DNA of 64,000 nt from positions 1,054,001-1,118,000 of the forward strand of contig NZ_JAUSXQ010000001.1 in the NCBI RefSeq assembly GCF_030816115.1, written 5' to 3'. Below the pieces are notes generated by a model that was given only the letters and a program-made list of their open reading frames with translations, was not told the origin of the DNA and made no database searches. Made by a program: the position numbers and the translations under genes. The stretch is from Chryseobacterium sp. W4I1 (GTDB taxonomy: Bacteria; Bacteroidota; Bacteroidia; Flavobacteriales; Weeksellaceae). Positions 1-64,000 of this stretch are shown here, in pieces. Within the stretch, counting starts at the first letter, position 1. Each line of letters opens with the position of its first letter.

Positions 1-827
1 CCTTCTTGTTTTATGCTTGAATTCATTTCGCAATCGATGTACACTGTCTTTGCAAAAGGCCTCCAGGGTCTTCCTAAATAGACTGAATTTTCTTTCGCAT
101 TTCCAATGATTTTTGAATTGATAAAGACAAAGCCAAATTCGCTTTCCTGTGGAGTAGAAGCGGCTGTGATGTAGCTTGCGCTTTCTTTAGAATAAATCGT
201 GCAGTTTTCAAAAACGGCGGTTCCGGCTCCGAAAATGTAATCGGTTGTGCCTTCGATGTAGCAGTTTTTAAAATAATTTCTTGAAGGTTTTGTTTTATCC
301 TGTAAATCCTGAGCTCCTTTTAAATATAAAGTATCCTGATTTCCTAAGAACCTGCAGTTTTCAAAAGCAATTCTGTCACCGGAAGTTAAAACCGCAACGG
401 CTTGTCCGACTCTTCCTGAACTGTTTTCAAACGAAATATTTTTTGCCGTAAAATCATTTGAATAAATAAAAATAGTTGAAGAACCTGTTGTTCCGATATC
501 TTTGCCTTCCGAATTCTTTTTTGAAGCAAAATCATCGTAAGTAATGATCGTATTTTCAGGATGTTCTCCTTCTATCAAAATGGCTCCTTTTGTTTCGGGA
601 ACGGTGATTTTTTCTTTGTAAACTCCGGCTTTAATTAAAATTTTAGTTCTTGTGGAAGAACCATTTTCAACGGCATCAATAGCTTGCTGTACCGTGGTAA
701 AGTTGCCATTTCCGTCTTTTGAAACCACGATTATTTTATCATTGGTTTTAAAAGAAAGAAGGTTTAATAATACCATCGAAAAAACTGAAAATATTTTAAA
801 ATTTTTAATAAAAGTTGAAGTTTTCAT
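1..827 (-). CDS. Pectinesterase (pectin methylesterase, CE8), 3' end cut by window edge
   Basis: The enzyme removes methyl esters from homogalacturonan so that polygalacturonases and lyases can act; it is secreted or periplasmic. The visible 275 residues start at the ATG at 827 with a hydrophobic signal segment and run through a right-handed beta-helix. Family landmarks can be read: a GVYKEKI strand, GNQDTLY, DYIFGAGTAVFENC and LGRPWRPF, which supply the Gln, two Asp and the Arg/Trp of the CE8 active site. The C-terminal part lies beyond position 1. It follows susC-susD on the same strand, with a hairpin terminator between, so it may be only partly co-transcribed with them. The product call is firm and only the length is unknown. 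Confidence 0.92.
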   Translation of the reverse strand, partial: MKTSTFIKNFKIFSVFSMVLLNLLSFKTNDKIIVVSKDGNGNFTTVQQAIDAVENGSSTRTKILIKAGVYKEKITVPETKGAILIEGEHPENTIITYDDFASKKNSEGKDIGTTGSSTIFIYSNDFTAKNISFENSSGRVGQAVAVLTSGDRIAFENCRFLGNQDTLYLKGAQDLQDKTKPSRNYFKNCYIEGTTDYIFGAGTAVFENCTIYSKESASYITAASTPQESEFGFVFINSKIIGNAKENSVYLGRPWRPFAKTVYIDCEMNSSIKQE

Positions 828-845
828 TAAATAAATTTTGAGTTA

Positions 846-883
846 AAATACAGACTTCTCTTTGTGGGAGGAAGCCTGTATTT
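846..883 (-). terminator. Hairpin between susD and pectinesterase
   Basis: Arms AAATACAGACTTC (846-858) and GAAGCCTGTATTT (871-883) pair with one G-U wobble around a 12-nt loop. Read on the minus strand the stem is followed by a short T-rich stretch, as expected for a terminator or attenuator just after susD. Confidence 0.6.
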
Positions 884-910
884 CTTTGATATGAATATGA
901 AACTTTTTAT

Positions 911-2725
911 CTAATAACCGTAATCTTGTGTAAGATTGTAATTTGATTGGATGATATCACTGTAAATTGGCAATAATTCTCTTTTATTAGATTGGAAATA
1001 TTGCGCAAAACCTTTTACTGGATCACTGATGTATGTTGGTAAAACAGCTGCTCTCCATGCAATCTTCGTATAACCTACCGGGGTCGCATCCTGAGAAGGC
1101 ATGTAAAATACCTGGGATTTGTCGGCGCCGGTGAAGAAAATATCAATATCGTTGACATTTTGCTGGGCAGATTTTGTAGGATCGTAAACCGATTTTTTAT
1201 AGTAAAGATTCAATGGTACGTTTGCATATTGCCCGGTTCCGTTGACGAAAGCTGTCAATTTTTGCCTTGTTTCCGTAATTTTTGAGTCTAATAAATTCCA
1301 ACGGATCAGATCATATTTTCTGATACCCTCACAGCCCAGCTCCAATAATCTTTCCTGAACAATATAATTGAAGAATCCTACTTTATCTGTAGGAATTGTC
1401 CCAACCTGTCCTAAATTCCCGGTGTAAGCTCTATTTCTCACAAGTTTTACGGCATTGATGGCTTCCGCAGAAGGTGCGGAGTGAAGTTCATTATCGGCTT
1501 CTGCAAACATCAGTAAAACATCAGAAAAACGAAGCAATGGCCAGTCAACCGCAAGGTTTTGTGAAGGCCCCGTAATATTCGTCCAGGATTTTCTGTATTT
1601 TGAATCTGTGAAAGAAATGGCATTCACAATTTCCGCCTGATTGGAGTTGTTTACTTTAAAAATTCCTACGTTCATGTCTCTTCTTAAATCATATTTAGTA
1701 AACTCATAGAAGTAAACAGGAAGTGCATTGATCCCACCGCCACCTTTCCAGCTAGAATTGTCATCGTGCTTTAAACCATTGTAATAACCGATTTTACTGT
1801 CAGTTCTTGCATTACCCCCGAAAGCTCCCACACAGAAAATGATTTCGTTGGTTGCGTCCTGCGTATTCGTGTGTAAAGCTCTGAAAACTGCTTCGTAGCT
1901 TGGGTTTAAGCTATGTTCGCCGGAATGGTTCATGATGTCTTTACATTCGTCATAGGCAATCTGATAATAGGTTTGAGGATTTGAGCCCTTTGCCATCTGC
2001 TGTGGACTTCTTCTTAATGAATATCCTGCTCTTGCCAATGCGATTCTGGCTCTTAAACCTTTAACAAAACCTTTAGAAATCCGGGCATTTGTAGTGCTTC
2101 CTTCTGATCTCCATGGAACTAAAGCTGAAGCCTGGGCCAAATCTGCAATGATTTTTTCATAAATAACATCTCTGTCCGTTTTTGGAAGATAAAGATTGTC
2201 GTAATCCGCAGATGGTTTGTCCTGGAAAGGGATATCGCCCCAGTTTCTTATTAATTCATAGTAAAACTGTGCTCTTAATGTTAATGCTTCACCAAGATAA
2301 CGGTCCATTAATTTCTTATCGGCATCGGAACCCGTCTTATAAACCGGAGAAAGGGGAATGTTTTTAATGCAAAGATTTGCTCTTTCGATTCCTGAATATA
2401 ATTTTAAGAAAGGTTTGTTTAATTCTGTATTGGTAGGGCAGGCTCCGAAAGTCGAGAGTCCTCTTCTGTCATTACAGTTGTAGTCTCCTGAAGTCCTGAA
2501 GTCGTCGCTGGAATGAGGATAAATTAAAGCTAATCTCTGTCCGTACCCGTCATCACCTGCTAACTGGCTGTAAACCCCTACCAATGCTGTGAAAGTATCT
2601 GAAGTGCTGTCGAATTGCTGTGCTTCCGCGACACTTGAAAGATTTTCCGGATCCAGGTAATCGCTGCATGAGTTGATAGTGGTAAGCGAAAGGATGCAGC
2701 TTAATATAATTATTGTTTTTTTCAT
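911..2725 (-). CDS. SusD/RagB-family outer-membrane glycan-binding lipoprotein
   Basis: This is the surface lipoprotein lid that captures oligosaccharides and hands them to its SusC partner. The N-terminus is a lipoprotein signal with the lipid-attachment Cys at residue 20 (TTINSC), followed by the usual SDYLDPEN start of mature SusD proteins. The body has the TPR-rich alpha-helical fold typical of the family, including a LRAQFYYELIRNWGDIPF segment and a C-terminal RxxRxxELxxIP-like stretch. At 604 residues it is a normal length. It lies 12 bases downstream of its susC, so the two form one transcript. The neighbouring pectinesterase and uronate genes make a pectic oligogalacturonide the likely ligand, which is an inference from context. 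Confidence 0.93.
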   Translation of the reverse strand: MKKTIIILSCILSLTTINSCSDYLDPENLSSVAEAQQFDSTSDTFTALVGVYSQLAGDDGYGQRLALIYPHSSDDFRTSGDYNCNDRRGLSTFGACPTNTELNKPFLKLYSGIERANLCIKNIPLSPVYKTGSDADKKLMDRYLGEALTLRAQFYYELIRNWGDIPFQDKPSADYDNLYLPKTDRDVIYEKIIADLAQASALVPWRSEGSTTNARISKGFVKGLRARIALARAGYSLRRSPQQMAKGSNPQTYYQIAYDECKDIMNHSGEHSLNPSYEAVFRALHTNTQDATNEIIFCVGAFGGNARTDSKIGYYNGLKHDDNSSWKGGGGINALPVYFYEFTKYDLRRDMNVGIFKVNNSNQAEIVNAISFTDSKYRKSWTNITGPSQNLAVDWPLLRFSDVLLMFAEADNELHSAPSAEAINAVKLVRNRAYTGNLGQVGTIPTDKVGFFNYIVQERLLELGCEGIRKYDLIRWNLLDSKITETRQKLTAFVNGTGQYANVPLNLYYKKSVYDPTKSAQQNVNDIDIFFTGADKSQVFYMPSQDATPVGYTKIAWRAAVLPTYISDPVKGFAQYFQSNKRELLPIYSDIIQSNYNLTQDYGY

Positions 2726-2737
2726 GTTTAAGTTTAA

Positions 2738-5700
2738 TTAAAAGGTTATGTCAAGACCTGTTAAAATAAATCTGCTTCTAGGATATGCAGCGTAATCCAC
2801 TCCCGGAGTCAAAGGGTTTCTTCTCGTACTTGCTTCCGGATCGTACCCGTCGTAACCGGTGATTGTAAATAAATTATTTACGGTTGCATACAGTCTGAAA
2901 TTCTTGATGCCCAGCATTTCTAATGAGCCTTTTGGAAGGCTATAGCCTATTGTTACATTATTTAACCTTAAGAAAGAACCATCTTCAATCGCATAAGAAT
3001 GCAGAATGTAGCTTCCTTGTGGCGGTGTCCACATCGTTGTATTGGCGTTCAATGCAGCGAGGGCAGTAGGGTCTGTAACTTTTATGCCGCTATTGTCAAA
3101 CCATCTCCATCGGTCTGCCACTTCTGCAGCCATATTGTTGTCTCGGTATAAATATTGGGTGGTAAATTCGATTTTATTGGCATTATAAACTTTATTTCCG
3201 ACAGAGAAATTGAAGAATAAGCTCATATCCCAGTTTTTGTATCTGAAAGTCTGGTTGAAGCCTCCGTAGAATTTCGGCTGGGCGCTTCCCAATTCTGTCT
3301 GATCGGCTGTTGTGATCTGTCCGTCGCCATTTAAATCTCTTAATTTAAGATCTCCCGGCTGAATTGGCTTTGAACCATTTGCAACAGCACTTGCATTGGG
3401 TACACCGGCTTTTAAAGTATAAGCCTGAGTGGTCGGGTTAAAATCAAAATCACCGATTTCATATCTTCCTTCTGTTTCATATCCGTAGTAAGTTCCTACG
3501 GAATTACCAACTTTAGCAATGAAATCATATAAATTGTTTACCCATCCTGAAGCTACAAGGTAATAATCATTACCTGCCGAAACACCTGATCCTAAGCTTT
3601 TGATAATATTTCTGTTAGCTGATATGTTGAAATCTGTTTTCCAGGTGAAATTTTCTTTGTTTACGATAATCCCTCCCAATGAAACTTCGATCCCTTTGTT
3701 CTGTGTTTTCCCTGAGTTCTGATACTGATATTCGTACCCTGATGTCTGAGGGATTTTTGCCAATACCAAAAGATCTTTTGTATCTGTAATATATCCATCT
3801 ACACTTCCATATAATCTTCCGTTGAAGAATCCGAAATCCAGTCCTAAGTTTTTGGAAACTGTAGCTTCCCAGGTTACATTTTTGTTTGCCAGCGTGTTTC
3901 CTGTAGTTGCACCCGGCGTTACACCACTTCCGAAAGTATAACCGAAATCTGTAGAAGTCGTAAAATAGGTATCATACAGGTACGCCGGAATTCTGTTGTT
4001 TCCTGCCAGACCATATCCAAAACGGAGTTTAAGCTCTTCCAGCCATTCTTTATTTTTAAGGAAGTTTTCTTCTTTAAGTTTCCATGCTACCGATACCGCA
4101 GGGAAGGTTCCCCATCTGTTTCCAGGTCCGAAAACATTGGAAGCATCGGCTCTCAGGGAAGCTGTTACAATATATTTGTTGGCAAAAATATAGTTGGCTC
4201 TGCCGAAGAAAGAAAGCAGTCTGTCTGGTGGCAGGGCAGCCGTTCTAGGTGCATCCTGAATCATTCCTGATGGTGGAATTGCAGATTGAATATTGGCAAA
4301 AGCTTCATTCGCACTGATAGAAATGGGAAGCCATTTTGTATAAGTATTTGAAGTTTCTCCGTCTGTCTGTACGGTTTCTTCACCAACCAATAAATCAAGT
4401 TTATGATTTCCGAATTTCTTGGTATAATTTAAAGTATTGGTATTAGTGATTCTTCTTGATTGAGACCTTGTTAATTGAACGATCGGCTGATTGTTGTTGG
4501 CTCTCGCGTCACTCGTTACGGTTCCCCAAAACTGATTTACAGCATTATCCCTTTGAACGTAACCGATTACGCTCCGGAATGTTAAATCCTTTGTGATATT
4601 ATAATTCAAATATCCATTTAATAATAAATCGTTGGTTCTGTTTTCTTTTACCTCATTATCATTTAGAATAAGTGGGTTAACGAGATTGGTTAGTGTTGAA
4701 TAATTAGGATCGAAATCATCGATCGGAACATTGCTTCCTCCTTCAAAAGGCTGGTATCGTACTGCATTTCTCAGTCTGTTTGTTCCCTGAGAACCTGAAG
4801 CGGAAGTTCCTGCTCCGGAAATCAGCTGGCGGCTGTACCTTGCATTGAATCCGACTTTTAATTTTTTAGAAATATCAAAATCATACTTAAAATTGGCCAT
4901 GCTTCTTCTGAAACCAGAGTTCAGCATAATTCCATCTTCTTCTACATGATTCAGAGTTAATGAGAATGCAGATTTGTCTGAACCTCCTGTTAAGCTTAAG
5001 TTATGCGTAAAGTTGAAAGCTTCTTTTCCGAAAAGCTCGTCCTGCCAGTCTCTTTTCTTGATATTTCCATATTTTGAAGCCAATTCATCAAACGTACCGT
5101 ATCTTGTGCTGAATGTTGTCTGGTCAGCCAAATCTCCTCCTTTATTGTAAAGTTCATACTGATACATTACAAATTGGTAAGGATCAAGCACAGGAATGGT
5201 GTTCGTAATTTTTCGTACACCGGTATATCCGCTGTAATTGATGGTTGTTGCCGCTTTTTTACGGCCTCCTTTCGTAGTGATCAAAACAACTCCGTTGGCT
5301 CCTCTCGATCCGTAGATAGAGGTAGAAGCGGCGTCTTTTAATACTTCGATTGATTCAATTTCTTTGGGAGAAATAACAGTAAGTGCATTGTCCATCTGAA
5401 TTCCGTCTACAATGTATAGCGGAGCATTACTTTGTGTAATCGATGTACCCCCTCTCACTTTTATTTCTACCTCAGCGCCGGGAGACCCTTCACTTGCCAT
5501 GATCTGCACCCCCGCAACTCTGCCTTGGATTGCCTCTGCAGCACTGTTTACTGGCATATCTTTCACTTCATCAGCTTTTACTGAGCCAACGGCATTGGTA
5601 ACATCTTTTTTAGAAACTTTGGAATAACCTACCAATACCACTTCATCGATATTGGTATTTTTATCCTTTTGTGTCTCCTTTTCTTGAGCCATGGCCAGGA

Positions 5701-5758
5701 CAGGAAATAAAAAGAAAGTTATATATAACCACTTTATTGATTGTACTTTTTTATCCAT
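2738..5758 (-). CDS. SusC/RagA-family TonB-dependent outer-membrane receptor
   Basis: This 1006-residue receptor imports oligosaccharides across the outer membrane using TonB energy. After a signal peptide ending near AMAQE there is a TonB-box-like DEVVLVGY, then directly the plug domain (GRVAGVQIM, SGAPGAEVEIKVRGG-type glycine-rich motif, PLYIVDGIQ, IEVLKDAASTSIYGSRGANG), and a long beta-barrel ending in Phe (LTGLDITF). The N-terminal carboxypeptidase-like domain common in SusC proteins is absent. It is the first gene of the minus-strand susC-susD unit and is divergent from kduI. A LacI-type operator lies about 130 bases upstream. The substrate is inferred to be a pectic oligosaccharide. Confidence 0.95.
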   Translation of the reverse strand: MDKKVQSIKWLYITFFLFPVLAMAQEKETQKDKNTNIDEVVLVGYSKVSKKDVTNAVGSVKADEVKDMPVNSAAEAIQGRVAGVQIMASEGSPGAEVEIKVRGGTSITQSNAPLYIVDGIQMDNALTVISPKEIESIEVLKDAASTSIYGSRGANGVVLITTKGGRKKAATTINYSGYTGVRKITNTIPVLDPYQFVMYQYELYNKGGDLADQTTFSTRYGTFDELASKYGNIKKRDWQDELFGKEAFNFTHNLSLTGGSDKSAFSLTLNHVEEDGIMLNSGFRRSMANFKYDFDISKKLKVGFNARYSRQLISGAGTSASGSQGTNRLRNAVRYQPFEGGSNVPIDDFDPNYSTLTNLVNPLILNDNEVKENRTNDLLLNGYLNYNITKDLTFRSVIGYVQRDNAVNQFWGTVTSDARANNNQPIVQLTRSQSRRITNTNTLNYTKKFGNHKLDLLVGEETVQTDGETSNTYTKWLPISISANEAFANIQSAIPPSGMIQDAPRTAALPPDRLLSFFGRANYIFANKYIVTASLRADASNVFGPGNRWGTFPAVSVAWKLKEENFLKNKEWLEELKLRFGYGLAGNNRIPAYLYDTYFTTSTDFGYTFGSGVTPGATTGNTLANKNVTWEATVSKNLGLDFGFFNGRLYGSVDGYITDTKDLLVLAKIPQTSGYEYQYQNSGKTQNKGIEVSLGGIIVNKENFTWKTDFNISANRNIIKSLGSGVSAGNDYYLVASGWVNNLYDFIAKVGNSVGTYYGYETEGRYEIGDFDFNPTTQAYTLKAGVPNASAVANGSKPIQPGDLKLRDLNGDGQITTADQTELGSAQPKFYGGFNQTFRYKNWDMSLFFNFSVGNKVYNANKIEFTTQYLYRDNNMAAEVADRWRWFDNSGIKVTDPTALAALNANTTMWTPPQGSYILHSYAIEDGSFLRLNNVTIGYSLPKGSLEMLGIKNFRLYATVNNLFTITGYDGYDPEASTRRNPLTPGVDYAAYPRSRFILTGLDITF

Positions 5759-5887
5759 TTTGTATCCTTATAGTTTTAATTTTGGTTGAAAGCTTTTTTT
5801 TCAATCGTTTTGTCTTGTGTGGATTTGTAAGTATTCTACTGTCTTTTTAGTGGTAAATATTTTCTGAAAGATTTACACATTTTAGAG

Positions 5888-5901
5888 TGCAATCGATTGC
5901 G
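5888..5901. promoter_or_regulatory. LacI-type operator upstream of susC
   Basis: TGCAATCGATTGCG contains the perfect 12-bp palindrome GCAATCGATTGC (5889-5900), about 130 bases before the susC start. The identical 12-mer recurs before the SnoaL-like gene at 43354, and close variants recur before kduI, the GH28 cluster and rhaT. An even palindrome with a central CG is typical of LacI-family sites, and a LacI-family gene lies at 17213-18241. Confidence 0.8.
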
Positions 5902-6571
5902 TAAATTTTCATAATAAATATCTTGGCTTCTAAACTAATATTATTTTTCAATACGCAAAGAAAAAAATATTATTTTTTCATTAATTTGATTATTGTGGAA
6001 TGGATGTATTTACAAAATATGAACTGTTCTATTGATTTAAAATATTGGAAATTAGTTAATTAATAATTTAAAAAATACTTTGATTTTTTTTGTAAAAAGA
6101 ATTTTTTTCCTTAAAATTTATTAATTTAAAACTTAAAATTTGCTTAAAATTTATCTTTTTTTGCTCTTAAAGACTTCCCAAAAATGACAGTCAGGATCAA
6201 TATTTCTGATTTTTTGGCTGATTTTTGTCATATTTTAAGGATAATATTTTAACTCAATTTTAAACTTGATATTAATTATTATCATTGTATACAATATATA
6301 GAGTAGTTTTAATATATTTTTACCAAATCAATATTAATTTTCTGTTATTGTTTTTTGGCATGATTTTATAATTAATCATCATTTTAGTATTAATTTTGGT
6401 TAATATGATCGGCATAATTTCCATTAATTGCTTCTCAAAATCTTCTCAATTTTAATTTTATTTAATTGTAATTCAGGTTTTTATAATTTAATATTAATTT
6501 TTTATTAACTAATTGAAGAATAATTATATATTTAGCAACAAGTATTTCTACAAAATTTTAGTGTAATTTTA

Positions 6572-6585
6572 TGCAATCGATTACA
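6572..6585. promoter_or_regulatory. LacI-type operator upstream of kduI
   Basis: TGCAATCGATTACA matches the 12-bp palindrome at 11 of 12 positions and sits 57 bases before the kduI ATG. It lies downstream of a TATATTTA element at 6527-6534, so a bound repressor would block transcription of the hexuronate operon. Binding by the LacI protein at 17213 is an inference. Confidence 0.78.
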
Positions 6586-6641
6586 CAATGTTTAACAGGT
6601 TTTGATAAAACCGCAAAATGAAAGTATAAAAACTAAGCAGT

Positions 6642-7478
6642 ATGACACAATCAGAATTTCGTTACGCCCACCATCCTGAAGATGCAAAAAAGTATACTAC
6701 TGAAGATCTTAGGAGGGAGTTTCTAATCAATGATTTATTTAATGAAGATAAGATAAAATTAGTCTATACTATGTATGATAGGCTGATTGTAGGAGGTGTA
6801 ATGCCTTCAGCAAAAGCTTTGAAACTGGAACCAACAGACGATTTGAAAGCCGAGAATTTCCTTGACAGGAGAGAACTGGGGATCATCAACGTCGGTGGTG
6901 CCGGAAAAGTGACTGTAGACGGCGAAGTATATGAGCTTGCCAACAAAGAAGCTTTATATATTGGTAAAGGAGCAAAAGAAGTGGTTTTTGAAAAGTCGGG
7001 TGATGCACAACCTTATTTTTACATCAATTCAGCTCCGGCGCATCATACGTATCCCACAAAAAAGATCACGAAAAACGAAGCCGAAATTGTAGAATTAGGA
7101 GAAGAAAAATACGCTAATAAGCGTACGATCAACAAACTGATTGTTAATTCTGTCCTTGAAACGTGTCAATTACAAATGGGAATGACAGAGCTTCACCCGG
7201 GAAGTGTTTGGAATACAATGCCTTCACATACCCACACAAGAAGAATGGAAGCATATTTCTATTTTGATTTGGAAGAAGGTCAGACGATCAGTCATTTCTT
7301 AGGACAGCCTCAGGAAACGCGTCATATTTTTATGCAGAACCGTCAAGCAGTACTGTCTCCGGAATGGTCAATCCACTCAGGGGTAGGGACTTCTAATTAT
7401 ACTTTTATCTGGGGTATGGCCGGGGAAAATATGGACTACGGTGATATGGACGGTATCAAGACTAACGAACTAAAGTAA
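6642..7478 (+). CDS. kduI: 5-dehydro-4-deoxy-D-glucuronate isomerase (KduI)
   Basis: This cytoplasmic isomerase converts 5-keto-4-deoxyuronate, formed from the unsaturated end of pectin-lyase products, to 2,5-diketo-3-deoxygluconate for KduD. It is 278 residues, the standard length. The zinc-binding cupin motif is visible as SHTHTRRMEAY, giving His196, His198 and Glu203, and the later IHSG supplies the fourth ligand. It is the first gene of the hexuronate operon, with an operator palindrome 57 bases upstream, and kduD follows after 8 bases. Confidence 0.97.
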   Translation: MTQSEFRYAHHPEDAKKYTTEDLRREFLINDLFNEDKIKLVYTMYDRLIVGGVMPSAKALKLEPTDDLKAENFLDRRELGIINVGGAGKVTVDGEVYELANKEALYIGKGAKEVVFEKSGDAQPYFYINSAPAHHTYPTKKITKNEAEIVELGEEKYANKRTINKLIVNSVLETCQLQMGMTELHPGSVWNTMPSHTHTRRMEAYFYFDLEEGQTISHFLGQPQETRHIFMQNRQAVLSPEWSIHSGVGTSNYTFIWGMAGENMDYGDMDGIKTNELK

Positions 7479-7486
7479 TCTTTCTA

Positions 7487-8269
7487 ATGAATTTATTTGA
7501 TTTATCCGGAAAAGTAGCCGTTGTTACAGGCGGTACTCACGGATTAGGAATGGCAATGGCAGAAGGTCTTGCCGCTGCAGGTGCTGAACTGGCTATTACA
7601 AGTACGACACCGTCAAAATTAGAGGAAGCTTTAAACTATTATCACGGTAAAGGATACAAAGCAACCGGTTATCTTTTTGACGTGACGGACGAGCTGGAAG
7701 CCGCTCAGAAAGTAGCGCTTATGGAAGCCACTCATGGAAAAATAGACATCCTTGTCAACAACGCAGGAATTATAAAACGTATTCCCGCAATTGAGATGGA
7801 AGTTGAAGACTTTAGAAAAGTAATTGATGTAGATCTTACAGGACCTTTTATCATGTCGAAATTAGTCGGCAAACATATGATCAAAAGAAGATCCGGAAAG
7901 ATCATCAATATCTGCTCGATGATGAGTGAGTTGGGACGAGACAATGTAGTGGCGTATGCTTCTGCAAAGGGCGGTCTGAAAATGCTTACCAAAAATCTGG
8001 CAACAGAATGGGCAAAACATAATATTCAGGTGAACGGAATCGGTCCCGGATATTTTGCAACTTCTCAGACAGAACCAATTCGGGTGGATGGACATCCTTT
8101 CAACGATTTTATCATCAGCAGAACGCCGGAAGGAAGATGGGGAAACCCTGAAGACCTTGCTGGAACGGCTATTTTCCTTGCTTCGGACGCAAGCAGATTC
8201 ATCAACGGACAGATTATTTACGTTGATGGCGGAATTTTAGCGACCATCGGAAAACCTGCTAATGAATAA
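7487..8269 (+). CDS. kduD: 2-dehydro-3-deoxy-D-gluconate 5-dehydrogenase (KduD), SDR family
   Basis: This NAD(P)-dependent short-chain dehydrogenase reduces 2,5-diketo-3-deoxygluconate to 2-keto-3-deoxygluconate (KDG), the point where the unsaturated and saturated uronate routes meet. Its 260 residues show the glycine-rich TGGTHGLG, the NNAG motif, the catalytic YASAKGG (Tyr and Lys four apart) and a C-terminal YVDGG. It is directly downstream of kduI and 18 bases before uxaC, so co-transcription is very likely. Confidence 0.95.
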   Translation: MNLFDLSGKVAVVTGGTHGLGMAMAEGLAAAGAELAITSTTPSKLEEALNYYHGKGYKATGYLFDVTDELEAAQKVALMEATHGKIDILVNNAGIIKRIPAIEMEVEDFRKVIDVDLTGPFIMSKLVGKHMIKRRSGKIINICSMMSELGRDNVVAYASAKGGLKMLTKNLATEWAKHNIQVNGIGPGYFATSQTEPIRVDGHPFNDFIISRTPEGRWGNPEDLAGTAIFLASDASRFINGQIIYVDGGILATIGKPANE

Positions 8270-8287
8270 CAACAGAATTAGATTAGA

Positions 8288-9685
8288 ATGAAACCTTTTA
8301 TTACAGATCAATTTTTATTACAAAATAAATACGCTGAAGAATTGTACTTCAAATACGCGGAAAAGCAACCCATCATTGATTATCATAATCATTTGATTCC
8401 CAAAGATATTGCAGAAGACACCGTTTTCGAAAATATTTCAAAGGTTTGGATTGCAGGCGACCATTACAAATGGAGAGCGATGCGTACCATGGGGGTGAAC
8501 GAAAAATTCATCACCGGAGATTCTTCAGATAAAGAAAAATTTGAAGCTTGGGCTAAAACGGTTCCTTATACATTGAGAAATCCTTTGTATCACTGGACGC
8601 ATTTAGAATTAAAAAGATATTTCGGAATCGATGAATTGTTAAATGAAAACAATGCGTCAGAAATTTACGAAAACATCACCGCTCAGCTTCAGACGCCTGA
8701 AAAATCGACAAGAGGTTTATTGAAAATGATGAATGTAGAATCTCTGTGCACAACGGAAGATCCTACAGATCTATTGAATTATCATCAGGATTTGGCAAAA
8801 AGTGATTTCAGCATTAAAGTGAGCACTGCTTTCCGTCCTGATAAAGCGATTTTGATTGAAAACCACAACTTTGCAGATTATATTTCAAAATTGGGCGAAT
8901 CGGCCGGAATTGAAATTAATTCTTATCAGACATTGTGTGATGCTTTATTGAAAAGAATTGAATATTTCCACGAAAACGGATGCAGATTGTGCGACCACGG
9001 ATTGAACAATATTTCTTTTGAAGAAGCTACAGAAGCAGAAGTTAGTGCTATTTTCAATGATAAAATTTCAGGAAAAGTGATTGCTGAAAAACAGGTTAAC
9101 CAGTTCAAAACAGCCATTTTATTGTTCTTAGGCGAAGCTTATCACAAGTTCGGTTGGGTTCAGCAGTTCCACTTGGGAGCGCTGAGAAATAATAATGAAA
9201 GAATGCATAGAATTCTTGGTCCGGACACGGGTTGGGATTCCATCGGTGACTTCGTTCAGGCTGAAACGCTGTCTAAATTTTTAAATACACTTGACGGAAA
9301 AGATAAATTAACGAAAACCATTTTATATAACTTAAATCCTGCCGATAATGAGGTTTTCGCAACAATGATCGGGAATTTCAACGATGGCAGCATCAAAGGA
9401 AAAGTACAGTTCGGTTCAGGATGGTGGTTCCTTGACCAGAAAGACGGAATGATCAAGCAGATGAACGCCCTTTCAAACATGGGATTAATCAGCTGTTTCG
9501 TTGGAATGCTGACGGATTCCAGAAGTTTCCTTTCTTATCCGAGACACGAATATTTCAGAAGAGTATTGTGCAATCTTTTCGGTGAAGAAATGAAAAACGG
9601 TGAATTACCAGATGATATTGAGCTGATTGGTAAAACAGTGTCAGACATTTGTTATCATAATGCTAAAAATTATTTTGATTTTTAA
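8288..9685 (+). CDS. uxaC: Glucuronate/galacturonate isomerase (UxaC)
   Basis: UxaC isomerises D-galacturonate to tagaturonate (and glucuronate to fructuronate), the first step for saturated uronic acids. Its 465 residues match the family length. The amidohydrolase-like metal motif DYHNHLIP is seen near residue 31, with FHLGALRNNN and a tryptophan-rich GSGWWFLDQKDGM later. It is third in the operon. A block of inverted repeats separates it from kdgK, so the operon may be read at reduced level beyond here. Confidence 0.96.
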   Translation: MKPFITDQFLLQNKYAEELYFKYAEKQPIIDYHNHLIPKDIAEDTVFENISKVWIAGDHYKWRAMRTMGVNEKFITGDSSDKEKFEAWAKTVPYTLRNPLYHWTHLELKRYFGIDELLNENNASEIYENITAQLQTPEKSTRGLLKMMNVESLCTTEDPTDLLNYHQDLAKSDFSIKVSTAFRPDKAILIENHNFADYISKLGESAGIEINSYQTLCDALLKRIEYFHENGCRLCDHGLNNISFEEATEAEVSAIFNDKISGKVIAEKQVNQFKTAILLFLGEAYHKFGWVQQFHLGALRNNNERMHRILGPDTGWDSIGDFVQAETLSKFLNTLDGKDKLTKTILYNLNPADNEVFATMIGNFNDGSIKGKVQFGSGWWFLDQKDGMIKQMNALSNMGLISCFVGMLTDSRSFLSYPRHEYFRRVLCNLFGEEMKNGELPDDIELIGKTVSDICYHNAKNYFDF

Positions 9686-9705
9686 ATTTTAAATTAAATA
9701 AAAAA

Positions 9706-9778
9706 CTCTCGCAGATTTAGCTGATTCCGCAGATCTTTTAAACATAACCATCTGCAAAATTTGCTAAATCTGCGAGAG
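9706..9778. repeat. Long inverted repeat downstream of uxaC
   Basis: Perfect 16-bp arms CTCTCGCAGATTTAGC (9706-9721) and GCTAAATCTGCGAGAG (9763-9778) enclose an inner pair GCAGAT (9729-9734) and ATCTGC (9750-9755). This would form a strong cruciform or RNA stem. It resembles the 'cgcagatt' dispersed elements of flavobacterial genomes and may act as a terminator or mRNA stabiliser. Confidence 0.75.
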
Positions 9779-9795
9779 ATAGAAATAAAATTTTA

Positions 9796-9913
9796 AACCA
9801 TTAAGGAAGTTTAAGAGGTTAAGGTGAATTAAGAAAATCAAATTGATTTAAATATCTGAAGGCAAAGTCAACCTTAACTTTTCTAAATTCCTTAAATAAA
9901 TCTTAATGGTTAA
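9796..9913. repeat. Second, nested inverted repeat upstream of kdgK
   Basis: Outer arms AACCATTAAG (9796-9805) and CTTAATGGTT (9902-9911) enclose inner arms GTTAAGGT (9818-9825) and ACCTTAAC (9871-9878). The same outer words form the terminator-like stem at 35695-35746, and related words occur at 39580-39695. This is therefore a dispersed family, not a one-off. Confidence 0.65.
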
Positions 9914-9961
9914 AAAAATCTGTAATTTTTTCTACTTAAAAAGTCTTTGAGATCTTGGCTG

Positions 9962-10029
9962 AGTGAAACGCCTTTGCAAACTTAAAAACAGTTAGTAGTT
10001 AAAAAAAACTTTGCGCACTTTGCGTTAAA
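9962..10029 (+). repeat. Dispersed repeat, AGTGAAACGCCTTTGC family, copy 1
   Basis: This stretch of about 68 bases starts AGTGAAACGCCTTTGC and ends CTTTGCGTTAAA. Close copies occur at 13558-13616 and 39744-39812. All three are in the same orientation upstream of plus-strand catabolic genes. No protein is encoded. Confidence 0.7.
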
Positions 10030-10074
10030 TAAAAGCAGATCTTTTAAAAACTTAAATGATCATTAATTAAAACA

Positions 10075-11082
10075 ATGAGCAACAAAATAGTCACATTCGG
10101 AGAAGTCATCATGCGACTTTCGCCACCCGGAAACAGAACCATGAAGCAAAGCCACGAAATGGAATTCTTTTTCGGCGGAACAGAGCTTAATGTAGCATCT
10201 TCATTGGCAACAATGGGTTGTGACGTGAGACATATCAGCAGCGTTTCTGATGATTTCGTGGGTGAATCGGCGGTTTCTTTCATCAAAAGTTTCGGAATTG
10301 ACACAACTTTCATCAACAAAAATGAACATCCTTTAGGTTTGTATTTTTTGGAAGTGGGTTCATCAGTTCGCGCCAGCAGAATTGCTTACAACAGATTGAA
10401 CGGTTCTTTTGCAAACATTAAATCTGAACAAATCGACTGGAAAAAAGCGCTTGAAGGCTGCAAATATTTCCACTGGACAGGTATCAGTCCCGGAATTTCA
10501 GAATCGGCTTATGAAAGTTTGAAAGAAGGTTTACAAACAGCTCGTGAATTGGGAATTGAAGTTACATCAGACCCGGCTTACCGCTCCAACCTTTGGAAAT
10601 ATGGCAAAAACGGGAATGAGGTTTTGAAAGAATTGGTTTCATATTCAACGATTTTCATCGGTGGCGTGAATGAAATTAATGAAATTCTCGGAACTCAGTT
10701 TTCATCAGATAAAGATGGTTTCATGGAAGCTTGTAAAGAATTAAAACAACAAATTCCTTCCATTCATAAAATATTTGACAAGATAAGAATCGGTGTTACA
10801 GCAAGTTCTCAGCAAACGCAGGGAAGAGCTTTAGTTGAAGACAATTATTTTGAAACTGAGCTTTTAGAAGTTAACCCTGTGGTTGATAGAATCGGGACGG
10901 GGGATGCTTTTGCAGCAGGTTTGATTTATGGTTTAATCAATTTTGATGACGAAAAAGCATTAAAATTTGCCAACGTAGCCTGCGCCATTAAACACACCAT
11001 TTTAGGTGATATTAATTACAGCAGCGCAGAAGATATTCTGGAAGTGATGAACGGAGATTCAGGAGGAAGAATAAAAAGATAA
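10075..11082 (+). CDS. kdgK: 2-keto-3-deoxygluconate kinase (PfkB family)
   Basis: KdgK phosphorylates KDG to KDPG using ATP. The 335-residue protein has the PfkB/ribokinase fold: an N-terminal FFGGTELNVASSLA sugar-binding segment and the C-terminal anion-hole motif DRIGTGDAFAAGLIYG carrying the catalytic Asp. It follows uxaC after about 390 bases of repeats and precedes kdgA by 165 bases. Its place between the KDG-forming enzymes and the KDPG aldolase makes the substrate clear. Confidence 0.93.
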   Translation: MSNKIVTFGEVIMRLSPPGNRTMKQSHEMEFFFGGTELNVASSLATMGCDVRHISSVSDDFVGESAVSFIKSFGIDTTFINKNEHPLGLYFLEVGSSVRASRIAYNRLNGSFANIKSEQIDWKKALEGCKYFHWTGISPGISESAYESLKEGLQTARELGIEVTSDPAYRSNLWKYGKNGNEVLKELVSYSTIFIGGVNEINEILGTQFSSDKDGFMEACKELKQQIPSIHKIFDKIRIGVTASSQQTQGRALVEDNYFETELLEVNPVVDRIGTGDAFAAGLIYGLINFDDEKALKFANVACAIKHTILGDINYSSAEDILEVMNGDSGGRIKR

Positions 11083-11247
11083 TTTGCTTCTGATGATTGG
11101 CTTTTAGCAACTCGCTTACAGCTAAAACTAGAATATGTGCCCTTTGCGTTAAAAATGAAAGATTAAGATAAAATCTTGAAGGTACAGCATACTAAAGGAT
11201 GGATTAAATTCCATCAAAGATTATTTTCAACAAAATAATTAACTAAA

Positions 11248-11913
11248 ATGACAAAAATTCAATCGGTTACAAATACGATCATCAACCAAGGAGTTTTACC
11301 TCTATATTATAATGCTGATGAGACAGTAACTTTAGAAATATTGAGATCACTTTACAAAGCAGGAATCCGTGCGGTAGAATATACAAGCCGTGGTGAAGCT
11401 GCGTTGAGTAATTTCACGAAGATGGTAGAAATTCGTAACGCAGAAATGCCGGAAATGCTTTTGGGAATCGGAACAATAAAAAATGTACAACAAGCTGAAG
11501 AATATTATAAAGCAGGTGCCGATTTCTTTATCAGTCCGGGTTTTGTGGCGGAAGTTGCAGAATTTTTGATTCCAAAAGATTTGTTATATAGTCCGGGTTG
11601 TATGACGCCGACAGAAATTATCGAAGCTGAAAATTCAGGCGTAACTTTCATTAAATTATTTCCCGGAAATGCTTTAGGAACCGGATTTATGAGCGCTATT
11701 AAAGATGTTTTCCCAAATCTAAAATTCATGCCGACCGGTGGTGTTGATACGACAAAAGAAAGCATTGAAAGCTGGTTCAAAGCCGGTGTTTCTGCCGTAG
11801 GAATGGGGAGCAAATTGGTAAGTAAAGAATTAATGCTTGCTAAAGACTATGCAACGCTAGAAAATGAAACTAAAAAAGTGCTGGAAATTATTCAGACTTT
11901 AAACAATAACTAA
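11248..11913 (+). CDS. kdgA: KDPG aldolase (2-dehydro-3-deoxy-phosphogluconate aldolase)
   Basis: This class I aldolase splits KDPG into pyruvate and glyceraldehyde 3-phosphate, the last step of the uronate pathway. It has 221 residues and a TIM barrel. The Schiff-base lysine is Lys136 in FIKLFPG, with EYTSRGEAAL and the phosphate-binding PTGGVDTTKE also visible. It is 15 bases before the transporter gene, so the two are co-transcribed. It could also be called eda. Confidence 0.95.
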   Translation: MTKIQSVTNTIINQGVLPLYYNADETVTLEILRSLYKAGIRAVEYTSRGEAALSNFTKMVEIRNAEMPEMLLGIGTIKNVQQAEEYYKAGADFFISPGFVAEVAEFLIPKDLLYSPGCMTPTEIIEAENSGVTFIKLFPGNALGTGFMSAIKDVFPNLKFMPTGGVDTTKESIESWFKAGVSAVGMGSKLVSKELMLAKDYATLENETKKVLEIIQTLNNN

Positions 11914-11928
11914 ATTCTGAATAGTAAT

Positions 11929-13458
11929 ATGAGTTCAGTTAAATCTCTTAAACCGACTACCTACAGATGGACGATATGTCTTCTGTTATTTCTCGCTACT
12001 ACGATCAATTATTTGGATCGTCAGGTGTTGTCATTAACGTGGAAAGACTTTATCGCACCAGAATTTCACTGGAATAACAACGATTACGGAAACATCACTG
12101 CATTGTTTTCTATATTTTATGCGGTAGGAATGCTTTTCGCAGGAAAGTTTGTGGATTGGATGGATACTAAAAAAGGTTTCCTTTGGGCAATCGGGATTTG
12201 GTCTGTTGGTGCGGTTTTACATGCATTCTGCGGAATTGCCACATCAGGGATTCTTACCGGAAACTGGTTAGCTGGCTTTCATGGTTCAAAAGAATTTATT
12301 TCTACTGTTTCCAATACATCTGCCATCATCAGTACGAGTGTTACGCTGTTCATTTTTGCACGTTTCGTATTGGCAATTGGTGAAGCAGGAAATTTCCCGG
12401 CAGCTATTAAAACTACGGCGGAATATTTCCCTAAAAAAGACAGAGCATTTTCTACAAGTATCTGGAATGCAGGAGCAACAGTTGGAGCTTTGGCAGCACC
12501 ACTTACTATCCCTTTTATTGCAAAATCAATGGGTTGGGAATGGGCATTTATCATTATTGGTGCTTTAGGATTTGTATGGATGGGACTTTGGGTATTTGTT
12601 TACAAAAAACCACATTTACATAAGAGAGTTAACGAACATGAATTAACCTATATCAATCAGGATCAGGACGATCTTCCCAATGAAGACACTTCTGTTCCTG
12701 AAAAAGTATTTACATTCAAAGAATGTTTCAGCTACAGACAGACTTGGGCGTTTGCGTTTGGGAAATTCATGACAGACGGAGTTTGGTGGTTCTTTTTATT
12801 CTGGACACCTGCTTATTTAAGTTCGGTTTACAAAATGGATTCCACGCAAAGTGCATTACCATTATTCGTCCTTTATATGATCACTTTATTGTCGATTATC
12901 GGCGGCTGGCTTCCAAAATATTTCGTTGAAAAAAGAGGAATGAACGCCTATACAGGAAGAATGAAAGCGATGTTAATTTTTGCATTTTTCCCTTTATTAG
13001 CACTTTTAGCACAGCCTTTAGGAAAGATTACGTATTGGATTCCTGTATTAATTATCGGGATTGCAGGAGCAGCACATCAGGCTTGGTCGGCAAATATTTT
13101 CTCGACGGTTGGCGATATGTTTCCTAAAAAAGCGATTGCAACGATCACTGGAATTGGCGGAATGGCAGGAGGAATCGGATCATTTTTAATCAATAAATCT
13201 TCTGGCTTATTGTTTGATCATGCTCATAAAGCATGGACAACGGTTGACGGAATTCCATTGTTGGAAAAATATCCGCAATATATCAACGAACGTCTGCCGG
13301 AAGGTTTTTTTGAACAATTAGAAAAATCAGGAGCCGTAATTTCAGACGGAATCGATAAAGGGTATATGATTATTTTTTCGATCTGTGCAGTGGCGTATTT
13401 AATTGCATGGACCGTAATGAAAGCATTGGTTCCAAAATATAAAGTGATCAGTAAATAA
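11929..13458 (+). CDS. MFS transporter, ExuT-like hexuronate carrier
   Basis: This inner-membrane major facilitator protein of 509 residues has twelve predicted hydrophobic segments. The first carries NYLDRQVLSL, a signature shared with ExuT and other anion:cation symporters. It probably brings galacturonate, glucuronate or unsaturated uronates from periplasm to cytoplasm. The exact substrate is inferred from its position between kdgA and uxaB. It is somewhat longer than E. coli ExuT because of a loop near residues 105-125 and an extended C-terminal loop. Confidence 0.88.
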   Translation: MSSVKSLKPTTYRWTICLLLFLATTINYLDRQVLSLTWKDFIAPEFHWNNNDYGNITALFSIFYAVGMLFAGKFVDWMDTKKGFLWAIGIWSVGAVLHAFCGIATSGILTGNWLAGFHGSKEFISTVSNTSAIISTSVTLFIFARFVLAIGEAGNFPAAIKTTAEYFPKKDRAFSTSIWNAGATVGALAAPLTIPFIAKSMGWEWAFIIIGALGFVWMGLWVFVYKKPHLHKRVNEHELTYINQDQDDLPNEDTSVPEKVFTFKECFSYRQTWAFAFGKFMTDGVWWFFLFWTPAYLSSVYKMDSTQSALPLFVLYMITLLSIIGGWLPKYFVEKRGMNAYTGRMKAMLIFAFFPLLALLAQPLGKITYWIPVLIIGIAGAAHQAWSANIFSTVGDMFPKKAIATITGIGGMAGGIGSFLINKSSGLLFDHAHKAWTTVDGIPLLEKYPQYINERLPEGFFEQLEKSGAVISDGIDKGYMIIFSICAVAYLIAWTVMKALVPKYKVISK

Positions 13459-13557
13459 TATTAGATAAATAGATCAGTCTAAACCTTCAAGGTTTCAAAA
13501 ATATTGCAGGTTTGATTAAACGAAAATAGATCCAAAGATTTTATAGTAGTCTTAGTT

Positions 13558-13616
13558 AAGTGAAACGCCTTTGCGAACTTAAAAACAGTTAGTAGTCAAA
13601 AAAAACTTTGCGTTAA
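13558..13616 (+). repeat. Dispersed repeat, AGTGAAACGCCTTTGC family, copy 2
   Basis: AAGTGAAACGCCTTTGCG followed by AACTTAAAAACAGTTAGTAG and CTTTGCGTTAAA closely matches copy 1 (9962) and copy 3 (39744). It lies in the 183-base gap between the transporter and uxaB. Just upstream is a small palindrome AAACCTTCAAGGTTT (13479-13493). Confidence 0.7.
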
Positions 13617-13641
13617 AAATAAAATCATCGAGTTAAAAAAG

Positions 13642-15105
13642 ATGGAAAATCAGACAAAACAGAAATTAAATCGTGAATTAATAGGTTTTAAGGAAAAACT
13701 TCCGATCAGAATTGTACAGTTTGGAGGCGGAAATTTCATGAGAGGATTCACAGATTGTGTAATTGATAAATTAAATAAAGAAGCAGGATTTAATGCAGGA
13801 ATTGTAAATGTACAGCCAACTCCGGGCGGTTCGGTTCATAAACTGGAAGAGCAGGATAATTTGTACACTCTTTTCTCAAGAGGAATTAAAAAAAGGGAGA
13901 TCATTGATACAAAACAAGTGATTTCTGCGATTCAAAAATCGATCAATCCTTATACAAATTACGATGAATTCTTAGCATTGGCAAAAGAAGAAGAATTAGA
14001 ATTTATCTTCTCCAATACAACAGAAACGGGAATTGCTTACGATGAATCAGAAAATAATTATGCGGGTGCGCACAAGAATTTTCCTGCGAAACTAACGGTT
14101 TTATTATACGAAAGATTCAAACATTTCAATGGAGCAGAAGATAAAGGATTGAGAATTATTCCTTGTGAACTGATCGAAGACAATGCTTTAGCTTTAAAAG
14201 AAATTATCTTAAAATATGCCCAACTTTGGAATTTAGATTTTAACTTTGTGCAATGGATTGAACATAGTAATTATTTCCACAATACATTGGTAGACAGGAT
14301 CGTTCCGGGTTATCCGAAAGATGATGCAGAAACCTATGAAGATCAGTTAGATTATGAAGATCAAATGATGGTGGTTTCGGAAGTCTTTTTGCTTTTTGTG
14401 ATTGAGGATCTGGCAAATCTAAAAGAAAGAATTCCTTTCGATAAAATTGACGAGCAGATTTTGGTTGTTGATGATATTCAGCCATATCGTTTAAGAAAAG
14501 TGAGAATTTTGAATGGTGGTCATACGTTGATGTTGGCTCCGGCTATTTTATCAGGAAAAGAAACGGTAAAGGAATCTATTGATGATCAGTTTTTAGGTCA
14601 GTTTTTAAGTGAAACAATATTCAATGAAGTAAACCCGACGTTAGGTTTAGATGAAAATGAATTAAAGGATTTTGCTGAAGAAGTTTTCGACCGGTTCAGA
14701 AATCCTTTTATCAAACATTATCAGGCAAGTATTGCACTGTATTTTGTATCTAAATTTAAAGTGAGAATTCTTCCGAGCCTGATAAAATATGTTGAAATTA
14801 ACCAAAAATTACCGCTTAATTTAACCTTTTCATTGGCAAGTTTAATCAGATTCTATCAAGGGAATTTTGGTGAAAAATCTCTTCCGATAAATGATGAAGA
14901 AGCGATTGTTGCTAGATTCAAGGAAATCTGGGTAAACGAAGATTATGAAAAAGTCGCAGAATTGGCGTTAAGCGAAACCACTTTCTGGGACACAGACCTT
15001 ACCAAGGTTATCGGCTTGAAGTCTGCAGTAGCAAAGGCATTGTGGGAAATTGATCACAACGATATCGAAACTGCATATCACAACTTTATACAATTTTATT
15101 CTTAA
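13642..15105 (+). CDS. uxaB: Tagaturonate reductase (altronate oxidoreductase)
   Basis: UxaB reduces tagaturonate to altronate with NADH and belongs to the mannitol dehydrogenase family of long-chain dehydrogenases. The 487 residues start with the nucleotide-binding RIVQFGGGNFMRGFTD segment. The catalytic region includes RKVRILNGGHTLMLAPA, with the family's Lys and the conserved asparagine-histidine. uxaA follows after 3 bases, so the two are translationally close. Regulation is presumably shared with the rest of the uronate operon. Confidence 0.95.
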   Translation: MENQTKQKLNRELIGFKEKLPIRIVQFGGGNFMRGFTDCVIDKLNKEAGFNAGIVNVQPTPGGSVHKLEEQDNLYTLFSRGIKKREIIDTKQVISAIQKSINPYTNYDEFLALAKEEELEFIFSNTTETGIAYDESENNYAGAHKNFPAKLTVLLYERFKHFNGAEDKGLRIIPCELIEDNALALKEIILKYAQLWNLDFNFVQWIEHSNYFHNTLVDRIVPGYPKDDAETYEDQLDYEDQMMVVSEVFLLFVIEDLANLKERIPFDKIDEQILVVDDIQPYRLRKVRILNGGHTLMLAPAILSGKETVKESIDDQFLGQFLSETIFNEVNPTLGLDENELKDFAEEVFDRFRNPFIKHYQASIALYFVSKFKVRILPSLIKYVEINQKLPLNLTFSLASLIRFYQGNFGEKSLPINDEEAIVARFKEIWVNEDYEKVAELALSETTFWDTDLTKVIGLKSAVAKALWEIDHNDIETAYHNFIQFYS

Positions 15106-15108
15106 AAA

Positions 15109-16725
15109 ATGATGCAAAAGAAAGTACTGAAAGTAAATCCCAAAGATAATGTAACAGTGGCATTGGTTGATCTGACGCAGGGAGAAACTGTTACTTTGGA
15201 CGATCTTACGTATGAAATTATAAAAGACACCAAGGCGAAACATAAATTCGTGACCGAAGATCTTGCCATTGGAGACGAGATTATTATGTATGGTGTTTTA
15301 GTCGGGAAAGCGAGTCAGCCGATCCAGAAAGGAGAGGTTATCACGACTGAGAACGTTAAGCATCAAAGCGCAAAAATAGAAGGTAAAACAGAAACAACTT
15401 CATGGACTGTTCCGAATGTTGATAAATGGAAGGATAAGACTTTCATGGGCTATCACAGAGAAGACGGACAGGTCGGAACAGAAAACGTTTGGTTATTTTT
15501 TCCATTGGTTTTTTGTGAAAACAGAAATGTTGAGATTTTAAAAGATGTTTTTGAAAAAGAATTATTGTTCGAAAAAGCGACAAAGCATCAGCTTTTATTA
15601 AGATCGTTAATTAATAATTCGGAAACGGAAACTGCTGTTGAAGAAGATCAGGACTCAAGGGTTTTTAAAAATATTGAAGTTAAATTCATCACGCACCAAG
15701 GCGGTTGTGGCGGTATTCGTCAGGATGCGGAAGCATTGGGAAGGTTATTGGCAGGTTATGTGAATAATCCGAACGTAGCCGGAGCAACGGTTTTGAGTTT
15801 GGGTTGTCAGAATTTACAGGTTCAGATTTTTACAGATGCATTGCAAAAAATAAGTCCGAATAATAAAAAACCGATCATCGTTTACGAACAACAAAAGTCT
15901 GGAACCGTTGATGAAATGCTCAACGGAATCATCAAAGATTCTTACGAAGCCATCAAAAAAGCCAATGAAATTGAAAGAAAGCCGGCGCCAATTTCAAAAT
16001 TGGTTTTAGGATTGGAATGTGGTGGCTCAGACGGTTTTTCAGGAATTTCTGCCAATCCGGTTTTAGGACAATTATCAGATTTAATGGCAGGAATCGGTGG
16101 TTCAACCATCCTTTCAGAATTCCCCGAATTATGCGGAGTAGAGCAGGAATTGGTGAACCGGTGTGTGAACGAAGAAGATGCCGAAAGATTTTTACAGCTA
16201 ATGAAAGATTTTGAAGAATCAGTCGTTGCTGCAGGTTCAGGTTTTGATATGAACCCGTCACCGGGGAATATCAAAGACGGACTGATAACCGATGCCATGA
16301 AGTCTGCAGGAGCGGCTAAAAAAGGCGGTTCATCTCCGATAAATGACGTTCTCGATTTTACAGAATACATCAAAGAACCAGGCTTAAATTTATTATGTAC
16401 CCCCGGAAATGACGTTGAATGTACAACGGCTTTAGTCGGTTCCGGCTCAAACGTAGTTTTATTTACGACAGGTTTGGGAACGCCAACTGGAAATCCGGTT
16501 GTTCCTGTAGTAAAAATTTCGTCAAACACTTCTTTATCAGAAAGAATGCCCGATATCATTGACTTTAACACAGGAGACGTGATTACAGGCGAAAAAACAA
16601 TCGACGAAAAAGCAGAAGAGCTTTTAGAATTTATCATTGAAGTCGCAAGCGGAGAGGTAAAAACAAAAGCCGCAATTTTAAATCAAAACGATTTTATTCC
16701 CTGGAGACGGGGAGTAAGTTTATAA
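15109..16725 (+). CDS. uxaA: Altronate dehydratase
   Basis: UxaA dehydrates D-altronate to KDG, completing the saturated galacturonate route. It is the full-length fused form of 538 residues, with an N-terminal SAF domain (about residues 5-95) and the larger dehydratase domain. Cysteine and glycine motifs HQGGCGGIRQ, SLGCQN and LECGGSDGFSG, probable iron ligands, are visible. Two adjacent ATGs (15109 and 15112) are possible starts. A strong hairpin terminator follows, so it is the last gene of the operon. Confidence 0.95.
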   Translation: MMQKKVLKVNPKDNVTVALVDLTQGETVTLDDLTYEIIKDTKAKHKFVTEDLAIGDEIIMYGVLVGKASQPIQKGEVITTENVKHQSAKIEGKTETTSWTVPNVDKWKDKTFMGYHREDGQVGTENVWLFFPLVFCENRNVEILKDVFEKELLFEKATKHQLLLRSLINNSETETAVEEDQDSRVFKNIEVKFITHQGGCGGIRQDAEALGRLLAGYVNNPNVAGATVLSLGCQNLQVQIFTDALQKISPNNKKPIIVYEQQKSGTVDEMLNGIIKDSYEAIKKANEIERKPAPISKLVLGLECGGSDGFSGISANPVLGQLSDLMAGIGGSTILSEFPELCGVEQELVNRCVNEEDAERFLQLMKDFEESVVAAGSGFDMNPSPGNIKDGLITDAMKSAGAAKKGGSSPINDVLDFTEYIKEPGLNLLCTPGNDVECTTALVGSGSNVVLFTTGLGTPTGNPVVPVVKISSNTSLSERMPDIIDFNTGDVITGEKTIDEKAEELLEFIIEVASGEVKTKAAILNQNDFIPWRRGVSL

Positions 16726-16754
16726 TTGTTTTAATTATATAATTATTAGGGGTT

Positions 16755-16794
16755 GAAAATGCTTTCTACGTTTGTGGAAGGCATTTTCTTTTGG
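16755..16794 (+). terminator. Intrinsic terminator after uxaA
   Basis: GAAAATGCTTTC (16755-16766) pairs with GAAGGCATTTTC (16777-16788) around a 10-nt loop with one G-U pair. TTTTGG follows on the plus strand. This marks the end of the kduI-uxaA operon. Confidence 0.8.
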
Positions 16795-16847
16795 ATAATT
16801 TAATCACAAATGACACAATATTTTTCTCGAATAAACACGAAACAGGA

Positions 16848-16903
16848 TCAATAGGAGCGGACTTTAGTCCGCTTTATAAATAGATTGGCTTTAGCCAAAA
16901 CTT
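16848..16903 (+). repeat. Dispersed double-hairpin repeat (GGGCTTTAGCCC family), copy 1
   Basis: CAATAGGAGCGGACTTTAG begins this element, with a first stem GCGGAC/GTCCGC and a second stem TGGCTTTAGCCA. Copies occur at 25616-25680, 42541-42605 and, inverted, 48180-48244. The first stem shows compensatory changes between copies, as in REP-like elements. Confidence 0.75.
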
Positions 16904-16948
16904 AAGTGTTTAGATGAGTGACAAAGCTATGAGCTATGGTTTTTATAA

Positions 16949-17200
16949 TGACATAGGAAAATGGAGCGTTAAGAAAATTAAAAATTAATCCGTTAAAAAA
17001 TTCCCACTGTTTGAAGCGCGAGACAGATTTTGATACGAAGAACAAATAGCAAATTCGCGTAAGTTTTGGGGATTTTAGGATTAAATTCTAATTTAAGGAT
17101 GTTTCCAAGTCTTGAAATAATATTCGCCGACTTTATGGAGGCAATTTTTGTTTCTTTTGTTTGACTACGTCGAATCTTCGATTTCAAGACAAAAGAAATT
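16949..17200 (+). repeat. Long intergenic repeat (GTTTGAAGCGC family), copy A
   Basis: About 250 bases share with copies at 18374-18575 and 28849-29042 an AGGAAG..AGCGTTAAGAAAATTA start, an AATTC.(C/T).CTGTTTGAAGCGC core, a TCGCG.AAGTTT segment and a TTCTTTTGT/ACAAAAGAA hairpin end. This copy carries about 20 extra bases inside the terminal hairpin loop. It lies immediately 3' of the lacI gene. It is non-coding. Confidence 0.72.
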
Positions 17201-17212
17201 TAATAAAACAAG

Positions 17213-18241
17213 CTACTTCCTTTTCGAAGATTTCCTGATATAAAGCTGCGGCGCCAACACCACTTTTTTCTCGATAGAAACCCCGGAACCATTTTCCTTC
17301 ACACTATCAATAAAAACCTGCCCCGCCATTTTCCCCATGATAACGGGAGTCTGATCCACAGAACTCATTGGAAGCTCCATAAATTGGGTAAAAGGTTCGT
17401 TGGAAAATCCAATAACTGCTACTTCCTGAGGTATTTTAATCTTACGCTTTTTTAATTCCTGGCAAGCGCCCAACGCTGCAAAATCACTTGATGAGAAAAT
17501 AGCATCGGGAACCGATTTTCCATCCCAAAGTTTTTTAACCGCATCAATTCCCTCATCAATTGAACTTCCGGTTGTGATGATGTTTTCCTCTTTTATACTT
17601 AAATTATGATCAATTAAAGCCTGTTTGTAACCATTCAGACGATTCTGATAAATTTCAAGATTTAAATCACCGGAAAAATGGCAGATATTTTTATAACCTT
17701 CGTTAATCAGGTGTTCCGTCGCCATGTAACCGCCACGATAATCGTCGATGGTCACTGTACTGATTCCTGAAATGTCTTTTTTACGGTCAAAAAATATAAT
17801 GGGAGTGTTGGTTGTGTCCAAAATACTTTGGATATGATCGGTATCAAGAGTTGTCTTGGAAACCGACATGAAAATCCCGTCAACCTGGGCGTTAAGCAGC
17901 GTGTTTAGATGCCTTTTTTCAATATTCACATCCTCATGACTCTGGCAGATAATCACATGATAACCATGGGGAGAAAGCTCTTCCTCAATTCCCCGGATCA
18001 CCGATGAAAAGAAATTGGTATTGATGTAAGGAACGATGATTCCTACGTTTTTGGTTTCCCCGCTTTTCAGAGCTTTGGCAAGATTATTTTGCTTGTAATT
18101 CATTTCTTTGGCCGTTTTCCTGACCAAATCTTTCGTTGCCACGCTTATTCTCGGATGATCGTTCAATGCTCTGGAAACAGTTGCCACACTTACGTTTAGC
18201 TTCTTTGAGATGTCATATATTGTGGCATTTTTTTTATTCAT
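17213..18241 (-). CDS. LacI-family transcriptional regulator of pectin/uronate genes
   Basis: This is a DNA-binding sugar-responsive repressor of 342 residues from the ATG at 18241. An in-frame ATG at 18283 would add 14 residues, but LacI proteins normally begin a few residues before the helix-turn-helix, so the shorter start is preferred. The N-terminus reads ATIYDISKKLNVSVATVSRA, the LacI helix-turn-helix with its hinge helix, followed by VGIIVPYINTNFF and a periplasmic-binding-like effector domain to the end. It probably binds the GCAATCGATTGC palindromes before susC, kduI, the GH28 cluster, rhaT and the SnoaL gene. The effector may be KDG or a related intermediate; both points are inferences. 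Confidence 0.92.
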   Translation of the reverse strand: MNKKNATIYDISKKLNVSVATVSRALNDHPRISVATKDLVRKTAKEMNYKQNNLAKALKSGETKNVGIIVPYINTNFFSSVIRGIEEELSPHGYHVIICQSHEDVNIEKRHLNTLLNAQVDGIFMSVSKTTLDTDHIQSILDTTNTPIIFFDRKKDISGISTVTIDDYRGGYMATEHLINEGYKNICHFSGDLNLEIYQNRLNGYKQALIDHNLSIKEENIITTGSSIDEGIDAVKKLWDGKSVPDAIFSSSDFAALGACQELKKRKIKIPQEVAVIGFSNEPFTQFMELPMSSVDQTPVIMGKMAGQVFIDSVKENGSGVSIEKKVVLAPQLYIRKSSKRK

Positions 18242-18373
18242 ACATGCTTTTTCTGTAAGTTTTCCGTATATCCAAAATGACATACATTATTGACGTAAAT
18301 TTAATCAAATTATGTCTATCAAAAAGGAAATATTATGTATTTATACTTAAAATAAAATTAAAGATTATTTCAA

Positions 18374-18575
18374 TCGGCTTAGGAAGCAAAAGCATTAAAA
18401 ATAATAATTCTGAGGACGTTAAAAAATTCTGCTGTTTGAAGCGCAGGAAAAATAGTGGATCGAAAGAATAGCAGTAAATCCGCACATTTTTAAGTTTTTT
18501 TAGAGAAATAGTATTCATTTTTACCCGAAAATTCCAGTCTGAACTTCGTATCTTTTTTTGTTAAGACAAAAGATA
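18374..18575 (+). repeat. Long intergenic repeat (GTTTGAAGCGC family), copy B
   Basis: This matches copies A and C from CGGCTTAGGAAGCAAAAGC through CTGCTGTTTGAAGCGC to a degenerate AAGACAAAAGA end. It has the same orientation as copy A, so the lacI gene sits between direct repeats. It is non-coding. Confidence 0.65.
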
Positions 18576-18696
18576 ATTAATAAAACTATTTTCTTCAAAG
18601 ACTTCTAAATATAAAACTGAAGCTAAAAACCAGCCAATTTCGAAGATTTATAATCCGTGATTTTAACTAAAAACAGCTTTGATTATCTAATATTGA

Positions 18697-18708
18697 GCAA
18701 ACGATTGC
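18697..18708. promoter_or_regulatory. LacI-type operator between lacI and the RG-I enzyme cluster
   Basis: GCAAACGATTGC matches the palindrome at 11 of 12 positions. It is 285 bases before the GH28 start and about 455 bases before the lacI start, so it could serve either divergent unit. The rest of this 750-base gap is repeat copy B plus AT-rich sequence, with GCAGGATA at 18784-18791 and a TTTACAGTAAA palindrome at 18974-18984. Confidence 0.7.
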
Positions 18709-18993
18709 ACAAAAGGATAATTAATTTAATTTTGAAGAGAATTCAATCGGGAACAAAAATCGCAAATTAATCAACATGAAAGAGCAGGATACCGTCAAGT
18801 CCTAAAATGTATACTTTTATGAAAATGAAACGAAATAATAATTTCATTATACAGTTGAAAGTTATTTGCTGATTTTTCATAAAAAAGATTGAATAAATTT
18901 TATTTAAAATGATATTCCTTTATTTTGTCATTCTTTTTTGAAATACTTAATTATTAATTAATAAAAATCAGGATTTACAGTAAAAAATAAATT

Positions 18994-20364
18994 ATGAATT
19001 TTCAAAATATCTCACTCTTATCCCTGTTTTTTTTCTTATTATTTTCATCAGGAGTAAAAAGCCAGGATAAATTTCCCGATGGAACACCTATCCCGAAATG
19101 GTTTAAAGAAAATAAGCCAACAGACCTTAATAAATTAGGAAAAAAGTACATTATTACAGATTTCGGGGTTAAAAACGACAGTACAATTCTTCAAACAAAA
19201 GAAGTTCAGGCCGTTATTGATATGGCTGCTAAAAACGGAGGGGTAATCATCGTTCCAAAAGGAACATTCCTGATCAGCTCTGTTTTCTTTAAGCAGGGAA
19301 CGCATTTGCATTTGGAGAAAGGCGCGAAGCTGAAAGGAAGTGATGATATCAGTGATTTCCCGGTCGTAGAAACAAGGATGGAAGGCCAGACGGTGAAATA
19401 TTTTCCGGCATTAATCAACGCAAACGGATTGGATGGCTTTACCATATCAGGAAAAGGAACGTTGGACGGAAATGGATTGCGCTTTTGGAAGGCATTCTGG
19501 AAAAGACGCCAATGGAATCCTAAATGTACAAATATGGACGAAATGAGGCCTCGGATCATCTATATTTCAAATTCAAAAAATGTTCAGATTGAAGATATTA
19601 CTGTGAAAAATTCGCCTTTCTGGAGCACACATTATTATAAGAGTGAATTTGTGAAATTGCTGAATTTAACGATTTTAGCACCGAAAGAACCGGTAAAAGC
19701 ACCGAGTACGGACGCCGTTGATATTGATGCATGTACCAATTTCCTAATTAAAAACTGCTATCTGTCAGTAAACGATGATGCCATTGCATTGAAAGGCGGA
19801 AAAGGTCCGAAAGCAGATAAAGATCCCAACAATGGTGAAAACAGGAATATCATCATTGAAGACAATACTTTTGGATTCTGCCATTCTGCATTAACTTGTG
19901 GAAGTGAATCGATTCATAATTACAATATCATTTTCAGAAACTCAACAGTAAAAGATGCATCAAGATTATTGCACTTAAAAATGAGACCGGATACGCCGCA
20001 ACATTACGAATATATTACCCTTGATAACATCAAAGGAAATGTAAAAACCTTCCTCTATATAAAAGGTTGGAATCAGTTTTTTGATTTGAAAGGAGAGGAG
20101 AAACCGAAAACCAGATCGGCAAATAATATTGTGTTAAAAAATATAGATATCAGTTGTGAAACAGGCTTTGACATTGAAAAATCAGACTTGTATGAACTGA
20201 AAGATTTTACCTTTGAAAACCTAAAGATAAAAGCACTGAAGCCTGAAGAACAGAATTTAAGCGTGATTAAAAATCTTAAGAAAGTAAAGGTAGAAGTCAC
20301 AAAAGAAAGCACGCTCAATACATCTTATGATAAAAAAGACGATACCGACGCCGCCCAAAAATAA
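18994..20364 (+). CDS. GH28 polygalacturonase / rhamnogalacturonase
   Basis: This secreted pectin-cleaving hydrolase has 456 residues, an N-terminal signal peptide (to about residue 24) and a parallel beta-helix. The GH28 active-site landmarks appear in divergent form: STDAVDID (238-245), VNDDAIALKGG (near 259-269), CHSALTCGSE (296-305) and LKMRPD (328-333). The canonical RIK is replaced by a KMRP sequence seen in one branch of GH28. It heads a tightly packed cluster with the CE12 gene 9 bases downstream. Whether it is exo- or endo-acting, and on homogalacturonan or RG-I, cannot be read from sequence. Confidence 0.9.
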   Translation: MNFQNISLLSLFFFLLFSSGVKSQDKFPDGTPIPKWFKENKPTDLNKLGKKYIITDFGVKNDSTILQTKEVQAVIDMAAKNGGVIIVPKGTFLISSVFFKQGTHLHLEKGAKLKGSDDISDFPVVETRMEGQTVKYFPALINANGLDGFTISGKGTLDGNGLRFWKAFWKRRQWNPKCTNMDEMRPRIIYISNSKNVQIEDITVKNSPFWSTHYYKSEFVKLLNLTILAPKEPVKAPSTDAVDIDACTNFLIKNCYLSVNDDAIALKGGKGPKADKDPNNGENRNIIIEDNTFGFCHSALTCGSESIHNYNIIFRNSTVKDASRLLHLKMRPDTPQHYEYITLDNIKGNVKTFLYIKGWNQFFDLKGEEKPKTRSANNIVLKNIDISCETGFDIEKSDLYELKDFTFENLKIKALKPEEQNLSVIKNLKKVKVEVTKESTLNTSYDKKDDTDAAQK

Positions 20365-20373
20365 TTATTCATA

Positions 20374-21696
20374 ATGAAAAACTGGATCGCTTTTTTAATA
20401 TTTTTTATTTGTTCATCAACATTTGCTCAGCAAACCACCTTCAAATTTGACTTTGGAGGAGACAGAGTGCAGAATGGCTTTATTCCTATCACAGAACATT
20501 CTAAATTCGACAGGAAAATTGGCTACGGATTTATGGATATTTCTAGCTTAAAATCCTTTGATAGAGGAGGAAGTGCTTTGACAGGAGATTATATTACCAG
20601 CGACAACCCTTTTTATTTTTCGGTAGTTATTCCTGAAGGAAATTATGATATTAAGTTAAATCTAGGCGACTCTAAAGGACTTTCTGAAACAACAGTACGT
20701 GTAGAAAACCGCCGCCTGATGCTGAACGATGTGAAAACAAAAGATGGTGAAATTGTTGAACAATCAATTACAGTTCACGTTAAAGACAGCATCATTCGTA
20801 ACCAAAACGGAGCTCAGATCGGAATCGTAAAATTAAAGACAAGAGAAAGAAAATATTTGCATTGGGATAACTTATTGACGATTGAATTTAATGGTAAAGT
20901 TCCAAAAGTCTGTGCAATAATCATTCAACCCAACCCAACAGCGAAAACCATTTATTTGACAGGAGATTCAACGGTAGTTGATGCGCAGTATGAACCGTGG
21001 GCATCGTGGGGACAGATGTTACCTTATTTTTTTGCTCCGAAAGACGTTGTGATTGCCAATTATGCTGAAAGTGGCGAAACATTAAAAGCCTTTGAAGACC
21101 GTCACCGAATCGATAAAATCTGGAGTAAAATAAAGCCCGGAGATTATTTGTTTATTCAGTTTGGGCATAACGACCAGAAATCAGGAAATAGTACGAAATC
21201 AGGATATAGAAAAAGACTGAAAGAATGGATTCTCAACGCTCGTGAATTAGGTGCAGTGTCTGTTTTAGTAACTTCAATGAACCGCCGGGTTTTTGATGAA
21301 AACAACAAGATTGTCAATACTTTGGATGATTTTCCTGATGCAATGCGGGAAATTGCAAAAGAAGAAAATGTATTTTTGATTGATTTGAATGCGATGAGTA
21401 AAAAACTGTTTGAAGCAATGGGCCCGGAAATTTCTAAAAAAGCATTTGTTTATTATCCCGCAAATTCCTACCCAAATCAATCTAATGCCTTGGCGGATGA
21501 CACGCATTTTAATGCATATGGAGCGTATGAACTGGCAAAATGTGTGGTGAAAAGTATTATTGACCAAGAATTGCCTTTAAGTAAATTGGTTTCAAAAAAT
21601 TATAAAGGTTTTGATTTAAACAAACCCGATGCTCCCGAAAAATTCCATTGGCCTGAAAGCATTTTTATGGAAGCTTTAAAGCCCGACGGAAATTAA
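20374..21696 (+). CDS. Rhamnogalacturonan acetylesterase (CE12, SGNH hydrolase)
   Basis: The enzyme removes acetyl groups from rhamnogalacturonan galacturonate so that the lyase can act. The 440-residue secreted protein has a signal peptide (to Ala18), an N-terminal carbohydrate-binding-like beta domain (about 22-175) and a C-terminal SGNH esterase domain. Catalytic elements are LTGDSTVVD with nucleophile Ser199, FGHNDQ (263-268) and DDTHFN (375-380) with the Asp/His pair. It is embedded between GH28 and GH106 genes on the same strand. Confidence 0.92.
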   Translation: MKNWIAFLIFFICSSTFAQQTTFKFDFGGDRVQNGFIPITEHSKFDRKIGYGFMDISSLKSFDRGGSALTGDYITSDNPFYFSVVIPEGNYDIKLNLGDSKGLSETTVRVENRRLMLNDVKTKDGEIVEQSITVHVKDSIIRNQNGAQIGIVKLKTRERKYLHWDNLLTIEFNGKVPKVCAIIIQPNPTAKTIYLTGDSTVVDAQYEPWASWGQMLPYFFAPKDVVIANYAESGETLKAFEDRHRIDKIWSKIKPGDYLFIQFGHNDQKSGNSTKSGYRKRLKEWILNARELGAVSVLVTSMNRRVFDENNKIVNTLDDFPDAMREIAKEENVFLIDLNAMSKKLFEAMGPEISKKAFVYYPANSYPNQSNALADDTHFNAYGAYELAKCVVKSIIDQELPLSKLVSKNYKGFDLNKPDAPEKFHWPESIFMEALKPDGN

Positions 21697-21804
21697 AACT
21701 AAGTTTTGAAGTTTAAATAATTTAAGGTCCTTCTAAAAAGCCGGATTACTCACTTAAGTAACGAATGTGTTTAAAGCTTTTGTGATTAAATTTAAAAGTT
21801 AAAA

Positions 21805-24582
21805 ATGAAAATTAAAAACATAGTCAGCCTCAGTCTAATCTGTTTTGCGTTCGGAAATATTGCCGCGCAGAATCCCTGGCCAAAAACCACCGAAACGGCA
21901 AAACCGTGGACACGATGGTGGTGGATGGGAAATGCAGTGGATGAAAAAGGATTGGGCAAACAGCTGACCACTTTAAATAAAGCAGGTTTCGGAGGCGTAG
22001 AAGTTGTCCCAATTTACGGTGCAAAAGGCTTCGAGAAACAATACATCAATTATCTTTCTCAGGAGTGGATGAAAATGCTTCAGTTCACTACCAACAAAGC
22101 AAAAAGCCTGAATATGGGCGTTGACATGGCGGTTGGGACGGGCTGGCCAATCGGCGGACCGCAAGTAAGCGAACAAGATGCTGCCACAAAAATGATCGTT
22201 CAGACATATACTATCTCATCAGGTGAAAAATTAGCGGAAAAAATTGTACTTAGAGATGAGAAGCAAAAGAATTTAAAAACTATAAAGCTGGATATTGTAA
22301 CGGCTTACAATGAAAAAAATGAACCGGTGGTTTTAACAGATAAAGTTAATGCTGATGGTGCTTTAAATTGGAAACCAACGTCAGGAAAATGGATAATCTA
22401 TGCAGTTTTCGTTGGTAAAACTTTACAAAAAGTAAAACGTGCAGCACTAGGAGGGGAAGGCTATACAATAGACCATTTTTCACCGGAAGCAACGGTGAAT
22501 TATTTTAAAAATATTGATCAGGCATTTGGCAGTTCAAATTACGGAATCCGCTCTTTTTTCAATGACAGTTATGAAGTTTACAATGCCGACTGGACTCCCG
22601 ATTTTAAAGAGGAATTTAAGAAAAGGAGAGGTTACGATGTGAGTCCATACATCAAATATTTGGTGAGTAACGAAGAAAACGAAATATCGGGAAGAATAAA
22701 ATCTGATTACAGGAAAACCTTAAGTGATTTGATTCTGAACCGTTTTACCCTAGATTTCACCAACTGGGCACATTCTAAAAATTCCAAAAATACCAACCAG
22801 GCACACGGTTCGCCGGGAAATTTGCTGGATTTGTATGCAGCAGTCGATATTCCAGAATCTGAAACTTTCGGAAGTACGGTTTTTGATATTCCGGGGTTGA
22901 GAAGAGATAGTGCAGATGTGCAAAAATCTGATATTCCAGATATTAATATGCTGAAATTTGCTTCATCGGCTGCAAATGTTACCGGTAAACAATTAATTTC
23001 AAACGAAACTTTCACCTGGCTTACCGAACATTTTAAGACATCATGGTCACAGGCAAAACCAGAAGTTGAGCAGGTTTTTTTATCAGGCATCAATCACGTT
23101 TTTTATCATGGTACAACATATACACCGGTCGATGTTGCTTTCCCGGGATGGCTGTTTTATGCTTCTGTTAATTTTGTTCCTGAAAACAGTTTGTGGCCCC
23201 ATTTAAAGGGTTTAAATTCTTATATCGAACGTACTCAATCTGTTTTGCAGAGCGGAAAATCGGATAACGAATTGCTGATGTACTGGCCTATTTACGACCA
23301 ATGGGCCAATCCGAAAGGGAAGGATGTGACATTTAAAGTTCATAATGTTGAAAAATGGTTACAGCCTACTCCGATGTATGAAAATCTGAATAAACTCAGT
23401 AAAAGGGGGTATTCCTTAGATATGGTTTCGGATAAAATGATTGGCGAATCGAGGTCGGAAAACCAGAAGATTCAGGTGTCGGAAGATGGTTCTACATATC
23501 AGGTTATGATTATTCCCAAATTAACTTATCTGCCCGAATCTACTTTAAAAAATATTTTGGATTTAGCTCAAAACGGAGCTGCAATAATTTTTCAAAACGA
23601 ACCAAAAGATATACCCGGATATTTTGAAGTCGAAAAAAGAAGGGCCCAATTAAAGTCTTTGTGGAGTAAAATGTCATTTCAAAACCTGGCTGGAAATTTG
23701 AAAACGGCGAGCTTTGGAAAAGGTAAAATCATTTTAAGTTCGGATATTGCGGAAGCGTTGGAATATTTAAAAATAGAAAGAGAAAAACTAGCTGACACCG
23801 GATTGAAATTCGTGAGAAGACAGTTTGACGGCGGAAAATATTATTACATCGTGAATCACACTTCAAAGGAAATTAATCAAAATATTCCTTTAAATTTTGT
23901 CGGAAAACAAGTTGCTCTAATGAATCCTGAAAACGGAGATTTTGGACTTGCTGAAATTCAGGATAGTTCGGTTAGAGTACAACTGAAATCAGGAGAATCT
24001 TTAATTATAAAAGCTTCTGAAAACATAAACAGTTCAATTCCAAAATGGAAATATGTTGAAAAGACAGATTCTCCTATCAATTTAAATCAAAACTGGCAAT
24101 TAACTTTCAAAGAAGGCGGTCCCGAACTTCCAAAATCAAGAAAATTAAAGAAATTGGAACCCTGGACCAATTTCTCAGAAGATCCTGCAACACAAAGCTT
24201 TTCAGGGACTGGTGTTTATATAACAACTTTAAACTTGAAAAACAAAAATGCAGACGATTATCTTTTAAAATTTGATAAGCTGTATGAAAGTGCAAAAGTA
24301 ATTGTCAACGGTCAGGAAGCGGGAATTGTCTGGAGCATTCCTTTTGAAATTAATATTGGAAAATACCTGAAAAAAGGGAAAAATACCATTCAGATTGAAG
24401 TCTGTAATTTAATGGCGAATAGAATCCGCTACATGGATCAGAATAAAATTCAGTGGCGGAATTACCACGAAATCAATTTTGTGAATATCAACTATAAGCC
24501 TTTTGATGCATCTAACTGGAAAGTGCAGCCTTCCGGTCTGGATGGCGAAATTAAATTGATTCCAATACATTATTCAAAATAA
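21805..24582 (+). CDS. GH106 alpha-L-rhamnosidase
   Basis: This 925-residue secreted exo-enzyme releases terminal rhamnose from RG-I-derived oligosaccharides. It has a signal peptide (to about residue 21) and then the GH106 hallmark RWWWMGNAVDEKGLGKQL followed by GFGGVEVVPIYGAKGFE. A C-terminal jelly-roll domain resembles beta-galactosidase sugar-binding modules (YLLKFDKLYESAKVIVNG). The length is normal for GH106. The next gene starts 12 bases on. The released rhamnose would feed RhaT and the rhamnose enzymes downstream. Confidence 0.93.
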   Translation: MKIKNIVSLSLICFAFGNIAAQNPWPKTTETAKPWTRWWWMGNAVDEKGLGKQLTTLNKAGFGGVEVVPIYGAKGFEKQYINYLSQEWMKMLQFTTNKAKSLNMGVDMAVGTGWPIGGPQVSEQDAATKMIVQTYTISSGEKLAEKIVLRDEKQKNLKTIKLDIVTAYNEKNEPVVLTDKVNADGALNWKPTSGKWIIYAVFVGKTLQKVKRAALGGEGYTIDHFSPEATVNYFKNIDQAFGSSNYGIRSFFNDSYEVYNADWTPDFKEEFKKRRGYDVSPYIKYLVSNEENEISGRIKSDYRKTLSDLILNRFTLDFTNWAHSKNSKNTNQAHGSPGNLLDLYAAVDIPESETFGSTVFDIPGLRRDSADVQKSDIPDINMLKFASSAANVTGKQLISNETFTWLTEHFKTSWSQAKPEVEQVFLSGINHVFYHGTTYTPVDVAFPGWLFYASVNFVPENSLWPHLKGLNSYIERTQSVLQSGKSDNELLMYWPIYDQWANPKGKDVTFKVHNVEKWLQPTPMYENLNKLSKRGYSLDMVSDKMIGESRSENQKIQVSEDGSTYQVMIIPKLTYLPESTLKNILDLAQNGAAIIFQNEPKDIPGYFEVEKRRAQLKSLWSKMSFQNLAGNLKTASFGKGKIILSSDIAEALEYLKIEREKLADTGLKFVRRQFDGGKYYYIVNHTSKEINQNIPLNFVGKQVALMNPENGDFGLAEIQDSSVRVQLKSGESLIIKASENINSSIPKWKYVEKTDSPINLNQNWQLTFKEGGPELPKSRKLKKLEPWTNFSEDPATQSFSGTGVYITTLNLKNKNADDYLLKFDKLYESAKVIVNGQEAGIVWSIPFEINIGKYLKKGKNTIQIEVCNLMANRIRYMDQNKIQWRNYHEINFVNINYKPFDASNWKVQPSGLDGEIKLIPIHYSK

Positions 24583-24593
24583 AATTAAAAGAA

Positions 24594-25412
24594 ATGAATA
24601 ACAAAATAGTAAAAACATTCGCAGTAGGAACTTTGCTGACATTCAGCTTTTCTAATGCTCAGCAGAAACCAAAAGTCGTTTTGGACAATTTTTTCAACAA
24701 CGAAAAAAAGGAAAATAAAGAAACCAAAGTCCTGGAATCCTGGCATTATACATGGAATGACACCAGCAACGGCGGGTTTTCTTTGTTGGGAGAAATTTTC
24801 ACAAAACAAGGCGCAGAAATCAGTATGCTTACAACTGCTCCGACCAAAAAAGATTTGAGAAATGCCGGTATTTATATCATTGTCGATGCGGATATTGACA
24901 AAGAAGCTTACGGTGGAAAGGCAAATCTGATTGATGCAGCAAGCATCAAAAATTTGGTGGAATGGGTGAACAATGGTGGTGTGTTGGTTTTAATGAGTAA
25001 CGACAGAGGTAATTCTGAATTTGAACATTTCAACAAACTGGCGGGAGAATTTGGAATTCATTTTAACGATGACAGTTACAACCGTGTTCAGAAAAGAGAA
25101 TTTGAGCAGGGAAAAGTGATGGTTCCGGCAGGAAATGAAGTTTTTTCTGAGCAGAAATTATATATGAAAGAAGTAAGCTCCATCGATGTGAAATCCCCTG
25201 CTAAAGCCATTTTGGAGGCAGAAGGGAGGAATATCGGAGCTATTGCAAAATTCGGTAAAGGAACAGTTTTCGCATTGGGCGACCCGTGGTGTTATAACGA
25301 GTACATTGACGGCAAAAAGCTACCCGCTGATTTTACCAATTATCAGGGAACTGAAGAGTGGGTAAAGTGGTTATTGAAGCAGACTTCTAATTTCAATAGC
25401 GCAATCGATTGA
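24594..25412 (+). CDS. Secreted DUF4350-like protein of the RG-I cluster
   Basis: This 272-residue protein has a signal peptide ending near FSNAQQ and a Rossmann-like core resembling DUF4350/glutamine-amidotransferase-like domains: IYIIVDADIDKE, LVEWVNNGGVLVLMSNDRGN and a closing GKGTVFALGDPWCYNEY. Obvious catalytic Cys-His-Glu residues are not evident. Related domains are, as I recall, found attached to GH105 proteins, and a GH105 gene lies two genes downstream, so it may be an accessory subunit of unsaturated rhamnogalacturonyl hydrolysis. That role is speculative. The stop codon overlaps a GCAATCGATTGA operator-like sequence (25401-25412). Confidence 0.7.
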   Translation: MNNKIVKTFAVGTLLTFSFSNAQQKPKVVLDNFFNNEKKENKETKVLESWHYTWNDTSNGGFSLLGEIFTKQGAEISMLTTAPTKKDLRNAGIYIIVDADIDKEAYGGKANLIDAASIKNLVEWVNNGGVLVLMSNDRGNSEFEHFNKLAGEFGIHFNDDSYNRVQKREFEQGKVMVPAGNEVFSEQKLYMKEVSSIDVKSPAKAILEAEGRNIGAIAKFGKGTVFALGDPWCYNEYIDGKKLPADFTNYQGTEEWVKWLLKQTSNFNSAID

Positions 25413-25576
25413 AATTGAGTATTGGAATATTTGGGCAGCTTTGAACTTCGTTCGTAAATTTAGCTAAAAGCATTTGCTTTTTTCTCAATCGTGCCCTGCG
25501 TTCCTGCTTTTTGCCTCCGCTTTGCTCTGGCAAAAAGAGCTCCACTCAGGTCAGGCTGCAAGTGATTCAACGTAAC

Positions 25577-25609
25577 ATCCTTGTCAAGGTTCTAAACCTT
25601 GACAAGGAT
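25577..25609. repeat. Perfect 15-bp inverted repeat
   Basis: ATCCTTGTCAAGGTT, CTA, then its exact complement AACCTTGACAAGGAT. This strong hairpin lies in the 280-base gap before the PL11 gene and is directly followed by the double-hairpin repeat. It may act as a terminator or RNA processing site and resembles a dispersed flavobacterial repeat. Confidence 0.75.
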
Positions 25610-25615
25610 AAAATT

Positions 25616-25680
25616 CAATAGGAACGGGCTGAAGCCGTTTATGAATAATGAAAATATAGATTGGCTTTAGCCGAAACTTA
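25616..25680 (+). repeat. Dispersed double-hairpin repeat (GGGCTTTAGCCC family), copy 2
   Basis: CAATAGGAACGGGCTGAAGC begins the copy and TTGGCTTTAGCCGAAACTTA ends it, ending 12 bases before the PL11 start. It matches the copies at 16848, 42541 and 48180 (inverted). Confidence 0.75.
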
Positions 25681-25692
25681 CAAAGAAGATTT

Positions 25693-27567
25693 ATGAAGAT
25701 CAAATATATACTCATCACATCCGCCATTTTCCTATCGCAGATGTTTTCTGCCCAAAGGCAAATGGAATATCTGAAAAGAGGAATCGTTGCCATACCTTCA
25801 GATTCAGGCGTTTTTGTGAGTTGGCGTTTGCTGGGCACGGAACCTCAAAATATTCGGTTTGACTTATACCGTATTGAAAATAACAAAAGCAAAAAGCTGA
25901 ATGAAAAGCCATTGGTAAGCGGAACTAATTTCTTAGATAAAACTGCTGACAAAGCGAAGAATTACACCTATTTCGTTAAGTCAAATACTCAGGATAAATC
26001 AGTTGACAACGATTCTGCAAAATATGTAGCCAATCAAAAACCTTATTTTTCTATTCCCTTAAAAACACCACAAGGGTATACCCCGAATGATGCTTCTGTG
26101 GCAGATTTGGATGGTGATAGTGAATATGAAATCATCCTTCATCAAACCGGAAGGTCAAAAGACAACAGCCAGAAAGGAGAAACCGACCCACCAATTATTC
26201 AGGCTTACAAAATGAATGGAAAGCTTTTGTGGGAAATTAATCTGGGTAAAAACATAAGAGAAGGAGCGCATTACACGCAATTTTTAGTCTATGATCTTGA
26301 TCAGGACGGAAAAGCTGAAATCGTAATGAAAACCGCCGACGGAAGCAAAGACGGCAAAGGAAAATTTATCGGAGATGCAACAAAAAATTACGTCAATGAA
26401 AACGGAATGATCCTTTCCGGACCGGAGTTTCTGACTGTTTTTAATGGTGAAACCGGCGAAGAAATTCATACCGTGAATTATGAAGTTCCAAGATTTGCAG
26501 GGAGTCTGAATCCAACCAACGAACAAATGACCGAAACCTGGGGCGATGCAAAAGGAAACCGAATCGATAGATTTCTGGGAGCCATTGCTTATCTGGACGG
26601 TAAAACACCAAGTGTAATTATGTCGAGAGGTTATTATACCAGAACGGCGATTGCGGCCTGGGATTATAAAGATAAAAAACTCAGTTTGCGATGGCTTTTT
26701 GATACCGAAAGTTCGGAAGAAAATAAGAAATTCCGTGGTCAGGGAAATCATAATCTGAGTATTGCGGATGTTGATAATGACGGAAAAGATGAAATTATCT
26801 TCGGTGCCATGACGGTTGATGACAATGGGAAAGTGCTGAACAGTACAGGCTTTGGCCATGGTGATGCGCTGCACGTTGGAGATTTAGACCCATCTAATCC
26901 CGGATTGGAAATTTTTGATATTCAAGAAAGATTTGATGATGCAGGTGCACATTTCAGAGACGGCAAAACCGGAAAAGTTTTATGGAAATTACCTTCTACT
27001 GTGTATAGCAAACAGGGAAAGTTTCAGGGTCCGGGACGAGGATTGTCTTTAAATATCGATCCTCGTTATAACGGTTCAGAATGTTGGGCTGCAGGGGCCG
27101 GAGTCAAGGGACTTTACGATGCAAAAGGAAATAAGATCAGTGAGAAAAGTCCTGCCTGCAATATGGGGATTTATTGGGACGGAGATTTTTTAAGTGAAAT
27201 TTTAGACGGAACTTCCGTGTCAAAATGGAATTGGAAAAATGAAAAATCAAACCTGATTTTTGATGCTAAAGATTTTCAATGTGAATCCAACAACGGCACC
27301 AAGAAAAATCCTTCCTTGGTTGCTGATCTATTTGGAGACTGGCGGGAAGAAGTGATGTACAGAACAGCCGATAACCAAGAATTGAGAATCTTTTCAACGG
27401 CTATTCCAACCAAACACAGATTGTACACTTTAATGCATAATCCACAATACCGGTTGAGCATCGTCTGGCAAAATGTAGGGTACAACCAGCCTCCACATAC
27501 CGATTATTATTTGGATGAATCTGTTTCAAAGGTTCCTGCACCTAATATTCATACAGTTAAACCTTAA
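25693..27567 (+). CDS. Rhamnogalacturonan lyase (PL11)
   Basis: This lyase cleaves the RG-I backbone by beta-elimination, giving oligosaccharides with an unsaturated galacturonyl end. Its 624 residues start with a signal peptide ending MFSAQRQ, then the PL11 opening MEYLKRGIVAIP and GVFVSWRLLGTE. An eight-bladed propeller follows with repeated calcium-binding loops: DLDGDSEYEI, DLDQDGKAEI and DVDNDGKDEI. The products are substrates of the GH105 encoded next. The end of the preceding gene and the repeats in the 280-base gap suggest either its own promoter or a processed transcript. Confidence 0.95.
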   Translation: MKIKYILITSAIFLSQMFSAQRQMEYLKRGIVAIPSDSGVFVSWRLLGTEPQNIRFDLYRIENNKSKKLNEKPLVSGTNFLDKTADKAKNYTYFVKSNTQDKSVDNDSAKYVANQKPYFSIPLKTPQGYTPNDASVADLDGDSEYEIILHQTGRSKDNSQKGETDPPIIQAYKMNGKLLWEINLGKNIREGAHYTQFLVYDLDQDGKAEIVMKTADGSKDGKGKFIGDATKNYVNENGMILSGPEFLTVFNGETGEEIHTVNYEVPRFAGSLNPTNEQMTETWGDAKGNRIDRFLGAIAYLDGKTPSVIMSRGYYTRTAIAAWDYKDKKLSLRWLFDTESSEENKKFRGQGNHNLSIADVDNDGKDEIIFGAMTVDDNGKVLNSTGFGHGDALHVGDLDPSNPGLEIFDIQERFDDAGAHFRDGKTGKVLWKLPSTVYSKQGKFQGPGRGLSLNIDPRYNGSECWAAGAGVKGLYDAKGNKISEKSPACNMGIYWDGDFLSEILDGTSVSKWNWKNEKSNLIFDAKDFQCESNNGTKKNPSLVADLFGDWREEVMYRTADNQELRIFSTAIPTKHRLYTLMHNPQYRLSIVWQNVGYNQPPHTDYYLDESVSKVPAPNIHTVKP

Positions 27568-27635
27568 TCAGTCGTAATGCTTATAATTCAAACTATTTAA
27601 ACTAATACATTGTAAAATAAAAAATATATATAATT

Positions 27636-28799
27636 ATGAAGAAAGTATTAATGAGAGGCGCTTTTTATGCGTTGATTATTGGAGTTTTATCTTCTTGTTC
27701 AGTTCAGAAAGAAACGAGTGCAAAGAACGTTAATCTTCCGGATAAAAAAGAAGTGTTGGAAGTTTCACAGAGAGCAAATCAATATTTCATGAACAAATGG
27801 TCCGATACAGGAAAGGAAATCGTGGGCAAGAAAGTATGGCCCAGCAATCTATGGACGAGAGCTGTTTATTATGAGGGATTAATCGCGCTTTATAAAGTAG
27901 ATCCTAAAAAAGAATATTACGATTACGCCATGTCATGGTCAGAAAAGCACAATTGGGATATGATGCGAGATACTTATACCCGTAATGCAGATAATCAGGC
28001 TTGTAGTCAGACGTATTTGGATCTTTATGAAATCGATGGTAAAAAAAATCCGGAGAGAATAAAATTCGTTAAGGCTTCCATAGACAGTATGATGGCTACC
28101 AGTAAAGTTGACGACTGGTGGTGGATTGATGCGTTACAAATGGGAATGCCTATTTTCACAAAACTGGGCAGAATGACAGGCGAAAAAAAATATTTTGACA
28201 GAAACTATGAGATGTATGCCTACACAAAATACAAACACGGCGGAAATGGTTTGTACAACCCAAAAGATAAACTTTGGTGGCGAGACAAGAGTTTCGTTCC
28301 GCCTTACAAAGAACCTAACGGCGAAGATTGCTACTGGAGTCGTGGAAATGGTTGGGTAGTTGCTGCTCTGGCACGTACGCTGGAGGACACGCCGAAATCC
28401 GATCCCCATTATCAGGAATATCTGCAGGATTACAAAGATTTGTTATCGGCTTTGGTTCCGATTCAGAGAGAAGATGGTTTCTGGAATGCAAGTTTACATG
28501 ACCCAAACAATTTTGGAGGCAAGGAAATGACGGGAACTGCTCTGTTTGTATATGGAATGGCGTATGGAATCAATAAAGGTTTGATTGATAAAAAAACGTA
28601 TTTACCCGTTATTGTGAAAGCCTGGAATGCAATTGCAAAAGATTCCGTTCAGCCTGATGGATTTTTAGGTTGGGTACAGGGAACTGGAAAAGAACCTAAA
28701 GACGGTCAGCCACTTGCTGTTGATAAAGAACCTGATTTTGAAGACTATGGCTTAGGCTGCCTGTTGCTTGCTGCAAGTGAAGTGTATAAATTGAAGTAA
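27636..28799 (+). CDS. Unsaturated rhamnogalacturonyl hydrolase (GH105)
   Basis: The enzyme removes the unsaturated galacturonyl residue from PL11 products, yielding the 5-keto-4-deoxyuronate that KduI uses. It has 387 residues and an (alpha/alpha)6 barrel. The N-terminus is a lipoprotein signal with Cys21 (LSSCS), so it is probably anchored in the periplasm or outer membrane. The catalytic aspartate is in DDWWWIDALQMGMP (Asp165), and WSRGNGWVVAALA (234-246) is the family signature. It closes the RG-I enzyme cluster. Confidence 0.94.
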   Translation: MKKVLMRGAFYALIIGVLSSCSVQKETSAKNVNLPDKKEVLEVSQRANQYFMNKWSDTGKEIVGKKVWPSNLWTRAVYYEGLIALYKVDPKKEYYDYAMSWSEKHNWDMMRDTYTRNADNQACSQTYLDLYEIDGKKNPERIKFVKASIDSMMATSKVDDWWWIDALQMGMPIFTKLGRMTGEKKYFDRNYEMYAYTKYKHGGNGLYNPKDKLWWRDKSFVPPYKEPNGEDCYWSRGNGWVVAALARTLEDTPKSDPHYQEYLQDYKDLLSALVPIQREDGFWNASLHDPNNFGGKEMTGTALFVYGMAYGINKGLIDKKTYLPVIVKAWNAIAKDSVQPDGFLGWVQGTGKEPKDGQPLAVDKEPDFEDYGLGCLLLAASEVYKLK

Positions 28800-28848
28800 A
28801 TTAATATTGAAGAATTGGTTAATTCTCACTGAGTACTTATCGACTTAG

Positions 28849-29042
28849 GAAGCAGGAGCGTTAAGAAAATTAATTCTGTGAACGTTAAGAAAATTCTACT
28901 GTTTGAAGCGCGACACAAATATTGAATTGAAGAACTTATATTGAAATCGCGCAAGTTTAGAATTTTTAGAGAACAGAATTAATTTTTAGCGGATGATTCC
29001 AAGTCTTGAATTTTTGATTCTTTTGTTTCAAGACAAAAGAAT
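28849..29042 (+). repeat. Long intergenic repeat (GTTTGAAGCGC family), copy C
   Basis: This copy starts TTAGGAAGCAGGAGCGTTAA, has CTACTGTTTGAAGCGCGACA, and ends with a tight hairpin TTCTTTTGT-TTCAAG-ACAAAAGAA. Copy A has extra bases in this loop. It fills most of the gap between GH105 and rhaT, and the terminal hairpin could terminate the upstream operon. Confidence 0.72.
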
Positions 29043-29071
29043 TATTATTGCAAACATGACACTACAAGATG

Positions 29072-29085
29072 CGCAATCGATTTCA
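29072..29085. promoter_or_regulatory. LacI-type operator upstream of rhaT
   Basis: CGCAATCGATTTCA matches the palindrome at 11 of 12 positions (29073-29084) and lies 37 bases before the rhaT ATG. This suggests rhamnose uptake is controlled together with pectin and uronate genes. Confidence 0.72.
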
Positions 29086-29121
29086 TAGTGTTAATTTTCA
29101 AATTCAACCATAAGATAAATT

Positions 29122-30210
29122 ATGAATGCATTATTAGGAGTTTTTTTTCACTTCTTAGGAGGTTTTTCTTCAGGGAGCTTTTACTTGCCCTATAAAAAAG
29201 TAAAAGGCTGGTCATGGGAAACGTATTGGTTAATAGGAGGTGTTTTTTCCTGGATCATTGTTCCGCCATTGGCTGCCTTTATGACCATTCCTGATTTTTG
29301 GGAAATCATTCAGAATGAAAGTTCCTCCATATTGGGGCTGACGTTTCTGTTCGGGGCCCTGTGGGGAATTGGTGGTTTTACTTATGGTTTGGGAGTCCGA
29401 TATTTAGGGGTAGCACTTGGAAGCAGCATTATTTTGGGGCTTTGTATGGTGTTTGGCTCGCTGGTTCCTTCTATTTATTATGAATTTTCTCCGCAAACAG
29501 GAAAAGACAATATCGGTTTATTGTTTTCCAGCAAATGGGGACAGTTTGTATTATTGGGACTTCTGATTTGTGTCATTGGAATCATCATCAGCGGGAAAGC
29601 GGGAATGATGAAGGAAAAAGAACTGCAAAAAACTTCAATAGATCCGCATGGTACGGAAGTAAAAACGGAATATAAATTCGGGTTGGGAATAATAGTTTCC
29701 ATCATTTCCGGCGTTTTAAGTGCATGTTTCAATTTCGGACTGGAAGCTGGGAAACCAATGGCTATCGTAGCCAATGAAGCCTGGAAACTAGCCAATCCGG
29801 GACAGGGAGAATTCCTTTTTCAAAACAATGTAACCTATGTGGTTGTCCTTTGGGGCGGGATGGCGGTCAATCTGATCGGCTGTCTGTATTTGGCTTTTAA
29901 AAATAAATCTTACACCGATTATACTAAGAGAAATGTACCTGTTGTGAAAAATCTCATTTTCTGTGCCCTTGCCGGAACCATGTGGTTTTTACAGTTTTTC
30001 TTTTACGGTATGGGCGAAAGTAAAATGGGAAATGGCGCCAGCTCGTGGATTTTACATATGGCATTTATAATTTTCATTGCTAATTTGTGGGGAATTATCA
30101 TCAAAGAATGGAAAGGAGTTTCCAAAAGAACTATTACTACCATTGCTGTTGGAATGATCGTCATGTTTATTTCCATTTTAATGGTTGGGTATGGAAATTC
30201 TTTAAGATAG
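29122..30210 (+). CDS. rhaT: L-rhamnose/proton symporter RhaT
   Basis: This inner-membrane carrier of 362 residues has about ten hydrophobic segments. The N-terminus GVFFHFLGGFSSGSFYLPYK and the following KVKGWSWETYW match the RhaT family. It brings rhamnose released by GH106 and other enzymes into the cytoplasm. It stands alone, with an operator just upstream and an intrinsic terminator just downstream. Confidence 0.94.
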   Translation: MNALLGVFFHFLGGFSSGSFYLPYKKVKGWSWETYWLIGGVFSWIIVPPLAAFMTIPDFWEIIQNESSSILGLTFLFGALWGIGGFTYGLGVRYLGVALGSSIILGLCMVFGSLVPSIYYEFSPQTGKDNIGLLFSSKWGQFVLLGLLICVIGIIISGKAGMMKEKELQKTSIDPHGTEVKTEYKFGLGIIVSIISGVLSACFNFGLEAGKPMAIVANEAWKLANPGQGEFLFQNNVTYVVVLWGGMAVNLIGCLYLAFKNKSYTDYTKRNVPVVKNLIFCALAGTMWFLQFFFYGMGESKMGNGASSWILHMAFIIFIANLWGIIIKEWKGVSKRTITTIAVGMIVMFISILMVGYGNSLR

Positions 30211-30281
30211 CCTTTCCGTGTTTCATTTACGATTTCACAGTATCATCTATATAGTTTCAGAGTTAAAAAATAACTCAATAA

Positions 30282-30308
30282 GGCACTGATTTTTCAGTGT
30301 CTTTTTAT
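30282..30308 (+). terminator. Intrinsic terminator after rhaT
   Basis: GGCACTGA, TTTT, TCAGTGTC form a short stem directly followed by TTTTTATT. It separates rhaT from the second susC-susD unit. The rest of this 334-base gap is AT-rich, with the candidate regulatory motif at 30486-30502. Confidence 0.82.
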
Positions 30309-30485
30309 TAAAAACAATTTAACTCTAAAAAAGAATATCTATTTGAAACAGGAGCTTTTAATTCACGGTTTAGTTAAATAATTTGATGAATGTTTGATGA
30401 TTTTCCGTTATTTTATTATTTATTTTAAAATATAATTTAAGTATTTGTAGTTAAATATGATAAATCATGAATATTGCCATACAGG

Positions 30486-30502
30486 ATATTGCAGGATGCC
30501 CG
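30486..30502. promoter_or_regulatory. Candidate GCAGGATG motif upstream of susC2
   Basis: ATATTGCAGGATGCCCG lies 43 bases before the susC2 start. Its core RCRGGATR recurs before the aldolase fusion gene (35868), the GH43-like gene (45865) and the second GH28 gene (53337). The core alone is short enough to arise by chance, so this site is weaker than the 45865/53337 pair. Confidence 0.4.
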
Positions 30503-30544
30503 AATTTTTGTAACGGTGTATTTTGGTAACATAAAAATTAACAT

Positions 30545-33500
30545 ATGTCTTTGATAGTTAAACATAAAAATATAAAGCGAATAGTGTTTCCGGCATTTAT
30601 GCTTTCAACAAGTTTTGTCTGGGGGCAAAAAGCGGTAAATGATAGTGTGAAAAATACAAAAGATATTGAAGAAGTAGTCGTTATCGGTTACGGAAAAGTT
30701 AAAAAATCCGATCTTACGGGGTCTGTTTCTTCAGTTTCTGCAAAAGAATTAGCAGCTACACCGGCAATGAATGCTTTGCAGGCATTACAGGGAAGAGCTG
30801 CAGGTCTGAATATTGTGACCGCAGGTGGTGCTCCGGGAGCTAACGCCAATGTTACGATCAGGGGAGGTTCTTCCATTACTCAAAGTTCCGATCCGCTTTA
30901 TATTGTAGACGGTTTCCAATTGGATAACGCTTTGAATGTGATTAATCCTAATGATATTGAAAGTATCGACGTACTGAAGGGAGCTTCTGCGATTGCTATT
31001 TACGGAGCCCGTGGTTCCAACGGTATTATTGTTATTAAAACCAAAAGTGGGAAAAAAGGAAGAACGGTTATCAACTACAATACGTTCATGTCATTTGATA
31101 TGCTTTCAAAAAAACTGGATATGCTCTCAAATCCGGAACAATATGTAAAGTATCAGTACGAATTGGGGATGCTTCAGTCCAAGCCATCAGCGTGGAGTAA
31201 TGTTTTTGACAGTAATTTAGGGACAGATTCACCAGGGTTTTATTCCGGAGCCTATCAGAGGATTGGCAATCGCTACGGATCTGCTTCTGCATTAGACTGG
31301 CAGGAGAAAATGTTGGGAGGAACGGGGTTAACTCAGAACCACAACGTAAATATTTCTGCTGGAAACGATAAAACACAGGCGTTTATTAGTTATAATTACA
31401 ATAAGCAGGAGGGCTTGCTTCAAAATTTTAGCGAAACAAGAAATTCATTACGTGCCAATATCACTTCGGAATTGTATAAAGGAGTAAGAGTAGATTTCAA
31501 CACCATGTTTACGAACAATTCTGTAAACGGGGGAGGAGCCTATTCCGGAATGAAAAAAATTCTTCTTCAGCCTATCACCGGAGGTACATTGTTTACTCAG
31601 GATCAGTTGTTCAACAATCAGACTTTTTCGGATTTTTCAGCGTTAGATTCGGGTTTTGATACAGAAAATCCATTTATAGAAACTCAGGCATCTACTTCCA
31701 ACAAACGTACAAGAACATTCGTAGCCAATGCAGGGATCGAATTTGATTTCCTGAAAAACTTTACATGGCGAACTGCCGGACAATATAGCTGGACAAACAG
31801 TAAATCAACATCATTTTCAGATCAGAATTCACGCGCCTTTCTTACAGACCCTATCAACACAGGAATCAACGGAAATATCGCCAATGCAGAAACATTCCGT
31901 TATCAGATCACCAATACTTTAAATTATAATAAAACTTTTGGTGAAAAACATAAAGTAAGTGCTTTAATCGGGAACGAAATCTGGTATGAAGAATCCGAAG
32001 GAAGCAGCATGAAACTTACAAAATTCCCGTATCCTAATTTCGGGTTGGATGATATTGCCAACGCAACGGTAGCTGATAAAAATACAGACCGATCAAGTAA
32101 CAGCTTACTTTCTTATTTTGCCCGTGTGAATTACAATTATGATAATCGTTACTTAATTACAGGGACAATACGTGCGGATGGTTCTTCAAAATTTGCAGAA
32201 GGTTCACGTTGGGGATATTTTCCATCTGTAGCAGGTGCGTGGCGTGTTTCTCAGGAAAATTTCTGGCAGGATCATAGTATCAATAAGATAGTTAATGATT
32301 TTAAATTAAGAATTGAATATGGGGTGACAGGTAACAATGGAGTCGCTAATAACTTATGGAGAACCAATGTTCTACTTACAGATTATCCAATAAACAATAC
32401 CCAGGGACATCCGGCCTATGTTACAAGTACAAACTGGGGAAATCGTGATCTCCAGTGGGAAGAGCTGAGAACAACCAATATCGGGGTAGATCTGGCTTTT
32501 CTCAATAGCAGAATTAAATTTAACCTCCGAATGGTATAATAATAACGTAAGCAAAATGCTTTTTGAAAGTATACTTCCCGTTTCCTCAGGCTATTCAAGA
32601 CAATATCAGAATATTGGTTCTATGAGAAACAGAGGAATGGAATTCACATTAAATACCATCAATTTAAAATCAGAAAATTTCAGATGGACAACAGACCTTA
32701 ATATTTCTTTCAATAAATCTAAAGTCCTTTCTCTTGAAAACGGACAGCTGAATAAAACGTTCAGTGTCGGAGGAAGCAGAACGGGAATGGTAACCTATTA
32801 TGCAACTGTGGGAGAAGAATTGGGTGATATGTATGGATATGTTTATCAGGGAGTTTACACGACTGATGATTTTACCCAAAATCCGGATGGATCATTAACC
32901 TTAAACCCGGGTGTTGTCAAGCCTGCCACCGGAACTCCTAAACCGGGAGACATGAAATTTGCTGCTGATAATGAGGCGGGTGATCAGTTTACAAGAAAAA
33001 TGCAGAAGATAGGAAACGGTACTCCGGATTTTATCGGGGGAATCAGCAATAACTTCTCCTACAAAGGCTTTGACCTGGCTGTGTTTATGAAATTCAGCGT
33101 TGGTAATGATATTTATAACGCAACCAAGCAAAGTTTAAGTCCATACGCCATGTTCCAGAATGCTCCTTCAGAATTCGGAAACAATTATTATCATTTAATT
33201 GATCCCAATACGGGACAGGCAACGACAAATTTGGTTAGGCTAAAAGAGCTGAATCCTGATGAAGGTTCAAGACTATGGAGCTTAAGCAATACAAATACTG
33301 CAAATATTGCCTATCCATCATCATATTATGTAGAAGACGGCTCTTATCTGAGAATTTCCCAGGTAACATTAGGATATTCTTTTCCTAGAGAATTTTTAAA
33401 TAAAGTGATGCTTACCAATGCCCGTATCTATTTTACCGTTAATAACCTGGCGACAATTACAGGGTACTCAGGGTATGATCCTGAAGTTTCAGCGGCAAGC

Positions 33501-33584
33501 GGGGTGACTGTTACACCTGGATATGACAGCTCTACGTATCCTCGTTCACGAAGCTATGTTCTTGGTCTTAACTTAACTTTCTAA
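30545..33584 (+). pseudogene. SusC/RagA-family TonB-dependent receptor, interrupted by a one-base frameshift
   Basis: The gene encodes a second oligosaccharide importer, but the reading frame breaks near 32527. The first part (30545-32539) has a signal peptide, TonB-box-like EEVVVIGYG, plug motifs (RAAGLNIV, PLYIVDGFQ, YGARGSNGIIVI) and half the barrel. The second part, in the next frame, resumes with EWYNNNVSKMLFESI and ends in the normal barrel terminus LGLNLTF. Removing one C from the CC at 32527-32528 restores about 1012 residues, the expected SusC length. An intact susD follows at once. Either the locus has lost this receptor or the base is a sequence error. Confidence 0.88.
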
Positions 33585-33597
33585 TACTATTTAAATC

Positions 33598-35676
33598 ATG
33601 AAAAATATACATAAAACTCCCGTATTGCTAAGAAAATTGGTCATTCTTCCCTCAATTTTCGTCGCCGTTTTAGCGATGAATTCATGCAGTGATGATTTTC
33701 TGGATCAGCCAGCTTACAATTCATTGGATACAGAATCTGTATTTAAGAATATAGATACTGCAGAGATGTTTGTTCTGGGTTGTTACAGAGGTATAGTTCC
33801 AACTGAAATGTATTATCAGCTGGGAGCGGGAGACACTGTAACCCACTCTTCAGAAGATGGTTCTACCAATAATTCCAAATATAATATTGCCAACTATCAG
33901 TATGATGCTTATACACCGAATACGGTAACGGGGATTTACGCTGCGATGTATGCCGTTATTGAAAGAACAAATATTGCCGTGAGCGGGTTAAGTAAAATGG
34001 AAGCCAGCACAAAACGTGATGCTTTACTGGCTGAGGTTAAGGCTATTCGTGCATTTTGTTATTATAATCTAATTAGGGTGTACGGAGATGTTCCTTCCGT
34101 TTTTAAACCTCTGGATGAGATGGATCCTAATGATCCGAATACATTATATCCAAAGCGTACTTCAAGAGATGAAATTTACGATCGCATTATTGCTGATCTT
34201 CAGGAATCTGTAGGAAATATTCCAAATTTTGGTCAAAGTGGCTATGCAACAACAGAGCGTTTAACAAAACAGGGAGTCAATGCCTTATTAGCGAGAATCG
34301 CACTCTATGCGGCAGGGTATTCCCTTCGTTGGGACCTGAATACAGGAAGCGGGGCAATGATGTCGCGTCGCAGTGATAACAGCAGAATTCAGCAGTTATA
34401 CCAGATTGCAGACAATGCCTGTGCTGCTATTATTAACGGAGGAACAAACTCTTTGGTACAGGCTCAGGGCGGCAAAAGTGGTTTCGAAGCGTTATGGTTC
34501 AATTTCTGCCAGAGAAAATTTTCAGTGACAAACTCAGAAATCCTTTGGCAGGTTGCTGAATACGGAGCAAATACAAATTCATCTTTTGGAGTATATGCCA
34601 ATGAAGGTTCCCGTGGAGGAGCATATGGATCGAGAAAGACATTACAATTCATTCTTCCAAGTTATTATTTATCTTTTAATCAGGGAGATACCCGTAGAGA
34701 CGTTTCTTGTACTTCTTACAGTGTCTATTTTTTAAATAATGGTAATGCAGGTGATACCTGGGTGAATGCCGGGACTACCTATTCCTGCATCCTGTCAGGT
34801 AAATTCAGGATGGGATGGTGTATTGCGCCTCAGGCGGCAGATGCACGAAATTTAAATATTCCTGTTTTAAGATATGCAGATGTTTTATTAATGTATGCAG
34901 AAACTCAAAACTACTTAAACGGAGGCCCTACTGCTGCGGGAACTTCTGCTTTTATGAAGGTAAGAAACCGTGCCGGAATCGGAAGTGTACCGGTTCCTTC
35001 CGGCCAGCAGGCATTTGAAGCTGCTATTGTTCAGGAGCGTAAATGGGAATTTGCGGGAGAGTTTAACCTTCGTACAGATCTGATCAGAATGAATCGTTTG
35101 GCAAGTGAAATTGAGGCAACAAAACAGGCGATGAAAAACTTGTCAAACAGAACAGGAGCCTATGCAAATACACCTGTTTACCGACTGTATAAACTCGAAA
35201 AAAATGCCCAGATCTATGGTGATCCGTTTTTGGCATTAAAATATATTGATATAACGAGCCCTGCAGAAATTGCAGTCATTACTAATGTTCCGACGAGTTC
35301 TGGAGATTTCGACAATTATCAGATTGCATTAAAAGCTATTGCAGTAGCACACGGACAAACCACAACAACGGATGACAAATGGTATCCTGCGAATATGTTC
35401 CAGGCTTACAACAGTACATTTAACAGCAATGCGAAAAAGACAGCTGGATTTGTAGGAGGTGCTGCAGGCCAGCTTCAGATCGGCAGTATCATCTATACCA
35501 AGCCAACAGGTTCAGCAGAAAACGGAGGAACGTATCCGAATTGGATAGAAGGCGGGGGAGATGGTCTTTTCTATGGATTTGTTCCAAATAAAACAGAATT
35601 ACTTCCATTTGCCGCGCAGTCAGCAGGTCATCCTTTAGTAGATAATCCAAATTTAAGTCAGCTTCCAGGATACTAA
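33598..35676 (+). CDS. SusD/RagB-family outer-membrane glycan-binding lipoprotein
   Basis: Partner of the frameshifted SusC, 14 bases downstream of it. The 692 residues begin with a lipoprotein signal (Cys30 in AMNSCSDDFLDQ) and continue with the helical SusD fold, including AIRAFCYYNLIRVYGDVPSV and FRMGWCIAPQ near the centre. It is longer than the first SusD (604). An intact reading frame downstream of a broken susC argues that the break is recent or artefactual. The ligand is probably an RG-I-derived oligosaccharide, given the flanking rhamnose genes. Confidence 0.92.
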   Translation: MKNIHKTPVLLRKLVILPSIFVAVLAMNSCSDDFLDQPAYNSLDTESVFKNIDTAEMFVLGCYRGIVPTEMYYQLGAGDTVTHSSEDGSTNNSKYNIANYQYDAYTPNTVTGIYAAMYAVIERTNIAVSGLSKMEASTKRDALLAEVKAIRAFCYYNLIRVYGDVPSVFKPLDEMDPNDPNTLYPKRTSRDEIYDRIIADLQESVGNIPNFGQSGYATTERLTKQGVNALLARIALYAAGYSLRWDLNTGSGAMMSRRSDNSRIQQLYQIADNACAAIINGGTNSLVQAQGGKSGFEALWFNFCQRKFSVTNSEILWQVAEYGANTNSSFGVYANEGSRGGAYGSRKTLQFILPSYYLSFNQGDTRRDVSCTSYSVYFLNNGNAGDTWVNAGTTYSCILSGKFRMGWCIAPQAADARNLNIPVLRYADVLLMYAETQNYLNGGPTAAGTSAFMKVRNRAGIGSVPVPSGQQAFEAAIVQERKWEFAGEFNLRTDLIRMNRLASEIEATKQAMKNLSNRTGAYANTPVYRLYKLEKNAQIYGDPFLALKYIDITSPAEIAVITNVPTSSGDFDNYQIALKAIAVAHGQTTTTDDKWYPANMFQAYNSTFNSNAKKTAGFVGGAAGQLQIGSIIYTKPTGSAENGGTYPNWIEGGGDGLFYGFVPNKTELLPFAAQSAGHPLVDNPNLSQLPGY

Positions 35677-35694
35677 TCAATACATATTAAAATT

Positions 35695-35756
35695 GTAACC
35701 ATTAAGAATAATTAAATCTTAATCTATTAGCTTTCTTAATGGTTACATAATTTTTT
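35695..35756 (+). terminator. Long-stem terminator after susD2
   Basis: GTAACCATTAAGAA (35695-35708) and its exact complement TTCTTAATGGTTAC (35733-35746) are followed by ATAATTTTTTT. The stem words are shared with the dispersed inverted repeat at 9796-9913. Confidence 0.8.
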
Positions 35757-35867
35757 TAAATCACATCATCTAAAATATTAATTAAATAACCTCAGTTAGA
35801 TTGATCCCGGATAAATTAAACTGTAAAAACTCAACGTTAATTTATCTTTAAATACAGTATTTACCAG

Positions 35868-35899
35868 TATAGTACGGGATGCTGTAAAAGATATTACAG
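35868..35899. promoter_or_regulatory. Candidate regulatory site upstream of the rhamnulose-P aldolase gene
   Basis: TATAGTACGGGATGCTGTA carries the RCRGGATR core. It overlaps an inverted repeat CTGTAA-N6-TTACAG (35882-35899), about 40-70 bases before the gene start. The TGTAA/TTACA half-sites resemble the palindromes upstream of gntR (44547, 44629), so this may be a GntR-type site. The assignment is tentative. Confidence 0.42.
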
Positions 35900-35938
35900 T
35901 CTAATTTTGGATAGAAATTCAGAAATATAAGTAAACCA

Positions 35939-38041
35939 ATGGAAAAAGTTAAAACATTCAAATACGTAGACTATTTATGGGACGAAAACAAAGCGGCATC
36001 TTTAGGAAATGACCAGGTGGCTTTATTTCTATACCGCTCAAATATATTAGGGGCAGATTTAAGAATAACCAATTATGGAGGAGGTAACACAAGTTGCAAA
36101 ACCATCGAAAAAGATCCGCTAACCAACGAAGAAGTTGAGGTAATGTGGGTAAAAGGTTCAGGTGGTGACATCGGAACTCTGACCAGAAAAGGAATTGCCG
36201 GATTATACACACAAAGACTAAGAAACCTGAAAAATGTGTACCAAGGCTTAGCAGATGAAGACAGAATGGTAGGCTTATTCAATCACTGTATTTTTGATCT
36301 GGACAGCAAAGCGCCTTCTATTGATACGCCTCTACATGGTTTACTTCCATTTAAACATATCGATCACCTTCATCCCGATGCCTTAATTGCAGTAGCTGCT
36401 GCAAAAGACAGCGAAAAAATTACCAAAGAAATCTGGGGCGACACCATGGGGTGGGTTCCATGGCAGCGTCCTGGTTTTGATTTGGGATTACAATTGGAAA
36501 AGTGTTTAAACGATAATCCTGGGATCAGAGGAATTGTTTTAGGAAGCCACGGACTATTCACCTGGGGAGATACTTCTTACGAATGTTACATCAACAGTCT
36601 GGAAGTTATCGAAACAGCCTCTGAATATATTGCTAAAAAAATCGAAGAAAACGGACAGGTTTTCGGAGGTCAAAAAGTAGAATCTCTTCCTGCTGAAGAA
36701 CGTAAGAACAAAGCAGCACAATTGATGCCTTTGTTGAGAGGTTTAGCATCTTCTGAAAGCAGAATGGTTGGTCATTTTACCGATAGCGATGTTGTGTTGG
36801 AATACATCAACAGTAATGATCTTGAGCGTTTAGCGCCACTAGGAACTTCTTGTCCTGATCACTTTTTGCGTACGAAAATTCAGCCATTAGTGTTGACTTT
36901 AGATAAAAATGAAGATTTAAGTGATTCTAAAGCTATTTTAGAGAAATTAACTCCTCTTTTCGAACAGTACAGACAGGAATACAAAGAATATTACGAAACT
37001 TGTAAACATCCGAACAGCCCAGCAATGCGTGATCCGAATCCGGTAATCATTATTTATCCGGGAGTGGGAATGTTCAGTTTCTCAAAAGATAAGCAGACGA
37101 CTCGTGTTGCCAGCGAATTTTACGTCAATGCAATCAACGTAATGCGTGGAGCAGAAGCCATTTCTGAATACACATCTTTACCAAGACAAGAAGCATTTGA
37201 TATCGAATATTGGCTGCTTGAAGAAGCAAAGCTGCAGAGAATGCCGAAAGAAAAACCACTTTCAAGGAAAATTGCGATCGTAACCGGAGCAGGAGGTGGA
37301 ATCGGGCAGGCAATTGCTGACAAAATGGTTCAGGAAGGAGCAGTCGTTGTTTTCACAGACTTAAATCAGGAAGCAGTAGAATCTGTTACTGCAAAATACA
37401 ATAAAGATCAGGCTGTAGCAGTTACTTGTGATGTGACAAGCGAAGAAGCGATTGCAAATGCCTTTAAAGAAGCTGTTCTTGCATTTGGTGGAGTAGATAT
37501 TCTGGTTCATTCTGCGGGTTTGGCGATTTCTAAATCATTGGAAGATACCACAACTAAAGACTGGGAATTACTTGAAAATGTTTTGGTAAAAGGTCAGTTC
37601 TTGATGGCGAAAAATGGAGTAGAAATCATGAAAAAGCAAAATTTAGGGGGTGACATCGTTAATATTGCCAGTAAAAACGGATTGGTTGCCGGACCAAACA
37701 ATGTGGCATACGGAACTGCAAAAGCAGCTCAACAGCACATGACAAGATTATTGGCAGCAGAATTGGCAGCAGATAAAATCCGTGTGAATGTTGTAAATCC
37801 TGACGGAGTGATCGTTGGAAGCAAAATCTGGGAAGGCGCCTGGGCAGAAGGCCGCGCAAAAGCAAACGGAATTTCTGTTGAAGAACTCCCTGCATTTTAC
37901 GCAAAAAGAAACTTGCTAAATGAAATTATTCTTCCTGAAGATATCGCCAACGGAGTTTTTGCCTGTGTCGCAATCCTAGATAAAACAACTGGAAATATCA
38001 TCAATGTAGATGGAGGAATGGCCAACGCATTTCCAAGATAA
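35939..38041 (+). CDS. rhaEW: Bifunctional rhamnulose-1-phosphate aldolase / L-lactaldehyde dehydrogenase
   Basis: This two-domain cytoplasmic enzyme of 700 residues has an N-terminal class II aldolase domain (about 1-400), containing NYGGGNTSCK, HIDHLHPDAL and GSHGLFTWG. Its C-terminal SDR domain (about 425-700) starts with IVTGAGGGIGQAIA and has YGTAKAAQQH and NVDGGMANAFPR. The fusion splits rhamnulose 1-phosphate to DHAP and L-lactaldehyde and oxidises the latter, as described for the RhaEW type. It lies upstream of the rhamnose isomerase. The symbol follows the literature name for this fusion and is less certain than the function. Confidence 0.92.
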   Translation: MEKVKTFKYVDYLWDENKAASLGNDQVALFLYRSNILGADLRITNYGGGNTSCKTIEKDPLTNEEVEVMWVKGSGGDIGTLTRKGIAGLYTQRLRNLKNVYQGLADEDRMVGLFNHCIFDLDSKAPSIDTPLHGLLPFKHIDHLHPDALIAVAAAKDSEKITKEIWGDTMGWVPWQRPGFDLGLQLEKCLNDNPGIRGIVLGSHGLFTWGDTSYECYINSLEVIETASEYIAKKIEENGQVFGGQKVESLPAEERKNKAAQLMPLLRGLASSESRMVGHFTDSDVVLEYINSNDLERLAPLGTSCPDHFLRTKIQPLVLTLDKNEDLSDSKAILEKLTPLFEQYRQEYKEYYETCKHPNSPAMRDPNPVIIIYPGVGMFSFSKDKQTTRVASEFYVNAINVMRGAEAISEYTSLPRQEAFDIEYWLLEEAKLQRMPKEKPLSRKIAIVTGAGGGIGQAIADKMVQEGAVVVFTDLNQEAVESVTAKYNKDQAVAVTCDVTSEEAIANAFKEAVLAFGGVDILVHSAGLAISKSLEDTTTKDWELLENVLVKGQFLMAKNGVEIMKKQNLGGDIVNIASKNGLVAGPNNVAYGTAKAAQQHMTRLLAAELAADKIRVNVVNPDGVIVGSKIWEGAWAEGRAKANGISVEELPAFYAKRNLLNEIILPEDIANGVFACVAILDKTTGNIINVDGGMANAFPR

Positions 38042-38053
38042 TATAAAAATTTA

Positions 38054-38201
38054 ACCACAAAAATCACAAAAGTTTATAGTAATTGAAAGGAATTTTAGAA
38101 AAGACCAAAAAGTTTAGGTAATATTTTATTTTTCTAGTTCTTTTTATAACTTTTGTACGTAGTATTTAAAAATTAGATAAAAGCTTTTGTGACTTTGTGG
38201 T
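38054..38201. repeat. Imperfect inverted repeat between the aldolase and isomerase genes
   Basis: ACCACAAAAATCACAAAAG (38054-38072) and CTTTTGTGACTTTGTGGT (38184-38201) are complementary except for one missing base. They resemble a dispersed flavobacterial intergenic family. The 183-base gap holds no gene. Confidence 0.6.
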
Positions 38202-38224
38202 AAAATAAATTTAAAAATCAAACC

Positions 38225-39505
38225 ATGATTATAGGAAAAGATATCATTGAACAATACAATAAAACAGAAATTGAAAACTTTACGACAGATTTCGATTTTC
38301 TACAAAATAAATTAACAAAATCAGGAGCCAGTGTTGCTGAAATTGTCAACAAAATTGCTGATTTCCAGGTAGCCATTCCGAGTTGGGCTTTAGGAGCGGG
38401 AGGAACCCGTTTTGGAAGATTTTCTTACGGTGGCGAACCTTCTTCTTTGGAACAAAAATTAGAAGATGTAGGCTTAATCCATGCACTAACACATTCTGCG
38501 GGAGCTGTTTCTTTGCACATACCTTGGGATATTCCGGGTGATGTGAAAGCCATTAAAGAAAAAGCTGCTTCTCACGGACTTGTTTTTGATGCCATGAATT
38601 CCAACACATTCCAGGATCAGGCCGGAGCAAAACATTCGTACAAATTCGGTTCTTTGAACGCTGTGAATGAAGATTCAAGAGCTTATGCCGTAGAACACAA
38701 CAAAGAAGTAATCAGAATCGGAAAAGAATTAGGCTCAAAAAGCTTAACCGTCTGGTTGGCAGACGGAGCAAGTTTTCCGGGACAATTGAATTTCCAGACC
38801 GCGTTGTCAAATACTGAAAAAAGCTTACAAGAAATCTACGCAGGAATGCCGGAAGACTGGAAGCTTTTCATTGAATATAAACCTTACGAACCCAATTTCT
38901 ATTCAACAACCATTCAGGATTGGGGAACATCGTTTATGTTGGCCAATGCATGTGGCGAAAGAGCATACACGTTGGTAGATTTAGGGCATCATTTACCAAA
39001 TACCAATATTGAGCAAATCGTTGCAACTTTAATGTACAAAGGAAAATTGGGTGGTTTCCACTTCAACGACAGCAAATATGGAGATGATGATTTAACGGTG
39101 GGCTCTATCAAGCCTTATGCTTTGTTTTTGATTTTCAATGAATTGGTATACGGAATGGAAAATAATCCAAACAACCCTTATCCAGCCTGGATGATCGATG
39201 CAAGTCATAACATCAAAGATCCGCTGGAAGATTTGTTACAGTCTCTGGAAGCTATTTTAATTGCTTATGCTCAGGCACTTTTGGTTGACCAGAAAGCATT
39301 AAAAACGGCGCAATTAAACAATGATGTCGTTGCAGCGCAGGATATTTTGCAGAATGCGTATAGAACAGATGTTCGTCCGTTATTAAGAGCTGCAAGATTG
39401 CAGACTGGTGCGGCTTTAGATCCAATTGCGGCTTACAGAAGCCTAAAGGTAAGAGAAAATTTAATTACCGAAAGAGGATTAGAAACCAAAGCAACAGGAT
39501 TATAA
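38225..39505 (+). CDS. rhaI: L-rhamnose isomerase (RhaI type)
   Basis: This is a TIM-barrel, metal-dependent isomerase of 426 residues converting L-rhamnose to L-rhamnulose. It is of the RhaI kind rather than E. coli RhaA. Recognisable segments are PSWALGAGGTRFGRF near the N-terminus, SLHIPWDIPGD, LFIEYKPYEPNFY, TLVDLGHHLPNTNIEQ and GGFHFNDSKYGDDDL, which provide the Glu, Asp and His metal ligands. It sits between the aldolase fusion and the kinase gene. Its substrate is supported by the whole rhamnose context. Confidence 0.92.
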   Translation: MIIGKDIIEQYNKTEIENFTTDFDFLQNKLTKSGASVAEIVNKIADFQVAIPSWALGAGGTRFGRFSYGGEPSSLEQKLEDVGLIHALTHSAGAVSLHIPWDIPGDVKAIKEKAASHGLVFDAMNSNTFQDQAGAKHSYKFGSLNAVNEDSRAYAVEHNKEVIRIGKELGSKSLTVWLADGASFPGQLNFQTALSNTEKSLQEIYAGMPEDWKLFIEYKPYEPNFYSTTIQDWGTSFMLANACGERAYTLVDLGHHLPNTNIEQIVATLMYKGKLGGFHFNDSKYGDDDLTVGSIKPYALFLIFNELVYGMENNPNNPYPAWMIDASHNIKDPLEDLLQSLEAILIAYAQALLVDQKALKTAQLNNDVVAAQDILQNAYRTDVRPLLRAARLQTGAALDPIAAYRSLKVRENLITERGLETKATGL

Positions 39506-39943
39506 AATCCTGTTTTAAAATTGATAATTCAGCTTTTGAGTGCAATCGAAAGTTTTTATTATATGTATCCTTATATTTTTATCATTAAGGTTGAAAGTGT
39601 TTAGATGAGTAGGATTTTAGGCATTGCTGCTTTAAGAAATAAGTGGATTTTTTCTTGTTGCATCTTACAATCTGAACACTCCTTAATGGTTGAAAAATAA
39701 TATTTAAATGAAAATCTAATTACAATTAATTGTATTACTTTGCTAAGTGAAACGCCTTTGCGATCTTAAAAACGTATAGTAGTCAAAAAATCTTTGCGAA
39801 CTTTGCGTTATAAAAAACAGATTATTGTTAGTGAAAAATTCGCTAATTTGTGTTTAGATAAAGAGATTGCTTCGTCGCTTATGAACTACGTTCACAGACC
39901 TTCAGTCTGTTCGCAATGACAAAAAATAAATTTCATCACAAGA
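39506..39943. other. 438-base repeat-filled gap before the FGGY kinase
   Basis: No gene is seen. The gap holds a half operator TGCAATCGA at 39541-39549, CATTAAGG/CCTTAATGG words (about 39582-39690), the AGTGAAACGCC repeat (39744-39812) and, at about 39868-39920, a GAGATTGCTTCGTCGCTT...CGCAATGAC element of a type widespread in bacterial intergenic regions. Confidence 0.6.
39744..39812 (+). repeat. Dispersed repeat, AGTGAAACGCCTTTGC family, copy 3
   Basis: AAGTGAAACGCCTTTGCGAT begins the copy and CTTTGCGAACTTTGCGTTA ends it. It matches copies at 9962-10029 and 13558-13616 in sequence and orientation. Confidence 0.7.
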
Positions 39944-41332
39944 ATGTCTAAAAAAAAGAAGGTAACCATAGTATTTGATATTGGAAAAACCAATAAAAAG
40001 TTCTTTTTATTTGATAAAAATTATAAAGAAGTTGTTCGTGAATATACAGAATTACCGCTCACAACTGATGAAGATGGTTATCCTACGGAAGATCTTGCAG
40101 CGCTACAAAACTGGATAAAAGATAATTTTAATGCCATTCTTGATAATGAAAATTATGAAGTAAAAGCCATCAATTTTTCAACGTACGGAGCGAGTTTTGT
40201 GCATCTGGATCAGAAAGGAAATGTTCTGACACCTTTGTACAATTACACCAAGCCAATGGATGATGAAATTCTTGATTTATTTTATGAAAAGCATGGAAGC
40301 AAGCTGAAAATTGCCCGCGAAACAGCATCACCTCAAGCAGGAATGTTGAATTCAGGCCTGCAATTATTTTGGTTGAAATATAAGCATCCGGAAATATTCA
40401 GAAAAATCCGTTACAGTCTGCATTTACCTCAATATTTATCGTATTTGTTTACCGGGATTTGCGTGTCGGAATTTACTTCAATAGGCTGCCACACGAATTT
40501 GTGGGATTACGACAAAGCAGATTACCACGATTGGGTGTATGAGGAAGAAATAGATGCCTTATTGCCGCCAATTGTACCAACTTCTGCGAGCATCAATACT
40601 TCTTACCGAAACAAAAAAATTAAAATCGGTGTTGGAATTCACGACAGTTCTTCAGCGTTATTACCTTATATTTTAAGCAAAAAAGAACCTTTTTTATTAG
40701 TTTCAACAGGAACATGGAGTATTTCGTTAAATCCATTTAATGATGAAAGTCTTACCGATGAAGATATAGAAAACAATTGCCTGAATTATATGCGCATCGA
40801 TGGAAAACGCGTAAAAGCATCCCGTTTTTTCATGGGAAATGAATATAAAATTCAGGTTGAAAAATTATGTGCTTATTACGGAAAAGAATATGGTTTTCAC
40901 AGAGAAGTGCAGTTTGATCAGGATTTGTATCTGCGTTTAATGAAAAATAAAAATATCTATTTTCGCTTTGAAGGAATTATTTTAAAACGAAAAATGATTA
41001 CCGCAACAGATTTAAATTCATTTGCAACCTTTGAAGTAGCCTATCATCAGTTGATGATCGAACTGATGGATCTGCAGATTCATACGATCACAAATGCCAT
41101 TGGCAATTCAGAAATTACAAACATTTATATCGATGGCGGATTCACCGATAATGACGTATTTATGAAACTGATGTCTCACCATTTTCAGCATTATAATGTG
41201 ATGTCTACACATTCTCCGCTGGGTTCTGCATTGGGAGCTTCCATGGTGATTTCCAACAAGAAAATAGACGAAACTTTTTTACAGCAGCATTATCAGATGA
41301 AAGTGCTTCAACCGTTAATTCTTAATTTATAA
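39944..41332 (+). CDS. FGGY-family carbohydrate kinase, probable L-rhamnulokinase
   Basis: This is an ASKHA-fold sugar kinase of 462 residues. The N-terminal phosphate-binding motif is IVFDIGKTNKKFFLFD, the middle has STYGASFVHLD and VGIHDSSSALLPY, and the C-terminal nucleotide-binding region has LLVSTGTWSISLN and IYIDGGFTDN. The sugar is not evident from sequence alone. Its position between rhamnose isomerase and the terminal lactate enzyme makes L-rhamnulose the most likely substrate, giving rhamnulose 1-phosphate. The lactate dehydrogenase gene starts 3 bases after its stop, so they are co-transcribed. Confidence 0.87.
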   Translation: MSKKKKVTIVFDIGKTNKKFFLFDKNYKEVVREYTELPLTTDEDGYPTEDLAALQNWIKDNFNAILDNENYEVKAINFSTYGASFVHLDQKGNVLTPLYNYTKPMDDEILDLFYEKHGSKLKIARETASPQAGMLNSGLQLFWLKYKHPEIFRKIRYSLHLPQYLSYLFTGICVSEFTSIGCHTNLWDYDKADYHDWVYEEEIDALLPPIVPTSASINTSYRNKKIKIGVGIHDSSSALLPYILSKKEPFLLVSTGTWSISLNPFNDESLTDEDIENNCLNYMRIDGKRVKASRFFMGNEYKIQVEKLCAYYGKEYGFHREVQFDQDLYLRLMKNKNIYFRFEGIILKRKMITATDLNSFATFEVAYHQLMIELMDLQIHTITNAIGNSEITNIYIDGGFTDNDVFMKLMSHHFQHYNVMSTHSPLGSALGASMVISNKKIDETFLQQHYQMKVLQPLILNL

Positions 41333-41335
41333 ATC

Positions 41336-42487
41336 ATGTCATTTCCATTTGATACCCGTTATGCTTCGCTTGAATTGTTGATTGAAAAAGCGAAAAAAAG
41401 AATGCCCCGTTTTGCATTTGAATATCTGGACGGAGGTTGTAATGAAAACATCAACCGGGACAGGAATACAAGCGAATTACGGGAAGTTTTGCTTCGTCCG
41501 CGATACCTGAATAATAATTATGCGGAAGCCAATATGGAAACCGAATTGTTTGGAGTTAAATATTCCGCACCTTTTGGAATTTCTCCGGTTGGTTTACAAG
41601 GTTTGATGTGGCCCAATGCACCCGAAATTTTAGCAAAAGCAGCTTTCAAACATAATATTCCTTTCATTTTAAGTACGGTTACGACAAGCAGTCTTGAGCG
41701 GATTTCTGAATTAACGGAAGGAAAAGCCTGGTATCAATTGTACCATCCAAGAGAAGAATGGCTGCGTGACGATATTCTCGACCGTTGCGAAACTTCAGGA
41801 TATGACGTGTTGTGCGTGTTATCTGATGTTCCAACTTTCGGATACAGAGCAAAGGAAATCAGAAATGGTTTGGCAATGCCGCCTCAATTGAATTTCAGAA
41901 ACGTTTCCCAGGCGTTGGCAAAACCGGAATGGTGTCTGGAAATACTGAAACATGGCGTTCCAGGTTTTAAGACCATGGAAAAATACATGGATAAAAATAT
42001 GGGTGTGAAGCAATTGGGACAGTTTATGAATTCTACTTTTTCGGGGAGATTAAATTCCGACAGAATAAAAGCAATTCGCGATAAATGGAAAGGGAAATTA
42101 ATCATTAAAGGCGTTGCATCAGATGAAGATGCTGCAGAAGCTGTTCGTTTAGGGTTCGACGGAATGATTATTTCAAACCACGGCGGAAGACAGCTTGATG
42201 CCGGAGAATCTACTATCGCCGTAGTAAAAGACATCAGCGAAAAATATAAAAACCAGATCAAAATAATGATGGACAGCGGCGTAAGAACCGGTCCGGATGT
42301 TGCCCGCGCGTTGAGCTGCGGCGCCGAATTTACCTTTATGGGAAGAACATTTATGTATGCAGTCGGAGCCTTAGGTGATAAAGGCGGTGATCATATTATT
42401 GAAATGCTAAAAATGCAATTCAGACAGGTAATGGAGCAGGTTTGCTGTGAAAAACCGGAGGATTTACAAAACTTCAGAGTAAAATAA
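41336..42487 (+). CDS. FMN-dependent alpha-hydroxy-acid (L-lactate) dehydrogenase, LldD-like
   Basis: The 383-residue TIM-barrel flavoprotein has the family active-site sequence SNHGGRQLDAGE (near residue 279), GVASDEDAAEAVRLG before it and MDSGVRTGPDVARAL after it. The N-terminal FAFEYLDGGCNENINR and PFGISPVGLQGLMWP complete the FMN site. It probably oxidises L-lactate, made from rhamnose via lactaldehyde, to pyruvate. Being 3 bases behind the kinase it joins the rhamnose operon. L-lactate as substrate is inferred from that context; glycolate or mandelate enzymes share the fold. Confidence 0.88.
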   Translation: MSFPFDTRYASLELLIEKAKKRMPRFAFEYLDGGCNENINRDRNTSELREVLLRPRYLNNNYAEANMETELFGVKYSAPFGISPVGLQGLMWPNAPEILAKAAFKHNIPFILSTVTTSSLERISELTEGKAWYQLYHPREEWLRDDILDRCETSGYDVLCVLSDVPTFGYRAKEIRNGLAMPPQLNFRNVSQALAKPEWCLEILKHGVPGFKTMEKYMDKNMGVKQLGQFMNSTFSGRLNSDRIKAIRDKWKGKLIIKGVASDEDAAEAVRLGFDGMIISNHGGRQLDAGESTIAVVKDISEKYKNQIKIMMDSGVRTGPDVARALSCGAEFTFMGRTFMYAVGALGDKGGDHIIEMLKMQFRQVMEQVCCEKPEDLQNFRVK

Positions 42488-42540
42488 TTTTTGATATGAA
42501 GATGGAAGATGGAAGTTTAAAGTTTTATAGAATAAATTTA

Positions 42541-42605
42541 TCAATAGGAACGGGCTTTAGCCCGTTTTTCATTGTAAAAAATTCTGATTGGCTTTAGCCA
42601 AAACT
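42541..42605 (+). repeat. Dispersed double-hairpin repeat (GGGCTTTAGCCC family), copy 3
   Basis: TCAATAGGAACGGGCTTTAG begins the copy. The first stem is the perfect ACGGGCTTTAGCCCGT and the second TTGGCTTTAGCCAAA. The rest of the gap to 42863 has CTTTGCGTTAAA words, a GAATCAA/TTGATTC stem and the terminator at 42815. Confidence 0.78.
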
Positions 42606-42814
42606 GATCATTCTGTTTACTGGTTTCAAAATATTTTAAACGCAAAGATTAGTTTTAAGAACACATAATTTTAAGAAGCAAAGTAATGCGACAAAGTCGC
42701 TGATGAAGCTAGCTTCGTAAGAATCAATTTTATTGATTCCATTCTTTGCTAACTTAAAAATATTCAGGATCTTAAATAAAACTTTGCGTTAAAAAACTAA
42801 ACAGTGCAAAATAA

Positions 42815-42842
42815 AAATTCGCAAAGACAACCTTGCGAATTT
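42815..42842. terminator. Bidirectional terminator between convergent genes
   Basis: AAATTCGCAA (42815-42824) and TTGCGAATTT (42833-42842) pair exactly. T-rich sequence follows on both strands, suiting the convergent lactate dehydrogenase and SnoaL-like genes. Confidence 0.82.
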
Positions 42843-42863
42843 TGTTTATTACAATGTAGAAGT

Positions 42864-43307
42864 TTATTTCTTCTTCTCAGATTTTACAGCCTGTCTTGCC
42901 AACAATTTCCAGTCGTTTTTCACTTTTGCCCAAACCAACAATACATCCAATGTTACATCACCCGGAGCTTTTCCAGAATCAGCAGTCGTTGCATAAAAAT
43001 GGTGGCGAACAATCGCTGTATTGTCAACAATATTGATCGTTTGATTGGTAATATCAATGGTTACAAAATCTGATTTTTTACTGACTAATTTATCGACAAA
43101 TTCTGTGGCGTCGTCTATGTGACCTCCTGAATGTCCATACGTTAGTTCCGGTAAAATCAAAGATTCTAAGGCAGATTTTTCACCGCTTATCATTGCTGAT
43201 CTTAATTCTTCAGCAGCGTCAGAAACCGCGTCTTTATCATTCTTTTTCTGTCCGAATACAGAAAGTGCCATTAAAAAAGTCGTGGCAAAAATTAATTTTT
43301 TAATCAT
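42864..43307 (-). CDS. Secreted SnoaL-like / DUF4440 (NTF2-fold) protein
   Basis: This 147-residue protein has a signal peptide (to about residue 19, SVFGQ) and an NTF2-like alpha+beta cone fold. The SGEKSALESLILPELTYGHS segment and the pattern of VDNTAIVRHHFYAT and LLVWAKVKNDWKLLARQ strands are typical of DUF4440/SnoaL-like proteins. No enzymatic role can be assigned. Its promoter carries a perfect LacI-type operator identical to the one before susC, which suggests a part in pectin or sugar metabolism, perhaps handling an unstable uronate product; that is speculation. Confidence 0.8.
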   Translation of the reverse strand: MIKKLIFATTFLMALSVFGQKKNDKDAVSDAAEELRSAMISGEKSALESLILPELTYGHSGGHIDDATEFVDKLVSKKSDFVTIDITNQTINIVDNTAIVRHHFYATTADSGKAPGDVTLDVLLVWAKVKNDWKLLARQAVKSEKKK

Positions 43308-43352
43308 AATTAAACAATGTTAAATAGTAAACTTTAAAGTATATATTGATAA

Positions 43353-43366
43353 TGCAATCGATTGCG
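43353..43366. promoter_or_regulatory. LacI-type operator upstream of the SnoaL-like gene
   Basis: TGCAATCGATTGCG repeats base for base the 14-mer found upstream of susC (5888-5901). It is 47 bases before the SnoaL-like start and 22 bases after the gntR stop, so it controls the small gene alone. Confidence 0.8.
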
Positions 43367-43386
43367 CTTTTGATTTTAAAAAAAAT

Positions 43387-44433
43387 CTACAAAGAATCCC
43401 TCTGAATAAATTTAAAAACATTATTTACAGATTCCTTTTTATTTTTTAGAATCATATAGGCTGCGGATTCTCCCATGGCTTTAAAATCTGTAGTAATTAC
43501 GGTAATTCCAAGCAATTCTTTAAGCGGAGTTTCGTTGTAGGAAATAATGCCGATGTCTTCACCCAATTTCAGATTTTTCTGCCTGATTTGTTTAACTAAA
43601 TTCACCAGATCACGTTCCCGAATGGTGATGAAAATATCCTTATCCTGCAATTCCATGTCGGGATAAATTTCGTCAAGAATTTCATAATCAAGCTTAAAGT
43701 CCTTACAAAATTTCTCAAAACCACGCACAATACGGAAAGGATAGGGGTGAATGGATTTATCGGGATACACTAAAATTATCTTTTCGTATTTCTTTATTTT
43801 ATCTAAACCTTCTTTTAATGCGTTGTAGATATCATGTTCGAAATCCTGAAAAATAGAGCCGTATTCCCCGGAAATATTAGGCTTGGTATTATCCAGCAAT
43901 AGCAATTTATTTTTCGGTATTTGTTCAATCATATCCAACACCTGTTGTGTGGAACTGGTGTGCTTAGACTGTTCATCCCTAAAGTGGGGCATGATCACAT
44001 AATAATCGAATCCGCCCAGGTTCTTTTTTAAGGAATTAATGAAAAGAGTTTCGTCACAATGATAAATATACATCTCAACATTGCCTTTGGTACCGATTGC
44101 ATTGACGAAATAATTATAGATCATCATTTTATAAGTGCTCGGCTTATTGATTAGAAAGAAAATATTGATGACATCATTTTTATTAATACGGGAGATATAA
44201 TAACCTTTTCCCTTCACAGATTCTATAATTTGTCTTTTTCGGAGCTCTTTATAAGCTTTTTCTACCGTATCTCTTGAAAGAAAGCAGGATTCGCTAAGTT
44301 CGTTTATAGAAGGAATCTTTTCCCCAATTTTGATTTCCCCACTGTCAATTCCATTAAGGATAGAATCTACAATCTGTTTGTATTTAGGAACTCGGGAATG
44401 CTCATTGATTATTATTTCAAATGTTTCTGACAT
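43387..44433 (-). CDS. GntR-family regulator with periplasmic-binding-like effector domain (AraR-like architecture)
   Basis: This 348-residue repressor has an N-terminal GntR winged helix (about 10-78: VPKYKQIVDSILNGIDSGEI, INELSESCFLSRDTVEKAYK, RQIIESVKGKGYYIS). The C-terminal domain (about 90-345) resembles sugar-binding periplasmic proteins, ending GIISYNETPLKELLGITVIT and the AAYMIL helix. This two-domain plan is known from AraR of Bacillus. Here it lies beside rhamnose catabolism, so L-rhamnose or rhamnulose is a plausible effector. Two TGTAA-N4-TTACA palindromes upstream may be its own sites. Confidence 0.9.
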   Translation of the reverse strand: MSETFEIIINEHSRVPKYKQIVDSILNGIDSGEIKIGEKIPSINELSESCFLSRDTVEKAYKELRKRQIIESVKGKGYYISRINKNDVINIFFLINKPSTYKMMIYNYFVNAIGTKGNVEMYIYHCDETLFINSLKKNLGGFDYYVIMPHFRDEQSKHTSSTQQVLDMIEQIPKNKLLLLDNTKPNISGEYGSIFQDFEHDIYNALKEGLDKIKKYEKIILVYPDKSIHPYPFRIVRGFEKFCKDFKLDYEILDEIYPDMELQDKDIFITIRERDLVNLVKQIRQKNLKLGEDIGIISYNETPLKELLGITVITTDFKAMGESAAYMILKNKKESVNNVFKFIQRDSL

Positions 44434-44546
44434 GATATTAGATAGGAGATATTTATTTCAGTTTAAAAAATAATTCAAAAGTTACGAACGGTGTAAGGCA
44501 AGTTACAAAAATTTTATAATAACTTTTTTGACATGCTTTTAATAAT

Positions 44547-44642
44547 TGTAAATGTTTACATATTTATTATAATTGTGACTATCCCGGTATATATTATAAC
44601 GGGAAAATACAATTTTAGTATATAAAGGTGTAAAAACTTACA
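44547..44642. promoter_or_regulatory. Palindrome cluster upstream of gntR
   Basis: TGTAAATGTTTACA (44547-44560) and TGTAAAAACTTACA (44629-44642) share the form TGTAA-N4-TTACA. Between them lies an imperfect 23-bp palindrome with TCCCG/CGGGA ends (44582-44604). The set sits 114-209 bases before the gntR start. GntR-family sites are often of this kind, so autoregulation is likely but untested. Confidence 0.55.
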
Positions 44643-44730
44643 ATATATCTTAATATAGAGCTAGCCGTTTGACTATGCTAATCTGAAGTTTATTTCCTGT
44701 AAAGCAAGAAAACACAAATGGATTTGAGAA

Positions 44731-45819
44731 TTAAATGTTGATATTTATAATTTCAAAGACAAAAGAGGTAGACGTTTCAAACTTTCCTCCCTGCGTGGCT
44801 CCGAATAGAAATTTAGGGGTCTTGCCGTCTTTATCCATTAAAATCATAGGGCGTTCTAATCTCCCGAATCGTTTTAAATGAGCAGGTGGTGCAGGCTCCT
44901 TAATATAAGTATCCATATTAAGATAAGCGATTTTTGGTTGGGACCAGTTAAGGCCGTCCTTGGAAGTTAGATGTAAACCGTATTCATGATTAAAAAATCC
45001 CATATCACGGGCTACTATATGGAATTTCCCGTTTTGTTTCCAAATAAAGGCATCTTCCAGCTGGGCATTGTCGGGCAGCAATGAAAAATCAATGACAGGA
45101 TTTTCCTTTATTTTCTCATAAGGACCTGCAGGGTGATCAGCCTTTGCCAGTCCATATTTTCGGTTTCCTCTCACCGGACCTTTTTGATTTTCATATTCTT
45201 CAGTGTTCCAGGATTTATAAAAAAGCCAGAATTTACCGTCATTTCCTTTTATAAAAGCAGGGTTTGTAGTACAATGGTCGTCCCATGAGCCTTTTTCCCC
45301 GGGAAGAAGCAGAGGTTTCTCAGGCCTTACCCAATCTCCGTCAAGACTTTTTGAAGTGGCAAGCCCTATCCTTTTGGTATTTGTTTTTCCGTTTTGGTTG
45401 CCCATATAGAAAAGATAATATTCGTCTTCTACTTTGGTAATTAAAGGGTTATGACAAGTGGTGGCATCCCAAAATTCATCACCTCGGGGAGTAAGAATAA
45501 CTTGTTTATGCTTGAATTCGTCATAAGGAGAATCGGCTTCTGCACGGCATATTTCAGAACCGTTGAGCCAGCCGCCCATTCCTTTTTCTTTTTTCCATCT
45601 GGAATAGAAAAGATGAACCTTACCATCTTCGCCCCAAATCGGAGAATTACACCAGATGTAATAATTTTCCAATGAAAAGGTCCGTCCGATTGGTTTTAAG
45701 CTGAAATAAGGTTTTTCGGAAGATGAACCTGTAAATGACAATCCCAGAACCGCAGCTGTGATCCCAAGGGCTGAAGTCTGTAAAAAATCTCTGCGTGTAA
45801 AGTGTCTTGGCTTGTCCAT
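44731..45819 (-). CDS. GH43-like five-bladed beta-propeller glycosidase with Tat-type signal
   Basis: This 362-residue exported protein begins with a twin-arginine-like signal, TRRDFLQTSALGITAAVLGL. The body has the repeated propeller strands of clan GH-F/GH43-like enzymes: IWCNSPIWGEDGKVHLFYSR, ATTCHNPLITKVEDEYYLFY, WDDHCTTNPAFIKGNDGKFW and AQLEDAFIWKQNGKFH. Each carries a conserved acidic or asparagine residue at the blade start. The substrate and exact family are not evident; a pectin side-chain sugar is likely from context. An 18-mer almost identical to one before the second GH28 gene lies 46 bases upstream. Confidence 0.78.
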   Translation of the reverse strand: MDKPRHFTRRDFLQTSALGITAAVLGLSFTGSSSEKPYFSLKPIGRTFSLENYYIWCNSPIWGEDGKVHLFYSRWKKEKGMGGWLNGSEICRAEADSPYDEFKHKQVILTPRGDEFWDATTCHNPLITKVEDEYYLFYMGNQNGKTNTKRIGLATSKSLDGDWVRPEKPLLLPGEKGSWDDHCTTNPAFIKGNDGKFWLFYKSWNTEEYENQKGPVRGNRKYGLAKADHPAGPYEKIKENPVIDFSLLPDNAQLEDAFIWKQNGKFHIVARDMGFFNHEYGLHLTSKDGLNWSQPKIAYLNMDTYIKEPAPPAHLKRFGRLERPMILMDKDGKTPKFLFGATQGGKFETSTSFVFEIININI

Positions 45820-45864
45820 TTTATCTCGATTTACTGCTAATTTAGTATAAACATATAAGCAGAC

Positions 45865-45882
45865 TATCCTGTACTTTCGGTG
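45865..45882. promoter_or_regulatory. Shared 18-mer upstream of the GH43-like gene
   Basis: On the plus strand TATCCTGTACTTTCGGTG; it differs at only two positions from TATCCTGCACTGTCGGTG at 53337-53354. Both lie 46-106 bases upstream of minus-strand enzyme genes. A common regulator, perhaps the GntR protein, is inferred. Confidence 0.6.
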
Positions 45883-45954
45883 AATTGTTTAATCTCAACT
45901 TATCTATTCTGTCTTTATTTATTTGATTTGAAAAATTAAAATCAGAACATAAAA

Positions 45955-45976
45955 AAGTCTGCCTTTCAGCAGACTT
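45955..45976 (-). terminator. Intrinsic terminator after the GH65-like gene
   Basis: Read on the minus strand: AAGTCTGC, TGAAAG, GCAGACTT, then TTTTATG. It lies 22 bases after the stop codon at 45999 and ends the minus-strand enzyme operon. Confidence 0.85.
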
Positions 45977-45998
45977 CAACTATATGAATGTGAAATTT

Positions 45999-48134
45999 TT
46001 AAGGCATTTTTTTGAAACCTTCCGCTTTTATTTTCCAAGAACCGTCTTTCGGAAAACCTGGAAATTCACCTTTAGAACTGTCCCAACCTTTGAGCATCAT
46101 GGCAACGGTTGTTAAAACGCCGCCATTTCCCGGAAGGTAAATTCTCAAACGACCATCCTGAAAATTATGCCCGTTTTTCAGATACGTATTCGTCTGAATG
46201 TTCATAAAAAGCGCATCCAGAGCTTTATTTGGAAGTCCAAGTCTTGCAGCATTCATCGCTGTCATCGGAAAATCCCAACCCCAGGTATGCTCCCAATTCC
46301 ATCTTTCCCAAACGATGTCCAACGTGTTTTTCATAATTTTTTTATCCAGTTTCGGAGATTCAGGAACCATTCCCAACGCACCGAGAACCGCAGGGTGATC
46401 GGTCATCCATTTTGGAAATGTAAAAGAGTCTTTTGCCGATTCGGTAGACAGATAAACACCATCCTGAACCGGGAGCGGAGCTAATTTTGAAATCACGTCA
46501 TCCCATTTCTTATCTCTCGGTTGTCCCAATCTTTCTTTCCATTGTTGAGCCGTTTTCAGTGCCCAATCCCAATAGGCCACTTCATAAGTCGGATTGTAAG
46601 TATCTTTTGCAGGGAAAACTTCCTGTGCGGGAATGACTCCTTTACCCAGATTATAACGGTTTTTTTCTTTGTCATAAGTAGCAAAATCTGCCATAAAATC
46701 TGCTGTTGCAAAAATCAGGTCCTTATATTTTTCCAAAACTTTCTTATCCTGCTTGTCACGGTACAAAAGTTCGGTCATATAAATAAGATGCGGCTGTTCC
46801 CAGATCAAAAATGCAGCAACAGAAGACGGACTTTCATTTCCATCATTATCCGACATTTTAATCCATCTAACGCCTTTGTAACCTTGTCTTTCGGCTAGTT
46901 TTTTTGCTTTGTCAAACGATCTGAAATAATAATCCAATTGTTTTTCCAAAATTTCAGGTCTTCCCCATAAAGCGTAATGAACACCGTGCCACCAATGCAT
47001 TTCTGTATGCGGTTTTCCGTACCAGCTGTTGAATGTCAACCCCGTTTCCTGTGGCGGATTGCTTCCTCCGCATTGAACTTTTGTCAAATATTCTGATAAC
47101 ACAACTCTGCGTTCCAGTTCAGTCGCCCTTGGATCTGTACTTCCTTCAAAATCAACGGCAGCACCGCTTTTCCAGAAAGATTCCCATCCTGAAGTACTTT
47201 CTTTTTCTGCATCAGCAAATAGTGTTTTACTGCTTTTTGGATTCTTAGATGAAAATTCTACACTTAATTCTATTGTTTTATTTTTAGAAGAAGGTTCGTA
47301 CACGAAATAATGTTTCCCCGCTTCCCGTAGTTTTCCATCTGTGAAATAAAATTGAGTATAATAATCAGCACTTTGCAACTTGTGTTCAATCACTCCCTGA
47401 GTTTGATTTGATGAAATAATTTTTGTTGAATGATCGTTTTCATTTCCGTAAAAAGCAGCGTCGTCCAAAAATTGTCCTGTCGGAGAAGGGTAGCGTGCAA
47501 AAACTTTCAATCTGTTTTGAGAAATTAAATCCGACTCAATTTTAATTCCAATTTTATCGGAATTTTGAAAAGAAGCAGTCCAGACTTTCACTGGAGTTCC
47601 GTCCAGAGAAAATTCACTTGTAATAATTCCTGTCCAAAGATCAATTTTTTGATTAATGTTTGTTAAATCTGAAATCTTCGCTTTCTGACCGTCTTTTTTA
47701 ATCAATTCAAGACCAATATTTCCCAGCTGCAAACGGTGTTGATTCACGCGGAAATATTCTACGGCGCCTTTGTTTCGCTCCGGTTCTTTTAATTGAACAC
47801 TATACAATGCTTTGCGCCCGTCATTATTAAAATCATAAGCTTTTAACGTTTCATCAAATGTATAATTCTGAGTGTTTGGAAAGCTGTTCCAACCCCATTC
47901 AGACTGAGTTCCGAGAGAAACTCCCTTTTTATAATATTCAGGAAAAGACTGCATTCCGGTAATATCAACGGTGTATGCAAATTTTCCGTTACCGACCGTT
48001 AAAGAAGATAAAGTATCAGCTTTTGTGTTGACGATATTATGACGCTGAACGACTTTTTTACGGTCAATTTTTTGAGCATTGAGAGAAGAAAATCCAATGC
48101 AAAAAAGACTTAGATATATGACTAATTTCTTCAT
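45999..48134 (-). CDS. Secreted six-hairpin glycosidase-like protein (GH65/GH95-like fold)
   Basis: This 711-residue protein has a signal peptide (to about residue 20, SSLNAQ). An N-terminal beta-sandwich opens with LSSLTVGNGKFAYTVDITG, similar in pattern to the opening of GH65- and GH95-type enzymes. A central (alpha/alpha)6 region has NSWYGKPHTEMHWWHGVHYA, where the Glu and adjacent His are candidate catalytic or substrate-binding residues, and EHTWGWDFPMTAMNAARLG near the end. I do not recognise a named family with confidence. In this operon it probably cuts a pectic side chain or an RG-I oligosaccharide. Confidence 0.7.
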   Translation of the reverse strand: MKKLVIYLSLFCIGFSSLNAQKIDRKKVVQRHNIVNTKADTLSSLTVGNGKFAYTVDITGMQSFPEYYKKGVSLGTQSEWGWNSFPNTQNYTFDETLKAYDFNNDGRKALYSVQLKEPERNKGAVEYFRVNQHRLQLGNIGLELIKKDGQKAKISDLTNINQKIDLWTGIITSEFSLDGTPVKVWTASFQNSDKIGIKIESDLISQNRLKVFARYPSPTGQFLDDAAFYGNENDHSTKIISSNQTQGVIEHKLQSADYYTQFYFTDGKLREAGKHYFVYEPSSKNKTIELSVEFSSKNPKSSKTLFADAEKESTSGWESFWKSGAAVDFEGSTDPRATELERRVVLSEYLTKVQCGGSNPPQETGLTFNSWYGKPHTEMHWWHGVHYALWGRPEILEKQLDYYFRSFDKAKKLAERQGYKGVRWIKMSDNDGNESPSSVAAFLIWEQPHLIYMTELLYRDKQDKKVLEKYKDLIFATADFMADFATYDKEKNRYNLGKGVIPAQEVFPAKDTYNPTYEVAYWDWALKTAQQWKERLGQPRDKKWDDVISKLAPLPVQDGVYLSTESAKDSFTFPKWMTDHPAVLGALGMVPESPKLDKKIMKNTLDIVWERWNWEHTWGWDFPMTAMNAARLGLPNKALDALFMNIQTNTYLKNGHNFQDGRLRIYLPGNGGVLTTVAMMLKGWDSSKGEFPGFPKDGSWKIKAEGFKKMP

Positions 48135-48179
48135 TTTTAAATTTATTTTATTGAATCAGGCGTTGTCGAACTTGAAATA

Positions 48180-48244
48180 AGTTTCGGCTAAAGCCTTGAT
48201 ATTTTTGTTATGTATAAACGGGCTAAAGCCCGTCTCTATTGATA
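48180..48244 (-). repeat. Dispersed double-hairpin repeat (GGGCTTTAGCCC family), copy 4, inverted
   Basis: Inverted relative to the other copies: AAGTTTCGGCTAAAGCC starts it and ACGGGCTAAAGCCCGTCTCT with ATTGA ends it. It fills the 118-base gap between the DUF4450-like and GH65-like genes and could modulate their relative expression. Confidence 0.75.
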
Positions 48245-48252
48245 TTTTATGT

Positions 48253-51200
48253 TTATTTAAGGACAGTGGCACTCATCAATCCGATTACGACATCGTTGCT
48301 CACTGCTGTTAATTGTACTGATTTTAATTCTTTATTCGGATCAATCGGTAAATCAAGAATAGTTGCAGCACCACCTTCTACAGCACGGTCTGTAAATCCT
48401 TTAATGCCTGAATATTGGGCTAAGCTTCCTCCTTTGTATAATTCTCCGGTCTTCAATTTTACCCGGTACGGAATTTTATCATCCGGAATTTCAAAAGCAA
48501 AATTATCATCCAACAAATCCTGTTCAATAGGCCACCAGTTTACCGGATTTTTCAATTCCAAATCTGTGTGTGAACCGTCAGCATATTGAACGGTAATCGT
48601 TCCGTTGGTAATCTGTGACTGCATTGGATTGGTAGAACCAGCCATCATAAAATAGATTTTTTTTCCTTTTCCTGTCAACGGAATTTCAACTGATTTCGGA
48701 AAATTATCCCATTGGCTCGTAAAGACAATATTTTTATCTGTACTATCAATTAAAAAAGGAATTCCTAAATATTCCAGTTTTCCGTTTTTACGATTTGCCA
48801 TCAATCCGCTGTCGTCAATCTGAGCCGTGATCAACGGATAACACCAGTTCCCGATTCCCTGCCACGGAAGCTGTAGAGTAGGGACGTTGAGTCGGGGTGA
48901 AAGATATTCTTGATTAAAAATTCGGGTGACTTTTTCATTATATTTTGAGGCTAATGAAATTGGTTTAAATTCACCTTGAGTTTCAATTTTCCAGTCTGTG
49001 ATTTCTATATTTTGCTTGATTCCATTATATTCAAGTTCAATAGAATTGGTTCCTTTACTTAAAGAACTTGTTGGAATCTCAATGAATTTCATTTCATCTT
49101 TTTTAACAGAAAAAGTATCAACAAAACCATTAATACTCAATTTTCCATTGATGTTATTTAATGATTTTGATTGAATCTGGAACTTTTTATTCACCCATTT
49201 AATTTGTAAAGGATATTGAATATCAACATTTACAGGTTGCCACCATTTCGTTCCGTTTTGTTCCAGCTGAACGAAAAAAGTTCCTTTTCTTTCTTCTTTA
49301 GATAATTCAAACTTGTTGTTAACCACCCCGACCTTCGGCCACCCCTCCAGAGGAGGGGAATTTTTGATCAACTCTTGTGGATCGTAGATTTGAGTGATTT
49401 TCTTTTTTGGATCTAAATTCAATTGAAGATTTTCAGAAATATAATTTATATAATCTGTCTTTTCAGTTGTTAATTCTTCCCCAGAATAGGTGATTTCAAT
49501 GGTAAATTCTTTCCCTTTTTCTGTTTCCAGTTTTACAAAAGGCTGTAGAATAGAATTAGGCTGAATCGCCCATTTCACTTTTTTACCGTTTACCGTTACT
49601 GATTTTATCTGAGTATGGTTTACCGGAATCAACAAATCAAGTGAAACAGGATTTGTAAATTTTGATCTAAACCAATAAATTGTTTTTTTAGAATTTCTTT
49701 TAAATTTAAATTCCCAATCCGGAAGTTTAAGTTCTGCAAAATTCCAATCTTTAGGAAACCCTGGTTTTATATTAACTTTATTTTCTAATAATTTTGGATA
49801 AACACCGAAAAGTCCTTCTGTCAGAGTTCTTGCAGCAACTCCAATTGGATCGGCAAAATCTCTGTACAATTCGCCACGAAAAGCATCATAATGTGATAAC
49901 TGTTCGAAATTTCCCGGACTGATTCCGTAATACATACTTTCTGCAAGGTTCCCTTTCCAAAGTCTGAAGGCATCTTCGTTTCTCCCTGATTGCCAATAGG
50001 CTAAAGCCGTCTGTAAGTTTTCTGCTAAAGCAACATTGTTGAGCGACCAATCGTAAGGCTGCCAGTTTGTTGTCGAAAGTGTATAATAGTTTTTATCAGC
50101 TTCTCCCTTTACCGTTACCGGAATCTTCGGGATGTAATTATTAATATATTGTGTGTTTTGATAATCTTCAAATTCATTCAAAATATAAGCGTCCGAAACA
50201 TGATAAATTGACCAGATTCCAGGCTTGTCATGAAGAATTTGATTGCCCAAAGCATCTTTAAATTCAGCAAAATAACCGTTTTTTTTAATCCAAAGCTGGT
50301 TTTTCATGGCTTTTAAAATAGATTCAGCTTCTTTTTCGTAAGGAGTAGAATCTTCGCCAATAATTTTTGCCAGTTTCGCCATTTCACGGTTGGCTCTGTA
50401 ATTATAGGCGGAAGTATGTGTCACTTTTCCACCTGAATATTGAAGCGCATCACTTGCCCAAATTGCTGCATACGCATCATAAAGGTCACCCCGTTTGAAG
50501 TTTCGTTTTTCCCAGTCCATGTGACGAACCATTGTTGGCCACATTTTCTTCAGAAATTCTTTATCTCCGGTGTAATTGAAATGCGAAAACATCTGGTCAA
50601 AAAATACCAGATTCATATCATAATGATGCGGTTTTGAATTATCATTCGGATTTCTTGAAATATATCCGCTGGAAAACACCGAAGTTCCCATTTTTTCTTT
50701 GTGTCTTGCCAAATGCAACAGCGTATCCATTTCAACAGGCGCAGAATCCGGCTTCAAAACCTGAGAATTGGAATAGCTTTCAAAATGTTCTTTTGCGCGG
50801 TCGTGCCAACTGAGAACATCGGCTGCATAAGCTCCCCGCCACGCATTTAATCTCATCCTCCAGGCAACAGCGCCGTGCATGAAGGTTGGGCTTTCCCAGA
50901 TTCCGTCTGCGGCAACCGCTAATGTTGCTCCGAAATTATTTAAATCTGCATCGGGAGTTTTTAGCTGAATTCTATTGATTAAATTTAATCGGGATTGCTC
51001 GGCTTCTTTAAAAATTGTTGCAAGTTGCTCGTCTGAAAAATTTTTATCTGATTTTCCTTTTTTAATTTGAATGTAAACAGGATTTTTCTGTGCAGAATAA
51101 GTTGCGTAAATTATTGGAGATTGCTCTGCTTTATTTTGAGTAAAATCAGATAGTTTTTCCAACGTTTTCGCATCTGTCAATTGTAATGAATTAGCATTTG

Positions 51201-51843
51201 AAAAACTTCCGTTGATAAGCTGATTTTCTTTTTTTTTGTTTAAATAAGTAAGCTCAAACTGGTTTTTATTGATTTGAAACTGATTGCCTTCACAATATTC
51301 AGGAAGCAGATAAAATCCGGACTCCGGATCTGCGCCGATGTCACCATTTCTGCTGAATGTTGTTCCGCTTGCACCGCCATAAACAGCATAGATTTTTGAT
51401 GAGGGATCAATATTCTCCATTTCCATTTTTAAAACCAAACCTTCTTCTTTTGATTGAGCTAAAACGGTTAATTTTAAGCTCCCATTTCCAAGAATCGGAT
51501 CTTTAATGGTATAAAGCATCGATCCGGGACGATAACGGGTCTCAATTTTATCGGCTTGAATTAATTTTTTAATTGAATTTCCTTTCTGAATAACGAACTG
51601 AAGATTTCCTCCCATTCCAGGAAGGTATAACGCAAATTCCGGTAAATCTCCGGCTTCTACCCGCGAAGCACGATTGTCTCCATACAAAGCACGGTTGAAT
51701 CTATATTTTCCATTAACCAATAAAAAATCGCCTTTGTCTTCTTTATAATGCAGTTCTCTTTCGTTTTCCTGCCAATGTTTAGACTGGGAAAAAGAATAGG
51801 ATGATAAAACAATCAGTCCGGCGAAAATGATTCTTCTTCGCAT
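48253..51843 (-). CDS. Large secreted DUF4450-type protein with six-hairpin glycosidase-like core
   Basis: This 1196-residue protein has a signal peptide (to about residue 20, SYSFSQ). An N-terminal beta-rich domain (about 20-270) has DFLLVNGKYRFNRALYGDN. A helical (alpha/alpha)6-like core (about 300-720) has MHGAVAWRMRLNAWRGAYAA, KPHHYDMNLVFFDQMFSHF and WASDALQYSGGKVTHTSAYN. C-terminal beta domains follow to the end. The start resembles DUF4450 from memory; the enzymatic activity is not assigned. It lies 4 bases after the GH28 gene in the same operon, so it should act on homogalacturonan- or RG-I-derived material. An alpha-L-rhamnosidase-like activity is one possibility. Confidence 0.68.
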   Translation of the reverse strand: MRRRIIFAGLIVLSSYSFSQSKHWQENERELHYKEDKGDFLLVNGKYRFNRALYGDNRASRVEAGDLPEFALYLPGMGGNLQFVIQKGNSIKKLIQADKIETRYRPGSMLYTIKDPILGNGSLKLTVLAQSKEEGLVLKMEMENIDPSSKIYAVYGGASGTTFSRNGDIGADPESGFYLLPEYCEGNQFQINKNQFELTYLNKKKENQLINGSFSNANSLQLTDAKTLEKLSDFTQNKAEQSPIIYATYSAQKNPVYIQIKKGKSDKNFSDEQLATIFKEAEQSRLNLINRIQLKTPDADLNNFGATLAVAADGIWESPTFMHGAVAWRMRLNAWRGAYAADVLSWHDRAKEHFESYSNSQVLKPDSAPVEMDTLLHLARHKEKMGTSVFSSGYISRNPNDNSKPHHYDMNLVFFDQMFSHFNYTGDKEFLKKMWPTMVRHMDWEKRNFKRGDLYDAYAAIWASDALQYSGGKVTHTSAYNYRANREMAKLAKIIGEDSTPYEKEAESILKAMKNQLWIKKNGYFAEFKDALGNQILHDKPGIWSIYHVSDAYILNEFEDYQNTQYINNYIPKIPVTVKGEADKNYYTLSTTNWQPYDWSLNNVALAENLQTALAYWQSGRNEDAFRLWKGNLAESMYYGISPGNFEQLSHYDAFRGELYRDFADPIGVAARTLTEGLFGVYPKLLENKVNIKPGFPKDWNFAELKLPDWEFKFKRNSKKTIYWFRSKFTNPVSLDLLIPVNHTQIKSVTVNGKKVKWAIQPNSILQPFVKLETEKGKEFTIEITYSGEELTTEKTDYINYISENLQLNLDPKKKITQIYDPQELIKNSPPLEGWPKVGVVNNKFELSKEERKGTFFVQLEQNGTKWWQPVNVDIQYPLQIKWVNKKFQIQSKSLNNINGKLSINGFVDTFSVKKDEMKFIEIPTSSLSKGTNSIELEYNGIKQNIEITDWKIETQGEFKPISLASKYNEKVTRIFNQEYLSPRLNVPTLQLPWQGIGNWCYPLITAQIDDSGLMANRKNGKLEYLGIPFLIDSTDKNIVFTSQWDNFPKSVEIPLTGKGKKIYFMMAGSTNPMQSQITNGTITVQYADGSHTDLELKNPVNWWPIEQDLLDDNFAFEIPDDKIPYRVKLKTGELYKGGSLAQYSGIKGFTDRAVEGGAATILDLPIDPNKELKSVQLTAVSNDVVIGLMSATVLK

Positions 51844-51847
51844 TTTA

Positions 51848-53248
51848 TTATTTAAGTTCAGTTAAAGGTTTTCCGTTTACGGTTACGTTTTTCAATGTCA
51901 CATTTTTTAAGAAATCTACTTTATAAGGAATTTCAACTCCATTCATTTTTGTGTTAATCATCGTGAAATCTGTTACCGGAGAAGTTTCGTAAGCATCAGA
52001 AAGAACGGCATATTTCCCGCCTTTTTCCACCGTTAGATTTTCTACCCAGATATTTCTGATGATCGGAATATAATTTCCAGGTTTTTCGTAATGCATATTG
52101 AAGCGTACCGCAGCTTCTTTATAAGCGCCGACTTTTGTGTTGTAGAAGAATACATTTTCAATGATTCCGCCGCGGCTTGAGCTTGTTTTAATCCTTAAGG
52201 CTCTGTCAAGGTTTTTACTGTCCATCACATTTCCTATGGCATAAATATTTTTTGCTCCGCCTGCGATTTCGCTTCCGATCACAACACCGCCGTGTCCGTC
52301 TGTCATTTCACAGTTTTCGATAATGTGGTTCTCTGCCGGCCTTCCGATATCCCTTCCGTCTTCATCTCTTCCGGATTTAATGGCGATACAGTCATCTCCT
52401 GTATCAAAATATGAATCTTTAATCCATACATTTTTACAAGCTTCAGGATCGAAACCATCATTATTAGGACCGTGACTGATTACTTTTACTCTTTCAATCA
52501 AAACATTTTCACACAGCACAGGATTCAAATTCCACATGGGAGAATTTTTAACCAAAACATCTGCCATGTAGAAATTCTTACTTTTATAAGGCTGAACGAA
52601 ATTCGGTCTTAAATAATATCCGTCTCCAAAAATCCTTTCTCTGGCAGGTTGTCTTTGCGCCATATATTCGTGAAGTTTTGCTCGGGCAGGGTTTTGTCTT
52701 CCGGGACGGGATTCGTTATATCCATATTTTGTTGCACCGCACCAAAACCACCAATGGTCGTTATCAGAATTTCCATCTAGTGTTCCTTTTCCGGTTACAG
52801 CGATGTTTTCTTCTTCATAAGCATAAATTAATGATGAATAATTCATGCATTCCATCCCTTCCCATCTTGTGAAAACAATAGGGTAGTCGTTGCTGTCCTG
52901 GCTGAATAAAATTGTAGATCCGTCGCTCAAGTGAAGATTAACATTGCTTTTTAAATAAATAGCACCGGTTAAAAATATTCCGTTTGGAACGACAACTCTT
53001 CCGCCGCCTTCTGCATTACACTTTTCAATGGCTTTTCTGAATGCTTCCGTATTTTTTGTTTTTCCATCACCAATGGCTCCAAAATCTGTAATAAGATAAT
53101 CCTTATTTCTGAAATTTGGCTTTACCATTTGTTTTTTAAGTGCCTCAATTTCCTTTAAAGGTTGTTCTGAGGAAGTCCACGGTTTGTATTGCGCCGAAGC
53201 GGGAATTGATATAATGAATGCGAAAAGTATTAAAGCATATTTTTTCAT
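51848..53248 (-). CDS. GH28 polygalacturonase
   Basis: This secreted enzyme of 466 residues has a signal peptide (to Ala19) and a beta-helix with all four canonical GH28 motifs: NNDGFD (262-267), GDDCIAIKSG (284-293), GHGGVVIGSE (318-327) and RIKT (352-355). It thus keeps the three catalytic aspartates, the His and the RIK. It hydrolyses polygalacturonate, possibly exo-acting. It is the first gene of a minus-strand operon with the DUF4450-type and GH65-like genes. The shared 18-mer lies about 90 bases upstream. Confidence 0.95.
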   Translation of the reverse strand: MKKYALILFAFIISIPASAQYKPWTSSEQPLKEIEALKKQMVKPNFRNKDYLITDFGAIGDGKTKNTEAFRKAIEKCNAEGGGRVVVPNGIFLTGAIYLKSNVNLHLSDGSTILFSQDSNDYPIVFTRWEGMECMNYSSLIYAYEEENIAVTGKGTLDGNSDNDHWWFWCGATKYGYNESRPGRQNPARAKLHEYMAQRQPARERIFGDGYYLRPNFVQPYKSKNFYMADVLVKNSPMWNLNPVLCENVLIERVKVISHGPNNDGFDPEACKNVWIKDSYFDTGDDCIAIKSGRDEDGRDIGRPAENHIIENCEMTDGHGGVVIGSEIAGGAKNIYAIGNVMDSKNLDRALRIKTSSSRGGIIENVFFYNTKVGAYKEAAVRFNMHYEKPGNYIPIIRNIWVENLTVEKGGKYAVLSDAYETSPVTDFTMINTKMNGVEIPYKVDFLKNVTLKNVTVNGKPLTELK

Positions 53249-53336
53249 AATGTTAGAGAAATATTAATTTAAGAAAGCGCATCAATAGTAAGAATCTCTT
53301 TCTTTATCGCAATCTAAAATAATTATGATTAAAAAT

Positions 53337-53354
53337 TATCCTGCACTGTCGGTG
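53337..53354. promoter_or_regulatory. Shared 18-mer upstream of the second GH28 gene
   Basis: TATCCTGCACTGTCGGTG, 16 of 18 identical to the site at 45865-45882 and in the same orientation relative to its gene. It is 89-106 bases before the GH28 start. Confidence 0.6.
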
Positions 53355-53676
53355 TTAAAAATAAATTATTTTCTTTCTGGAGTTTTTTGTGATGGAAAGG
53401 ATATTTTCCATTTGCATACTTGCTCATTCCAAGAAAACCATGGAGTTAATATTACACTTATTTTACATCATAAATCCTGTTTCAGACTTTAACAAACCTT
53501 CCACTTATGATGATGTTGCGACTGTTGTGTAGACTCATTGTAAAGGCCTTGTTACTGCAGGGTGGGACAGTTTTGAACCGTAAGTCTTGATCTTTTATAT
53601 TTTTTTTCAACAATAAAAAATAATAATATCCAGTTAAAAATAAAGTTTATTTATATTCTTTATTTTATTTAATTAG

Positions 53677-53684
53677 TATATTTG
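53677..53684 (+). promoter_or_regulatory. Bacteroidota-type -7 box for the marR-crt operon
   Basis: TATATTTG is an exact match to the TAnnTTTG consensus of flavobacterial housekeeping promoters and lies 19 bases before the ATG at 53703. It supports that ATG as the start, because a TTG at 53682 would lie inside the promoter. The -33 element is not clear. Confidence 0.6.
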
Positions 53685-53702
53685 TGTATTAATTATGAGA
53701 AA

Positions 53703-54378
53703 ATGCATTATTCAATTATAAAAGATGTCATCAATTTGCTTGAAGAATTTGAGTCAGAAAACCAATCAAAATCTTATACATCAGACATTGAAGGTTTTAA
53801 AGCTTGGGTTTGTGCTAAGAATATTCCTAAACAAACAGAACAGATTGATGAGCCTTATTGGGAAGGCAAAGAAAATGGAAGAACGGCAGAAAGTGCTATA
53901 AGTACATTATTGGTACACCTTAACAGATATGCTAAAACTTATTCCAAATCTGCTATTTCAGAATCTCATTTTGCTACGCAGGAAGATTTTATTTATCTGA
54001 TTAACCTAAAAGCTTTTGGTGCAAATGACAAAAATTGAGCTTATAAAAAAGAACATTCAGGATAAACCTGTCGGGATGCTTATTATAGCAAGATTACTGA
54101 AGCAGGGATGGATTGAGCAGACTGAGTCTGATGTTGATAAACGCAATAAAATGATCAGCATCACTTCAAAAGGCCTGGAAGCCCTTGAGCAGCAAATGAA
54201 TAAAATCAGAAATGCAACAGATATTGTAGCAGGAGATCTTACCCATAAAGATAAGATGGAACTTATCCGGATTCTTAATAAACTGGACCGTTTTCATTAT
54301 CCGATTTTCTGTCGCAATATAGACAGTAAGGATTTGATAAAAACCGTCAATGACGAATATTCATTTCAGAGAAATTAA
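53703..54378 (+). pseudogene. MarR-family regulator of the carotenoid operon, split by a one-base frameshift
   Basis: Two overlapping reading frames encode the halves of one winged-helix protein. Residues 1-111 (MHYSIIKDVINLLEEF to FIYLINLKAFG) run from 53703 to a TGA at 54036. The rest (MTKIELIKKNIQDKPVGM, recognition helix, DVDKRNKMISITSKGLEAL wing, long C-terminal helix) runs from 54025 to 54378 in another frame. Dropping one A from the AAA at 54023-54025 joins them into about 224 residues without a gap. MarR genes of this type precede crtI in related genomes, to my recollection. Sequence error, true loss, or two coupled polypeptides are all possible. Confidence 0.82.
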
Positions 54379-54380
54379 TT

Positions 54381-55853
54381 ATGCGAAAAAAAATTGCGGT
54401 TATAGGATCGGGTTTTTCAGGGCTTTCTGCAGCAGCTTATGCTTCAAAAGACGGGCATGAAGTTCATGTTTTTGAAAAAAACAGCACAGCAGGAGGAAGG
54501 GCTAGAAATTTCAGAACACAAAACGGCTATACCTTTGATATGGGTCCAAGTTGGTATTGGATGCCTGACATTATAGAAGCATTTTTTGAGGATTTTGGTA
54601 AAAAATCTTCAGATTTCTATGAATTGGTTTCCCTTGATCCGCAATTTGAAATGGTTTTTTCACAAGATAAAATGAAAATACCCCATCATTATGATGAATT
54701 AAAAAGTCTGTTTGAAAAAAAAGAACCTGGAGCGGGAAAAAAGCTGGACGAGTTCATGGCAGATGCACAGTATAAATATGAAGTGGGAATGAAAGATTTT
54801 GTCACCAAACCCTGTCATTCATGGTTGGAATTTGTTTCCCCTAAAATTGCCAGAAGTGCTTTACAGCTGGATCTTCTTACCAATTTCCAGAAATTTGTCA
54901 GGAAATATTTTAAGCATCCTGAACTCATTACGCTAATGGAGTTTCCGGTAATTTTTTTAGGTGCGGCACCCAAAGATATTCCTGCATTATACAGCCTGAT
55001 GAATTATGGAGGTTACAAATTGGGAACCTGGTATCCAATGGGAGGTTTCTCAAAAATAATTGACGCAATGACAGCGATTGCTTCAGAATACGGAGTTCAG
55101 TTTCATTTCAATGCCAGTGTAGAAAAGATTACGGTGAAAGATAAAATGGCCTCTTCATTACTTGTTAATGGCGAGCAAATCAAATTTGATTCCATTATTG
55201 CCTCATCAGATTATCACCATACAGAAGCCCAGTTGTTATCTGAAGAATATAGAAATTATAAAGAATCTTACTGGCAGACTCGAACTTTTGCTCCTTCCTG
55301 CCTGATTTTTTATCTGGGCTTTAAAGAAAAAATTGCCAATCTCAAGCATCACACCCTGTTTTTTGAAAATGATCTGGATCTTCATACAACCGAAATCTAT
55401 GAAGATAAAAAATGGCCCACAAAACCGCTGTTTTATGCCTGCTCGCCTTCAAAAACAGATCCGGAAGTAGCTCCTGAAAACTGTGAAAATCTCTTCCTTC
55501 TTATGCCCGTTGCTGTCGGAATTGAAGATTCAGAAACAGAAAGAGAAAAATATTTTCATGAAATGATTGCCAGACTTGAAAAACATACAGGTGCTGCCAA
55601 CCTTTTATCCAAAATAGATTACAAAAAAAGCTATTGCATAAAGGACTTTAAGGAAGATTATAATGCTTATAAAGGAAATGCTTACGGGCTTGCCAATACT
55701 TTATCACAGACCGCTGTACTAAAACCATCCCTCAGAAATAAAAAAGTGAAAAATCTTTTTTATACAGGACAGCTTACGGTTCCGGGACCCGGTGTTCCTC
55801 CATCCATTATTTCCGGAAAAATTGCTGCCTTTGAAGCCACCAAAAATGCTTAA
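54381..55853 (+). CDS. crtI: Phytoene desaturase (CrtI)
   Basis: This FAD-dependent enzyme introduces four double bonds into phytoene to give lycopene. It has 490 residues, an N-terminal dinucleotide-binding fold with IGSGFSGLSAAAYASKDGHE and FEKNSTAGGRARNF, and the C-terminal family motif GQLTVPGPGVPPSIISGK. It starts 2 bases after the marR stop and ends 2 bases before crtB, so it lies in a tight operon. The substrate phytoene is made by the next gene product. Confidence 0.95.
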   Translation: MRKKIAVIGSGFSGLSAAAYASKDGHEVHVFEKNSTAGGRARNFRTQNGYTFDMGPSWYWMPDIIEAFFEDFGKKSSDFYELVSLDPQFEMVFSQDKMKIPHHYDELKSLFEKKEPGAGKKLDEFMADAQYKYEVGMKDFVTKPCHSWLEFVSPKIARSALQLDLLTNFQKFVRKYFKHPELITLMEFPVIFLGAAPKDIPALYSLMNYGGYKLGTWYPMGGFSKIIDAMTAIASEYGVQFHFNASVEKITVKDKMASSLLVNGEQIKFDSIIASSDYHHTEAQLLSEEYRNYKESYWQTRTFAPSCLIFYLGFKEKIANLKHHTLFFENDLDLHTTEIYEDKKWPTKPLFYACSPSKTDPEVAPENCENLFLLMPVAVGIEDSETEREKYFHEMIARLEKHTGAANLLSKIDYKKSYCIKDFKEDYNAYKGNAYGLANTLSQTAVLKPSLRNKKVKNLFYTGQLTVPGPGVPPSIISGKIAAFEATKNA

Positions 55854-55855
55854 TT

Positions 55856-56692
55856 ATGAAAAAGTTATTTGACGATTTATCGTACCGTGTAAGTAAAGAA
55901 ACAACCAGACAATACAGTACCAGCTTCTCTTTAGGGATTCTGGCTTTGTCCCCTAAAATCAGAAATCCAATTTACGCTGTTTATGGATATGTGCGGCTAG
56001 CAGATGAAATTGTGGACAGCTTTCATGGGTATGATAAGGATAAATTGCTAAGGAGATTCAGGGAAGAGACATTTCAGGCGCTGGAAGACAAAATATCTTT
56101 AAACCCTATTTTACAGGCTTTTCAGGACACGGTTCACCAGTTTAAAATTGACCTGAATTTAATCACCAGATTTTTAAAAAGTATGGAAATGGATCTTCAC
56201 AAAATAGATTATAATTCTGAACTTTATAATGAATATATTCTGGGATCTGCAGAAGTGGTGGGGTTGATGTGTCTCCAAATTTTTGTGGAAGGAAATCCTG
56301 CTGAATTTGAACGCTTAAAGCCATTTGCCATGAAGCTGGGATCTGCTTTTCAAAAAGTCAACTTTTTAAGGGATATGAAGGATGATTACCAGATTTTAGG
56401 GCGAAGTTATTTTCCGGATGTGGATATTTCCATGTTTGATAACAAAATAAAAGCAGCTATTGAAAAAGATATTGATGAAGAATTCAAAGAAGCATTGTTC
56501 GGTATTAAAAAGCTTCCAAGCTCTTCACGGTTTGGCGTATATCTGGCATACCGGTATTATATTTCACTCTTCAGAAAAATAAAAAGGACTTCTGCCCATA
56601 CCATCATCAATCAAAGGATAAGAATCTCCAACAGCAAAAAGATTTCGTTAATGATGAGCAGCTATCTTCAATATAAAACTTCATTCCTGTAA
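55856..56692 (+). CDS. crtB: Phytoene synthase (CrtB)
   Basis: CrtB condenses two geranylgeranyl diphosphates to phytoene, the first committed step of carotenoid synthesis. The 278-residue all-helical protein has both magnesium-binding aspartate-rich motifs: RLADEIVDSF (47-56) and NFLRDMKDDY (near 175). SFSLGILALSPKIR near the N-terminus matches the family. Geranylgeranyl diphosphate synthase is not in the window. Confidence 0.94.
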   Translation: MKKLFDDLSYRVSKETTRQYSTSFSLGILALSPKIRNPIYAVYGYVRLADEIVDSFHGYDKDKLLRRFREETFQALEDKISLNPILQAFQDTVHQFKIDLNLITRFLKSMEMDLHKIDYNSELYNEYILGSAEVVGLMCLQIFVEGNPAEFERLKPFAMKLGSAFQKVNFLRDMKDDYQILGRSYFPDVDISMFDNKIKAAIEKDIDEEFKEALFGIKKLPSSSRFGVYLAYRYYISLFRKIKRTSAHTIINQRIRISNSKKISLMMSSYLQYKTSFL

Positions 56693-56703
56693 AAAATAAA
56701 AAA

Positions 56704-57165
56704 ATGGTACATAGACTTTTCAGAGAACAGCAATTGAATTGCGATATTCAGACCGCATGGAAGTTTTTTTCTTCTGCGAATAATCTTTCGAAGATTACTC
56801 CGAAAGACATGAAATTTGTGGTCCTCACCAAAACAGAAGATGATGAAATTTATAAAGGAATGATCATCGATTATCATGTTTCACCCTTGTTGGGAATCAA
56901 GCTGGACTGGACAACAGAAATTAAGCAGGTTTCTTTCCAGAAAAGTTTTACAGATTTTCAAAAGAAAGGACCTTACAAACTCTGGAATCATTTCCATGAA
57001 TTTATTGCTAACGATCAGGGTGTGCTGATGAAAGATACGGTACATTATGAGCTTCCGCTTGGGTTTTTGGGAGAATTGGCACATATTCTTTTTGTCAGAA
57101 AAAAGATTGAGCATATTTTCGGATACCGGTACAAAATTTTAGAAGAAATGTTTAATAAAAAATAG
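56704..57165 (+). CDS. SRPBCC-family (START-like) protein in the carotenoid operon
   Basis: This 153-residue soluble protein has the SRPBCC hydrophobic-pocket fold: RLFREQQLNCDIQTAWKFFS at the start, a LSKITPKDMKFVV segment and a C-terminal helix with YRYKILEEMF. It lies 11 bases after crtB and 4 bases before crtZ. It may bind a carotenoid or a lipophilic intermediate, or help hand it between membrane enzymes. No catalytic role is evident. The association with crt genes appears conserved in relatives, from memory. Confidence 0.82.
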   Translation: MVHRLFREQQLNCDIQTAWKFFSSANNLSKITPKDMKFVVLTKTEDDEIYKGMIIDYHVSPLLGIKLDWTTEIKQVSFQKSFTDFQKKGPYKLWNHFHEFIANDQGVLMKDTVHYELPLGFLGELAHILFVRKKIEHIFGYRYKILEEMFNKK

Positions 57166-57169
57166 GATT

Positions 57170-57628
57170 ATGAATTTTCTTATTGTAGTACTTACATTTT
57201 TCATCATGGAAGGGATGACATGGCTGATTCATAAATATATCATGCACGGCTTTTTATGGGCCCTCCACAGGGATCATCACGATCACAGTAATGAAGGGCA
57301 TGTAGAAAAAAATGATTATTTCTTCCTGATTTTTGCTGTGCCTACTATTGCGCTGATGTATTACGGAACCGTCAATGATTATAACATCTATTTTTACATT
57401 GCTTTAGGAATTGCCATCTATGGTATGGCTTATTTTTTTGTCCATGATATTTTTATTCATCAGAGGATAAAGTTTTTACGGGATACCCAAAATCCTTATT
57501 TACTGGCGATAAGACGTGCTCATAAACAGCATCATAAACATACAGGAAAAGAAAAAGGAGAGTGTTTTGGGTTTTTATGGGTGCCTGTGAAATATTTTAA
57601 AATGTATTTTAACAAGCATAAAGCCTAA
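57170..57628 (+). CDS. crtZ: Beta-carotene hydroxylase (CrtZ)
   Basis: This membrane di-iron enzyme hydroxylates beta-carotene to zeaxanthin. The 152 residues have four hydrophobic segments and the histidine clusters of the fatty-acid-hydroxylase superfamily: HKYIMH, HRDHHDHS, HDIFIHQR and RRAHKQHHKH. It overlaps no neighbour; the lycopene cyclase gene begins 2 bases after its stop. Confidence 0.93.
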   Translation: MNFLIVVLTFFIMEGMTWLIHKYIMHGFLWALHRDHHDHSNEGHVEKNDYFFLIFAVPTIALMYYGTVNDYNIYFYIALGIAIYGMAYFFVHDIFIHQRIKFLRDTQNPYLLAIRRAHKQHHKHTGKEKGECFGFLWVPVKYFKMYFNKHKA

Positions 57629-57630
57629 CA

Positions 57631-58323
57631 ATGATGCATTACACCTATCTTTTGATTAATTTCTTCACTGTAATCATCTGTTTTATATTTTCTTTTCATC
57701 CTAAAATTAAATTCAACAGATATTTTGCCGCTTTTTTTAAGGCAGCATTTATTGTGGCTGTAGTATTTATTTGCTGGGATATCTGGTTTACCAAAAGAGG
57801 AGTATGGTGGTTCAATGATGATTATCTTTTGGGATTCAGGCTTTACAATTTGCCCATTGAAGAAATTCTTTTTTTCTTCTGTATTCCGTTTTCATGTATT
57901 TTCACTTATTTCTGTCTGGACAAATTTTTCAGACTGGATTGGAAGCTGTTACCTGAAAAAATATTCGTTATTATTTCAATCATTAGTGCCGTGATAATTG
58001 CTGTTTGTTTTTATGATAAAATATACACGCTTGTCACTTTTTTATCAACAGCGGCAACTATGTTTACGCTTTATTTCATTTTCAAAGCAAGATGGATAGG
58101 AAAAGCATCACTGATCTACCTTTTGCTGATGCTCGGATTCCTGGTTGTTAATGGCATACTTACAGGGACGGGTTTGCCATCACCAATAGTGAATTACAAT
58201 CCTGATGATTTTATGGGGATAAGAATGCTTACTATTCCCGTAGAAGATACGGTTTATGGGTATGAAATGATTCTTTGGAATATTTATCTATTTCAAAAAT
58301 TTAAAAGGAACGGGCAAAATTAA
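57631..58323 (+). CDS. Lycopene cyclase, fused CrtYc-CrtYd type
   Basis: This integral membrane protein of 230 residues has about seven hydrophobic segments. It contains two copies of the heterodimeric-type cyclase domain: RLYNLPIEEILFFFCIPFSC in the first half and LTIPVEDTVYGYEMILWNIY in the second. The conserved Pro-Ile/Val-Glu-Glu/Asp motif in each is the expected catalytic feature. It cyclises lycopene to beta-carotene. It is the last gene of the crt operon; no clear terminator follows in the next 200 bases. Confidence 0.9.
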   Translation: MMHYTYLLINFFTVIICFIFSFHPKIKFNRYFAAFFKAAFIVAVVFICWDIWFTKRGVWWFNDDYLLGFRLYNLPIEEILFFFCIPFSCIFTYFCLDKFFRLDWKLLPEKIFVIISIISAVIIAVCFYDKIYTLVTFLSTAATMFTLYFIFKARWIGKASLIYLLLMLGFLVVNGILTGTGLPSPIVNYNPDDFMGIRMLTIPVEDTVYGYEMILWNIYLFQKFKRNGQN

Positions 58324-58440
58324 TGTTCCTGGTTCAGATCTGAGATTGCCGGACAGTACAAGATTGATTAATAATTTTCGTTCTGAAAATTGTTTCTGTT
58401 TTATTTTTGATAGCCATATTCTGCATTTGCAATTTTAGGT

Positions 58441-58503
58441 AAAAAATGCAACTCAAAGCGAAAACCATCCATTTTATCGCTTCTGAAATCAATCCATCTT
58501 TGC
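58441..58503 (+). promoter_or_regulatory. Shared upstream activator element and promoter of the cupin gene
   Basis: A segment starting AAAAAATGCAACTCAAAGCG and continuing AAAACCATCCATT is nearly repeated at 60087 before the hydrolase gene. About 25 bases further on, CTTTGC (58498-58503) aligns with CTTTGC of the other copy and looks like a -7 TTTG element. An AraC gene lies between the two targets, so this is probably its binding site. Confidence 0.65.
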
Positions 58504-58539
58504 AATATCAAATAAAATAACAATTTAATATCGAAGATT

Positions 58540-58929
58540 ATGAAAAAATTAATACTGGCAATTGGATTATTTACCCTGTCAATATCCAGCAATGTATATG
58601 CACAGCAATCTGGTGTGAAACGGATAGACCTTCAAAGGCATAATATTGAAGCTGCGGGGTATGAAACAATTCAGGCACGCATTGAATTGGAACCTGGAAC
58701 AGCTGTTGGAATGCATTCCCATCCCGGAGAAGAGGTTATCTATGTGCTTGAAGGTAGATTTGAATACCAGATCGAAGGCGAGAAGCCTGTTATCCTTAGT
58801 GTTGGTGAGGTGTTATTTATTCCTGCTGGAAAGAATCATTCTGCAAAGAATATAGGTGAAACTAAAGCCTGTGAACTAGCAACTTACATTGTTAAGAAGG
58901 ATAGGCCATTACTTTTATTCAAAAAATAA
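58540..58929 (+). CDS. Secreted cupin-domain protein
   Basis: This 129-residue protein has a signal peptide (to about residue 22, SSNVYAQQ) and one cupin barrel. Both cupin motifs are complete: GMHSHPGEEVIYVLEGRFEY and GEVLFIPAGKNHSAKNIG, giving the His, His, Glu and His metal ligands. It probably binds a metal in the periplasm; the substrate is unknown. It shares its upstream element with the alpha/beta hydrolase gene at 60188, so the two are likely co-regulated by the AraC protein encoded between them. Confidence 0.88.
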   Translation: MKKLILAIGLFTLSISSNVYAQQSGVKRIDLQRHNIEAAGYETIQARIELEPGTAVGMHSHPGEEVIYVLEGRFEYQIEGEKPVILSVGEVLFIPAGKNHSAKNIGETKACELATYIVKKDRPLLLFKK

Positions 58930-59137
58930 ATAACTTATTTTTCATCAATAAAAAACTATGTTGAATAGACTGGGAGATCAAGGGATTGCGACTATCAATG
59001 GATTGTTAGGGCTCGTCCCAGGTTGAAAGATATTTTTTTACCAACTGTTATTAATTGCAGCTTTTCTTAGAATTGCTGCATTTTTATTCCATAATTTTAC
59101 GACCGATATAAACCCAAACAATTTTTTCAACTTAAAA

Positions 59138-59962
59138 ATGATCAAAGAATTTTCATACAAACAATTTGGCAACATAGAATTCAGCAAATCGTCTGTACAA
59201 GAGCATACGTTGACTGCAATAGACGAACATATCAAGATTCTTTTTATTCCTGAAAATGCAATTATTCAAGTTGATTTTCAGGAAATTGAAATGAAAACTG
59301 ATTCGCTGTTGTTTATCAACCCAAATGTGGTATTAAAACCTTGTGAAACCGTTGGAGGTCAGCTGATGCATTTTAACAAAGATTTTTACTGTGTAGAAAT
59401 TCACGATCAGGAAGTAGCCTGTGATGGCATTTTATACAATAATGTCTTTGAAATACCTTTTATTAATTTGAACGAAAAGCAGTCGGTTGAAATTCAAAGG
59501 ATTATAAGTGATATCCAGACGGAGATGAAAGATGAAGACTCCAGTACCGAAGAAATGTTACGGATTCTTTTAAAAATGATTATTCTGAAATCTACGCGTA
59601 TTTGGAAACAGCAGCATCAATTGGCAGATATAGAACAGCAGGCTGATGTACAGTTTTTAAGAAAATTCAGTAAAATGGTTGAGCAGCATTATAAAACACT
59701 CCATACGGTTGCAGACTATGCAGATCTTCTCTTCATTACTCCTAAAAATTTAAGTAAAAAAGTAAAGTTAGTGAGCAAAGAAACTCCAAATGAAATTATT
59801 AAAAACCGAATCATTCTTGAAAGCAAGCGGCTTTTAGCCCATACTTCTATGACCGTGAAAGAAATTGCTTATAGTCTGAATTACGAAGACGATGCCTATT
59901 TTATCCGATTTTTTACAAAAAATACAGGTATTTCACCAAGTACTTTTAGAAAACAGTTCTAG
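59138..59962 (+). CDS. AraC-family transcriptional regulator
   Basis: This 274-residue regulator has an N-terminal beta-rich sensing domain (about 1-150) and a C-terminal double helix-turn-helix (about 185-274). The latter reads VADYADLLFITPKNLSKKVK, then TVKEIAYSLNYEDDAYFIRF and the usual TGISPSTFRKQF end. It lies between the cupin and hydrolase genes, both of which have a copy of the AAAGCGAAAACCATCC element. It is the best candidate activator of both. The inducer is unknown. Confidence 0.92.
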   Translation: MIKEFSYKQFGNIEFSKSSVQEHTLTAIDEHIKILFIPENAIIQVDFQEIEMKTDSLLFINPNVVLKPCETVGGQLMHFNKDFYCVEIHDQEVACDGILYNNVFEIPFINLNEKQSVEIQRIISDIQTEMKDEDSSTEEMLRILLKMIILKSTRIWKQQHQLADIEQQADVQFLRKFSKMVEQHYKTLHTVADYADLLFITPKNLSKKVKLVSKETPNEIIKNRIILESKRLLAHTSMTVKEIAYSLNYEDDAYFIRFFTKNTGISPSTFRKQF

Positions 59963-59985
59963 AAAATATATTCTGCTTATAAAGC

Positions 59986-60015
59986 AAGCACAATCTACGG
60001 ATTGTGCTTTTTTAT
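59986..60015 (+). terminator. Intrinsic terminator after araC
   Basis: AAGCACAATC (59986-59995), a 4-nt loop, GATTGTGCTT (60000-60009), then a run TTTTTATTTT. Confidence 0.9.
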
Positions 60016-60086
60016 TTTATAACTGCTTAAAAAAACGTTCTGAACCGATAATGACCAAAAAAATGCATCTAAACTCATAAGAAGAG

Positions 60087-60150
60087 AAAAAAGTGCAGCC
60101 CAAAGCGAAAACCATCCATTGTTATACCTCCGGAAATAGGCCAACTTTGC
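60087..60150 (+). promoter_or_regulatory. Shared upstream activator element and promoter of the hydrolase gene
   Basis: AAAAAAGTGCAGCCCAAAGC continuing GAAAACCATCCATT repeats the element at 58441 with few changes. CTTTGC at 60145-60150 and the following (C/A)ATATCAAA also align between the two. The match extends over about 90 bases, far more than a single transcription-factor site, so promoter duplication is likely. A degenerate third copy is at 61023-61055. Confidence 0.65.
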
Positions 60151-60187
60151 CATATCAAAATAACAATAACAATTAAAAAATAAAGAA

Positions 60188-61009
60188 ATGAACACATTTA
60201 CATTAAAAGACGGAACAGAAATTTATTTCAAAGACTTAGGAACAGGAAAGCCTATTTTCTTTCACCATGGCTGGCCATTATCTTCTGATGACTGGGATGC
60301 ACAGATGATGTTTTTCCTGGAAAAGGGCTACAGGGTAATTGCCCATGATAGGAGAGGACATGGAAGATCTACGCAAACATACCAAGGCAATGATATGGAC
60401 ACTTATGCTGCTGATGTATCCGAGTTGGTTGAGTTCCTGGACCTAAAGGATGTTATTCACGTGGGTCATTCAACGGGTGGTGGTGAAGCAATACGGTATG
60501 CAGCAAAATATGGTAAAGGCAGAGTTTCCAAAGTAGTTTTGATAAGTGCAGTTACTCCTTATATGATTGCTGATGATAATAACCCCGAAGGAGTCCCTCT
60601 GGCAGTATTTGATGACATCCGAGACAATACACTGCACAACAGACAACAGTTTTATCAGGATCTAACCGTTCCATTTTACGGTTATAACAGAGAAGGTGCT
60701 GTGATCAAGAAAGGAATTCAGGATAACTGGTGGAGACAAGGAATGATGGGGGGTATAAAAGCGCAGTATGACTGTATAAAAGTATTTTCAGAGACCGATT
60801 TTACAGAAGATCTGAAAAATGTTGAAATGCCTGTGCTTGTTTTACATGGAGATGATGACCAAATTGTTCCTTACAGTACAACGGCCGTTAAAGCAGCAGA
60901 ACTCCTTAAAGATGGTCAACTGATCATTTATCCTGGCTTCTCTCATGGAATGCCAACTATCAATGCTGAGGTAATTAATGAAGATATTTTATCATTTATT
61001 AAAGCATAA
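60188..61009 (+). CDS. Alpha/beta hydrolase, chloroperoxidase-like (non-heme) family
   Basis: This 273-residue cytoplasmic serine hydrolase has the catalytic triad visible: Ser95 in GHSTGGGEA, an Asp in LVLHGDDDQIVP and His in GFSHGMP. The oxyanion region is FHHGWPLSSDDWD. The overall pattern matches the non-heme chloroperoxidase/perhydrolase group, but the natural substrate cannot be read from sequence. No signal peptide is seen. It is transcribed from its own promoter with the shared element at 60087. Confidence 0.9.
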   Translation: MNTFTLKDGTEIYFKDLGTGKPIFFHHGWPLSSDDWDAQMMFFLEKGYRVIAHDRRGHGRSTQTYQGNDMDTYAADVSELVEFLDLKDVIHVGHSTGGGEAIRYAAKYGKGRVSKVVLISAVTPYMIADDNNPEGVPLAVFDDIRDNTLHNRQQFYQDLTVPFYGYNREGAVIKKGIQDNWWRQGMMGGIKAQYDCIKVFSETDFTEDLKNVEMPVLVLHGDDDQIVPYSTTAVKAAELLKDGQLIIYPGFSHGMPTINAEVINEDILSFIKA

Positions 61010-61022
61010 GAATTAACCGGGC

Positions 61023-61178
61023 AAAAAGTGAAATTTAAAGCGGAATCATCCATTTAAGATGGCACTTTTCGGAGCTGCGGCGCCTGTCTGGATAAAACGT
61101 ACAGACTTTAATTACGGTCTATGGACCAAGGATGAAACTCAATCTGAACTATTGTCCTTTATAAAAAATAAAATATGA
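61023..61178 (+). other. Degenerate third copy of the shared element plus a 39-codon reading frame
   Basis: AAAAAGTGAAATTTAAAGCG at 61023-61042, followed by GAATCATCCATT, resembles the elements at 58441 and 60087 but has no promoter-like CTTTGC after it. A short frame starts at the ATG at 61059 and stops at 61178 (MALFGAAAPVWIKRTDFNYG...ELLSFIKNKI). It may be the decayed tail of a lost gene; I do not recognise it. A terminator follows at 61182. Confidence 0.35.
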
Positions 61179-61181
61179 ACT

Positions 61182-61217
61182 AAAAGAGGTTGGTTTGTAA
61201 TAGTCAGCCTCTTTTTT
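61182..61217 (+). terminator. Intrinsic terminator before the RidA-like gene
   Basis: AAAAGAGG (61182-61189) pairs with CCTCTTTT near 61208-61215, and the run of T continues to 61217. It ends transcription from the hydrolase or the remnant frame. Confidence 0.72.
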
Positions 61218-61232
61218 ATAAATTCAAATCAT

Positions 61233-61679
61233 ATGAATAGGATTGTCTTATTTCTGTTTTTATTACTAACAGTCTCGTGCAGTATAAAAAAAGATATTGT
61301 AATAATGAACCATACTAATTTACCCCAACCAATAGGACCTTATAGCCACTCAACCAGCTATGATAATCTTATATTTGTATCGGGTCAAATAGGTCTGGAT
61401 CCAAAAACTAACAACCTGAAACAGGGAATTGAAGAGCAAACGGTTCAGATTTTTGAAAATTTAAAAGTAATTCTTGAAAACAATCACTCCGATATAACAC
61501 ATATAACAAAAACTACTATTTTTATTACAGATATAAAGCAGTTTGAAACGGTGAATAAGATATATGGTGGTTATTTTGGAAACCGTTTTCCTGCAAGAAG
61601 TACTATTGAAGTCGTTTCATTACCTAAAGGGGCAAGTATCGAAATAGAATGTATTGCCGTTAAGAAAGCTAACAAATAA
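61233..61679 (+). CDS. RidA/YjgF-family protein with lipoprotein signal
   Basis: The RidA fold covers about residues 28-147, with LPQPIGPYSHSTSYDNLIFV, SGQIGLDP and FPARSTIEV. The Arg in FPARST is the imine-hydrolase arginine of RidA proteins, which deaminate reactive enamines and imines. Unusually the N-terminus is a lipoprotein signal, LFLFLLLTVSCSIKKD, with the lipid Cys at residue 16, so it should be exported and anchored. Classic RidA is cytoplasmic; the exported form probably acts on a different substrate. Confidence 0.87.
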   Translation: MNRIVLFLFLLLTVSCSIKKDIVIMNHTNLPQPIGPYSHSTSYDNLIFVSGQIGLDPKTNNLKQGIEEQTVQIFENLKVILENNHSDITHITKTTIFITDIKQFETVNKIYGGYFGNRFPARSTIEVVSLPKGASIEIECIAVKKANK

Positions 61680-61732
61680 AAAACAGGGTGAAGTAGAGGC
61701 TGATTTTCTATCGGAAACCTAATTTTATAAAA

Positions 61733-61771
61733 CAGAAAATCCAGGTAGCAAACTGTCACTTGGATTTTCTG
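61733..61771 (-). terminator. Terminator between convergent ridA-like and lipoprotein genes
   Basis: CAGAAAATCCA (61733-61743) and TGGATTTTCTG (61761-61771) pair exactly. Read on the minus strand the stem is followed by TTTTATAAAA, so it serves the small lipoprotein gene. Confidence 0.7.
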
Positions 61772-61866
61772 GGGCTTATATTCTATACAAATGCATTGGC
61801 ATTGTAAAATTTATATAAAAATTGTTCTAAACAAAAAACTCATAAACCAACGAATTCTAAAATAAA

Positions 61867-62154
61867 TTACCTGGCGGGTCTTGCGCTGTCTGATACCGCC
61901 GCATTAACGTTGCCGCTGCCGTTACCTGTATTGTTATTGCTGGTTTTGCGGCCTCCTATATGAGTTTTTGTATTGATACTGTCCTTACTTCCCAGGCTGT
62001 CATTGGGAAGCTGATTAGTTGAATCTGTAGTGTCGGGATAGCTGGATGTCACAGTGGCAGAGTCAGCAGACACTGTGCTTTTTTCGGTGTCCTGTTTTTT
62101 ACAGCCTACTACGATTAAGCCTATTGCGATAATTGGTAAGAATAAATTTTTCAT
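61867..62154 (-). CDS. Small Ser/Thr/Asn-rich lipoprotein
   Basis: The 95-residue product begins with a lipoprotein signal (IGLIVVGCKKQD, Cys18). The rest is low-complexity, rich in Ser, Thr, Asp and Asn (TVSADSATVTSSYPDTTDST), and looks disordered. No domain is recognised. Its composition resembles small envelope lipoproteins of Chryseobacterium-type genomes. It may be related to stress, like the neighbouring PA2169-type protein, but no function is claimed. Confidence 0.68.
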   Translation of the reverse strand: MKNLFLPIIAIGLIVVGCKKQDTEKSTVSADSATVTSSYPDTTDSTNQLPNDSLGSKDSINTKTHIGGRKTSNNNTGNGSGNVNAAVSDSARPAR

Positions 62155-62282
62155 AAGTTTATTTTAATAGTGGGTTAGTTAAATTCTCTAGAGATTCAAA
62201 ATTAAATATTTACTCCACCGTATTTATATGAGTGAGATCATGTTGAACGTTTCTTGGGAATACTTATGATGCTTACCTTTAT

Positions 62283-62600
62283 TTAATGATGCCTGATTCC
62301 TCTTTGATGATAACTGACATTTTTATTAAATAATTGAAAGTTTTTAGGAATTGTCTGATTGTCGTCATAGTGATTGGTTACGGTTGAAAGTTTTTCTTCC
62401 ATATCCTTAGTGTTAAAACGGACTTGCTTACCGTTTTTATACAACTTATCATCATAGGTTCTGTAGAGCTGGTTTTCCAGGTACATGTTTCCGTCAGGAG
62501 CAGTAAATTGTTTTACTTTATTATTTCTTTTACGGAATGCAGCATAAAACAATGATCCAGCTGCAATCAAGCCCAATGTTATTTTTATTTTATTATCCAT
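62283..62600 (-). CDS. Small single-span membrane protein of unknown function
   Basis: The 105-residue product has one N-terminal hydrophobic segment (about residues 5-21, KITLGLIAAGSLFYAAF) followed by a basic soluble tail containing APDGNMYLENQLYRTYDDKL and KNGKQVRFNTKD. No known domain is recognised. It is in the same orientation as its two neighbours but separated from each by 130-160 bases, so it probably has its own promoter. Confidence 0.65.
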   Translation of the reverse strand: MDNKIKITLGLIAAGSLFYAAFRKRNNKVKQFTAPDGNMYLENQLYRTYDDKLYKNGKQVRFNTKDMEEKLSTVTNHYDDNQTIPKNFQLFNKNVSYHQRGIRHH

Positions 62601-62714
62601 AATGCTGTTTTTATTGTTTAAAATTACTTGCTATAGTTTTATAAAATGCATATTAAAGCATTAACAAGCAGGCAGTTAAAATATCAATTGCAAATTATCT
62701 AAGAGATTTAGATT

Positions 62715-62742
62715 TAAAAGAGAGTTTAAAAACTCTCTTTTA
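62715..62742 (-). terminator. Terminator after the PA2169-type gene
   Basis: TAAAAGAGAGTTT (62715-62727) and AAACTCTCTTTTA (62730-62742) form a 13-bp stem with a two-base loop. It lies 19 bases after the minus-strand stop at 62761. Confidence 0.8.
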
Positions 62743-62760
62743 TCTAGTGAATTCCTATTC

Positions 62761-63210
62761 CTAGTTTTGTCTTTCCAGATTTTCAAACTTAGCATAAGAA
62801 GATTTCAAATGATGCAGCTGATCTGAAACCAGTCTTGAACTTTCAGGACACAGATCACCACTATCAAGGGCATTTTGATAAGCATCAATAGCAGCATTTT
62901 CTCCGAATACTACGTTTTCAAGTGTAGATTCATCTTTATCTCCTGTAAGAGAATTTTTTACATCAATCCATGCCCGGTGGATAGCTCCCGCAGTACTCGT
63001 GGTATTGTCAGCTTGCCCACCTTTTGCATTGATGAGTCCTATGAGTTCTGTTTTCATTGTTTGAGATTGGGCGACCATATTGTCATAATCATTTCTTAAT
63101 GCAGAATGAGTATTCCATACTTTGTCCTCAACTTTTGAAAATCCTTCGATTCTGTCGTTGGTAATGTTCAGTAAATCATTAAGTACTGATACTGTTTTTT
63201 CGTCGTTCAT
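62761..63210 (-). CDS. PA2169/DUF2383-family ferritin-like four-helix protein
   Basis: The 149-residue protein has the PA2169 pattern: VSVLNDLLNITNDRIEGFSK, then the GAIHRAWIDVKNSLTGDKDE region, VVFGENAAIDAYQNALDSG, and a C-terminal helix LVSDQLHHLKSSYAKFENL. It has no signal peptide. Proteins of this family are four-helix bundles often found among general-stress genes; the reaction, if any, is unknown. It is close to a DUF4142 gene, another ferritin-like fold. Confidence 0.87.
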   Translation of the reverse strand: MNDEKTVSVLNDLLNITNDRIEGFSKVEDKVWNTHSALRNDYDNMVAQSQTMKTELIGLINAKGGQADNTTSTAGAIHRAWIDVKNSLTGDKDESTLENVVFGENAAIDAYQNALDSGDLCPESSRLVSDQLHHLKSSYAKFENLERQN

Positions 63211-63502
63211 AATAAAAATTTTAAATGGTGTTTAACATAATTTGCAATAACTATGCCTGCTGTCTGTAACTTGTGGTAGCAAGATTAAAAAAAATAAATA
63301 AGTAGTTCTTTATAAATATGAGTCCTGAGTTGACAATGATCTTAATGTGGTTGTAGAAAAAGGCTATAGGTAAGTTAGCTGGTGCCTAATGTAGAAGTTA
63401 TTATTCAATGGTATGTATTTCGTAAATATTTGGCAAAAAATTTGTTATATCATTCATTAATATCATTTATTAAATTATTATCACCATTTAAAATTTATTA
63501 TT

Positions 63503-64000
63503 ATGAAAAATTCTGTTTTAAACGGTTTTTGCAGCCATTTCTCTTATGGCCTGCAAAAAAAATGAAACTACGACCGTAAGTCATTCTACAGACAGCGTAT
63601 CAGTGACGCCAATGGACTCTCCAATGGCTGTAAACGACACTGTAAAAACCACCAACACTCCAGCTTCCAGTACTCTTAGTGATCAGGACAAAAAATTTGC
63701 TGATGCTGCTGCCAAAGGAGGTCTCATGGAAGTAATGATGGGACGACTGGCTGCTACCAATGGCACACATGCTTCGGTAAAGACCTTGGGAGAAATGATG
63801 GTAAAAGATCATAGCAAGGCCAATGATGAACTCAAAAAATGGGCATCGTCAGCTAACTACACACTGCCATCTGTTTTAGATGCTGATCAACAAAAGAAAT
63901 ATGATGACCTGAAAGCAAAAAAAGGAACAGATTTCGACCGCATGTATGCGGATTTAATGGTTTCTGATCATAAAAAGGATATTGAAGAATTTAAAAAAGA
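63503..64000 (+). pseudogene. DUF4142-family lipoprotein, frameshifted near its start and cut by the window edge
   Basis: From 63503 the frame reads MKNSVLN and then leaves the gene. In the next frame VFAAISLMACKKNETTT gives the lipoprotein signal and Cys, followed by the DUF4142 domain (DQDKKFADAAAKGGLMEVMM, GEMMVKDHSKANDELKKW, MYADLMVSDHKKDIEEF) to the window end. One extra A in the AAA at 63520-63522 explains the break; removing it gives MKNSVLTVFAAISLMAC, a normal signal. An ATG at 63546 is in frame but would lose most of the signal. DUF4142 proteins are exported helical-bundle proteins of unknown function. Confidence 0.8.

Follow-up and report, generated by a model that had tools for sequence, protein, structure and literature searches.

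CcpA is the global carbon catabolite regulator of Firmicutes, while GalR of Escherichia coli carries a Val-Ala pair in its recognition helix and has the half-site TGTAANC. The CcpA cre consensus is given as WTGNAANCGNWNNCWW, and TGTAATCGATTACA lies inside one Staphylococcus aureus cre site that is listed as 'predicted and/or verified' (PMC9598941). An even palindrome with a central CG is reported for 1173 of 1303 LacI factors (PMC4052901). In Bacteroides thetaiotaomicron, KdgR (BT0487), UxaR (BT0824), UxuR and UxmR have LacI regulons, and control of the rhamnogalacturonan loci is attributed to HTCS regulators, whose sites are direct repeats (PMC3878776, PMC4052901). In Rhizobiales, rhamnogalacturonide genes are regulated by RhiR, a LacI-family protein that has an orthologue in Erwinia (PMC3870299). 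Finally, the pectin PUL of Gramella flava JLT2011 is annotated with kduI, kduD, uxaC, kdgK, eda, uxaB, uxaA, susCD and 'exuR' (PMC5306329).

Here we examine a pectin region of Chryseobacterium sp. W4I1, using a window of 64,000 nucleotides (the whole stretch of DNA that was analysed), together with the rest of the genome and those of relatives. A palindrome that recurs in this region is in all likelihood the site at which the LacI-type repressor encoded among the pectin genes docks. Specifically, we estimate a probability of about 90% that TGYAATCGATTRCA is the operator of this LacI, whose dimer would repress the pectin units and be released by an intermediate. This reading is favoured because of the sites themselves, their clustering and conservation, their co-occurrence with lacI, the uniqueness of lacI, the independence from a neighbouring GntR-type protein and the fit to the cre consensus. 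Binding, repression, the effector and the transcript boundaries of the circuit are what we infer from this pattern.

Table 1. Predicted operators and genes of the pectin region (window coordinates unless stated otherwise).
Feature	Position	Strand	Context or basis
Predicted operator 1, TGCAATCGATTGCG	5888..5901	.	130-143 bp upstream of susC1 start, leftward homogalacturonan importer/enzyme run
Predicted operator 2, TGCAATCGATTACA	6572..6585	.	57-70 bp upstream of kduI
Predicted operator 3, AGCAAACGATTGCA	18696..18709	.	Before GH28a-CE12-GH106; GH28a distance -298
Predicted operator 4, CGCAATCGATTGAA	25400..25413	.	PL11 site; 280-293 bp upstream in window genome
Predicted operator 5, CGCAATCGATTTCA	29072..29085	.	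37-50 bp upstream of rhaT; weakest site
Predicted operator 6, TGCAATCGATTGCG	43353..43366	.	46-59 bp upstream of DUF4440 gene
Seventh site	genome position 1,035,500		18.5 kb left of window; inside start of DUF4861 gene, before pectic-acid-lyase ORFs
susD1	911..2725	-	SusD_RagB
susC1, TonB-dependent importer	2738..5758	-	Plug domain
kduI-kduD-uxaC-kdgK-kdgA-exuT-uxaB-uxaA uronate catabolism run	6642..16725	+	Pfam
lacI repressor gene	17213..18241	-	PF00356 and Peripla_BP domains
GH28a, GDSL (CE12-like) esterase, GH106 rhamnosidase	18994..24582	+	Pfam; CE12 label from the sequence-only reading
PL11 rhamnogalacturonan lyase and GH88/GH105-type hydrolase	25693..28799	+	Pfam
rhaT rhamnose importer	29122..30210	+	PF06379
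DUF4440 (SnoaL-like) protein, signal-peptide-like start	42864..43307	-	PF14534; N-terminus inspected
GntR-type protein gene	43387-44433		End 20 bp from the 43353 site

At no more than one mismatch, GCAATCGATTGC occurs seven times in the 4.62-Mb genome, six times in the window and once to its left, whereas the pattern read backwards, our control, has three matches. All seven copies fall within a single 62-kb pectin region out of 4,621 kb, or 1.3% of the genome. The window holds two exact copies and six at up to one mismatch, where shuffled windows average 0.000 and 0.163. None of 300 shuffles reaches six, in keeping with an earlier claim, made in a sequence-only reading of this DNA, that the repeat exceeds chance. 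That reading had listed two copies of TGCAATCGATTGCG, starting at 5888 and 43353, together with 12-mer cores that deviate by one mismatch at 6573, 18697 and 29073, all of them intergenic. Each position and its intergenic setting is correct, but the list was incomplete, lacking the PL11 site (core at 25401) and the seventh site. Perfect 12-bp palindromes occur 18 times in the window, and the operator word is the only one repeated. Allowing two mismatches dilutes the signal: the genome scan is then mostly noise, with 80 matches against 47 for the control, and the window has 8 against a shuffle mean of 3.00 (3/100 shuffles reach 8); adding regulon members by such a genome scan was rejected as too noisy. 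No match came from scanning the window against Rfam.

The palindrome contains ATCGAT, itself a palindrome of the restriction-site type, and it might be a word with no regulatory role, serving methylation or DNA structure or repeated by chance. Yet it is confined to this small part of the genome, is kept while its flanking bases vary, and co-occurs with lacI across family genomes, so that we regard this explanation as scarcely credible.

The sequence-only reading had proposed scanning the genome and its relatives as a check, and the motif is indeed conserved upstream of orthologous targets. Within 350 bp upstream in 21 genomes, a site precedes 62 of 65 orthologues of six target genes, against 6 of 263 other genes and 4 of 325 shuffled target upstreams. 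The targets were picked from the window's own sites, which makes the window rows circular; the count without them is 56/59. For lacI, which was counted apart from the other genes, a site lies within this distance in 3/21 genomes overall, comprising 0/15 in the window's genus and 3/6 in others. Autoregulation, reported for 72% of LacI factors, is usual rather than required (PMC4052901). In the window's genus we reject it for lacI, since there is no site near the gene, and this absence counts against the LacI reading. Of the two targets earlier proposed for the 18697 site, the GH28-CE12-GH106 cluster thus stands, with a site at 6/7 GH28a orthologues, while lacI itself does not.

Predicted operator 1 is present at 18/18 susC1 orthologues and operator 2 at 19/20 kduI orthologues. 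Among 15 aligned susC1-kduI gaps, the first is invariant in all, as are positions 6571-6584 of the second, its last base being variable. At GH28a, a promoter scan shows a promoter-like TTG-N19-TAATTTTG, whose TTG at -33 falls partly or wholly within operator 3, in favour of the LacI reading. Operator 4 overlaps the stop codon of the ORF at 24594-25412, upstream of PL11, and is found at 7/7 PL11 orthologues, starting 40-49 bp upstream in six relatives. Operator 5 is found at 6/7 rhaT orthologues, each time with two mismatches; Chryseobacterium sp. ISL-6 has three. Operator 6 is present at 6/6 DUF4440 genes in the 21-genome scan, and in a wider set the site is present in 16 and absent in 14 of 30 loci examined (38 found). 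The sites at susC1, kduI, rhaT and DUF4440 fit the positions typical of the LacI family to within a few bp. Those at GH28a (-298) and at PL11 of the window (-293) do not, nor does the seventh site, which is intragenic. Location in coding sequence is reported for <1% of LacI sites (PMC4052901), and in this respect the seventh site counts against the LacI reading.

Among 197 family genomes, the exact 14-mer TGYAATCGATTRCA is present in 55 of 68 with lacI versus 5 of 129 without. This contrast holds inside three genera (24/33 vs 0/27, 10/10 vs 0/26 and 15/18 vs 0/3), and the motif is absent from all seven genomes that bear kduI and lack lacI. Of the 13 lacI-bearing genomes without the exact 14-mer, four also lack kduI and nine have it; at least two of the nine carry one-mismatch sites. 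The five genomes that have the motif without a lacI orthologue contain one exact site each.

The motif could instead be the operator of the GntR-type protein, as a rhamnose or pectin regulator, whose gene adjoins the 43353 site. The DUF4440 site is confined to loci that contain gntR (16/22 vs 0/8), and all 34 genomes with gntR also have lacI. However, the exact motif is kept in 29 of 34 lacI-bearing genomes without gntR, and in 8/8 genomes the 350 bp next to gntR are free of a site. Because of those 29 genomes the neighbouring GntR is not needed, and we reject it as the reader of the motif, a role we consider very unlikely.

The LacI protein scores above cut-off for PF00356, PF00532 and PF13377, giving it the helix-turn-helix and periplasmic-binding-like sensor of the family, and among solved chains it comes closest to LacI-family proteins, with CcpA at their head. 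It is the only protein in the genome with PF00356, so the LacI-family gene earlier noticed amid the sites is also the sole one. Its start is probably 18241 rather than the ORF start at 18283, judging from a Met at the equivalent place in 72/80 orthologues. The predicted operator TGYAATCGATTRCA is an even palindrome with central CG, the form expected for the LacI family.

The rhamnose genes behave differently from the pectin genes. No LacI site lies upstream of susC2 (7 genomes) or of susD2, rhaEW, rhaI, rhaK and lldD (8 genomes each). Instead, a second conserved element, CAGKATANTRCRGGATGC, is common to the susC2 and rhaEW promoters, the latter copy having emerged from a conserved-dyad hunt for a GntR motif; for gntR, rhaK and GH28b that hunt turned up no conserved dyad, and no dyad was common to the genes tested. 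We therefore lean towards two regulators, LacI for pectin uptake, depolymerisation and uronate catabolism, and a putative second factor reading CAGKATANTRCRGGATGC on rhamnose genes, the two meeting at the rhaT promoter alone; such a division would be a refinement of the LacI reading rather than a competitor to it. At susC2 the element is exact in 7/7 genomes, lying at -63 in six of them and at -78 in the other, and at rhaEW (-73 or -74) it is exact or has one mismatch in 8/8. At rhaT a version with three mismatches lies directly beside the LacI site in 7/7 genomes, and both exact genome matches are in the rhamnose module. On the other hand, the consensus is drawn from the same two promoters on which it is scored, and the rhaT match is weak, as kdgA also has three-mismatch matches in 6/11 genomes. 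At up to two mismatches there are six genome matches, versus one and three on the control's two strands. The earlier claim that one repressor links the whole region thus holds for pectin importers, pectinases and uronate catabolism and was overstated for rhamnose, where rhaT is the sole link.

We propose that a LacI dimer on the palindrome would block the leftward homogalacturonan susCD/enzyme run and the kduI-uxaA run, which we infer to be one transcript despite internal gaps of 389, 165 and 183 bp. It would also block the GH28a and PL11 rhamnogalacturonan enzyme units, the DUF4440 gene and, beyond the left edge of the window, the DUF4861/pectic-acid-lyase unit; repression of rhaT would be weaker. 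LacI would be released by a cytoplasmic intermediate of pectin breakdown, for which KDG or a nearby keto-uronate is the likeliest candidate, and importers, enzymes and catabolism would rise together.

The odds are about even that, in Weeksellaceae-type bacteria and probably in marine Flavobacteriaceae, one LacI-type repressor, in the window genome the sole member of its family, acts as master switch for every aspect of pectin use. Its reach would cover outer-membrane import, secreted homogalacturonan and rhamnogalacturonan-I depolymerases, uronate catabolism, DUF4440 and, via an operator conserved within the stretch that encodes its signal peptide, DUF4861. It would also extend to rhamnose import, through the rhaT promoter, in which a site of the putative second regulator adjoins. 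The analysis yields an operator that can be tested and a list of pectin-use genes for a group of Chryseobacterium-like bacteria, and names two proteins without assigned function, DUF4440 and DUF4861, as likely regulon members. The circuit is well supported and useful but conventional, and offers a case where a LacI repressor appears to control polysaccharide attack plus sugar catabolism.

Like CcpA, the window protein belongs to the LacI family, its predicted 14-mer operator fits the cre consensus, and both share the helix letters ATVSR, invariant in 80/80 orthologues of the window LacI; unlike CcpA, which has a global catabolite role, it scores 178.7 bits on TIGR01481 (ccpA) against a cut-off of 442.35. 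Its V33-A34 and TGYAATC resemble the Val-Ala pair and half-site of GalR, which has another regulon and for which it reaches 128.8 bits, the cut-off being 557. The G. flava PUL has a very similar gene set, including a hexuronate repressor gene, although its annotation stands in a figure legend and no operator is given with it. Compared by description, RhiR is a LacI factor acting on rhamnogalacturonan use, as the window protein would be, in another phylum. KdgR and UxaR, again compared by description, are LacI-family regulators of uronate and KDG catabolism in Bacteroidota, a role that the window protein may share. The HTCS arrangement does not match, the window motif being an inverted rather than a direct repeat, and no histidine-kinase match was found in a scan that covered 42 window ORFs, out of 55 with 100 aa or more (the remaining 13 are for the most part overlapping frames), and 17 left-flank ORFs. 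Unlike in Bacteroides, one LacI palindrome here stands at importer, depolymerases and catabolic run; if the master switch is real, a single LacI would do what HTCS systems do there for rhamnogalacturonan.

The five positions at which the sequence-only reading had placed a palindrome, TGCAATCGATTGCG or its one-mismatch core, were all recovered, together with a sixth site that it had overlooked (Table). The window holds two exact sites and six with at most one mismatch, compared with shuffle means of 0.000 and 0.163, and 0/300 dinucleotide shuffles of the window gave six sites. Perfect 12-bp palindromes occur 18 times in the window, and the TGCAATCGATTGCG palindrome is the sole repeated word among them. 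Across the whole genome (4,621,265 bp), there are seven sites with at most one mismatch, versus three for the reversed pattern, and all seven lie within 1,035,500-1,097,365. By arithmetic estimate, the probability of seven random points falling in one such stretch is about 1e-11 to 1e-10. With two mismatches, the genome scan returned 80 sites versus 47 in the control, and weak sites are therefore not callable in this way.

Genes around the sites were assigned by Pfam, and pectin genes surround them. In the window, susC2 is divided between ORFs of 664 and 342 aa, yet six relatives have it as one ORF of 1012-1013 aa; the gene is either broken here or affected by a sequencing error.

Table. Positions of the predicted operators, a second repeated element and the neighbouring genes
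Feature	Position	Description	Basis
Sites with TGCAATCGATTGCG	5888, 43353	susC1; DUF4440 gene	
Sites with one-mismatch core	6573, 18697, 29073	kduI; GH28a; rhaT	
Sixth site	25401	PL11; at most one mismatch	
Seventh site	genome 1,035,500 (L096:1499-1512)	DUF4861 gene	
susC1-susD1		start of leftward run that extends outside the window	Pfam
Leftward run outside the window		GH88, GH43, GH28, pectinesterase, pectate lyase, GDSL and other esterases, cupin, GH95	Pfam
Uronate genes		kduI-kduD-uxaC-kdgK-kdgA-exuT-uxaB-uxaA, then lacI	Pfam
lacI ORF	17213-18283 (-)	5' end too long; likely start 18241	orthologue comparison
After lacI		GH28a, GDSL (CE12-like) esterase, GH106, PL11, GH88/105	Pfam
Then		rhaT; susC2-susD2 and rhamnose genes; DUF4440; gntR	Pfam
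susC2	30545-33584		
gntR	43387-44433	GntR-type	
CAGKATANTRCRGGATGC element	35865-35882; 30482-30499; 29055	before rhaEW; before susC2; weak, at rhaT	10-bp direct-repeat look
Stretch to the right of the pectin genes	54381-61679	first, carotenoid-type genes: amine-oxidase-like crtI, phytoene synthase, lycopene cyclase	
Next in that stretch	59138-59962 (AraC-type)	cupin; AraC-type regulator gene	

Conservation before orthologous genes, which the same reading had named as its check, was then scored. We looked for TGYAATCGATTRCA, allowing up to two mismatches, in the 350 bp preceding each orthologue; the sequences spanned 60-94 kb around lacI and came from 21 genomes (the window's included), and we excluded orthologues below 55% identity, hits starting past residue 40 and upstreams shorter than 200 bases. 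The six target genes carry a site in 62/65 cases, or in 56/59 without the window genome, from whose own sites these targets were chosen (susC1 18/18, kduI 19/20, PL11 7/7, DUF4440 6/6, GH28a 6/7, rhaT 6/7). This compares with 6/263 for non-target genes, lacI counted apart, and with 4/325 for shuffled target upstreams. Of the non-target matches, one precedes uxaC (Flavobacterium sp. Sd200), three precede uxaA (two Epilithonimonas and Leeuwenhoekiella) and two precede GH28b, an exact one in C. sp. ISL-6 and another in C. gregarium. Upstream of lacI, a site occurs in 3/21 genomes. Loci L084-L087, of which three are Flagellimonas-type and one is from Leeuwenhoekiella, carry the site 213-236 bp upstream of the lacI ORF. 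The PL11 operator, which starts 40-49 bp from the gene in six relatives, is set off in the window by about 250 extra bases (25414-25692) that are partly repeated elsewhere in it.

An alignment of 15 susC1-kduI gaps, with a mean column identity of 0.76, shows no variation at 5888-5901 or at 6571-6584. It has other invariant islands, and the 14-base windows at 5888 and 6572 rank 10th and 42nd among 890. One such block, CTAAACTAATATTATTTT at 5930-5947, is also invariant in 15/15 gaps and on the opposite strand includes a -7-like element for susC1.

Two of the sites were also scored in other sets. The DUF4440 site is present in 16 of 30 loci examined (38 were found), comprising 16/22 with gntR in the locus versus 0/8 without. 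Mismatches fall into two classes, 0-2 or 4-6, the pattern expected if a genuine site is gained or lost. In C. populi (G198), this site and lacI lie on different contigs. The seventh site starts 47 bases into the DUF4861 gene, within its signal-peptide coding part, and pectic-acid-lyase ORFs follow the gene. Of 17 genomes scanned (window included), 11 have the gene, and 10 of these keep the site at +47 with up to two mismatches; in C. populi and C. soli it is a perfect TGCAATCGATTGCA.

The proposal that one repressor links importers, enzymes, uronate catabolism and rhamnose uptake is supported by the sites at the targets, but does not extend to most rhamnose genes: within 350 bp upstream, the LacI site is absent from susC2 (7 genomes) and from susD2, rhaEW, rhaI, rhaK and lldD (8 genomes each). 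Among the operators, that of rhaT is weakest, and it has three mismatches in C. sp. ISL-6. The genes susC2 (exact in 7/7) and rhaEW (exact in 7/8, one mismatch in 1/8) share CAGKATANTRCRGGATGC, of which a three-mismatch version adjoins the LacI site of rhaT in 7/7 genomes, but such three-mismatch matches are also present at kdgA in 6/11. Genome-wide, CAGKATANTRCRGGATGC has two exact matches, both in the region, and six with up to two mismatches, versus one and three in the control. We found no link between this element and the AraC-type gene within the window.

The candidate reader of the palindrome is the window's lacI, the one PF00356 gene in the genome. In a set of 197 genomes from the family, all with completeness of 90% or more, the exact 14-mer occurs in 55/68 with a lacI orthologue (E ≤1e-100) versus 5/129 without, a contrast inflated by relatedness of the genomes. 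It is also seen within genera, at 24/33 versus 0/27 (g1), 10/10 versus 0/26 (g22) and 15/18 versus 0/3 (g7). The five exceptions that lack a lacI orthologue (G080, G093, G094, G103, G118) each carry a single exact 14-mer, which another LacI paralogue may read. The motif occurs in 0/7 kduI-bearing genomes without a lacI orthologue, these being other genera with a more distant kduI, and the exact motif occurs in 0/4 lacI-bearing genomes without kduI. As for gntR, the other candidate, it occurs in 34/197 genomes, all 34 with lacI, even where the two are on different contigs; the motif is kept in 29/34 lacI-bearing genomes without gntR. In 80/80 lacI orthologues fetched, A34, T35, V36, S37, R38 and L72 are conserved, with V (71) or A (9) at position 33. 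We presume a likeness of this LacI to E. coli GalR.

Operator placement at two genes is compatible with repression. That of GH28a overlaps the -33 TTG of a promoter-like TTG-N19-TAATTTTG, judged by the Bacteroidota promoter consensus, and that of susC1 lies directly downstream of a near-consensus promoter. The promoter scan was ambiguous for kduI, rhaT, PL11 and DUF4440. Judging from regulon content, a keto-uronate such as KDG would release the repressor. The kduI to uxaA genes would form a single transcript; gaps within this run measure 389, 165 and 183 bp, and kdgK (21 genomes), kdgA (14) and uxaB (21) have no LacI site of their own within 350 bp upstream.

Among accessible papers, our literature search by motif letters and topic did not turn up this operator for these bacteria. 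For Bacteroides, PMC3878776 predicts the LacI regulons KdgR, UxaR, UxuR and UxmR, and places rhamnogalacturonan loci under HTCS control. Gramella flava has a comparable pectin locus annotated with exuR (PMC5306329), and rhamnose regulons are treated in PMC3870299. For LacI factors, an even palindrome with central CG is the rule (1173/1303; PMC4052901). CcpA, also of the LacI family, is the top solved-structure match to the window LacI, with ATVSR at the same place in both. In PMC9598941, TGTAATCGATTACA lies inside one of the S. aureus cre sites given as 'predicted and/or verified', and the cre consensus of CcpA, WTGNAANCGNWNNCWW, accommodates the 14-mer.
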